Part shown: in pieces, positions 1 through 34,175 of the stretch
Layout of the letters: the number at the start of each line of letters is the position of its first letter
Position numbering within the stretch: position 1 is the stretch's first letter
Position numbers and translations under genes: made by a program
NCBI GenBank assembly: GCA_947168565.1
Contig: CAMVMM010000022.1
Coordinates: forward strand, 1-34,175
Direction of reading: 5' to 3'
Origin: an uncultured Clostridia bacterium
Lineage (GTDB): Bacteria > Bacillota > Clostridia > Christensenellales > CAG-138
DNA: 34,175 nucleotides
Notes under the pieces: generated by a model
What the model saw: only the letters and a program-made list of their open reading frames with translations
Told to the model about the DNA's origin: nothing
Database searches by the model: none

Positions 1-95
1 CCCTCGATGCTGCCTGATTTAATTCTTTTGTCTAACTTTTGGGGTTCAGATCACTGCCGGGTCCCGGTACGCTATTTGATTCTTGTTTCGGCGCG

Positions 96-1829
96 TCACA
101 TCATCGCCATGCGAAGCACCGTTACGGCGTCCGACACGGTCACGGTGCCGTTGCCGTCCATATCGGCGGAGGCAAGCGAGATGCCGCCGTTATTATTCAT
201 TATGCCCAGTGCATAGCGCAGCACCACGATCGCATCGGTAATGTTTACAATGCCGTTTCCGTCCGCATCGCCCGCAAGCACGCCGCCGGTGGAGTAGATC
301 GCGGTGATCTGCGTGTCGGAATAGATCCTCTGCCCCGCGCCCTGCCAGTGCGAGAAGGTGCAGCCCTCATGCTCCGGCGGATCTATCATAACCGGATAGA
401 AGCCGTGCGCCACGGTTTGGGTGCCGATCGTGGAATTGGTGACGGAATCCACGAAGGTGACCGTGTGGGTGGAGAGCGCGCCCGTGCCGATGGAGAAGGG
501 GCTCACAAACACCGCGCGGAAGGTTTCGGTCCGGGTCGTCATATTGCTGTCCGCAGTTACCTCGGCGATCAGCTCATAGTTGTAATGCCCCACGGGAAGC
601 TCTCCGAAGCGGAGAAGGGTATTTATCTGGGAGCTTGAAACGCTGAAGCTTCCCCTCGTGTTCGGGTTGACCGTTACGCTTTTAAGCACGCTGCCGTTTT
701 GATCGGTAAACCTGCCGGTGAGGCTCGTGAGCCTGTGGCTTGAGGTCACGATCTCCCTGAGCGAAAAGCCGCTGCCGGCGGGAAGGCTTCCCGAGGGCGG
801 GTTCTGCGAGGTGATCTCAAGATCGTTCACAAAGCCCGCGAACTCAACGCTTTGCAGGCTGACGTAGCTCTGCTGGCCGCCCTCGCCGTCAACGCGGTAC
901 CAGTTTTCGCCGGAGGTGTTCACCACCTGCGCGGAAAGATCGAGTATGCTGCCGTTTGACGCGCTTCCCGCCACCGCCGAGCCGTTGCCGGAGGCGCAGG
1001 GCTGCGTGTAAAGCGTTGCCGTCTGCGCGGTGACCCTCGCCTGCACGCTCACTATCTCCGATTCGCACTGCTCCAGGTAGTCGGGAGCGGGAGTGGGGGT
1101 GGGCGCGGGCGCGGGGGTGGGCGTGGGCGCGGGATTCGGGGAATTAAGACCGGTGCCCGTGAAAAGGCTGATCCTGCTGACCCATGAATACCTGCTTGAA
1201 AGCAGTATGTCCGCGTTGCCGGAGGGATTGTTCAGCGAATCCATGATATAGACCTTGTTGTTCGCCAGGCTCTTCACCCTGTCCACGGCAACCCAATGGC
1301 CGCCGTTTTTAACGTTCAGCACGATATGGTAGCCGGAGCGAAGGTAGTTCAGTATCCTGTTTTGCATGCTCGAGGAGGATGAGCTGCCCTCGGTGTAATC
1401 CGCGTTGTAGTAGTTAAATCCGTCCGCTATCTGCGTGGCGGGGACCCAGATGAAATTGCCTGTGCTTCCCAGGCCGCCGTGGGAATTGAGCCACACCACG
1501 TAGGTGCCGACGTTGAACGTATTGCTGTCCTTAAAGCCCGCCTGGATGAGCACCTTTGTTACCGAGGTAACGAGGCACCCGATCTTGGCCACGGTTTTGC
1601 CGCTCGTGCCCATCGGCAGATGGCCCCAGCGCGAATCGGCCTGCGCCCATTTGCGGTAATCCTCGCTGCGCTCGCTCTGCACGTCCGGGACCCTGCGTCC
1701 GTTCCTGCCCATCAGGCTCTCCGCACTTACCGCGAGTGAAAGCACGCTCACAAGCACGAAGCACACCGCAAGCAGCAGCGCGGCCGGCTTTTTTAATCTT
1801 CGTATCTTAGATTTCGTATTCGCAGTCAT
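96..1829 (-). CDS. Secreted C39-like cysteine peptidase with SH3-like domain and C-terminal dockerin
   Basis: 577 aa. A basic N-terminus plus hydrophobic segment (about 14-36) is a Sec signal. Residues about 58-220 look like a C39-family papain-fold peptidase: Gln63 in WAQADSRWG, Cys85 in KIGCLVTS, His178 in NGGHWVAVD and Asp197 in YIMDSLN form a plausible oxyanion-hole/triad set. A Pro/Thr/Ala linker (221-240) follows, then an SH3b-like region (about 255-325), a beta-sandwich region (about 333-445), an InlB-repeat-like segment (about 450-512) and a type I dockerin (about 515-577) with two calcium loops, DADGNGIVNITDA and DMDGNGTVTVSDA. The start is set by AGGAG nine bases before ATG. The dockerin predicts docking on a cohesin protein such as the scaffoldin at 6481-9981. 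Substrate and activity are inferred; the peptidase could be inactive or act as a bacteriocin-like or wall peptidase. Confidence 0.8.
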   Translation of the reverse strand: MTANTKSKIRRLKKPAALLLAVCFVLVSVLSLAVSAESLMGRNGRRVPDVQSERSEDYRKWAQADSRWGHLPMGTSGKTVAKIGCLVTSVTKVLIQAGFKDSNTFNVGTYVVWLNSHGGLGSTGNFIWVPATQIADGFNYYNADYTEGSSSSSSMQNRILNYLRSGYHIVLNVKNGGHWVAVDRVKSLANNKVYIMDSLNNPSGNADILLSSRYSWVSRISLFTGTGLNSPNPAPTPTPAPAPTPTPAPDYLEQCESEIVSVQARVTAQTATLYTQPCASGNGSAVAGSASNGSILDLSAQVVNTSGENWYRVDGEGGQQSYVSLQSVEFAGFVNDLEITSQNPPSGSLPAGSGFSLREIVTSSHRLTSLTGRFTDQNGSVLKSVTVNPNTRGSFSVSSSQINTLLRFGELPVGHYNYELIAEVTADSNMTTRTETFRAVFVSPFSIGTGALSTHTVTFVDSVTNSTIGTQTVAHGFYPVMIDPPEHEGCTFSHWQGAGQRIYSDTQITAIYSTGGVLAGDADGNGIVNITDAIVVLRYALGIMNNNGGISLASADMDGNGTVTVSDAVTVLRMAMM

Positions 1830-1861
1830 TTATCGCATCTCCTGTATCGAGGGTATGCGTA

Positions 1862-1890
1862 ATCTTACCACGGGGAAAAACACATTTCAA
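1862..1890 (-). promoter_or_regulatory. Probable sigma-A promoter of the C39-like dockerin gene
   Basis: Minus strand: TTGAAA (1890-1885), 17-bp spacer, TAAGAT (1867-1862) preceded by TGG, an extended -10 signature. The leader would be about 25-30 nt and ends in the GGAG ribosome binding site. Confidence 0.55.
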
Positions 1891-1897
1891 CCCCTCT

Positions 1898-1917
1898 TTT
1901 GCCATAATTTGCCATAA
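1898..1917. repeat. Two tandem 10-bp repeats just upstream of the promoter
   Basis: TTTGCCATAA occurs twice head to tail, ending about 8 bp upstream of the -35 box at 1885-1890. A 10-bp period puts both copies on the same face of the helix, a usual arrangement for an activator site. That role is inference. Confidence 0.45.
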
Positions 1918-2000
1918 TTGGTGCTTGAGCATCAAAAAGCCAAAATGTATTCGATTATATTTTGCTTTACAATAAACCGATTGTTCCCTTTTGTAAAAAC

Positions 2001-2051
2001 TTAGCCACCCCGATATATTTTCCTTCGTTTGGGAAGCATCGGAGCGGCTAA
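2001..2051 (-). terminator. Long-stem terminator after the lipoprotein gene
   Basis: On the minus strand TTAGCC pairs with GGCTAA, with inner CCGAT/ATCGG and TTCC/GGAA pairings, followed by GTTTTTAC. It lies 18 bp after the stop of the gene at 2069-2689. Confidence 0.5.
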
Positions 2052-2068
2052 AATATATTATTATTTTG

Positions 2069-2689
2069 TCACTTTTGGGGGTCGTTCGGGTTCACGGGAG
2101 CGGGGGTTGCGAACTGATAATGGTTCCAGGCGCCGGAGGTGCGCACATAGCTCCAGCCGCCGGCTTCATACTTCAGCTCCACGTCGAAGCCGCTTGTGTC
2201 CCTGTCCGATTTATAGCTCTTGACGGACACCTTGACCTCGCCCGCATCGGTGCTCTGCCCCTCTCCGAGCGTGAAGGTGAATATCTTCCCCTTGCCCTCG
2301 GCGTACACGTTTTCGTAGGTTTCGTAAAAATCGCCGTCGCCCTTTTTGATAAGCCCCATCTGCTCAAGCGCCGCGTCGTCAAACTGCATGAGCGCCGCGT
2401 TTCCGGAGGCGCTGTACTCCTTGATATAGCTGAGAACCTCCGGCGGGATCTCATCAAAGCTCCAGCCCTCGATGCGGAAGGTGAGGTACTCCGCCTTGGT
2501 GTTGTTTTCCCCGATCGGGCAAACATTTGCGATCGCCACGTACAGCGCCGCCTGCTCGCGGGTCAGCCCCTCGGGCACCCGAACGGTTTTGCCGCCTGCG
2601 CAGCCGAACGCCGAGGCGGTCAAAAGCAGCAGGGCTGCAAGCATCAGCGCAAAAAAGCGCCTGTGTATATTGGTTTTTTTATTAAGCAT
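2069..2689 (-). CDS. Predicted lipoprotein of unknown function
   Basis: About 206 aa. The N-terminus MLNKKTNIHRR plus a hydrophobic stretch ends in ASAFGCAGG, a plausible but imperfect lipobox, so lipidation and membrane anchoring are likely. The mature part has no domain I recognise; it is acidic, aromatic-rich and probably mostly beta in its C-terminal half. An in-frame ATG four codons upstream exists, but TGGAGGA lies five bases before the ATG at 2689, so that start was chosen. The gene has its own promoter (2755-2783) and terminator and appears monocistronic. It lies between a dockerin protein and a PAP2-like membrane protein, and nothing in the context fixes its role. Confidence 0.7.
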   Translation of the reverse strand: MLNKKTNIHRRFFALMLAALLLLTASAFGCAGGKTVRVPEGLTREQAALYVAIANVCPIGENNTKAEYLTFRIEGWSFDEIPPEVLSYIKEYSASGNAALMQFDDAALEQMGLIKKGDGDFYETYENVYAEGKGKIFTFTLGEGQSTDAGEVKVSVKSYKSDRDTSGFDVELKYEAGGWSYVRTSGAWNHYQFATPAPVNPNDPQK

Positions 2690-2707
2690 AACGTCCTCCA
2701 TATATGA

Positions 2708-2741
2708 CCGCGCACAGGGCTCGCCCTCATTTTTCCGCGCG
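2708..2741 (-). promoter_or_regulatory. Hairpin in the 5' leader of the lipoprotein gene
   Basis: CCGCGC (2708-2713) pairs with GCGCGG (2736-2741), with an inner GGG/CCC pairing. It lies between the predicted start of transcription and the ribosome binding site. No known riboswitch is recognised. Confidence 0.35.
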
Positions 2742-2754
2742 GCCTCACCTTGAT

Positions 2755-2783
2755 ATTATACTATAAAAACCCGCTTGCCGCAA
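2755..2783 (-). promoter_or_regulatory. Probable sigma-A promoter of the lipoprotein gene
   Basis: Minus strand: TTGCGG (2783-2778), 17-bp spacer, TATAAT (2760-2755). The -10 box is perfect and the spacing is optimal. Confidence 0.6.
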
Positions 2784-2839
2784 CCCGTGATTTTTCCGAT
2801 TTTTCGCCGCTTCCGCCGCGCCTCTCGGCACCCTGCGAA

Positions 2840-3496
2840 TCAGCCCGCGGGCATTATTCGGTTCACGATCAGCACCGCCGCCGCGAGCGCCGCAACGGAG
2901 ATCACCGCGCCCGCGATAAGCTCCGAAACCCTGTGCCGCTTGAGGCGGATGGAGGAAAGAAACACCGGCACCAGCAGCAGGAAGCCGCAGAACCAGCCCG
3001 CGCCGAATTTATAGCCGAGCATTGCGAAGGGGCCGGAAACGCCGCAGGCATGGCCGCTTGTTTTGAACCTGAAGGCGAAGGAAAACAGCCCCATCAGCGC
3101 GCCGGAGATAAGATAGGTAAGATAAAGCTCCAGCTCGGTGCGCGTGCCGTTTCCCAGCAGCGCGAACAGTGCGCCCATAAGGTAGCCGAGCAGCGAAAAA
3201 ACTATGGCAAGATCGCGCTGAGCCTTCCTCCCCCGCGCCCTCAGCGACGGCACGAGCGCGCAGAGCGGATAGGCAAGCACGGGCAGCACGCAGAGCGCGA
3301 ATACCGCCTCAAAATAGCGAACGGGCGCGGCGAACGCCTCGGCTCCCTGCCCGATATACAGCGCCGTAACAAGGAAAAGCGCCATTACGGGAGGCACCAG
3401 CAGCACGCGCAGCGCCTTTGCGATTTTACTCATAACCGAGCGGGCCGCGCCAAGCTCCCGCTCTCCATTGGTTGAGGTCAACTCCATTCTTTCCAT
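2840..3496 (-). CDS. PAP2-like integral membrane phosphatase-family protein
   Basis: About 218 aa with five to six hydrophobic segments. The pair SGHACGVSGPF and RLKRHRVSELIAGA resembles the PSGH and SRx5Hx3D motifs of the PAP2 (type 2 phosphatidic acid phosphatase) superfamily, in the divergent form common in Firmicutes. The usual Asp of the last motif is Glu here, so catalysis on lipid phosphates or undecaprenyl pyrophosphate is uncertain. The start at 3496 is chosen because AAAGGAG lies about nine bases upstream; the open frame continues 13 codons further up through low-complexity DNA without a better site. No clear promoter or operon partner is seen. Confidence 0.65.
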   Translation of the reverse strand: MERMELTSTNGERELGAARSVMSKIAKALRVLLVPPVMALFLVTALYIGQGAEAFAAPVRYFEAVFALCVLPVLAYPLCALVPSLRARGRKAQRDLAIVFSLLGYLMGALFALLGNGTRTELELYLTYLISGALMGLFSFAFRFKTSGHACGVSGPFAMLGYKFGAGWFCGFLLLVPVFLSSIRLKRHRVSELIAGAVISVAALAAAVLIVNRIMPAG

Positions 3497-3595
3497 TATA
3501 ATAAACTCCTTTCCGATTTTCCGATTTTCTTTCATATTATTTTAGCGTTGCGTTCGTGTTGTCCCGCCGCGGGGTACTCCGCGCCCGCCTTGCAC

Positions 3596-3740
3596 CCATG
3601 CTCCATACGGCCGCTCCACTTGCACCATGTTCCACACGACCGCTTCCCTTGCGCCCATGTTCAATACGGTCGCTCCACTTGCACCATGTTCCACACGGCC
3701 GCCCTCTTGCGCCATGTTCCATACGGCCGCTCCCTCCTGC
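3596..3740. repeat. Minisatellite-like tandem repeat, about five 28-30 bp units
   Basis: The core CCATGTTCCAYACGGCCGCT recurs with CCATG at 3596, 3625, 3655, 3684 and 3712 (spacings 29, 30, 29, 28). Units are degenerate and directly abutting, without unique spacers, so it is not a CRISPR array. It lies in the 610-bp gene-free stretch between the PAP2-like gene and the XRE gene. Short open frames cross it on both strands, but none has a ribosome binding site or family resemblance. Confidence 0.75.
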
Positions 3741-3841
3741 ACACCGAGGCCGCCTCCGCCGTTCGATGCCGGGTTTTCGCGCACGCAGGCTCCGATCGGG
3801 CGGGCAGCTCGGCACGGCCGGGCCGCGCCCTAAAGCGCCAT

Positions 3842-3873
3842 GCATGGACTTGGAGTTTGAACAAGTTCCATGC
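3842..3873. repeat. Strong isolated hairpin in the gene-free stretch
   Basis: GCATGGACTTG (3842-3852), a 9-nt loop and CAAGTTCCATGC (3862-3873) form an 11-bp stem with one bulged base. There is no T-tract on either side, so it is not an obvious terminator. Role unknown. Confidence 0.5.
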
Positions 3874-3959
3874 TCAGGGCGCAGTCGGCCGCGCTTTGAG
3901 CCGCCCTGTTTCTTTTTACCACAAAGCGGGCGAAATTGCACCCTACTGCTGCTTTTGCG

Positions 3960-4022
3960 CGCTCTACCTGCCGCTTCTTTAAAAGTAGAGCGAAAAAAAG
4001 GCACTCTACTGAGAGTAGAGCG
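3960..4022. promoter_or_regulatory. Four CTCTAC/GTAGAG half-sites in two inverted pairs: candidate operator
   Basis: CGCTCTAC (3960-3967) faces GTAGAGCG (3985-3992). CTCTACT (4004-4010) faces AGTAGAG (4014-4020) across three bases and continues to a second GTAGAGCG (4015-4022), exactly 30 bp after the first. The array ends 51 bp upstream of the -35 box of the XRE gene, so it may bind that regulator. This is inference. Confidence 0.5.
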
Positions 4023-4072
4023 GCATAAAAAGCCTGCTAAATATTGGTTTTTTGAAATTATGGAGTGCCTAC

Positions 4073-4101
4073 TTGAAAAATTGCCGCAATTACGGTAAAA
4101 T
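4073..4101 (+). promoter_or_regulatory. Sigma-A promoter of the XRE gene, giving a probably leaderless mRNA
   Basis: TTGAAA (4073-4078), 17-bp spacer, TAAAAT (4096-4101). The ATG begins at 4107, only six bases after the -10 box, where transcription would start. There is no Shine-Dalgarno sequence before the ATG. Confidence 0.6.
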
Positions 4102-4106
4102 AAAGT

Positions 4107-4820
4107 ATGGTGAATAGAAACGATGAAAAAGTGCGCGGCCTGATCGCCGCAAACATAGCGCATTACAGGAAGGAATGCGGGCTCACGCAGGACGAGCTTG
4201 CCGAGATGATCTATTACTCCGGCAAATCCGTTTCAAAATGGGAGCGCGGCGAGGGCGTGCCGGATATCTACGTGCTGGTGATGCTTGCCGAGATATTCGA
4301 TGTTACGGTAAACGACCTCATCTCCGAAAAGCACCGCAAGCGCCGGAGGACGCAGCCGCAGTTCAAGCGAAACATAATCACGCTGATGTCGCTTGCGCTC
4401 GTGTGGCTCGTGGCAACGGTGGCGTTCTTCTTTATTCGCGTGGTCGCCCCGCAGCTTGGCGGCGCGTGGCTCGCCTTCATAGTGGCGGTGCCCGTCACCT
4501 TCATTGTGGCCACGGTGTTCACCTCGCTCTGGCACCCAACGCTTCTGCGCTTTATCTGCATAAGCGGCATAGTTTGGAGCACGGCGATGGCGCTGCACGT
4601 GATATTCCGCATCGAAAATATGTTCCTTATATATGTGGTGGCGGGCATACTTCAGCTTTTGATCGTGCTTTGGTATCTGCTTGAAAACACCAAGCTGTTT
4701 GCGGGCCTTACCCCCAAGCGCCGCTCAAGGAAGGCGCAGGCGCAGACCGCAGAGGCCGCCGAGGGCGCTCCGGAGGGCGAAAAGCGCGAGGATGGCGCGG
4801 AATACGGCTCCGATGAATGA
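4107..4820 (+). CDS. XRE-family HTH regulator with C-terminal membrane segments
   Basis: 237 aa. Residues about 10-70 are a Cro/CI-type HTH: GLTQDELAEMIYYSGKSVS is the helix-turn-helix core, followed by KWERGEGVPD, typical of Firmicutes XRE proteins. A basic stretch (HRKRRR) leads into four hydrophobic segments (about 90-190), then a charged Lys/Ala/Glu-rich tail. This is the widespread layout of a DNA-binding domain tethered to a small membrane domain of unknown ligand. It is the only plus-strand gene in the window and has its own promoter. The inverted repeats at 3960-4022 suggest autoregulation or control of a divergent target. The start is fixed by the HTH, because the next Met would remove its first helix. 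Confidence 0.85.
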   Translation: MVNRNDEKVRGLIAANIAHYRKECGLTQDELAEMIYYSGKSVSKWERGEGVPDIYVLVMLAEIFDVTVNDLISEKHRKRRRTQPQFKRNIITLMSLALVWLVATVAFFFIRVVAPQLGGAWLAFIVAVPVTFIVATVFTSLWHPTLLRFICISGIVWSTAMALHVIFRIENMFLIYVVAGILQLLIVLWYLLENTKLFAGLTPKRRSRKAQAQTAEAAEGAPEGEKREDGAEYGSDE

Positions 4821-4916
4821 GCTTCTGCTTCAGCTGCTGGCCTTTGTGGTGCGGATAAATCGGCCGCCGAAACAAGCACCGGCATTATTGTATAATTGGA
4901 AATAATCCTTAAAGCG

Positions 4917-4947
4917 AAACGAGGCGCGGCGAACCGCACCTCGTTTT
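4917..4947. terminator. Bidirectional terminator between convergent genes
   Basis: AAACGAGG pairs with CCTCGTTT, extended inward by GCGG/CCGC around a CGAA loop with one mismatch. It has A-rich and T-rich flanks and serves the XRE gene (plus) and the MBL gene (minus). Confidence 0.8.
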
Positions 4948-4966
4948 AATTATGAAATCAAGCAGG

Positions 4967-5644
4967 TTAAGCAACGGGAACCTTATCGCCGTCCCTTTCG
5001 GCATCGAAGGGGCGCAGGATTATCACGCGATCCTCGCCAAGGCTGTCAAGGCGGATGGAGGCATCGCACTGATTCAGGTAGTGAATGCGGCAGTCCTTCG
5101 CGGCATCAACGAAGGGCGCGAGGGTACAGAGCTCGATCTTGAGCTTTGGCGTTTTATAATGCATGGGGATCACGACCTTGGGCTTGAGAATATTGGCAAG
5201 CTCACGCGCCTCGAAATCGTCTATCGTGTAGATGGCGCCGATGGGAACCATCATAATATCGATATGCCCGATTTTTTCAAGCACGTCCTCGCTCGGTATG
5301 GCGCCAAGGTCGCCGCAATGCAGCAGGCGCATGCCGTCTATCTCATAAACGAACATCACGTTTTTACCGCGCAGAGTGCCGCCGCAGCGGTCATGGTCGG
5401 TTTCAAAGCCGAAAATGCGGATACCACCGACCTCGTATTCGCCCGGGGATCTGATTATAACCGTGTTGCTCTTAACAACGCTGATATTATTATGATCGTT
5501 ATGATCGTGGCTGATGGTTACGCCGTTGGCAAGGATCTGCGGCAGCTCGTATCCAATGTACGGATCATAGGGATCGGTCAAAACGGTGGTGCCGTTTGAA
5601 GCGGTAAAAAGGAAGCAGGAATGACCGTACCATCTGATATTCAT
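4967..5644 (-). CDS. MBL-fold metal-dependent hydrolase (COG2220/UlaG-like)
   Basis: 225 aa from the ATG at 5644, which has AAAGGAG nine bases upstream; the longer open frame runs back into the preceding gene. Metal ligands of the metallo-beta-lactamase fold are visible: HDHNDH at 46-51, HCGD at 109-112 and a late His in IPMHYKT (about 162). The N-terminal WYGHSCF and TDPYDPYIG are typical of the COG2220 group of Zn-dependent hydrolases. The true substrate of this group is usually unknown; UlaG itself is an ascorbate-6-phosphate lactonase. It is the second gene of a two-gene operon, 13 bp after the unrecognised gene at 5658-6329. Confidence 0.85.
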   Translation of the reverse strand: MNIRWYGHSCFLFTASNGTTVLTDPYDPYIGYELPQILANGVTISHDHNDHNNISVVKSNTVIIRSPGEYEVGGIRIFGFETDHDRCGGTLRGKNVMFVYEIDGMRLLHCGDLGAIPSEDVLEKIGHIDIMMVPIGAIYTIDDFEARELANILKPKVVIPMHYKTPKLKIELCTLAPFVDAAKDCRIHYLNQCDASIRLDSLGEDRVIILRPFDAERDGDKVPVA

Positions 5645-5657
5645 AAACAAAACTCCT

Positions 5658-6329
5658 TTACTGTTTTTTTGCGGATCTGTACTCCGCATATTTCAACGCG
5701 GCAGCCATTGCCGCGGAATCTTCAACCGAGGGATGATTCGCGCCAAGCGCGGAAAGCACAGAGCGAACCGCCTTTGAATGCGCACGCGCAAGCCCGGCCT
5801 CATCAACACAATAGAGGCTGAGACACGAAACAAGCGCATATCCAAGCGCCGGCGAGCGGTCTTTCGCCCCACCCCTTCCGCCGTATGAGCGCAGGAGCGA
5901 GCGGGCGTATGCGGATGCATCACGATCCGCCGCGATGCCCGGGCGCGGAACCGATACCGTTTCCGAAAGCTCAAACGGATTCTCAAGCGGCAGCTTTTTG
6001 AGCAGCGCATCGAGGTATTCATTGGAAATATCCAGCACGAGCAGCTTCCCCTCGACGTGCGCGGCGCTGAAAATCGGTATTTTGCTCGAAGCGCATCCAC
6101 GCTCCACGGAGCTTTCTTCGCACTCGGAAGGGCAGGCGCTTATTCCGCTGCCGGCGGCTGAACCGTGAACGGAAACGCCCACGCTCGCCCTGCCGCGAAG
6201 AAGCCGCGGCTTCGGAGAAGCGATCGAAAAGCAAGCCCTTGCAAAGCCTGCTGCAGCTTTCAGGATGCATTCGAGAAACGCCTCTATTCTGATTTCATCG
6301 AATGCGATCCATTCAAATTGGTTCAGCAT
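5658..6329 (-). CDS. Protein of unknown function, first gene of the MBL operon
   Basis: 223 aa, no signal peptide or membrane segment. I do not recognise the family. The middle is rich in Ser, Gly and Cys (about 45-85); residues about 90-120 (VEGKLLVLDISNEYLDALL) and the C-terminal third (about 150-223, helical, Ala/Ser-rich) look folded. It is driven by a near-consensus promoter (6371-6399) and sits 13 bp upstream of the MBL-fold hydrolase, so the two probably share a process. The AAAGG ribosome binding site supports the ATG at 6329. Confidence 0.65.
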   Translation of the reverse strand: MLNQFEWIAFDEIRIEAFLECILKAAAGFARACFSIASPKPRLLRGRASVGVSVHGSAAGSGISACPSECEESSVERGCASSKIPIFSAAHVEGKLLVLDISNEYLDALLKKLPLENPFELSETVSVPRPGIAADRDASAYARSLLRSYGGRGGAKDRSPALGYALVSCLSLYCVDEAGLARAHSKAVRSVLSALGANHPSVEDSAAMAAALKYAEYRSAKKQ

Positions 6330-6370
6330 TATGACAGCCTTTAAAGTATACTATTTATCAAGCTTTTTAT

Positions 6371-6399
6371 ATTATACCACGATAAAGCGTTTTGTTCAA
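6371..6399 (-). promoter_or_regulatory. Strong extended -10 sigma-A promoter of the 5658-6329/MBL operon
   Basis: Minus strand: TTGAAC (6399-6394), 17-bp spacer, TGG then TATAAT (6376-6371). This is one of the best consensus matches in the window. Confidence 0.8.
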
Positions 6400-6412
6400 G
6401 TATATTATCGAT

Positions 6413-6440
6413 AGAGGGACCCCGCAAGCGAGGTCCCTCT
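6413..6440 (-). terminator. GC-rich hairpin after the scaffoldin gene
   Basis: AGAGGGACC (6413-6421) pairs with GGTCCCTCT (6432-6440), and the inner CGC/GCG lengthens the stem. It lies 40 bp after the scaffoldin stop. It has no T-tract on the minus strand, so it may be a weak terminator or an mRNA 3'-end stabiliser. Confidence 0.5.
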
Positions 6441-6480
6441 CTTTGGTCACACATGAGCCTTACGGTTCATGCTTATTGAA

Positions 6481-9400
6481 TTAGTCTTCCTTCTTCCTGA
6501 AGAGCACGATGCCTGCGCCTGCCACTACTGCCGCGATACCTGCACCGACCATAGCGATGGTACCGGTGGGAGGTGCGGGCGGGGTGGTGGGCTCGGGAGT
6601 GGGCTCACCGGGAACGGCGGTGGGCTCTACCGGGGGTTCGGTGGGCTCTACCGGGGGTTCGGTGGGCTCCACGGGAGGCTCGGTGGGCTCTACCGGGGGT
6701 TCGGTGGGCTCTACCGGGGGCTCGGTGGGCTCTACCGGGGGCTCGGTGGGCTGAACGGGTTCATCAACGATGGTGATGGTGCCGTCCGTCCACATAAGGT
6801 CTACGCTCTGCTCATGGGAGTCGGGCATATAGACCATTTCAAGAACCTCAAGGTCGAGATCAAGCACGGAGCCGACCTCCGCATTTTCGGAAACGCGGAA
6901 GTTTACGGTAAAGATGTTGCCGGTGCCGGAGAAGGGATTCTCGGGAACGGGGGCAACTGCCGCATAGCGGATGGAGCCGGGGATGGTCTCATAATCGAGC
7001 ACGTTGAAGCCTTCGCGCGCGATGATCTCGTGCATGAACGGGCCGCTCTCGATGCTCTCGATGGTGAGAAGCTCGGTGTCGTAGTCGATGGTGAGGGTCA
7101 GACCGTGAGCAAGATAGTTGCCGTCGATAAGAAGCTCAACGGGAACGAGCTCGCCGGGGGCCGCCTCGTAATCGGGAACGGTAAGCTCGGCATACTGCTC
7201 CATGGGAGGCTCGGTGGGCTCTACCGGGGGTTCGGTGGGCTCTACCGGAGGCTCGGTGGGCTCGGTGCCGACGGTGACGTATGCGGGAACCGCAACGTTA
7301 TCGATGGGGGTGTTTTCGCCGCCAAGCGGGAAGTTGATGAACTCAGCCACCACGGGGATGAAGCCGTAGCTGCCGTTTGCAATGCTCTCGCTCGCCTTGA
7401 ACCTTGCGGTGAAGATGATGCCTTCAGCGGTGAAGGGATCGGTGGGCATCATGACGCCAACGCGGACGGAACCTGCGATGGTGGTGTGATCGATGATCTG
7501 GGTGCCGCCGAGGTCGATGACCTGCATGAGGACGTCGCCGCGGGTGGTGCCGAGAACCTCGAAGTTCGCCTCGTCGTAATTGAGCTGGAGGTTCAGACCA
7601 TGAGCCTCATACTCGCCCTCGATGCGCACGGAAACCTCAAACTCCTCGCCGGGCTCAACGGACTCGGGAGCTTCTACATAGAAGCCGACCTGACCGGGAG
7701 CGGGGGTCACGATGGGAGCCTGGGTGGGCTGCTCGGTGGGAACCGCAGTGGGTTCGGCGGTGGGCTCAGCGGTGGGCTGGGGCTCGCCGCCCTCGCCGAA
7801 GAACTCGACCTGGTCGATCCAGATCTCGTAACCATCATACATATTGTCGTAGAACGCAAGGTAGATGGTGTTTCCGGCATACTCGGAGAGATCGAACTCA
7901 TAGTGGGTCCAGGGATCATCGTAGCCGCTGGGAGCGTTGATGTTGCCCTGAAGCAGAACCATGGAGTTCACGTCGGGAGCAAGACCAACGTACACGGAGA
8001 AGGTCTCGGGATACATGCTGTTCGCGTTGCTTGCATAGAAGCTTACGCGAGCGGAGCCGTTGGGGAGGGTAACGGCGGGAGAGATCGCCCAGTTGTCAGC
8101 CTGATAAGCGCCAACGTAGTCCACGAAGGAGTAGCTGAGGATGAACCTGCTGCCCTCGTGAGCAAACGCGGTGTAGTCATAACCGCCGGGGTTGTTGTCC
8201 GAAGATACCCAGTTGGTGTTGTCAACGCCGAGGAAGGTCCATGCGTTCACGTCCTCATCGGTCTCGAAGTAGTAGCCTGCGATGAGGCCGTCCGGTCCGG
8301 GAGCGGGAGGATTGGTGGGCTGCACGGGAGGATTGGTGGGCTGAGAGGTGGGAGCCGCAGTGGGCTGGGGCTCGCCGCTGTCGGTGATCTCAAGATCAAC
8401 GCGGTCGTTCTGGCCGCCCATGCTCACGGTGAAGGTGTAGGTCTTGCCCGCCTCGAACTGATAGTTGTCATAACGGCCGGGGATGCTGCCGTTGGAGGAA
8501 GCGATCCAGATGCGGTCGCCCGGAGTCGGGTTGGTGATGCACCAGTCGTAGGTGCCGGCGGGAACCATAACGCTGCCCTGGCCGGTGACGATGATGTTCT
8601 GAGTGGTGAGTACGCCGTCCGCATTCTCGGGGATCTTGTACTCGAACGCTTCGTAAACGCCTGCGGGGGCGTTGCCGCTCTGGGTCAGACCGCCCGTTTC
8701 GGGGATGATGCTGCCGTAAGCGGTGGCGTCGGCATCAAGAAGCATCTGATAGCCGGAGCCGTCGCCCCAAACGTCAGCGGGAAGGTTCAGCACAACGGTT
8801 GCGTAGCCGCCGGGCGCCGGAGGATCGGTGGGCTCCACGGGCGGGTTGGTGGGCTGAGAGGTGGGAGTCGGAGTGGGCTGGGGCTCGCCGCTGTCGGTGA
8901 TCTCAAGATCAACGCGGTCGTTCTGGCCGCCCATGCTCAGGGTGAAGGTGTAGGTCTTATTGGCCTCGAACACGAAATCATCGGCTCTGCCTGCAGCGGT
9001 GCCGTAGTCGGTTGCGATCCAGATGGTGCCCGCGTTATCGGGGTTGGTGATAACGTAGTCGTAGGTGCCGGCAGGCACGGTGATGGCAACGCTGCCGTTG
9101 ATTACGAAATTCTGGGCATAGGGAGAACAGTCCGCATTCTCGGGGATCTTGTATTCAAAGTCGGCATAGCTGGTGCCGGTGAAGGTGCCGGTTGCGGGGA
9201 TGATGGTGCCGAAGGCAGTCGCATCCGCGTCAAGAAGCATCTGATAGCCGGTGCCGTCGCCCCAGATATCCTCGGGAACGTTCAGCACAACGGTGGCATT
9301 GCCGCCGGGTGCCGGAGGATTGGTGGGAGCCTCGGTGGGAGCCTCAGTGGGAACCTCAGTGGGAACCTCGGTGGGCTCGTCGGTGGGAGCCGGAGTGGGC

Positions 9401-9981
9401 TGATCGCCGCCGCCGGTTACCTCAACCGCAGCGCCCACAGCGGTGGACTCGATCGGGGTGTTGCTGCCGCCGATGGGCATATTGAAGAACTCGGTAACAA
9501 CGGGCATGATGTTGTAGATGCCGTTTGCCGCGCCTTCCTTTACCACAAACCTCACGGTGAACACGGAACCCTGAGCGGTGAAGCCATCCGTGGGCATCAT
9601 AACGCCAAGACGAACCGAACCGGGGATGGTGGTGTAGTCAAGGATCTGAGTGCCGCCGAGGTCGATGACCTGCATGAGAACGTCGCCACGGGTGGTGCCG
9701 ACAGCCTCAAAGGTATTGGCATCGTAGTTCAGCTGGAAATTCAGGCCATGAGCCTCGTAGGTGCCGTTAAGATTAACGGTGACCGAGAACTCTTCGCCTA
9801 CCGCCGCAGTTGCGGGAGCTTCAACGGTGAAGCTGCCTGCATCCGCAGGGGTAACGGGGGTGCCGGGCCTGCTCTCGTCGTTGCCGGGAGCGGGCGCAGT
9901 CTGCGTCATGGCAAATGCGGGAACGGCTACAAGGGAAAGAACCATTGCCACCGCAACTACCATTGCAAGAAATTTCTTCAT
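6481..9981 (-). CDS. Wall-anchored scaffoldin: three cohesins, two DUF2436, one cleaved-adhesin domain
   Basis: 1166 aa from the ATG at 9981 (AGGAG nine bases upstream). Order: signal peptide 1-24; cohesin 1 about 50-191; Pro/Thr linker; DUF2436 about 230-366; linker; DUF2436 about 395-537; linker; cleaved-adhesin (choice-of-anchor J-like) about 565-733; linker; cohesin 2 about 765-905; linker; cohesin 3 about 930-1075; a PTEPPVE-repeat linker; then APPTG, a hydrophobic span and RKKED, a variant LPXTG sorting signal. Cohesin signs are the opening VxxGEEFxVxV, an LNYDxxxFE strand and a late FTxRFxxxE strand. Cohesins 1 and 2 share TTRGDVLMQVIDLGGTQI; cohesin 3 is clearly divergent. DUF2436 repeats WGDGxGYQMLLDADAT, as in gingipains. 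The protein should display dockerin-bearing partners, several encoded just upstream. No sortase gene is in the window. It has its own promoter and a structured leader. Confidence 0.88.
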   Translation of the reverse strand: MKKFLAMVVAVAMVLSLVAVPAFAMTQTAPAPGNDESRPGTPVTPADAGSFTVEAPATAAVGEEFSVTVNLNGTYEAHGLNFQLNYDANTFEAVGTTRGDVLMQVIDLGGTQILDYTTIPGSVRLGVMMPTDGFTAQGSVFTVRFVVKEGAANGIYNIMPVVTEFFNMPIGGSNTPIESTAVGAAVEVTGGGDQPTPAPTDEPTEVPTEVPTEAPTEAPTNPPAPGGNATVVLNVPEDIWGDGTGYQMLLDADATAFGTIIPATGTFTGTSYADFEYKIPENADCSPYAQNFVINGSVAITVPAGTYDYVITNPDNAGTIWIATDYGTAAGRADDFVFEANKTYTFTLSMGGQNDRVDLEITDSGEPQPTPTPTSQPTNPPVEPTDPPAPGGYATVVLNLPADVWGDGSGYQMLLDADATAYGSIIPETGGLTQSGNAPAGVYEAFEYKIPENADGVLTTQNIIVTGQGSVMVPAGTYDWCITNPTPGDRIWIASSNGSIPGRYDNYQFEAGKTYTFTVSMGGQNDRVDLEITDSGEPQPTAAPTSQPTNPPVQPTNPPAPGPDGLIAGYYFETDEDVNAWTFLGVDNTNWVSSDNNPGGYDYTAFAHEGSRFILSYSFVDYVGAYQADNWAISPAVTLPNGSARVSFYASNANSMYPETFSVYVGLAPDVNSMVLLQGNINAPSGYDDPWTHYEFDLSEYAGNTIYLAFYDNMYDGYEIWIDQVEFFGEGGEPQPTAEPTAEPTAVPTEQPTQAPIVTPAPGQVGFYVEAPESVEPGEEFEVSVRIEGEYEAHGLNLQLNYDEANFEVLGTTRGDVLMQVIDLGGTQIIDHTTIAGSVRVGVMMPTDPFTAEGIIFTARFKASESIANGSYGFIPVVAEFINFPLGGENTPIDNVAVPAYVTVGTEPTEPPVEPTEPPVEPTEPPMEQYAELTVPDYEAAPGELVPVELLIDGNYLAHGLTLTIDYDTELLTIESIESGPFMHEIIAREGFNVLDYETIPGSIRYAAVAPVPENPFSGTGNIFTVNFRVSENAEVGSVLDLDLEVLEMVYMPDSHEQSVDLMWTDGTITIVDEPVQPTEPPVEPTEPPVEPTEPPVEPTEPPVEPTEPPVEPTEPPVEPTAVPGEPTPEPTTPPAPPTGTIAMVGAGIAAVVAGAGIVLFRKKED
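6618..6764 (-). repeat. Seven 21-bp repeats coding the PTEPPVE linker
   Basis: The unit CGGTGGGCTCTACCGGGGGTT repeats about six times plus a degenerate seventh. It encodes the flexible spacer between cohesin 3 and the wall anchor. A shorter array of the same unit lies near 7208-7264 between cohesins 2 and 3. Copy number is likely to vary between strains. Confidence 0.85.
8996..9255 (-). repeat. 260-bp segment identical to 20776-21035
   Basis: Inside the first DUF2436 domain of the scaffoldin. By direct comparison it matches 20776-21035 base for base (constant offset 11780), with mismatches immediately outside both ends. Confidence 0.85.
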
Positions 9982-9985
9982 GCGT

Positions 9986-10005
9986 AAATCTCCTTCCAAA
10001 GATTT
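9986..10005 (-). promoter_or_regulatory. Hairpin enclosing the scaffoldin ribosome binding site
   Basis: In the mRNA AAATCT pairs with AGATTT around the 8-base loop TTGGAAGG, so the AAGGAG Shine-Dalgarno lies in the loop and 3' stem. The same arrangement precedes the 1153-aa dockerin gene (23348-23365). It could tune translation; this is inference. Confidence 0.5.
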
Positions 10006-10010
10006 ATTAA

Positions 10011-10104
10011 GTCTAATGCGCGGTCCATGATGCCCGCTCAAGGGGAGCGGGAAGCGCGGACCGGCAGTAGCTTCGAGATTGGATGCGCGGCGCATAAGTT
10101 AGAC
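10011..10104 (-). promoter_or_regulatory. Folded 5' leader of the scaffoldin mRNA
   Basis: GTCTA and ATGCGC (10104-10090, 4-nt bulge) can pair with GCGCATTAGAC (10021-10011), closing a domain. The domain holds a hairpin of CGGTCC/GGACCG with an inner CCCGCTC/GAGCGGG stem (about 10021-10062). It lies between the promoter and the ribosome binding site hairpin. I do not recognise a known riboswitch class. Confidence 0.45.
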
Positions 10105-10143
10105 AGAGCTCTAATCTGCGGGAGCGCATATTGATACGGTAAC

Positions 10144-10172
10144 AGTATATCAGAAAGCGGTCGATATTGCAA
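10144..10172 (-). promoter_or_regulatory. Extended -10 promoter of the scaffoldin gene
   Basis: Minus strand: TTGCAA (10172-10167), 17-bp spacer ending TGA, TATACT (10149-10144). This implies a leader of about 155 nt. Confidence 0.7.
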
Positions 10173-10336
10173 TCATTTTTTATGCTTTGCCCCAAAAAAA
10201 TTTTTGCCTGTTTTGTAAGCATCTGTATATTCCCGATCGGCAGCGGAATACTTGCGCTTCCGTTTGCGCGCTTGCTTCGCCGCCCGATTTACCGTGTGCA
10301 AAATGATTTTTCTATGAACAAAGCATAATAATAGTG

Positions 10337-10361
10337 AAAACCCCGCGCCCTGCGGGGTTTT
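10337..10361. terminator. Perfect-stem intrinsic terminator after the 793-aa dockerin gene
   Basis: AAAACCCCGC (10337-10346), 5-nt loop, GCGGGGTTTT (10352-10361). Symmetric, so it can work on both strands; it separates the dockerin gene cluster from the scaffoldin promoter. Confidence 0.8.
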
Positions 10362-10434
10362 GAAAGTTCGTACGGACGGATGCTTTGGCGGCTGCTGCCT
10401 TCGGCAAACGCCGTGCGCCTGCGGGTCAAATCAG

Positions 10435-10471
10435 GCCTTTCCGGCAAGCCGGGCATCACTTGCCGAAAGGC
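10435..10471 (-). terminator. Long hairpin directly after the 793-aa dockerin gene
   Basis: GCCTTTCCGGCAAG (10435-10448) pairs with CTTGCCGAAAGGC (10459-10471) with one bulge, 24 bp after the stop. There is no U-tract. It may protect the 3' end or act with the terminator at 10337-10361. A second, weaker stem lies at about 10386-10413. Confidence 0.45.
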
Positions 10472-10495
10472 AAAACCAGCTCGGCGCAAGGCGGG

Positions 10496-12877
10496 CTACG
10501 CCAGTCCCGCCGCCATGCGAAGCACCTGCACCGCGTCCGCAATGCTCACGTATCCGTCGCCGTTCACGTCCGAAAGCGCAAGCGCCCTGCCCTCAAGCAG
10601 CGAAAGCTCCATCGAGTGCCGCAGAATGAGCAGCGCGTCCGCGGCTGTGATGCCGCCGCTTAAATCGGCGTCGCCCAAAAGCCCCGCGTCGCTCACGCCC
10701 TCGGCGCTGATATAGTCCACGTTCAGCCTAAAAAGGCGCAGATCGGTATAGTGGCGGAAGCCGACCCTGATATTCTGCCCTGCGTAATCATTAAGGTAAA
10801 CTATCCTTTCCGAGGGATCGCGCGGCGCTATGAAATACGCAAGCTCGTCGCTCCAGGTTTCGCCGCCGTCCGTGGACACGTAGATGCCGAGCGGCTCCAT
10901 ATAGCCGTCGGGATCCTGCCCGTTCATCCAGAATTTGATGCTCGTGCCGCAGAATTCCGGCGTTATCATCCAGTTGTCGGTGCCGAACTGCCCCGCGCCC
11001 TCGCCAAAGGAGAAGCTTGCCGCGCAGCCCGCGCCCTCGTAAAGATTGATATAGGGCTCGTCCATGCTCCAGCGCCAGCTCAGCTCATCGCCGTCCGCGT
11101 CCTCAAATTCAAAGCCCTGCAAAAGCGGATCGGACTCAAAATCCCACACTGTTGCGTTCGGATCGAGGAAGCGCGCGGTGATCTCGGTATCGTTATATAT
11201 GGGCTCGCCGCCGTAGTTCCAGTTCTGAAACTCCCTGTCCGGGTGCTCCGGCACGGCGGGGAAGGAGGCTTCATCAAGCACAGTGCCGGGCGGCACGAGC
11301 CTTTCCTCTATAAGCGAGCCGTTCACGCCGTCTATAAAGCGCACGGCAAGCTCGTTTCCCGCTATGGGGCCTGTGGGAAGGTCATCCACCGTGTAAAGGC
11401 AGCAGAGCTCATGCCCCGCGCTGCCGATAACCCCAAGCGGCGCGGCGCTGCCGGTGGCGGGGTCGATAGTATAAAGCCCGTTGTCGTAGCTTGCGGTGTA
11501 CTGCGCCCAGAAGAGCTGATTTGTGTTGTGATCCCAAACCATATCCTGAAAATACTGAAGCCCCACGCCGATTGGGCCGACGGGAGTGCATACGGCGGTT
11601 TCAAGATCCACGCGCACAAGCATGGCGCTGCTTTGATGGGCGGTAAGGCCGTAGCAGTTGCCCTCGCCGTCTATCGCAATGCTCATCAGATTATCGTTTA
11701 TTCCCGTGAACGGCGCAACCCTCGTCACGTTTCCCGTGGCAAGCTCCACAATGCCGAGATAGCGCGGCTCATCGGAGCCGGTTCTGCCGCAGAGCGCAAA
11801 CATTCTGTCGCTCGAATGATCGTACGCCATGGAAAAAACGCCGTCCGCGCAGGAGCCGCCGGGGAAAACGATTTGATTTGTTACGGGATCCATCACGTAC
11901 ATCCTTGTGTCCGTGCCCATGGAGGCGTGCATATAGCCATACACCATGCCGCCCGCGAACGCCGCCGCGTAGGTTTGGCCGAACGGCTCGAGCATGGGCA
12001 TGAGCTCCGTTACCTGCGAAGGGTCGTAATCATTGAACGCGACCCAATGCCCGGTATACGCGCCGCTCATATCGTAAACCGAGATGCCCCGAAGCTCCAC
12101 AGCGGGGGGCGCGGCAAGAACCGTGACGCTTGCCGAGGCGGAAACGGAGGGGTTTGCGAAGCTTGTGACGGTGATCGTGGCGCTGCCCTCGCTCACGCCG
12201 GTCACAACGCCCGTTTCATCCACCGTGGCAACGGCGGTATTATCTATTGAAAAGCTTGCGCTCGTGTCAAACGCGGTTTCGGGCAGCATGGCGTATTCCA
12301 CCTGCACCCTTCGGCCCGTTTTCACCACCACGGGCTGCACCGAAACGGACGCGGGCAGCACCGGAGCGCCGACGTATACGTTGTCCAGATACGCGCAGTC
12401 CCCGTCGGCATCCACGCTTCCGTCCTTTTTAAACTCAAAGGAAAGCTCGTGCGTGCCTGCGGGAAGATAGCCGGCGTAACGCTCCCAGCCCTCGCGCCTG
12501 CCCCACTCCTCAATAAGGTCGCCGTCGATGCGGAACTGAAGGCCGTCCCACACAAGGCCGAGGCCGTTTTCGTTGCCCTCGCCCCTCGACCAAAAATCAA
12601 AGGAGATCACGTCCCCCTCGTTCGCATTCACCGTGGTGCGCACCGAGGAGCGTGAATCGGCAACGCCGGAGTTTCCGCTTTTGGCATATTCGCCCTCCAC
12701 CGCCCAGGGGTATTCGGGGCCTGTGGAAAACTCAAGCGTTCCGCCCGGCACGTTCAGCGCCTCGTTCAGATTCGCGGCGTCAAGCGCGCCCGCTTCCGCC
12801 GTCACAGCGCTCTTGGGCAGGCTGAGGCAGCCCAAAAGCATGAATGCGGCAGTAATAACAGCAAGTATTTTTTTCAT
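10496..12877 (-). CDS. Secreted dockerin protein with Big_2, propeller-like, InlB-repeat and cleaved-adhesin domains
   Basis: 793 aa; GGAG lies six bases before the ATG. Order: signal peptide about 1-31; jelly-roll-like N-domain about 36-172 (opens with NLNEALNVPGG and ends AYLDNVYVGAP); Big_2 Ig-like domain about 177-256; YVTN/NHL-like repeat region about 257-506 (strands such as MSIAIDGEGNCYGL and GLYTIDPATG), probably a beta-propeller; InlB-type repeat about 507-576; cleaved-adhesin domain about 577-727 (DNWMITPEF, IYVSTDGGETW, FRHYTD); type I dockerin about 728-793 with loops DADLSGGITAADA and DVNGDGYVSIADA. The leader sequence contains LLGC, a poor lipobox, so lipidation is possible but not favoured. 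Last gene of a run of dockerin paralogues, ended by a strong terminator. Probable role: a cohesin-bound adhesin. Confidence 0.85.
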   Translation of the reverse strand: MKKILAVITAAFMLLGCLSLPKSAVTAEAGALDAANLNEALNVPGGTLEFSTGPEYPWAVEGEYAKSGNSGVADSRSSVRTTVNANEGDVISFDFWSRGEGNENGLGLVWDGLQFRIDGDLIEEWGRREGWERYAGYLPAGTHELSFEFKKDGSVDADGDCAYLDNVYVGAPVLPASVSVQPVVVKTGRRVQVEYAMLPETAFDTSASFSIDNTAVATVDETGVVTGVSEGSATITVTSFANPSVSASASVTVLAAPPAVELRGISVYDMSGAYTGHWVAFNDYDPSQVTELMPMLEPFGQTYAAAFAGGMVYGYMHASMGTDTRMYVMDPVTNQIVFPGGSCADGVFSMAYDHSSDRMFALCGRTGSDEPRYLGIVELATGNVTRVAPFTGINDNLMSIAIDGEGNCYGLTAHQSSAMLVRVDLETAVCTPVGPIGVGLQYFQDMVWDHNTNQLFWAQYTASYDNGLYTIDPATGSAAPLGVIGSAGHELCCLYTVDDLPTGPIAGNELAVRFIDGVNGSLIEERLVPPGTVLDEASFPAVPEHPDREFQNWNYGGEPIYNDTEITARFLDPNATVWDFESDPLLQGFEFEDADGDELSWRWSMDEPYINLYEGAGCAASFSFGEGAGQFGTDNWMITPEFCGTSIKFWMNGQDPDGYMEPLGIYVSTDGGETWSDELAYFIAPRDPSERIVYLNDYAGQNIRVGFRHYTDLRLFRLNVDYISAEGVSDAGLLGDADLSGGITAADALLILRHSMELSLLEGRALALSDVNGDGYVSIADAVQVLRMAAGLA

Positions 12878-12923
12878 GTGTACTCCGTTAAATTGATTTT
12901 ATAAACTATGATTTTTGATCAAA

Positions 12924-12953
12924 CCCGCCGCAAAAAAGCGCTTTTGCGGCGGG
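12924..12953 (-). terminator. Terminator between dockerin genes
   Basis: CCCGCCGCAAAA pairs perfectly with TTTTGCGGCGGG around AAGCGC. It follows the stop of the 784-aa gene by about 50 bp and is nearly the same sequence as the terminator at 15404-15433. Confidence 0.75.
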
Positions 12954-13004
12954 AGGGCGTGAAGTCGTGAGGGAGAGAGAGCGGGAGAGCGTGAGGGCGG
13001 GAAA

Positions 13005-15359
13005 TCAGAAATTCGTTATAAGCCCCATGGCATAGCGCAGTATCTGCACCGCGTCCGCCACGGCAACCTCGCCGTTGCCGTTCACGTCCCCGTTTTCAAA
13101 CGCCTGCCCCTCAAGCGTGCTAAGCTCCAGCGAATGGCGCAGCGCCAGCACTGCGTCCGCAATCGTCACGCTGCCATTGAGGTCGGTATCGCCCGGCATA
13201 CCCAGGGGCTGCTGTGGCGTGGTGCCGCCGAGCGTGGTCACAAGATCCACCCTGTCCGAGTTGGTGTATGCGGAAACGGTGAAGGTGTAGGTCCTGCCCG
13301 CCTCAAAGGTGTAGTCGTTCGCTCTTCCCGGAGCATTGCCGAAATCGGACGGGATATAGATCTTTTCGCCCGGAACGGGATTCGTTATGCACCAATCGTA
13401 AACTCCGGCGGGTATCTCTATTGCGATGCTGCCGCGCAGCACTATATTTTGAGTATTCAGCATTCCGTCCGCATTTTCGGGGATCTTATACTCAAACGCC
13501 TCGTAAAGCCCGGCGGGAGCGTTGCCCTGCGAAAGCACGGAGCCGCTCGCAGGTATCTGCACGCCGTAAGCGGTTGCATCCGCATCAAGCAGCATCTGGT
13601 AGCCGGAGCCGTCCCCCCAAAGATCCTCCGGCACGTTCAGCACTATCACGGCGGTGGTTGCCTGCGGATCGTAATATCTGGAGGTGATGGTGGTATCGCG
13701 GTAGAGCGGGGTGCCCGCAATATAGCTCCAGCCAAGGAAGGTGAAGCCCGTATGCGCGGGGCCCGTTGGGAAGGTGGCGGGATCGAGCACGGAGCCTATT
13801 GGCACGCTGCGCTCCTCCACCACCGTGCCGCCCACGTTATCATAGAATGTCACGGTTATCTCGGTGAGCGAGGGGTCCACGGGCAGATCGTTTTTGATGA
13901 AAAGCCCAGTGATCTCCATTCCGGCTTCGCCGATGCGCCCAAGCGCGGTCACCTCAAGGGTTTCGGGGTCTATGGTGTAGAGTCCGGTTTTTTCGGCGTC
14001 GTAGGTCTGCGCCCAATAGATCTTATCGGTGGCAAAATCGTAGGTCATGGACTGGATATAGGCAAGCGCCGTGCCGGTTTCGCCAAGAAGCGTTGCAGCG
14101 CCGGTGGCAAGATCGAGCCTGTAAAGCTTTGCCGACTGCAGGCTTGCCTCCAGCACGTAGGCATTTCCCTCAAGGTCTATCGCCAGCGTCATGGGCGAAT
14201 TGCTCATTCCGCTTATCCTTGCAACCTCCGTAACGTAGCCCGTGTTTATATCCACCGTCACAAGCCTGTTTTGCGAATGCGCGCTGATGCCGTACATGGT
14301 TTGGTCGGCATGATTGAACGCCATCGCCATCATTCCGGCGGGATAGCTTGCGCCGGGGAAGCGCACCTCATAGCTTTCCGCGTCCATCACAAAAAAGCGC
14401 GTGTCGGTTTCGATGGAATCGTAGATAAAGCCATAGATATTGCCGCCGGCGAAAGCGGAGGCATGGGTGGTATGGTTGAAATGCTGCTGCACGGTCACGT
14501 TTGAGCTGTCGTCCGCAAAGAAGGAAACGAGCCGATTATTAAGCTGCCCCGCGTTCAGATCGTAGATGCAGAAGCCGAAAAGCTCCGGCGCACCGCTTGC
14601 GGGAAGCACGTTCACCGTGGCGCTGCCCGATACGGAGGGGTTCGCCGCGCTTGTGACGCTCAGGGTGGTGGTGCCAACGCCAACGCCGATCACCGCGCCG
14701 CCTTCATCCACCACCGCGATGCTCGGATCGGCGGTTGCGAAGGTAACGCTCTTATCAAAAGCGTATTCCGGCAGCACCGTGTACGCGGCGCTCTCCACGC
14801 GGCCCTGCTGCAGCGTCACGTCCTGCACGGTGATGGTTTCGGGCAGGATCGGCGCGCCCACGTGCACGTTGTCTATCTTGGCATAGTCGCCGCTGGGGTT
14901 CGCGGAGCCGTCCTTTTTATAGGTGAACCTCAATTCATGCTCGCCCGCGTCCACGGTCTGCTGATAATGCTCCCATTCCGTGTAGCCCGCCGCCTTGTGA
15001 AGTATCTTCACGCCGTCCAGATACACGCGAAGCCCGTCCCAATCCTGCGCGTCCGAGCCCTCGCCCCTGGAGATCCAGTCGAATTGGATCACGTCGCCCG
15101 CAGAGGCGGTGAAATTTATCCAAAATGAGGAGGTGGAATTGTGTACCCCCGCGTTGCCGCTTATCGCGGCGTCCCCGTCCACGGTCCAGGGGTACTGCGC
15201 GTCGTTTTCAAAGCTGAGGCTGCCGCCCGGAAGGTTCAGCGCCTCGTTCAGATCGGCGGCGTCAAGCGCGCCCGCCTCCGCCGTCACAGCGCCCTTGGGC
15301 AGGCTGAGGCAGCCCAAAAGCATGAATGCGGCAATTATAATAGAAAGTATTTTTTTCAT
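13005..15359 (-). CDS. Secreted dockerin protein with Big_2, propeller-like, InlB-repeat and DUF2436 domains
   Basis: 784 aa from the ATG at 15359, which has CGGAG five bases upstream; a GTG two codons earlier overlaps that ribosome binding site and is unlikely. Signal peptide about 1-31, almost the same as in the 793-aa paralogue; N-domain about 36-170; Big_2 about 172-252; YVTN/NHL-like repeats about 255-505; InlB-type repeat about 506-578; DUF2436 about 580-715 (WGDGSGYQMLLDADAT, EYKIPENADG, GVYDWCITNP); dockerin about 722-784 with loops DTDLNGSVTIADA and DVNGNGEVAVADA. It thus carries a DUF2436 where the neighbours at 10496 and 17191 carry cleaved-adhesin. Its dockerin is very close to that of the 560-aa protein, suggesting recent duplication. 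Confidence 0.85.
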   Translation of the reverse strand: MKKILSIIIAAFMLLGCLSLPKGAVTAEAGALDAADLNEALNLPGGSLSFENDAQYPWTVDGDAAISGNAGVHNSTSSFWINFTASAGDVIQFDWISRGEGSDAQDWDGLRVYLDGVKILHKAAGYTEWEHYQQTVDAGEHELRFTYKKDGSANPSGDYAKIDNVHVGAPILPETITVQDVTLQQGRVESAAYTVLPEYAFDKSVTFATADPSIAVVDEGGAVIGVGVGTTTLSVTSAANPSVSGSATVNVLPASGAPELFGFCIYDLNAGQLNNRLVSFFADDSSNVTVQQHFNHTTHASAFAGGNIYGFIYDSIETDTRFFVMDAESYEVRFPGASYPAGMMAMAFNHADQTMYGISAHSQNRLVTVDINTGYVTEVARISGMSNSPMTLAIDLEGNAYVLEASLQSAKLYRLDLATGAATLLGETGTALAYIQSMTYDFATDKIYWAQTYDAEKTGLYTIDPETLEVTALGRIGEAGMEITGLFIKNDLPVDPSLTEITVTFYDNVGGTVVEERSVPIGSVLDPATFPTGPAHTGFTFLGWSYIAGTPLYRDTTITSRYYDPQATTAVIVLNVPEDLWGDGSGYQMLLDADATAYGVQIPASGSVLSQGNAPAGLYEAFEYKIPENADGMLNTQNIVLRGSIAIEIPAGVYDWCITNPVPGEKIYIPSDFGNAPGRANDYTFEAGRTYTFTVSAYTNSDRVDLVTTLGGTTPQQPLGMPGDTDLNGSVTIADAVLALRHSLELSTLEGQAFENGDVNGNGEVAVADAVQILRYAMGLITNF

Positions 15360-15403
15360 GTGCACTCCGTTAAACTTGTTTTATAATCTGTTTTTTAATT
15401 GAA

Positions 15404-15433
15404 CCCGCCACAAAAAAACGCTTTTGCGGCGGG
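15404..15433 (-). terminator. Terminator after the 560-aa dockerin gene
   Basis: CCCGCCACAAAA pairs with TTTTGCGGCGGG with one mismatch, starting 12 bp past the stop at 15445. It is a near-copy of the element at 12924-12953, including its flank leading into the next gene's leader. Confidence 0.7.
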
Positions 15434-15444
15434 CACGTGTGATA

Positions 15445-17127
15445 TCATAAATTTGTTATAAGCCCCATGGCATAGCGCAGGATCTGCACGGCGTCCGCCA
15501 CGGTAAGCTCTCCGTCGCGGTTCACGTCGCCGTTTGCAAATGCCTGACCCTCAAGCGTGATAAGCTCCAGCGAATGGCGCAGCGCCAGCACCGCGTCCGC
15601 AATCGTCACGCTGCCGCTGAGGTCGGTATCGCCGGGGTTGCCCGCTTCATCGGGCGCGGCGGTGGTGTAAAGGCCGGTCAGCTCGGTGCCGTCGCCTATC
15701 ACGCCCAGCAGCTCCGCCTCGGCGGTTTCCGTATTCAGCACGTAGAGCCCGTGCTCAGTGGTGGTGTTGTACGCCCTTGCCCAATACATCATTCCGGTTT
15801 CGTAATCATACGTCATGGACTGCAGATACGCAAGCCCCATGCCAAGCTCGCCCACGAGGGTGCATTCGGCGGTATCCAGATCCACTCTGTACAGCTTTGC
15901 GTTCTGCGTGTCCATGGTAAGGCCGTAGCCAACACCGCGGTCGTCTATTGCAAAGGTCATCATCATGGGCGCGGTGAGCTCGCCGACGTATTCTATCTCG
16001 CCGGTTTCAAGATCGACTATGCCGAGGTATCTGGTTTCCATCATGCCGCAGACCGCGTACATATTGCCGCGGGTATAGTCATACGCCATGGAGAAAACGC
16101 CGTCCTGATGCGCATTTTCGGAATTTGTGACCTGGCGGCTCTCGTGATCCATTTTAAAGAAGGTGCGGATGGGGTTTTGATCGGTGCCGTCGAAATAATA
16201 GCCGTACACGGTGCCGTCATAGTACGCGGCGGCGGACACGTTGAACGACATAAGGTTCAGCCCGCTCACCGTTTCCGGCTCCGCGTCCGTAAAGCTGACC
16301 CAGCGCATATCGTTGCTTTGATCCGCGCCGAAATCATAGGTGGCAAAGCCGTTGAGCTGCGCGATCGGCAGCGCCTCGGTCACGGTAACGGTTATATCGG
16401 TTGAAACGCTCGGCACTGCGGCGCTTGCAATGGTCACGGTGGTAACGCCCACGGCTATGCCCTTCACAACGCCCTCATCGGTAACGGTGGCAATGCCCGG
16501 GTTTGCCGAGGTGAAGGTGACCGCCTTATTGAAGGCTTCCTCCGGCAGCACCTCGTATTCTATTTGCACCCTGCGGCCGGCGCTGACGGTAACGTCCCCC
16601 GCCACGATGGAGCCCGCCATAACGGGCTGTGTGAGATGCACGTTGTCCACAAAGGCGCAGTCCTCGCCCACGTTCACGCTGCCGTCCTTTTTGAAGGTGA
16701 ACTGCACCGTATGCACTCCGGCGGAAAGCTCGCAGGAGTAGCTGTCCCACTCGGGATGATTGCCCCATTTCGCCTCAAGCTCGCCGTCTATATAAAGGTA
16801 CAGCCCGTCCCACGCGTTGCTGTCCGCGCCCTCGCCGCAGGAGCGGAAATCGAAGGTGAGCAGCTCGCCCGCGCCTGCGGAAACGGTGGTTTGAACCGAG
16901 GAGGTGGAGGACGAAACGCCGGAATTTGTGCTTTTTGCGGCGTCCCCGTCCACGACCCAGGGGTATTCCCCGCCGGTGGTGAACTGAAGCGTGCCTCCCG
17001 GCACGTTCAGCGCCTCGTTAAGATCGGCTGCGTCCGCAGGCATGGCGGAGCGCTCGGCAAGGGCCGGCGCCGCCGAAAGCGAAAGCAGCATGCAGAAAGC
17101 AAGCATGAGTGCAAAAGCCTTTTTCAT
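15445..17127 (-). CDS. Short secreted dockerin protein: N-domain, Big_2, propeller-like repeats, dockerin
   Basis: 560 aa; AAGGAG upstream of the ATG. Signal peptide 1-24 (APALA then ERS); jelly-roll-like N-domain about 34-170; Big_2 about 175-255; YVTN/NHL-like repeats about 260-492 (RYLGIVDLETGEIEYVG, KLYRVDLDTAECTLVG, GLYVLNTETAEAELLG); dockerin about 500-560 with loops DTDLSGSVTIADA and DVNRDGELTVADA. It is the minimal member of the family: InlB-repeat, DUF2436 and cleaved-adhesin domains are all missing between propeller and dockerin. The shared N-terminal half is therefore likely to be the core functional unit, with ligand unknown. It may be co-transcribed with 17191-19590. Confidence 0.85.
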   Translation of the reverse strand: MKKAFALMLAFCMLLSLSAAPALAERSAMPADAADLNEALNVPGGTLQFTTGGEYPWVVDGDAAKSTNSGVSSSTSSVQTTVSAGAGELLTFDFRSCGEGADSNAWDGLYLYIDGELEAKWGNHPEWDSYSCELSAGVHTVQFTFKKDGSVNVGEDCAFVDNVHLTQPVMAGSIVAGDVTVSAGRRVQIEYEVLPEEAFNKAVTFTSANPGIATVTDEGVVKGIAVGVTTVTIASAAVPSVSTDITVTVTEALPIAQLNGFATYDFGADQSNDMRWVSFTDAEPETVSGLNLMSFNVSAAAYYDGTVYGYYFDGTDQNPIRTFFKMDHESRQVTNSENAHQDGVFSMAYDYTRGNMYAVCGMMETRYLGIVDLETGEIEYVGELTAPMMMTFAIDDRGVGYGLTMDTQNAKLYRVDLDTAECTLVGELGMGLAYLQSMTYDYETGMMYWARAYNTTTEHGLYVLNTETAEAELLGVIGDGTELTGLYTTAAPDEAGNPGDTDLSGSVTIADAVLALRHSLELITLEGQAFANGDVNRDGELTVADAVQILRYAMGLITNL

Positions 17128-17176
17128 ATATTTCTCCTTGTTTTATAAATTTATTATGATCATATTAGAAAATTAA

Positions 17177-17192
17177 AGCGGTGCTCACCGCT
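17177..17192 (-). terminator. Small hairpin overlapping the stop codon of the 799-aa gene
   Basis: AGCGGTG pairs with CACCGCT around a 2-nt loop, followed on the minus strand by TTAATTTTCT. Probably a weak terminator that would allow read-through into the 560-aa gene. Confidence 0.45.
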
Positions 17193-19590
17193 ATTCAAGC
17201 GTGATGAGCCCCATTGAGGCGCGAAGTATCAGCACGCTGTCCCCAAGGTTCACCTCGCCGTCGCGGTTCACGTCCGCATTGATAAGCGCCTGACCGGAGA
17301 TCGGCGCAAGCCCCATTGCATGGCGAAGCGCGATCACGGCATCCGCAAGCGTCACTTCACCGTTCAGGTCGGCATCGCCCAAAAGCCCGCTCTGCTGGCT
17401 TGAATAAACCTCGATATAGTCAAGATTCAGCCAATACATATCGGAAACTATGTAATGGCGCAGCGCAACGCGGATCCTCTGCCCCGCAAACTGCGAAAGA
17501 TCCGCCGTATACTTCGTGGGCGCACCGGTTACGGTCCATCCGGCTATCTCGCTGCTCCAGGTGTTTCCGCCGTCCGTTGACACGAACACGCCGATATACT
17601 CCCTGCAATAGTCGGTATCCTGCCCGTTTGCCCAGAAGCTTATCCTGCTTCCGGTAAATTCGGGCGTGATCAGCCAGTTGTCCGGCGTGAGCGGCTGAAG
17701 CGTCTCGCCGTCAAACGAGGCGCTTGCCACATGGCCGAGGCCCTCATGGAAAATGTAGGTCCAGTTATCGCCGTAGCGCCACATCCAGTTATGCCCGTCG
17801 CCGTCGGCATCCATCGCCGCAAAGCCCTGCTGCGCGGGATTTGTTTCAAAATCCCAAACGGCCGTCACCACGGGCGGGTTCGGGTCCTCATCGCCGTAGA
17901 GCGCGGTCACGGTTATATCCGAATGTATCGGCGCGCCGTCATAATCCCAGCCCAGGAACTCGCGGCCTGCGTGCGCGGGCGGCTGCGGATAATCCGCCTG
18001 CGAAAGCGCATAGCCGTCCTCAACTGTGATACTGCCGATGAGCGCGGAATCCACGCCGTCCACAAAGCGCACGATATGCCCTTCCTGCTCGATGGGGCCG
18101 AGGGGCAGATCGTTTCGGATAAACATACAGGTGATTTCCATAAACCTGCCGCCTATCTCGCCCAGCGGGCGGGCCTGCGCATTTGCGGGATCTATCGAGT
18201 AAAGCCCAAAGCTCTCCTGATGCAGCACACGCGCCCAGTATAAAAGCCCGGTTTCATTATCAAAAGCCATCGACTGAACGTAATTCATGCCGAGGCCCGT
18301 GCCGCCTATAAGGGTGCAGACGGCGGTTTCGGTGTTCATGCGGTAGAGCCTTGAATTATTCGCGTCGCCCCCAAGCACGTAGGCGTTGCCGTTCAAATCT
18401 ATCGCCATGGTCATGGGCTTGCCGGAAACGCCCGTAATGGTGCCGATCTCCGTCATGCTGCCGGTTTCAAGCTCAACCTCGGCAAGATAGCGCGCGCCCT
18501 GACCCACTATTGCAAACATTCTGCCGGCGCGGTGATCGTATGCCATGGCATACACTATATCCGGCGAAACGGCGCCGGGGAAGCTCATTTCAAAGGTGTC
18601 GGCATTCATTATATAATACCGCCTGTCCTGACCGTTGTTCTCGGCAAGGTAGCCGTAGATATTGCCTCCGGCGAACGCGCCCGCCCAGGTATCGGGCATA
18701 TTCTCGGCATTCGTGCTGATGATGGAGGGCTCATAGCTCTCGATGCCGATCCAGCTTCCCTGACCGCTTTCTGATATATCGAGCGTAACGTAGCCCTCAA
18801 GCCTTGCCGTTGGCACGGCGGGGGCAACGGTGATGAGCGCACTTCCGCTCACGGAGGGATCGGCGGCGCTCGTAACGGTGAGCAGCGTTGAGCCGAGCGA
18901 AACCGCCGTAACCACTCCCGCTTCATCAACGCTTGCAACGGCGGGGTTCGCCGTGGAGAAGGTCACGCTTTTATCAAAGGCATCCTCCGGCAGCACGGTG
19001 TATTCCGCATAAGCCATGCGCCCCTGCGGGATCTCAAGCGGGGAAACCTCGATCCGCTGCGGCAGATTCTGCGGGCCGACGTATACGTTGTCCAGATACG
19101 CGCAGTCGCCCTCGGCATCATAGCTGTCGTCCTTCTTATAGGTGAAGGTTATAAGGTGCTCGCCCGCCTCAAGAGCGCAGGTGAAGCTGCTCCAAACGTG
19201 CTCATAGCCGCGATGCAGCACCTTTTCGCCGTCCACATACACGCGCAGGCCATCCCAATCGAAGTCCTCATAGGTGCCTTCGCCGCAGGACATATAATCG
19301 AAGCTCAGCACGTCGCCCGCCGAAGCGGAAACGGTGGTCCACACGGAGGAGGTGGAATTTGAAACGCCCTCGTTCGTGCTCTTGGCGGCATCTCCCGACA
19401 CCACCCAAGGGTATTCGCTGTCCGTTTCAAATGCGAGGCTGCCACCCGGCACGTTCAATGCTTCGTTCAGATTCGCGGCGTCCCTGCTTTGCGAGGAAAC
19501 GGGCGCATTAGCCTCCGCGCTCCGTGCAAGCGACGGTGAGAGCGAAAGCAGCATCACCAGCGCAAGCACGAAGGCAAAAATCTTTTTCAT
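17191..19590 (-). CDS. Secreted dockerin protein with Big_2, propeller-like, InlB-repeat and cleaved-adhesin domains
   Basis: 799 aa; AAGGAG before the ATG. Signal peptide about 1-29; N-domain about 38-175; Big_2 about 180-258; YVTN/NHL-like repeats about 262-510; InlB-type repeat about 515-580 (VRFVDGVDSALIGS, FLGWDYDGAPI); cleaved-adhesin about 588-730 (TPDNWLITPEFTGS, VFVSTDGGNTW, ALRHYIVSDMYWLNLDYIEV), a close match to the gingipain haemagglutinin-type domain; dockerin about 737-799 with loops DADLNGEVTLADA and DVNRDGEVNLGDS. Same architecture as the 793-aa protein. It has a good promoter (19640-19668) and probably leads a transcript running through the next dockerin genes with partial termination between them. 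Confidence 0.85.
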   Translation of the reverse strand: MKKIFAFVLALVMLLSLSPSLARSAEANAPVSSQSRDAANLNEALNVPGGSLAFETDSEYPWVVSGDAAKSTNEGVSNSTSSVWTTVSASAGDVLSFDYMSCGEGTYEDFDWDGLRVYVDGEKVLHRGYEHVWSSFTCALEAGEHLITFTYKKDDSYDAEGDCAYLDNVYVGPQNLPQRIEVSPLEIPQGRMAYAEYTVLPEDAFDKSVTFSTANPAVASVDEAGVVTAVSLGSTLLTVTSAADPSVSGSALITVAPAVPTARLEGYVTLDISESGQGSWIGIESYEPSIISTNAENMPDTWAGAFAGGNIYGYLAENNGQDRRYYIMNADTFEMSFPGAVSPDIVYAMAYDHRAGRMFAIVGQGARYLAEVELETGSMTEIGTITGVSGKPMTMAIDLNGNAYVLGGDANNSRLYRMNTETAVCTLIGGTGLGMNYVQSMAFDNETGLLYWARVLHQESFGLYSIDPANAQARPLGEIGGRFMEITCMFIRNDLPLGPIEQEGHIVRFVDGVDSALIGSITVEDGYALSQADYPQPPAHAGREFLGWDYDGAPIHSDITVTALYGDEDPNPPVVTAVWDFETNPAQQGFAAMDADGDGHNWMWRYGDNWTYIFHEGLGHVASASFDGETLQPLTPDNWLITPEFTGSRISFWANGQDTDYCREYIGVFVSTDGGNTWSSEIAGWTVTGAPTKYTADLSQFAGQRIRVALRHYIVSDMYWLNLDYIEVYSSQQSGLLGDADLNGEVTLADAVIALRHAMGLAPISGQALINADVNRDGEVNLGDSVLILRASMGLITLE

Positions 19591-19639
19591 GGTGTATCTC
19601 CTTATGTTTACTTACGGGAGAAAGCTTCCCGCAGGAAAC

Positions 19640-19668
19640 ATTATACTATACGGATACATGAATTACAA
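19640..19668 (-). promoter_or_regulatory. Sigma-A promoter of the 799-aa dockerin gene
   Basis: Minus strand: TTGTAA (19668-19663), 17-bp spacer, TATAAT (19645-19640). The short leader contains a hairpin, CGGGA/TCCCG, just before the ribosome binding site. Confidence 0.7.
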
Positions 19669-19728
19669 GATAAAAATAAAGTGTTTGCTTTATATCATAT
19701 AGCTCATGTTCGCAAATCCGCTTTCGCC

Positions 19729-19806
19729 CGATTCTCTTTTCTTTTTTCTCTTTTCACCCTTCACTTTTCATCCTCCACCCTTCTCTGTCTGTCCTTCTCT
19801 TTTTCC
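19729..19806. repeat. Polypyrimidine tract
   Basis: Nearly pure C/T on the plus strand (many CTTTTC and CTTC units) between the promoter of the 799-aa gene and the terminator of the 1153-aa gene. No gene is seen in it. Confidence 0.6.
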
Positions 19807-19819
19807 AAAAAAGCAAAAA

Positions 19820-19851
19820 TGCCGCCCTCCCCCCGAAGGGGAAGGGCGGCA
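19820..19851 (-). terminator. Intrinsic terminator of the 1153-aa dockerin gene
   Basis: TGCCGCCCT pairs with AGGGCGGCA, with inner CCCC/GGGG around CCGAA. On the minus strand it is followed by TTTTTGCTTTTTT. Confidence 0.85.
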
Positions 19852-19880
19852 GTAAGTTAGCCGTTAAGCTATTTCCTCAA

Positions 19881-22800
19881 TTACAGCTCGATAAGCTCAA
19901 GAGCCGCACGGAGGATGAGGATGCAGTCCTCGATGGTGACGTTGCCGTCCTGGTTTGCATCAGCCTGCTCAAGAGCGTCGCCGGTCAGGGTGTCAAGACC
20001 CATGATGTGACGCAGAGCGAGGATGGCGTCCGCAACGGTGACTTCGCCGTTGAGGTCGGTGTCGCCGATGATGCCGGTGATCGGGGGCTGACCGCCTTCG
20101 CCGAAGAACTCAACCTGGTCGATCCAGATCTCGTAGCCGTCATACATATTATCGTAGAAGGCAAGGTAGATGGTCTGGCCCGCATAAGCGGAGAGGTCGA
20201 ACTCATAGTGGGTCCAGGGATCCTCATAGCCGCTGGGAGCGTTGATGTTGCCCTGAAGCAGAGTCATGGCAGCGGGATCAGCGGAGGTGCCAACGTATAC
20301 CGAGAAGGTCTCGGGATACATGCTGTTCGCGTTGCTTGCATAGAAGCTTACGCGAGCGGAGCCGCTGGGAAGGGTAACGGCGGGAGAGATCGCCCAGTTG
20401 TCGGCCTGGTATGCGCCAACGTAGTCCACGAAGGAGTAGCTCATGATGAACCTGCTGCCCTCGTGAGCAAGCACGGTGTAGTCATAGCCGCCGGGGTTGT
20501 TGTCGGAGGATACCCACTCGGAGTCACCGTTGTTGATGAAGGTCCAAGCGTTCACGTCCTCGTCGGTCTCGAAGTAGTAACCTGCGATGAGGCCCTCTTC
20601 CGGAGGAGTGGTGGGATCTACCGGAGGAGTGGTGGGAGACGGAGGAACGGGGGTGGGCTGGGGCTCGCCGTTGTCGGTGATCTCAAGATCAACGCGGTCA
20701 TTCTGGCCGCCCATGCTCACGGTGAAGGTGTAGGTCTTGTTCGCTTCGAATACGAAGTCATCGGCTCTGCCCGCGGCGGTGCCGTAGTCGGTTGCGATCC
20801 AGATGGTGCCCGCGTTATCGGGGTTGGTGATAACGTAGTCGTAGGTGCCGGCAGGCACGGTGATGGCAACGCTGCCGTTGATTACGAAATTCTGGGCATA
20901 GGGAGAACAGTCCGCATTCTCGGGGATCTTGTATTCAAAGTCGGCATAGCTGGTGCCGGTGAAGGTGCCGGTTGCGGGGATGATGGTGCCGAAGGCAGTC
21001 GCATCCGCGTCAAGAAGCATCTGATAGCCGGTGCCATCGCCCCAGACATCGGTGGGAACGTTCAGAACAACGGTCACGTCGCCGCCTACCGGAGGATTGG
21101 TGGGATCTACCGGAGGATTGGTGGGAGTCGGAGGATTGGTCGGAGTCGGAGGATTGGTGGGGGTGGGAGCGCCGCCCTCGGTGATCTCAAGATCAACGCG
21201 GTCGTTCTGGCCGCCGAAGCTCACGGTGAAGGTATAGGTCTTGCCTGCCTCGAACTCGTAGTCGTCATAACGGCCGGGGATGGTGCCGTTGGAGGAAGCG
21301 ATCCAGATACGGTCGCCGGGAGTCGGGTTGGTGATGCACCAGTCGTAGACGCCCGCGGGAACCTCAACGGTGCCCTGACCGGTGACGATGATGTTCTGGG
21401 TGGTGCAGGAGCCGTCCGCATTCTCGGGAATCTTGTACTCGAACTCGTCGTACACGCCTGCGGGAGCGTCGCCGCCCTGGGTCAGTGCACCCGTTTCGGG
21501 GATGATGCTGCCGTAAGCGGTGGCATCGGCATCAAGAAGCATCTGATAGCCGGAGCCGTCGCCCCAAACGTCAGCGGGAAGATTGAGAATTATGGTCGCG
21601 TTGGTGGCGTTGGGGTCACGATAGCGAGCCTTAACGGTGAGATCGGTGTAAACGGGAGCGCCGTTGTAGTCCCAGCCGGTGAACTCATAGCCCTCATGGG
21701 TCGGGGGGGTCGGGAAGTCGGCCTCGTCAAGAACGGTGCCTGCCTCAACGGTCATGGTGCCGATGGTGCTGTTGTCAAGACCGTCCACGAAGGTAACGGT
21801 GACGTCGGGCATTACGATGGGTCCGATGTCGAGGTTATCCTTGGAGTAGATGATGGTGAGCTCCTGCTTGTCGGCGGGGAATGCGCCCATGAACTCAGCA
21901 GCGCCGGTAGCGGTGTCGATGATGTACAGACCGTTGCTGGTTGCGGAAGCATACTGCGCCCAGTAGAGCTGGTTGGTGATATGATCCCAGGTCATGCCCT
22001 GAACATACTGAAGCGGAACGCCGGTGGAGCCGATTGCGGTGGCAGCGCCGGTTTCAAGATTCAGGCTGTACAGGGTGGAAGCGGTGGAATTGAGGTTGAG
22101 GGTGTAGGCATTGCCTTCGCCGTCGATAGCAAGGGTCATGGGAGCGTCGGAGCCCATGCCGTCGATGGGAGCGATGTTGGTAACGATACCGGTCGCAAGA
22201 TCAACGGTTGCGATGGACCTCGGAGTGGAGGCGCCGGTTACCGCGTACATGGTCTGGTTCGCATGGTTGTACGCCATAGCGAAAACGCCGCTCACGTTCG
22301 AAGCATCGGTGCCGGGGAAGGTCGCGGTGTAGGTTTCGGTATCAACGATGTAGAAGCGGGTATCAGCACCGCTGTTGCCGTACAGATAGCCGTAGATGTT
22401 GCCGCCCGCATAGGTGCCGCCGAAGGTCTGGCCTTCGGTGAGGGCGCCGAGAACCTCGAAGGTGGCGGGGTCGTAATCCTGGAAGCGGTTCCAGCTGCCG
22501 TCGCCGGGGTAGTTCGCCTCAAGGGTAACGGCGGGAAGGGGCTCGGTAACGGTTACGTTCACGGTGGCGGTAACGGTGGGAACCGCAACGCTCGCGATGG
22601 TAACGGTGGTGTTGCCCTGAGCAACGCCGGTTACAACGCCGTTTTCGTCAACAGTCGCAATAGCGGTGTTGGCGGAGGTGAAGGTAACGCTCTTGTCGTA
22701 GGCTTCCTGGGGAAGAACCTCGTACTGGATCTGAGCGCGGCGGTTGCCGGGAACGGTGACGTCCTGAGCGTTGATGGACTGAGCCATAACGGGCGCGCCA

Positions 22801-23342
22801 ACGTATACGTTGTCTACCATGAAGTAGTCGCCGGTGGGGTTGACGCTGCCGTCCTTGGTGTAGGACCAAACGAGCTCATGGCTGCCGGCGGTGAGGCCGT
22901 AGGCAAAGGACTCGAACTCTTCGTTGTCGTAAGCGCCCTTGGTGAGAACCACGGTGCCGTCAACAGCGAAATCGCAGTGATCCCAGAAGGTGTAGGAGCC
23001 TTCGCCCCATGCCTTGAAATCAAACTGGACGATGTCGCCCTCTGCCGCGGTAACGGTGGTGGAAACCGAAGAGGTGGAGTTGGATACGCCGGCATTGCTG
23101 CTCTGAGCGGCGTCACCCGCAACCACCCAGGGGTAGGTGCCTTCGGAGGTGAAGCTGAGGGAACCGCCCGCCACGTTCAGCGCCTCGTTGAGGTTCGCTG
23201 CGTCACGGGTGGATTCACGGGGAGCGAGACCGGTTGCCGTTTCGGGCAGCCTGACATCGCCGCGGTTCTCTGCGATCGCGGGAACGGTTACAAGGGAAAG
23301 AACCATTGCCATTGCGATCACGAATGCGAAGATTTTCTTCAT
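19881..23342 (-). CDS. Large secreted dockerin protein: Big_2, propeller-like, InlB-repeat, two DUF2436, cleaved-adhesin
   Basis: 1153 aa from the ATG at 23342 (AAGGAG upstream; an in-frame TTG six codons earlier overlaps the ribosome binding site). Signal peptide 1-24; N-domain about 50-184; Big_2 about 189-268; YVTN/NHL-like repeats about 269-513; InlB-type repeat about 514-582; DUF2436 about 583-724; Pro/Thr linker; DUF2436 about 757-893; linker; cleaved-adhesin about 917-1085; dockerin about 1092-1153 with loops DTDLNGEVTVADA and DANQDGNVTIEDC. The block of two DUF2436 and one cleaved-adhesin is shared with the scaffoldin, with the DUF2436 types in the opposite order and one stretch identical over 260 bp. 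Codon use (gcc, gtg, aac) is more uniform than in the smaller paralogues and like that of the scaffoldin. It shares a leader with the scaffoldin gene, so the two are probably co-regulated. Confidence 0.87.
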   Translation of the reverse strand: MKKIFAFVIAMAMVLSLVTVPAIAENRGDVRLPETATGLAPRESTRDAANLNEALNVAGGSLSFTSEGTYPWVVAGDAAQSSNAGVSNSTSSVSTTVTAAEGDIVQFDFKAWGEGSYTFWDHCDFAVDGTVVLTKGAYDNEEFESFAYGLTAGSHELVWSYTKDGSVNPTGDYFMVDNVYVGAPVMAQSINAQDVTVPGNRRAQIQYEVLPQEAYDKSVTFTSANTAIATVDENGVVTGVAQGNTTVTIASVAVPTVTATVNVTVTEPLPAVTLEANYPGDGSWNRFQDYDPATFEVLGALTEGQTFGGTYAGGNIYGYLYGNSGADTRFYIVDTETYTATFPGTDASNVSGVFAMAYNHANQTMYAVTGASTPRSIATVDLATGIVTNIAPIDGMGSDAPMTLAIDGEGNAYTLNLNSTASTLYSLNLETGAATAIGSTGVPLQYVQGMTWDHITNQLYWAQYASATSNGLYIIDTATGAAEFMGAFPADKQELTIIYSKDNLDIGPIVMPDVTVTFVDGLDNSTIGTMTVEAGTVLDEADFPTPPTHEGYEFTGWDYNGAPVYTDLTVKARYRDPNATNATIILNLPADVWGDGSGYQMLLDADATAYGSIIPETGALTQGGDAPAGVYDEFEYKIPENADGSCTTQNIIVTGQGTVEVPAGVYDWCITNPTPGDRIWIASSNGTIPGRYDDYEFEAGKTYTFTVSFGGQNDRVDLEITEGGAPTPTNPPTPTNPPTPTNPPVDPTNPPVGGDVTVVLNVPTDVWGDGTGYQMLLDADATAFGTIIPATGTFTGTSYADFEYKIPENADCSPYAQNFVINGSVAITVPAGTYDYVITNPDNAGTIWIATDYGTAAGRADDFVFEANKTYTFTVSMGGQNDRVDLEITDNGEPQPTPVPPSPTTPPVDPTTPPEEGLIAGYYFETDEDVNAWTFINNGDSEWVSSDNNPGGYDYTVLAHEGSRFIMSYSFVDYVGAYQADNWAISPAVTLPSGSARVSFYASNANSMYPETFSVYVGTSADPAAMTLLQGNINAPSGYEDPWTHYEFDLSAYAGQTIYLAFYDNMYDGYEIWIDQVEFFGEGGQPPITGIIGDTDLNGEVTVADAILALRHIMGLDTLTGDALEQADANQDGNVTIEDCILILRAALELIEL
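20776..21035 (-). repeat. 260-bp segment identical to 8996-9255
   Basis: Inside the second DUF2436 domain of the 1153-aa dockerin protein. It is the partner of the scaffoldin segment; flanking DNA of the same domain differs at many third positions. Confidence 0.85.
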
Positions 23343-23347
23343 GTGTG

Positions 23348-23365
23348 AATCTCCTTCCAAAGATT
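23348..23365 (-). promoter_or_regulatory. Ribosome binding site hairpin, copy of the scaffoldin leader
   Basis: In the mRNA AATCT pairs with AGATT around TTGGAAGG. The shared stretch AGACTTAA, one variable base, AAATCTTTGGAAGGAGATT is kept in both genes. Upstream a CCCC/GGGG hairpin with a GAAG/CTTC base (about 23380-23410) replaces the larger fold of the scaffoldin leader. Confidence 0.5.
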
Positions 23366-23471
23366 TTTTAAGTCTAAAGCCGCGAAGGACTCCCCGGCGG
23401 GGCTTCCCACAGCAGCGTTAGCTTCGGAATAAACTGCGGATATGAAGCGGCACTCCATACCGCGCACATCT

Positions 23472-23500
23472 ATTATATCAGAATATTGCCTAAAATGTAA
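23472..23500 (-). promoter_or_regulatory. Extended -10 promoter of the 1153-aa dockerin gene
   Basis: Minus strand: TTCTGATATAAT, a perfect -10 at 23477-23472 with a TGA extension. The -35 is weak (CTTACA with an 18-bp spacer). The scaffoldin promoter shares TTCTGATATA. Confidence 0.6.
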
Positions 23501-23639
23501 GGGGGTTTTGCACTTTTTGAAACCCTTGTGCGCATTAGACCGTTATCTAATATTAGCTGTTCTGCGGTATTTTTGAGAGCTTTGAAAGCAAGATTATCAT
23601 ATATTATTTATTTCGATCATATTTTTGCCATATTCCCGC

Positions 23640-24422
23640 TCAGTCGATGGGCATATTCAGCAGCTTTTCGAACACGGGGCGCAGCTCAGGCGCGTTTCCG
23701 CTGGTGGTGAAGGTGACGCTGCCGCTGCCGAAGGGATTCACAAGCCCGTTTCGCTCAAGCACCCTGCCGAGCTGGCGCGCGGTGGCGCGGTTGCCGTCGA
23801 AAAGCACGCACCCGCCCTTCATGCGGCGCAGGAAGTATTCGCGGATGGCGCCCCCCGCGAAAACGTAATGGGTGCAGCCGAGCACGATCGCATCCGCCGT
23901 TTCACCGAAATAGGGCTCAAGATATGCGTCCAGAATATCATCGAACGCGCCCGCCTCGGTTATGCCGCGCTCCACCCTTGCAACCATGCCGCTGATGCCG
24001 ATATTGATAACGCGGGAAGGGTCGGGCATTCGCGCAAGCAGGGCGCGGTATCTTGCAAGGCGCGTGGTGGCGGCGGTGGCAAGCATAAACACCCTGCCCT
24101 CCCCCGCTTTTTCGCAGGCGGGCTTTATGGCGGGCTCGATGCTGACTACGGGAACGGCCAGCTTCTGCCTTAATATATTGATGGAGGCGCTGGTGGCGGT
24201 GTTGCAGGCAAGCACGAGCGCCTTCACGCCGTGCTCAAGCAGAAAGTCCGCCGCCGAGGAGGTGAGGGAAAGTATCTCCTCCTCCGACCTGTCGCCATAG
24301 GGGGCGTTTTTATTATCGCCATAGAATATGAAGTTTTCATGCGGCAGGAGCAGGCGCGCATCCCTCAAAAGGCTTACGCCGCCCATGCCCGAATCGAAAA
24401 TGCCGATAGGCCTTGTGTCCAT
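23640..24422 (-). CDS. murI: Glutamate racemase
   Basis: 260 aa, normal length. It converts L-glutamate to D-glutamate for peptidoglycan in the cytoplasm. The N-terminal IGIFDSGMGGVS carries the catalytic Asp10/Ser11 region. The two catalytic cysteines are in LACNTATS (Cys73) and LGCTHY (Cys183), each with its usual Thr. YGDNKNAPYGDRSEEEI is also typical of the family. The ATG at 24422 has GAAGG about six bases upstream. It follows citXG after a 246-bp pyrimidine-rich gap and may be read from it or from its own undetected promoter. Just downstream lies the promoter region of the 1153-aa dockerin gene. Confidence 0.95.
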   Translation of the reverse strand: MDTRPIGIFDSGMGGVSLLRDARLLLPHENFIFYGDNKNAPYGDRSEEEILSLTSSAADFLLEHGVKALVLACNTATSASINILRQKLAVPVVSIEPAIKPACEKAGEGRVFMLATAATTRLARYRALLARMPDPSRVINIGISGMVARVERGITEAGAFDDILDAYLEPYFGETADAIVLGCTHYVFAGGAIREYFLRRMKGGCVLFDGNRATARQLGRVLERNGLVNPFGSGSVTFTTSGNAPELRPVFEKLLNMPID

Positions 24423-24501
24423 CCTTTGCCTTCTTCGCCTTTCCTTTTTGATAATGTGTCAATAGGTTTATTTTAAAACGGTTTGCGGCATTTCAATACT
24501 G

Positions 24502-24658
24502 CCGCTTTCCGCTTTTAACTTTTGATTTTCCGCTTTCCGCTTTCCGCTTTAGGCTTTTGATTTTTCGTTTTCCGTTTTTCGTTTTCCTCTTTAGGCTTTT
24601 GATTTTTCGCTTTTCGCTTTTCGTTTTCCGCTTTTGGTTTTTCGCTTTCGGCTTTTCA
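24502..24658. repeat. Degenerate short-period polypyrimidine repeat
   Basis: TTTTCCGCTTTTCGCTTTT-like units of 6-8 bp fill the gap between murI and citXG. A 21-bp segment beginning CTTTAGGCTTTTGA occurs at both 24547-24567 and 24589-24609. No open frame of interest; on the minus strand it is an A/G-rich leader. Confidence 0.7.
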
Positions 24659-24668
24659 CCTGCGCGGA

Positions 24669-26132
24669 TCAGTGCTTTTCCTTCTCCGCGCCCGAGAGCC
24701 GCCCGAGCGGGGCTGTGAAGCGGTTTTCCGCGCCCTCAAGAAACAGCGCAAGCGCAAGCATATCCGCAGCGCCGCCGCAGCTTATGTTTTTTTCGATAAG
24801 CTCCGCATCGAACCTAAGCAGCGCCAAGTAAAACTCCTGCGGCGAAGCGGCAGGCGCAAGCCTTTTCAGCTCTTCAGCGCGGGTCTTTACGAATTCCGCA
24901 CCGGCCTTGCCGCCGCGCTTCAGGGCGTTGTTGTCGTCCAGCACCGCCATTACCGAGATAAGCGCATACGCCCATGCAAGCTCCCCGCTCTCGCCGCCCT
25001 TCCTATTATAATACTCGGCTTTGGCGGATTTTGCAAGCTTTGCAAGCGGAAAACCGCTCTGCGCCTGCTGAACGGGGCCGGTGACGCCGTATTTTTCGCG
25101 CATTTTGGCGCCGTTTGAGGTGGAAACGCTGTTATCCCCAAGCGAAACGGCAAGCTCCGCTGCTGCGGCGGTTATGCTTTCGGCAAGGTCGAACCCCTGC
25201 GGCAGACTGCCGTACAGGCCGCTTTCATCCGGCATGAAGATGCCCGAATGCAGCACGCGGGCGGCGGCGCAAACGAGCAGCCCGAGCGAATAGACCGCGC
25301 CGCGATGGGTATTCACGCCGCCTGTGGCAGCAAGCATCGCCTTTTCAGCCTCAACGCCTGCGTTTTTCAATTCGGCAAAGAATTCCCTGGGCAGCTCCGC
25401 GCCGTTTGAGCGCGCGCCATGCTCCATTGTCAGCGCCGCCATGCGGGCAAAGAACGGCGCAAGCGCCTCCGCGCTGCGGTAAAAGGTTTGCATGGTCATA
25501 TCGTTGTTTGCGCCGTTGTTGAGCCTGTCCACAAGGCCGGGTTTTGGGGTGATATTCACCTCCGAAAGCAGGGCTTCACCTGCAAGCTCACCAAGAACGG
25601 CGGAGAGAAACGAGCAAAGCAGCTCCCGCGTCCGCATTTGCAGCTCCGCCACGGAGTGAGCGCGGCTGCGGGCGCAGACGGAGGCGTTTTCCGCGCAGAT
25701 AAGGCATTTTCGCGGCTGCGCCCGACCCAGCTTTTCGCCCGAAGGCTTGATCACGTCCATATCGAAAAGCCTTCCGGCGGGATGGGTTTCCTCTATTTCA
25801 ACGCATATTTCTTTAAGCCTTTCCGCGCTCGCGTCAAATGCAAAAAGCGCCTCTATGCCCGTGTTTTCATTCACAAGCACACTCTCGGCGGGTGCGCCCG
25901 CTTTTTGAACGAGGCAGCGCACGGCGTCCGCAAACGCCGCGTCCGCAAGCCCGCTCCTCTTGTTCGGCCCCGCGATATTCATACCGATGCAGACCACGCA
26001 GCGGTTTCCCGCTCCGCGCTCCTTCGCGCCCTCCTCAAGCAGCCTTCGCTGCTGCAAAACGCGCTTCTCGCGCCGCTCCGCCATCCGCTCCACGCTCGAC
26101 GGTGCAAATTCTTTATATCCTGCAAATGCCAT
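24669..26132 (-). CDS. CitX-CitG fusion: citrate lyase prosthetic-group synthase and transferase
   Basis: 487 aa. Residues about 1-165 are CitX (apo-citrate lyase phosphoribosyl-dephospho-CoA transferase): GRLFDMDVI and PRKCLICAENASVCARSRAHS are the family signature. Residues about 170-487 are CitG (triphosphoribosyl-dephospho-CoA synthase): SEVNITPKPGLVDRLNNGAN, the NTHRGAVYSLGLL loop and a late Gly-rich region. CitG makes the prosthetic group from ATP and dephospho-CoA, and CitX loads it on the Ser of CitD. The fused form is known in some bacteria. It is separated from citC by the RCC1-like gene and a terminator, and has a weak candidate promoter of its own. The ribosome binding site is poor (GGGA). 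Confidence 0.9.
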   Translation of the reverse strand: MAFAGYKEFAPSSVERMAERREKRVLQQRRLLEEGAKERGAGNRCVVCIGMNIAGPNKRSGLADAAFADAVRCLVQKAGAPAESVLVNENTGIEALFAFDASAERLKEICVEIEETHPAGRLFDMDVIKPSGEKLGRAQPRKCLICAENASVCARSRAHSVAELQMRTRELLCSFLSAVLGELAGEALLSEVNITPKPGLVDRLNNGANNDMTMQTFYRSAEALAPFFARMAALTMEHGARSNGAELPREFFAELKNAGVEAEKAMLAATGGVNTHRGAVYSLGLLVCAAARVLHSGIFMPDESGLYGSLPQGFDLAESITAAAAELAVSLGDNSVSTSNGAKMREKYGVTGPVQQAQSGFPLAKLAKSAKAEYYNRKGGESGELAWAYALISVMAVLDDNNALKRGGKAGAEFVKTRAEELKRLAPAASPQEFYLALLRFDAELIEKNISCGGAADMLALALFLEGAENRFTAPLGRLSGAEKEKH

Positions 26133-26164
26133 AATTCCCGTTTCCCGCGGCGCTGCCGCAGGGT

Positions 26165-26193
26165 TTTATAATAAAGATCGCTGAATTATTGAA
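26165..26193 (-). promoter_or_regulatory. Weak candidate promoter of citXG
   Basis: Minus strand: TTCAAT, 17-bp spacer, TATAAA. A GCGGC/GCCGC hairpin lies in the leader (about 26143-26162). Confidence 0.35.
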
Positions 26194-26232
26194 TGTAAAT
26201 ATGATGATTTATTCATTTTTTCAAAGAAAGCG

Positions 26233-26253
26233 GCTCCCCCGTTTGTCGGGAGC
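26233..26253 (-). terminator. Candidate terminator after the RCC1-like gene
   Basis: GCTCCC pairs with GGGAGC, extended outside by GCG/CGC-type pairs. On the minus strand a TTTCTTTG stretch follows. Confidence 0.5.
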
Positions 26254-26283
26254 GCCGCCTTGTTACAATGCTTCGCCTTCTTT

Positions 26284-27960
26284 TCAGCCGAGCAGCCTGT
26301 GCGTGCCGTCCTCAAAAACGATCAGCGTGTAGTTGCTGCCCGCGGAAACGGCGGCAACGCTTTTGAAGGTGCCGACCGCGCACTCGCCGCTGTCGTTTCT
26401 GCCGCAGGCAAGCAGAGTGCCGTCCGACCTGAGAGCAACCGTGTGATAGGCGCCGGCGGAAACGAACACAACGTTGCTCCAGTTTTCCACATCGCACTGG
26501 CCGTAGGAATTATCGCCGCAGGCGACCACGGTGCCGTCCTTGCGAAGCCCCACGGCATGCTGCCTGCCGCCCGAAACCCGAACGATATTTTCCCAAAGGG
26601 AAACGTCGCACCTGCCATCGGAATTATCTCCGCAGGCAACCACCATTCCGTTTTTCATAACGCCATAGCTTGCATCCCCGCCGACCGCGATCGAAACTAT
26701 GTTTCTCCAGCCGCCGACGTCGGTTTTGCCGTAGGTGCCGGAGCCCGCCGCCACCACGGTGCCGTTTTGCAGCAGACCCAGCGAATGGCTGTCGCCGCAG
26801 GCGATATCCGCCACGCCGGACCAGGAGGACACGTCCAAATTGCCATCCACGTTGCGGCCCGCGCTCACAACGCGCGCATTGGAGCCAAGGCCGAGGATGC
26901 CGTAGGTCTTGTTTACGGAGATTTTGCTGACGCCGCTCCAGCTCGGGCTGCCGGTTTCCCATTCCTCGCCCTCAAGCGTCACGGTGCCGTCCGCATTCAG
27001 CATGGCATAGGCGCTCTCGGCGCCGGCGGCGGGCATCCGCATCACCTTTTCGGCGATCGCGTCCGCCCTTGCTCTGCTGTCCTTATAATCGCCAAGCCTT
27101 CTGAACAGGGTGAGTGCGCCGAAAACATCATTTTCCGTCTCAAGCTGAACGGCCTGCTGATACAGCTCCTCCGCATTCTCTATTTTAGGCACGTAGCCGC
27201 TTATATCGAAGCATTTCTGCGCGAAGGAGGCCATGCCCTGCTCAAGCGCTTTTTTACCCGCCTCGGTAAAGCTTTCGTTCATGCGCCCCTCAAGCGCCTT
27301 GAGCTCGCCCTCCGGGCAGAAGCGCTTTGCGGCGGAGAAAAGCACCAGCGCCGCTTCCATATTGAAATCGGTAAGCGCCATTTTGCTGCGCTCCTCAAAA
27401 AGCTGCACTATTTTGCCGGCGGCATCGCCGGTGCAGGGCTCAAGCCTGGTGATCGCGCTGTCGATATTGGCTTCGGTCAGACCCTTATCGAGTATTCTGC
27501 CCGCAGCGGCAAGGCGCACCTCGTCCACCTTGGGCCTGTTCGCATCGCTGCTGCTGACACAGTTCAAATAGATCTCGCCGCGCGAGATAAGCTCCTTGGC
27601 AAAGGCGTTTTCGGCAAGGCGCAGATAGCATTCGTCCATCCTTGCCACATCCTCCTCGTTTGAGCCGGCCTTAATGTAGCAGGCGGAGGCCATATCGAAA
27701 TTGCCTTCGTTATACGCATTATCGCCCGCCAGCTTCCATGCTTCCTTGGCGAGCCGCTTGGAATCGGAAAACGAGCTTATGGATTCAAGCTTCAGCGCCG
27801 CCTGCATATAGCTGCCTTTATTATAAAGATTCCTCGCCTGTGTATAGGTTTCCGCAGGCTCCACAAATTTTGGCGAAATGACCATCACATACAGGAAAGC
27901 CACGCCTATCGCAATCGCGGCCAGAACGAGCGCCGCTATAAGGCCTTTTCTTTTAACCAT
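26284..27960 (-). CDS. Membrane-anchored protein with TPR-like helices and RCC1-type repeats
   Basis: 558 aa. One N-terminal transmembrane helix (about 7-28), then a helical region (about 35-330) with TPR-like pairs such as ARNLYNKGSYMQAALKLES and DNAYNEGNFDMASACYIKAG. From about 335 to the end come RCC1-like repeats of 37-40 residues with the pattern VVACGDNSDGRCDV then SxGxxHxVxLxxDGT, usually a beta-propeller. The orientation predicts a large extracytoplasmic part. AAGGAG lies about eight bases before the ATG, and the gene starts 15 bp after citC, so it is in the citrate lyase operon. It is not a known part of citrate fermentation. A sensor or scaffold role is possible but unsupported. Confidence 0.75.
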   Translation of the reverse strand: MVKRKGLIAALVLAAIAIGVAFLYVMVISPKFVEPAETYTQARNLYNKGSYMQAALKLESISSFSDSKRLAKEAWKLAGDNAYNEGNFDMASACYIKAGSNEEDVARMDECYLRLAENAFAKELISRGEIYLNCVSSSDANRPKVDEVRLAAAGRILDKGLTEANIDSAITRLEPCTGDAAGKIVQLFEERSKMALTDFNMEAALVLFSAAKRFCPEGELKALEGRMNESFTEAGKKALEQGMASFAQKCFDISGYVPKIENAEELYQQAVQLETENDVFGALTLFRRLGDYKDSRARADAIAEKVMRMPAAGAESAYAMLNADGTVTLEGEEWETGSPSWSGVSKISVNKTYGILGLGSNARVVSAGRNVDGNLDVSSWSGVADIACGDSHSLGLLQNGTVVAAGSGTYGKTDVGGWRNIVSIAVGGDASYGVMKNGMVVACGDNSDGRCDVSLWENIVRVSGGRQHAVGLRKDGTVVACGDNSYGQCDVENWSNVVFVSAGAYHTVALRSDGTLLACGRNDSGECAVGTFKSVAAVSAGSNYTLIVFEDGTHRLLG

Positions 27961-27975
27961 TCCGTTTGCTCCTTA

Positions 27976-29001
27976 TCAGATAGATCCATCCGTGCGCGCC
28001 GCAGAGCCGTATGCGAAAGCGGCGCCGCTTATGAGGTCCCTTTCTATTATATCATAAGTTGAGCGAGGCACAAGGGTTTTTATTGATTCTATATCACCGT
28101 TTTTAAGCAATTCCCGCACCCTGCTCGCGCTTATGCCCTCCTTGCGCTCTATCTCTATCACCTCTATGCCGAATTTGGGCAGCATGCGCTTCATCGCCTC
28201 GTTATAGGCGTTTGTAACGGCGCAATAAGGCTCCGTGCCCACAAAGCGCTTTGTAATGCCCAGCGCGGGCGCGATCCTTTTGCCGAAAAGGGTCAGATCC
28301 AGCTCCACGTTCACGTCCTTCGCCTTTGCCTCGTCCTTTATAAAATAGGTGGGAAAAGTGGCATGGGAGATCATATAGTCCCCGCTTTCATGCAGAATAA
28401 GGTTTTTTATATGCGCCGTGCCTTTTTTAACCATTTCAAAGCGCGTTTTAAAGGGAAACTCCGAGGCGTCCTCGCTCACCACGAACACGTGCAGCGTGTC
28501 CACAAGCTCCGCCGCCGTTTCCATTAAATACTTATGTCCGAGCGTGAACGGATTGCAGTTCACCACCACGGCGCCCTGCACGCCCTCGCCCTTTTCAAGC
28601 GAATCGAGGTAGCCTGCAAGCCCCCTGCGGCTGTTTTCCATATACACGGCGCCGCCCGCCTCGGCAAGAGGGAAGAAGCCGAGGCTGCGAAACATATATT
28701 CATTTTGTGCCTTTGTGAAAAGAAAAAGCTTTTTTCTGCCAAGCAGATAGGCGCGGGAAACAAGCCTTGAAACTATCGCCGCCGCGCCGCCCTCACCCTG
28801 AAGGCTTTCGTCCACCGCGATATATTTCAGCACGCTTCCGCACAGGGAGCCGGTGCCGAGCATTTCCCCTTCATCATCCGTCAGAAAAACGCTGTGCTCC
28901 GCGCCGCCCTCGTATCTAAGCCCCATTTTTTCAAGGAACTTCTTTAATTTTTCAAGCTGCGGACCGCTTGGGCCCGCAGCTTCCGAAATGAAAAAACTCA
29001 A
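27976..29001 (-). CDS. citC: [Citrate (pro-3S)-lyase] ligase
   Basis: 341 aa. CitC acetylates the thiol of the CitD prosthetic group, using ATP and acetate, to activate citrate lyase. The N-terminal part (about 20-120) is a GNAT-like domain (YIAVDESLQGEGGAAAIVSRL). The C-terminal part is a nucleotidyltransferase with NPFTLGHKYL as the HxGH-like motif and GISASRVRELL as the ISxSxxR motif. The start codon is TTG with AGGAAG about nine bases upstream; no ATG fits better, since the next Met (about residue 26) would cut into the GNAT domain. It lies 44 bp after citF. The rare start may lower its yield relative to the structural subunits. Confidence 0.92.
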   Translation of the reverse strand: MSFFISEAAGPSGPQLEKLKKFLEKMGLRYEGGAEHSVFLTDDEGEMLGTGSLCGSVLKYIAVDESLQGEGGAAAIVSRLVSRAYLLGRKKLFLFTKAQNEYMFRSLGFFPLAEAGGAVYMENSRRGLAGYLDSLEKGEGVQGAVVVNCNPFTLGHKYLMETAAELVDTLHVFVVSEDASEFPFKTRFEMVKKGTAHIKNLILHESGDYMISHATFPTYFIKDEAKAKDVNVELDLTLFGKRIAPALGITKRFVGTEPYCAVTNAYNEAMKRMLPKFGIEVIEIERKEGISASRVRELLKNGDIESIKTLVPRSTYDIIERDLISGAAFAYGSAARTDGSI

Positions 29002-29045
29002 TTCTGTTTGCTTCCTTCGTTCGGTTTATTACCTTCGCTTTCCGC

Positions 29046-30581
29046 TCAGTCCTCTTTGATCTGGCGGATAACGTCGATAACCGTATTGTTTCTATACATC
29101 AAAACGCCCACGATGCGGTCGGTATACCTGATGGGCTCTGGCTTGCCGACCACCTTCTCCGCACGCTCCTTGAGCTTTTCGATGGTGGTAACGGGCAGCC
29201 CCGCCGCGATCAGCCTTGCCTTCAGCTCCGGACGGTTCGGGTTCACCGCCACGCCCTGATCGGTCACAAGCACGTCGATGGTGCTGCCGGGGGTGCAGAT
29301 CGTGTTTACCCGCTCGCAAACGGTGGGGATCCTGCCGCGAAGCAGCGGAGCGGTAACGACCGTGAGGCTCGCGCCCGCCGCCGTATCGGGATGGCCGCCG
29401 ACCGCGCCCCTTATCACGCCGTCCGAGCCGGTCATGACGTTCACGTTGAAATCAACGTCTATCTCCAGCGCGGAGAGGATAACGAAATCAAGCTGATTCA
29501 CCGCCGCGCCCCTGTTCACGTAGCTTGCGTAATAGCTTGCGTCGATCTGCTGATGGAAGCGGTTGTTTTTAAGGGAATTTGCGGCGATAAGGTCGAAGGA
29601 CTGCACGTCGAGTATCTTTTTAACAAGCCCCTCCTCGTGCATCTGCACGATCTGGCCCGTGATTCCGCCCAGCGCGAAGCGGCACTTTATATCCTTTGCA
29701 AGCATCTTATCGCGCAGGAACCTCGCGGTGGCAAGGCTTGCGCCGCCGGAACCCATCTGCATGGAGAAATTATCCTCAAAATAGCCGCTTGCCTCTATAA
29801 CGTCCGCAGCGGTTTTTGCTATAAGCAGCTCCTTGGGGTTCTTGGTGTAGCGGGTCGCGCCGCTCATGATGCCCTTGGGATCGCCGATATTGTCAACCAC
29901 CACGACCCAGTCCACGCGGGATTCGGGAATGCCGAAGGGCGCGTTCGGGAAGTTTACAAGATGATCGGTGATTATTATGCAGGTGTCCGCGTGCTGCGCG
30001 TCAAGCTTGGCGTAGCCCAGGGAGCCGCAGCAGGAGGAATTTTCGTCGTCGCGGTTATAGCCGTTCGCGTTGCCGTAGGGGTCGCAGGAGGGAGCGCCGA
30101 GGAAGGCGACGTCTATATGAAGCTCGCCCGTTTCGATCGCCGCCGCTCTGCCGCCGTGGGAGCGGAAGATGATCGGGAAATCCATAAGGCCCCTTGAGAT
30201 CTCCTCCGCCAGCTTGCCGCGCAGACCGCTCGTTTCGATATGGGAGATAACGCCTTTTTTGATATGCTCGATGAGCGGCCAGTGGCAGTCCGTGAGGCTG
30301 GAGGCGGCAAGGGTCAGGTTCTTTATGCCCATTTTGGCGATCTGATCTATAACCATATTCACAACGTAATCGCCGTTTCTGAAATGGTGGTGGAAGGAGA
30401 TCGTCATGCCGTCCTTGAGGCCGGAGCGCTTTATGGCCTCCTCGATGGAGGGCAGCACCTTTTTGCTTGCCTTCTGCCGCTCATCAAAGCGCAGGGTGCT
30501 CTTGGGCTCGCAGTCCCTGGGATCGTACTCGCCGTGGAAGGCGGAAACCTCGCTTATATGGGGAATTTTCTTAACGTCCAT
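29046..30581 (-). CDS. citF: Citrate lyase alpha subunit (citrate CoA-transferase)
   Basis: 511 aa, normal length. The alpha subunit exchanges the acetyl group on the CitD thioester for citrate. Recognised by HHHFRNGDYVVNMV, FRSHGGRAAAIETGE, FLGAPSCDPYGNANG, the Gly-rich MQMGSGGASLA and TGSDGVIRGAVGGHPDTAAG near the C-terminus, all typical of CitF. The strong ribosome binding site GGAGGAGG lies before the ATG, five bases after the citE stop, so translation is probably coupled. Order citD-E-F-C is standard. Confidence 0.96.
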   Translation of the reverse strand: MDVKKIPHISEVSAFHGEYDPRDCEPKSTLRFDERQKASKKVLPSIEEAIKRSGLKDGMTISFHHHFRNGDYVVNMVIDQIAKMGIKNLTLAASSLTDCHWPLIEHIKKGVISHIETSGLRGKLAEEISRGLMDFPIIFRSHGGRAAAIETGELHIDVAFLGAPSCDPYGNANGYNRDDENSSCCGSLGYAKLDAQHADTCIIITDHLVNFPNAPFGIPESRVDWVVVVDNIGDPKGIMSGATRYTKNPKELLIAKTAADVIEASGYFEDNFSMQMGSGGASLATARFLRDKMLAKDIKCRFALGGITGQIVQMHEEGLVKKILDVQSFDLIAANSLKNNRFHQQIDASYYASYVNRGAAVNQLDFVILSALEIDVDFNVNVMTGSDGVIRGAVGGHPDTAAGASLTVVTAPLLRGRIPTVCERVNTICTPGSTIDVLVTDQGVAVNPNRPELKARLIAAGLPVTTIEKLKERAEKVVGKPEPIRYTDRIVGVLMYRNNTVIDVIRQIKED

Positions 30582-30586
30582 CTTGA

Positions 30587-31480
30587 TTATACCTCCTCCA
30601 CGGGCATTGCCTTGCTTCTTTCGTATAGCTCAAGCAGATACTGCGCCCTTGCCACAACGGGCTTGTCTATCATTTTGCCGTTCAGGCTCGCAACGCCGGA
30701 GCCCCTTGCGTTCGCCTCTGCGATGGCGTCCATGATCGCCATGGCCTTTTTGAGATCGCGCTCGCTGGGCGTGAACACCGCGTGAAGCGGCGCAACCTGG
30801 CGGGGATTGATGATGGATTTGCCGTCGAAGCCCATCTTGCGGATGAGGGTCGCCTCGGCGATGAAGCCTTCTTCATTGTTAACGTCCGAATAAACGGTAT
30901 CCAGCGCCATGATGCCCGCCGCCTTCGCCGCGTTCACTATCATGCCGCGCGCGAACATAAGCTCAACGCCCTCGGGGGAGCGGGTGGTTTTAAGGTCGGT
31001 AACGTAATCCTCCGCGCCAAGCGCTATGCCGATGAGGCGCTTTGATGAGAAGGCGATCTCCTTTGCGTTCAAAACGCCGATTGCGCTCTCGATGGCCGCC
31101 ATCATGCCGGTGGAGCCCACGGGAATGCCCGCCTCGCGCTCGATGCGCTCTATCTCCCTTTCGCAGTCGATAACGTCCTGCGCGGTTTCGGTTTTGGGAA
31201 GACGGATAACGTCCGGACGGGCGCGCACGATCGCCTCAAGGTCCATAACGCCGATGCCGCTCGAAAGATCGTTTATGCGAACCACCAGCTCCTTTTTGCC
31301 GTAGCTGAGGGTGGTAAGCGCCTTATAAACAAGAAAGCGAGCCGTATCCTTTTCGGTTATGGCAACGCTGTCCTCCAAATCAAACATTATGGAATCCGAG
31401 CCGTAGATATGCGCGTCACGGATCATGCCCGGGTTGTTTCCCGGAACGAAAAGCATGCTTCTTCTAAGTCTTTCGCTCAT
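30587..31480 (-). CDS. citE: Citrate lyase beta subunit (citryl-ACP lyase)
   Basis: 297 aa. The beta subunit cleaves citryl-ACP to acetyl-ACP and oxaloacetate with Mg2+. RRSMLFVPGNNPGM, MFDLEDSV (metal-binding Asp/Glu), RLPKTE, IALGAEDY and GFDGKSIINPRQV are HpcH/CitE family motifs at their usual places. Its ATG overlaps the citD stop (ATGA), which indicates translational coupling. Confidence 0.96.
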   Translation of the reverse strand: MSERLRRSMLFVPGNNPGMIRDAHIYGSDSIMFDLEDSVAITEKDTARFLVYKALTTLSYGKKELVVRINDLSSGIGVMDLEAIVRARPDVIRLPKTETAQDVIDCEREIERIEREAGIPVGSTGMMAAIESAIGVLNAKEIAFSSKRLIGIALGAEDYVTDLKTTRSPEGVELMFARGMIVNAAKAAGIMALDTVYSDVNNEEGFIAEATLIRKMGFDGKSIINPRQVAPLHAVFTPSERDLKKAMAIMDAIAEANARGSGVASLNGKMIDKPVVARAQYLLELYERSKAMPVEEV

Positions 31481-31779
31481 TTTGACTTTACCTCTTTGAA
31501 CACGTAGTCGGTGCTCTCGGCGGCGCGGTAGGCGGCAGCCATCGTACGCGCGGCAACGGTGCAGTCCAGCGCGCCCTTATCCACGGCGGAAACCTTCGCC
31601 GCTTTAACGCCAAGCTCATCCAGGGTTTCGCGGATGACCTTCTCGATCTGCTTGCCGAACTGCTGCATAACGTCGCTTTCAAGCGAAAGCTCTATGCCCT
31701 CGTTCTCCTTCGGCTCTATGGTAACGATGATATCGCTCGATTCCATCGTTCCGGCGACGCCTGTCGTGATGATCTTCAT
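31477..31779 (-). CDS. citD: Citrate lyase gamma subunit (acyl carrier protein)
   Basis: 100 aa from the ATG at 31779, chosen over the longer open frame because TGGAGG lies just upstream and family members begin here. VAGTMESSDIIVTIEP holds Ser14, the residue that carries the phosphoribosyl-dephospho-CoA arm in known CitD proteins. The rest (QIEKVIRETLDELGV, GALDCTVAARTMAA) matches the family. First gene of the citrate lyase operon. Confidence 0.94.
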   Translation of the reverse strand: MKIITTGVAGTMESSDIIVTIEPKENEGIELSLESDVMQQFGKQIEKVIRETLDELGVKAAKVSAVDKGALDCTVAARTMAAAYRAAESTDYVFKEVKSK

Positions 31780-31863
31780 AATGACCTCCAAAGCGTAGAA
31801 AAATGATAGTACCGCGCGAAGCGAGGGTTTTACCTGCCCCCCGCTCCGCACGCGCTAAAGAAT

Positions 31864-31892
31864 ATTTTATACCATCCTTGTCTGTTTTTCAA
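31864..31892 (-). promoter_or_regulatory. Promoter of the citrate lyase operon
   Basis: Minus strand: TTGAAA (31892-31887), 17-bp spacer, TAAAAT (31869-31864), about 85 nt before citD. No clear operator is seen. The 253-bp gap to sigH also holds a hairpin, AAAGGCG/CGCCCTTT, at about 31984-32009, possibly the end of the sigH transcript. Confidence 0.65.
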
Positions 31893-32032
31893 CCCCCGAA
31901 GGAGCCTGTTTGCAATAAAACGCTCAATATAGTGTCGAATATAAAGGCTGAAGGGGGCAAAAGTGCGGATTAAACGGAAATCGAAAGGCGTGAAGCCGTG
32001 CGCCCTTTTGCGCAGCTGATAATGCGGGAGCT

Positions 32033-32665
32033 TCACTCCTCATCCATCATCAGGGCCGCCACCTTTTTTTTGACCCTTTGCAGGGCGTTGTCCGCAGCCT
32101 TGGCGGTTCTGCCCGTTTCCTCGCCTATCTGCTTATAGCTCTTTCCCTCCATAAAAAGGGAGAGCACCCGCTTTTCAAAATCGGTCAGCTTTTCGGAAAT
32201 TATCCTCACAAGCCGCTGCTCCGCCTCGGTTCGAATGGCGATATCCTCCGGGCTTTCCACGGCGGCGCCGAGCATATCCGCAAGGGTTGCGGAATCCTCA
32301 TCCTCCTCCGAAATGGGCCTGTCCAGCGAAATATAGCTGTTCAGCGGAAAATGCTTTTTTCTTGTGGAGCGCTTGACGGCGGCAATAATGTTGTTCAGGA
32401 TGCACACCTCGGCATACGAGCGAAAGCCCGCCCCGCGCGAGGAATCGTAGTCCCGAATCGCGCTGAAAAGCCCTATGGAGCCCTCCTGCAAAAGATCCGC
32501 CCGATCCGCGCCCAGCAGGAAATACGGCCTTGCCTTCAGCTTCACAAGGGGCATGAAGCTCTCTATGAGATGCCGCTCCGCCTCCTTATCGCCGCGCTGC
32601 GAAAGTGCGCAGAGCGCCTCATCGCTCATGGCCCTGTAATCAAGTTGTGCGCTTTTGCCTGTCAT
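32033..32665 (-). CDS. sigH: RNA polymerase sigma-H factor (Spo0H type)
   Basis: 210 aa, close to the 218 aa of the Bacillus protein. Region 2: RPYFLLGADRADLLQEGSIGLF and a DYDSSRG segment, then AEVCILNNIIAAVKRSTRKKH. The marker HFPLNSYISLDRPI matches sigma-H proteins rather than other group 3 sigmas. Region 4: LTDFEKRVLSLFMEGKSYKQIGEETGR then ALQRVKKKV. It directs stationary-phase or early sporulation genes in Firmicutes. Its ATG overlaps the stop of the zincin gene (ATGA), so the two are co-translated. Confidence 0.9.
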   Translation of the reverse strand: MTGKSAQLDYRAMSDEALCALSQRGDKEAERHLIESFMPLVKLKARPYFLLGADRADLLQEGSIGLFSAIRDYDSSRGAGFRSYAEVCILNNIIAAVKRSTRKKHFPLNSYISLDRPISEEDEDSATLADMLGAAVESPEDIAIRTEAEQRLVRIISEKLTDFEKRVLSLFMEGKSYKQIGEETGRTAKAADNALQRVKKKVAALMMDEE

Positions 32666-33123
32666 TCGATATTTTTAAGCCCCTCATACAGCTCGTTGAA
32701 CGAGCGATTCTTCGCGCAGCGCCCGAACGAAAGCTCCCTGTCCTCCCCGAATTCGAGAAGGAAGCATTTTGTAAGCTCCTCCACGGTCTGCTCCAGCGCG
32801 GTGAAAAACTGCGTGTACGCAAAATCGCGGGCGGGCGTGCCTTCTTCAAAGCTTGCGGTGATAAGCGATTCCGTGACCTGATCGAGCGGGTAGAGCTTAA
32901 TATGCATAAGCTCGTGAACTATCACTTCCTCGATATTGGTCTGCGTCGGCCGCGCGGCGTTCAAAAGCAGGATCGCCTTTCTATCGTCGCAGTCGATCTT
33001 GAAATCGCCGGTCTTTCGCCAATCGGGGTCGCGCACGAACTCTAACTTCACGTCCCACTGCGGTGAGATGCGAAGCTTTTTTACGTATTTTTCAAAGAGC
33101 TCCCGCGCTTTTTCCTCGTTCAC
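32662..33123 (-). CDS. Small zincin-like protein with HExxH motif
   Basis: 153 aa, cytoplasmic. HELMH at 70-74 is the metalloprotease zinc motif; EQTVEEL (about 111-117) could give the third ligand. KAILLLNAARPTQTNIEEVIVHELMHIKL resembles SprT-like or ImmA-like minimal zincins, but I cannot place the family. The start is GTG overlapping the rlmB stop (GTGA). In Bacillus the yacP NYN-domain RNase gene lies between rlmB and sigH; here this protein holds that place. Substrate unknown. Confidence 0.7.
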   Translation of the reverse strand: MNEEKARELFEKYVKKLRISPQWDVKLEFVRDPDWRKTGDFKIDCDDRKAILLLNAARPTQTNIEEVIVHELMHIKLYPLDQVTESLITASFEEGTPARDFAYTQFFTALEQTVEELTKCFLLEFGEDRELSFGRCAKNRSFNELYEGLKNIE

Positions 33124-34175
33124 TGCGCGTCCTGCCTGTTCTTTTCAAACATGATTATAGCCGCCGCAACCGAGGCATTGAGCGAATCGATGCTGCCCTT
33201 TATGGGGATGGAAACGAGATAATCGCAGTTTTCCTTCACAAGCTTGCCGAGCCCGTCCCCCTCGCCGCCGATAACCAGCGCAAAGCCGCCCTTCATATCG
33301 GTTTTATACATGCTTTCGCCCGCCATATCGGCGCCCGCGATCCAAAGCCCCGCCGCCTTCAGCTCCTCCATGGCGGAAACTATATTCACCACCCGCGCTA
33401 TGCGCATATGCTCCGCCGCGCCCGCCGAGGTTTTAACCACCGCGGCCGTTACGGGAGCGGAGCGGCGCTTGGGGATGACCACGCCGTGAGCGCCCGCGCA
33501 CTCCGCGCTTCTTATGATGGAGCCGAGATTATGCGGATCCTCGATGCCGTCCAGCAGGATAACGAAGGGCTTCTCGCCCCTCTCCTGCGCATAGGCAAGA
33601 ATATCCGAAAGCTCGCTGTACTCCACGCCCGGTATCTCCGCCACTATGCCCTGGTGGTTGCCCGGCCTGCCGTCATGCCCGAAGGGCATACAGATCTCAT
33701 CCAGCCTGCGCCTGTCCACCTCGCGGATAACCAGATTCCTATCCCTCGCAAGGGAGATTATCTCGCCAAGAGACCCGTCGTGCTCCGCCGTAACGAGGAT
33801 GCGGTCGATGCTTCTGCCGCTCTTCACCGCTTCGCGCACGGGGTTTCTACCCATTATAATATTGGGCAGGCTCTCCGGCTCGGCATGCGCACTCTCCGCT
33901 TCGGGCGCCGGCACTTCATAGCGCGGCCTTTCCTCAAAGCGGGGCCTGTCATCAAATTTTCTTTCGCCGTAGGGCTTTTTCTCGCCAAAGGGCTTGCCCT
34001 CAAAGCGGGGCTTACCCTCGAAGCCCCTTTCGCCGTAGGGCTTTTTCTCACCGAAGGGCCTGCCCTCAAAGCGGGGCTTACCCTCGAAAGTTCTTTCGCC
34101 GTAGGGCTTTTTCTCGCCAAAGGGCCTGCCCTCAAAGCGGGGCCTGCCCTCAAAATTCCTTTCGCCGTAGGGCTT
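33120..34175 (-). CDS. rlmB: SpoU-family 23S rRNA 2'-O-ribose methyltransferase, 5' end outside the window
   Basis: Partial: the frame stays open without a stop to the window edge, so the true start is upstream. The C-terminal 264 aa are a complete RlmB/TrmH-type enzyme, which methylates a guanosine ribose in 23S rRNA using SAM. There is a substrate-binding domain (NIIMGRNPVREAVKSG), then the SPOUT knot motifs DGIEDPHNLGSIIRSAE, VIGGEGDGL and IPIKGSIDSLNASVAAAI. A GTG at 33914 could start a protein of usual length, but no ribosome binding site precedes it. The frame above it codes an ordered Arg/Lys/Glu/Phe-rich repeat of 22 residues, KPYGER then FEG, RPRFEG and RPFGEK. This is probably a disordered RNA-binding tail of the same protein. 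Confidence 0.85.
   Translation of the reverse strand, partial: KPYGERNFEGRPRFEGRPFGEKKPYGERTFEGKPRFEGRPFGEKKPYGERGFEGKPRFEGKPFGEKKPYGERKFDDRPRFEERPRYEVPAPEAESAHAEPESLPNIIMGRNPVREAVKSGRSIDRILVTAEHDGSLGEIISLARDRNLVIREVDRRRLDEICMPFGHDGRPGNHQGIVAEIPGVEYSELSDILAYAQERGEKPFVILLDGIEDPHNLGSIIRSAECAGAHGVVIPKRRSAPVTAAVVKTSAGAAEHMRIARVVNIVSAMEELKAAGLWIAGADMAGESMYKTDMKGGFALVIGGEGDGLGKLVKENCDYLVSIPIKGSIDSLNASVAAAIIMFEKNRQDAQ
33926..34175 (-). repeat. 66-bp tandem repeats in the rlmB N-terminal extension, continuing past the window
   Basis: CGCCGTAGGGCTT recurs at 33965, 34031, 34097 and 34163, exactly 66 bp apart. Each unit encodes 22 residues, with differences mostly at third positions or Arg/Lys swaps, so the protein reading is under selection. 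The last unit next to the enzyme is the most degenerate. Confidence 0.85.

What the first reader, a model, noticed from the sequence alone, without database searches (positions are those of the whole stretch)
6481..23342. A cohesin/dockerin surface complex built of adhesins, not polysaccharidases
Seen: a sortase-type scaffoldin with three cohesins (6481-9981) and five neighbouring secreted proteins that each end in a two-loop type I dockerin; a sixth dockerin protein lies at 96-1829. None shows a glycoside hydrolase, lyase or recognisable CBM. Known: cohesin/dockerin pairs build cellulosomes and amylosomes. Inferred: this locus builds a cell-wall multiprotein adhesin platform for host mucus, protein or other bacteria.
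Basis: partly seen in the sequence, partly recalled or inferred. Interest (0 to 1): 0.85.

Follow-up and report, generated by a model that had tools for sequence, protein, structure and literature searches.

The report
Enzyme-poor cellulosome-like surface adhesin scaffold
A gut-type Clostridia bacterium appears to use the snap-together parts of cellulosomes, the machines known for digesting plant fibre, to hang sticky proteins and proteases on its surface instead of sugar-cutting enzymes.

Summary
6481-9981(-) is a sortase-type scaffoldin with three cohesins; five neighbouring secreted proteins and a sixth at 96-1829 end in two-loop dockerins; none has a recognised glycosidase, lyase or CBM. 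The locus is part of a genome-wide system: 24 cohesins in 6 ORFs, 66 dockerins in 65 ORFs. Pfam shows no glycosidase, lyase or esterase in the 65. Cargo includes adhesin modules, leucine-rich repeats, redoxins and all 6 of the genome's 6 subtilases; its two GH13 ORFs are undocked. Eleven of 11 genomes of the genus hold cohesins and dockerins; in two whose dockerin proteins were largely scanned, only a peptidoglycan-type lysozyme domain appeared. At the same locus, seven species keep the last two cohesins (one is cut by its contig end) but vary a cassette of Porphyromonas-type modules (DUF2436, cleaved adhesin). In three, the first cohesin is replaced by the dockerin protein's own N-terminal body, which supports these proteins belonging on the scaffold. 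'Adhesins only' is too narrow genome-wide. Binding and ligands are untested. Non-cellulosomal cohesin/dockerin systems are known, so this is a new variant of a known kind; surveys requiring dockerin-glycosidases would miss it.

The parts
6481..9981 (-). scaffoldin CDS (1166 aa): cohesin-DUF2436-DUF2436-Cleaved_Adhesin-cohesin-cohesin-linker-PPTG anchor
9448..9831 (-). cohesin 1
   Evidence: (own cohesin profile)
8905..9303 (-). DUF2436 module a of the scaffoldin
   Evidence: E 2.9e-43
8392..8808 (-). DUF2436 module b of the scaffoldin; 58% identical (75 of 130) to P. gingivalis PrtH domain (PDB 9isp)
7786..8304 (-). Cleaved_Adhesin / choice-of-anchor-J module of the scaffoldin
7300..7683 (-). 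cohesin 2 (67% identical to cohesin 1)
6799..7182 (-). cohesin 3, of a different class: groups with the first cohesin of C15 and the single cohesins of C6 and C31 (support 96/95)
6484..6573 (-). C-terminal sortase-type sorting signal (PPTG, hydrophobic stretch, RKKED)
   Evidence: sequence; (models below cut-off); sortases in genome
10496..12877 (-). dockerin protein d2: Big_2, propeller-like, Cleaved_Adhesin, dockerin
10511..10678 (-). dockerin of d2
13005..15359 (-). dockerin protein d3: Big_2, propeller-like (DUF4394), DUF2436, dockerin
13242..13661 (-). DUF2436 of d3
13032..13199 (-). dockerin of d3
15445..17127 (-). dockerin protein d4: beta-rich N-terminal domain, Big_2, propeller, dockerin (model pLDDT 88)
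15472..15636 (-). dockerin of d4
17191..19590 (-). dockerin protein d5: Big_2, propeller-like, Cleaved_Adhesin, dockerin
17218..17382 (-). dockerin of d5
19881..23342 (-). dockerin protein d6: Big_2, propeller-like, DUF2436 x2, Cleaved_Adhesin, dockerin; shares its module cassette with the scaffoldin
20091..20618 (-). Cleaved_Adhesin module of d6 (86% identical to that of the scaffoldin)
20685..21611 (-). two DUF2436 modules of d6 (94% and 84% identical to scaffoldin modules a and b)
19905..20069 (-). dockerin of d6
96..1829 (-). dockerin protein d1 (577 aa); N-terminal domain without a database match, possibly C39/papain-like peptidase by recalled motif only
105..275 (-). dockerin of d1

Best explanation
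The locus is the adhesin branch of a genome-wide, sortase-anchored cohesin/dockerin surface-display system. SHOWN by sequence: a three-cohesin scaffoldin with a wall-sorting-type tail, secreted partners with two-loop dockerins, no dockerin-bearing glycosidase recognised among 65 dockerin ORFs, and subtilases, redoxins, leucine-rich-repeat and adhesin-type proteins as cargo. INFERRED: sortase links the scaffoldin to the wall; d2-d6 (and d1) dock by calcium-dependent dockerin-cohesin binding; the propeller, DUF2436 and cleaved-adhesin modules of cargo and scaffold together form a multivalent adhesive surface, probably for proteins or glycoproteins of host, feed or other microbes; elsewhere in the genome the same docking code places proteases and thiol-redox proteins on the surface. 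Cohesin 3, of another class, may have another partner (inferred).
For: 24 cohesins in 6 ORFs (PF00963 alone 23) and 66 dockerins in 65 ORFs. Pfam on all 65: no GH/PL/CE family. 6 of 6 subtilases bear a dockerin, while the 2 GH13 ORFs do not and GH3 is absent. 4 sortase matches. Cohesins in 11 of 11 genus genomes (1-23 matches), dockerins in 11 of 11 (11-83). Conserved place: the gene after the scaffoldin (4967-5689) is also next to it in 5 of 6 relatives compared (the sixth is cut by its contig end), and MurI lies on the other side in the 5 of 6 whose stretch reaches that far (G002 through L095). Of 7 scaffoldins at this locus 4 begin with a cohesin and 3 (G001, G006, G009) begin with the d6-type N-terminal body; G009 residues 28-761 match own d6 at 67% and 620-1310 match own scaffoldin at 44%. 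Against all 23 own cohesins of A6, the first, next-to-last and last cohesins match window cohesins 1, 2 and 3 best in 3 of 3, 5 of 5 and 5 of 5 cases. Cohesins lead the Foldseek list for the scaffoldin.
Against: No binding, localisation or expression data. The MAG is 91.7% complete, so docked glycosidases could lie in the missing part. 12 of 65 dockerin ORFs have no match at E <= 0.01 besides dockerin, EF-hand, FG-GAP or low-complexity models (my count), and several more have only sub-cut-off matches; they could hide unknown enzymes. One docked protein has two Cthe_2159 carbohydrate-binding domains, one cohesin/dockerin protein has C-type lectin domains, and a docked subtilase has a sub-cut-off CBM35 match, so glycan targets are not excluded. 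In G002 a cohesin/dockerin protein has a phage-tail-lysozyme domain. In G002 and G004 only the first 25 families were listed (9 and 14 hidden) and 7 G002 ORFs were not scanned. LPXTG models stay under their cut-offs. 'Adhesin' rests on homology; the binding partner of DUF2436 is unknown even in P. gingivalis (PMC11448926, passages).
Confidence: 0.62

Rival explanations
1. A proteolytic surface machine: the main job of the system is extracellular protein breakdown by docked subtilases, and the locus supplies substrate-binding subunits, as CBMs do in cellulosomes.
For: 6 of 6 subtilases in the genome bear dockerins, with D and H motifs in 6 of 6 and GTSMA in 5 of 6; DUF2436 and cleaved-adhesin modules sit beside proteases in gingipains (PMC5266723, passages); two own docked subtilases carry Cleaved_Adhesin themselves; no docked glycosidase recognised.
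Against: Only 6 of 65 docked proteins are subtilases; no recognised protease is encoded at this locus; leucine-rich-repeat, VWA, CotH and redoxin cargo do not fit a purely proteolytic machine.
Confidence: 0.2
2. A cellulosome or amylosome relative whose enzymes are unrecognised or missing from the assembly.
For: 12 of 65 dockerin ORFs have no other recognised domain; a Cthe_2159 carbohydrate-binding protein is docked; the MAG is incomplete.
Against: No docked GH/PL/CE in 65 own ORFs, and no plant-cell-wall or starch enzyme among the listed families of 127 of 134 ORFs in G002 and G004 or in the 14 scanned singly; no CBM family in the six cohesin-bearing ORFs; GH3 absent and two GH13 ORFs undocked.
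Confidence: 0.08
3. The adhesin proteins do not form a complex here: the cohesins serve other partners and the local dockerins are released or used elsewhere.
For: Six cohesin-bearing ORFs could compete for 66 dockerins; cohesin classes differ; no binding data.
Against: Conserved neighbourhood in relatives, and d6-type bodies fused to the scaffoldin in 3 of 7 species at this locus.
Confidence: 0.1

Closest known systems
Cellulosomes with anchored scaffoldins (Ruminococcus flavefaciens, Acetivibrio)
   Same: cohesin scaffoldins, dockerins, anchoring and adaptor scaffoldins; R. flavefaciens also docks LRR proteins, peptidases, serpins and transglutaminases (PMC5301203 and PMC2930009, passages)
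   Different: about 50% of R. flavefaciens dockerins are found with carbohydrate-active enzymes (PMC2930009, passages); here 0 of 65 ORFs
Genomes with cohesins and dockerins but few docked glycosidases: Lachnoclostridium sp. MSJ-17, Limihaloglobus sulfuriphilus, ANME archaea
   Same: MSJ-17 is described with 4 cohesin proteins, as many as 39 dockerin proteins and a single dockerin-glycosidase (PMC11557425, section 15); ANME proteins have up to 5 cohesins (PMC9012536, section 32)
   Different: the two bacteria have at most two cohesins in their largest scaffoldin; here scaffoldins with 12, at least 5 and 3 cohesins, sortase-type tails, adhesin cassettes inside the scaffoldin, and no docked glycosidase recognised
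Gingipain / HagA / PrtH adhesin modules of Porphyromonas gingivalis
   Same: DUF2436 and cleaved-adhesin modules in variable combinatorial arrays shared between surface proteins (PMC5266723, passages); 58% identity of one DUF2436 to PrtH
   Different: here in a scaffold with cohesins and dockerins, without gingipain catalytic domains
Ruminococcus bromii amylosome
   Same: dockerin/cohesin complex not aimed at cellulose (PMC6118326, passage)
   Different: starch-degrading enzymes are its cargo; none is docked here

Membership tests
Cohesin/dockerin multiprotein system | scaffoldin with two or more cohesins | tested here: met
   3 in the window; 12, 5 and 2 in other ORFs
Cohesin/dockerin multiprotein system | secreted partners with duplicated Ca-loop dockerins | tested here: met
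Cohesin/dockerin multiprotein system | cohesin-dockerin binding | not testable with these tools
   needs a binding assay
Cellulosome | dockerin-bearing glycoside hydrolases | tested here: not met
   0 of 65 dockerin ORFs by Pfam; genome 91.7% complete
Cellulosome | cellulose-binding module on the scaffoldin | tested here: not met
   no CBM family in the six cohesin-bearing ORFs, one of which runs off its contig
Amylosome | docked GH13 amylases | tested here: not met
   2 GH13 ORFs, neither with a dockerin
Sortase-anchored surface protein | LPXTG-like signal plus a sortase in the genome | tested here: inconclusive
   PPTG-hydrophobic-RKKED tail, models just below cut-off; 4 sortase matches
Gingipain/HagA adhesin modules | DUF2436 and Cleaved_Adhesin domains | tested here: met
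Gingipain | gingipain catalytic domain | tested here: not met
   no such family in the 7 window proteins

The most novel reading that the evidence does not exclude
A genus-wide class of cohesin/dockerin machine with no polysaccharide-degrading role: cohesin/dockerin as the main surface-display code, docking every subtilase and a wide set of adhesins and redox proteins, with scaffoldins whose adhesin cassette is swapped between species and exchanged with, or fused to, their own cargo, a Gram-positive-type parallel of gingipain/HagA adhesin shuffling.
Probability: 0.45. Interest if true: 0.78.

Novelty: new variant of a known kind. Interest (0 to 1): 0.63.

Why it matters
Cohesin/dockerin complexes are mostly studied as polysaccharide degraders, and a large published survey required a dockerin-glycosidase before counting a genome (PMC11557425, section 5), so a system like this is invisible to it. 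A genus with up to 83 dockerins per genome, and no docked plant-polysaccharide enzyme recognised in the three genomes looked into, would show that the docking code serves as a general surface-assembly language, make its adhesive and proteolytic roles directly testable, and offer a second setting in which to learn what DUF2436 binds.

Tried and rejected
Considered and rejected: an ordinary cellulosome or amylosome (no docked glycosidase recognised); false cohesins (profile matches and Foldseek both say cohesin); a purely local system (24 cohesins, 66 dockerins genome-wide); window dockerins as chance matches (3 of 6 fall under the Pfam cut-off, but all 6 exceed it and score 72-88 bits with the own profile; that profile was built from them, so this last part is circular).

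Led nowhere or weak: (i) a general rule of within-genome homogenisation: only 9 of 27 cleaved-adhesin modules, and 4 of the 9 DUF2436 modules (of 14) that have a same-genome partner, are closest to a module of their own genome (identical copies and matches of 120 residues or less left out), so I keep only the window case. (ii) Scaffoldin structure: 2-row alignment, pLDDT 39.3. (iii) d1 as a cysteine peptidase: motif recalled, no match. (iv) Naming the organism: one named relative only. (v) PDB 8x39, a 'serine protease' entry matching a dockerin: no paper found. (vi) Promoters and terminators: consensus only; 17 promoter-like sites against 9.0 expected, 18 terminator-like against 20.2. (vii) Candidate scaffoldin stretches of G003, G010, G004 and a second one of G001 (L201, L202, L207, L208, L213, L214) have other layouts, and the cohesins of those compared match other own cohesins or none in order; they were not counted among the seven. 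(viii) Paper PMC3035643 is not held.
Full report
WHAT WAS CHECKED. The window is the whole contig C22 of a 2.36 Mb, 54-contig draft genome (91.67% complete, 0.48% contamination). Pfam and NCBIfam find cohesins, dockerins, DUF2436, Cleaved_Adhesin/choice-of-anchor-J, Big_2 and propeller-type families, and no glycoside hydrolase, polysaccharide lyase, esterase or CBM over its cut-off.

ANATOMY. Scaffoldin: signal peptide, cohesin 1, two DUF2436, one cleaved adhesin, cohesin 2, cohesin 3, PT-rich linker, PPTG tail. d2-d6 share an N-terminal body (alignment): a beta-rich domain without a Pfam match over cut-off, Big_2 and a propeller-like region; d2, d3, d5 and d6 add adhesin modules and d4 has none. 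The d4 model (20-row alignment, mean pLDDT 88.0, pTM 0.60) gives beta domains, a propeller and a helical C-terminal dockerin region; its Foldseek matches include nidogen, TolB, LRP6 and designed six-bladed proteins, with query TM-scores of about 0.3 because single domains match. Six blades is my inference from those matches. The scaffoldin model is poor (pLDDT 39.3), yet the first five places of its Foldseek list are cohesins, and single-cohesin targets further down score TM 0.50-0.72. Gaps between the genes are 290, 63, 85, 127 and 514 bases. A 14-pair terminator-like hairpin lies after d6, and promoter-like sites lie before d6, d5 and the scaffoldin (17 promoter-like sites against 9.0 in shuffles, 18 terminator-like against 20.2), so transcription units are only suggested.

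GENOME-WIDE TEST. PF00963: 23 matches in 6 ORFs; an own profile adds one, giving 24: 12 in C15, 5 in C10 (runs off its contig), 3 in the window, 2 in C3, 1 each in C6 and C31. C15, C6 and C31 end in anchor-like tails; C3 carries two dockerins and C-type lectin domains. PF00404: 61 matches in 60 ORFs. An own dockerin profile gives 71 rows; I dropped three short rows (C2:121023, C13:1808, C18:46002) and two second fragments (C6:67352, C10:18922), leaving 66 modules in 65 ORFs, two of them cut by contig ends. All 65 were scanned with Pfam: 6, 54. None has a GH, PL or CE family listed. Present are Peptidase_S8 (6), AhpC-TSA/Redoxin (5 over the cut-off, 1 below), LRR_4 (6 over the cut-off, 5 below), Cleaved_Adhesin and/or DUF2436, VWA, CotH, CHAP, CAP, GLUG and Big_2. 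Against a sugar-free reading: two Cthe_2159 carbohydrate-binding domains in C49:469-3690, a sub-cut-off CBM35 match in a docked subtilase, and the EndoS LRR model on two LRR proteins (the LRR part, not the catalytic one). 12 of 65 have no match at E <= 0.01 besides dockerin, EF-hand, FG-GAP or low-complexity models (my count). The genome has 6 Peptidase_S8 matches and all 6 lie in dockerin ORFs. GH13 occurs in two ORFs (C17, C13), neither with a dockerin, and GH3 is absent; other GH families were not searched for outside the dockerin ORFs.

RELATIVES. PF00963 was searched in 41 genomes (own plus 40): 25 have it, including 11 of 11 of the genus, with 1-23 matches. PF00404 in the genus: 11 of 11, with 11-83 matches. 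In G002 and G004 I extracted 134 dockerin ORFs (82 and 52). Pfam tallies cover all 52 of G004 and 75 of 82 of G002; seven large G002 ORFs close to own ORFs already scanned were left out for the residue limit. Only the 25 commonest families are listed (of 39 and 34). None is a plant-cell-wall or starch enzyme; a phage-tail-lysozyme domain with an amidase domain (G002, on a cohesin/dockerin protein), a chitobiase C-terminal domain (G004) and ricin-B lectins (G002) occur. Of 19 ORFs without a 60%-coverage homologue in the own genome, 14 were scanned singly and two more are shown as first members; the other three are in the tallies only. The only named relative is 'Clostridia bacterium isolate RGIG6112', sheep omasum; its contig length, 34,923, equals that of G002:C29, so G002 is probably that MAG. 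The order is not established; Christensenellales single-cell genomes have been reported to hold dockerins and a cohesin (PMC10266427, passages), which is only a lead. DUF2436 was found in 1 of 199 sampled genomes of the phylum, the own one, and in G002 and G004.

VARIABLE SCAFFOLDIN. Seven scaffoldins at the same place were compared. Place was checked: the gene after the scaffoldin (window 4967-5689) is also next to it in G001, G002, G006, G008 and G009 (G007 is cut by its contig end), and MurI lies on the other side in G006, G007, G008, G009 and in L095 (the G001 stretch begins too late). Own: COH-DUF-DUF-CA-COH-COH. G002: COH-CA-CA-COH-COH. G008: COH-CA-CA-CA-COH-COH. G007: COH-CA-CA, then the contig ends. 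G006, G009 and G001 lack the first cohesin and begin with the N-terminal body of the dockerin proteins (in G009 and G001 with the propeller as well), then DUF2436, one or two CA, COH-COH and the anchor. G009 residues 28-761 match own d6 at 67% and 620-1310 match own scaffoldin at 44%. A protein docked in one species is thus fused to the scaffold in another, the best independent argument that d6-type proteins act on the scaffoldin. In one search each cohesin was compared with the 23 own cohesins of alignment A6: first cohesins match window cohesin 1 best in 3 of 3, next-to-last match cohesin 2 in 5 of 5, last match cohesin 3 in 5 of 5 (in G006 and G001 the last is only 41% and 34% identical). 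In the window the scaffoldin and d6 share cassette DNA at 91.8% over 512 bp and 88.0% over 498 bp, and modules at 94, 84 and 86% protein identity, against at most 68, 81 and 74% for either partner to the next nearest module. As a general rule this fails: same-genome modules are nearest in only 9 of 27 CA and 4 of 9 DUF2436 cases.

COHESIN AND DOCKERIN CLASSES. Cohesins 1 and 2 are 67% identical and lie among the main class; cohesin 3 groups with the first cohesin of C15 and the single cohesins of C6 and C31 (support 96/95). Asp/Asn/Glu/Ser fills the four side-chain ligand positions in loop 1 of 60 of 60 and in loop 2 of 56 of 60 parsed dockerins (61 rows, one unparsed; loop 2 was located with part of this pattern). 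The pair at the usual recognition positions (numbering recalled from C. thermocellum type I) is often Val/Ile with Ala/Ser and identical in both halves in only 3 of 60, so partner specificity cannot be read off.

MECHANISM. Most likely: sortase-anchored scaffoldin, dockerins bound through calcium, adhesin modules exposed both by cargo and by the scaffold. Shown: parts, conservation, fusions, absence of recognised docked glycosidases. Inferred: anchoring, binding, adhesion, ligand. What it works like: a cellulosome in its wiring. What it is a member of: a cohesin/dockerin system; it fails the tested defining features of cellulosome and amylosome (docked glycosidases, scaffoldin CBM, docked GH13).

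NOVELTY. Cohesin/dockerin pairs outside cellulosomes are known (PMC9012536, section 32, which cites Peer et al. 2009, not held), as are LRR proteins and peptidases among R. flavefaciens dockerin proteins (passages), and genomes with nearly no dockerin-glycosidases (Lachnoclostridium sp. MSJ-17, Limihaloglobus; PMC11557425, section 15). I saw no paper on a multi-cohesin system with gingipain-type adhesin cassettes in the listings, which cover only openly licensed PubMed Central papers and of which I opened few. Hence: new variant of a known kind.

Noticed in passing
G000:C10:83973-89621 and G000:C8:94999-95658: The five-cohesin ORF runs off its contig, and a contig-edge fragment on C8 begins with its last 20 residues and ends in a dockerin, so the two are probably one adaptor scaffoldin split by repeats; not joined.
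   Followed up: partly
G006 (L200), G009 (L203) and G008 (L199) against the window: Species with the fused scaffoldin show one dockerin ORF between MurI and the scaffoldin (G006, G009), against three in G008 and five in the window: fewer docked partners where the body is fused.
   Followed up: partly
window 26284-27960: ORF with repeated 'ACGDN..GQCDV'-type segments that look like RCC1 repeats (recalled, not searched); orthologues in L095, G007, G008 and G009 at the same place.
   Followed up: partly
window 24669-31851: Apparent citrate lyase cluster (CitF-, CitE-, CitD-, CitC- and CitX/G-like ORFs, named from recall) next to the adhesin locus; the members tested are conserved beside it in relatives.
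   Followed up: partly
window 33120-34175: rRNA methyltransferase-like ORF (named from recall) with an N-terminal array of KPYGER-FEG-type repeats, running off the contig end.
   Followed up: no
G000:C4:2671-5037: Three tandem dockerin-bearing redoxins with WCGPC motifs (a further one in C36): thiol-redox proteins on the outside of an apparent anaerobe.
   Followed up: partly
window 96-1829: d1 N-terminal domain has ordered Cys (IGCL), His (GHWVAV) and Asp/Asn (MDSLN) motifs that recall C39/papain-like peptidases; no database match.
   Followed up: partly
G000:C2:24500-32000 (L248): Large dockerin ORF (1541 aa) with a diverged partial DUF2436 and an unusual dockerin (GDANHDR), like those of C8:28101, C21:14579 and C6:73188: possibly a second dockerin class.
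   Followed up: no
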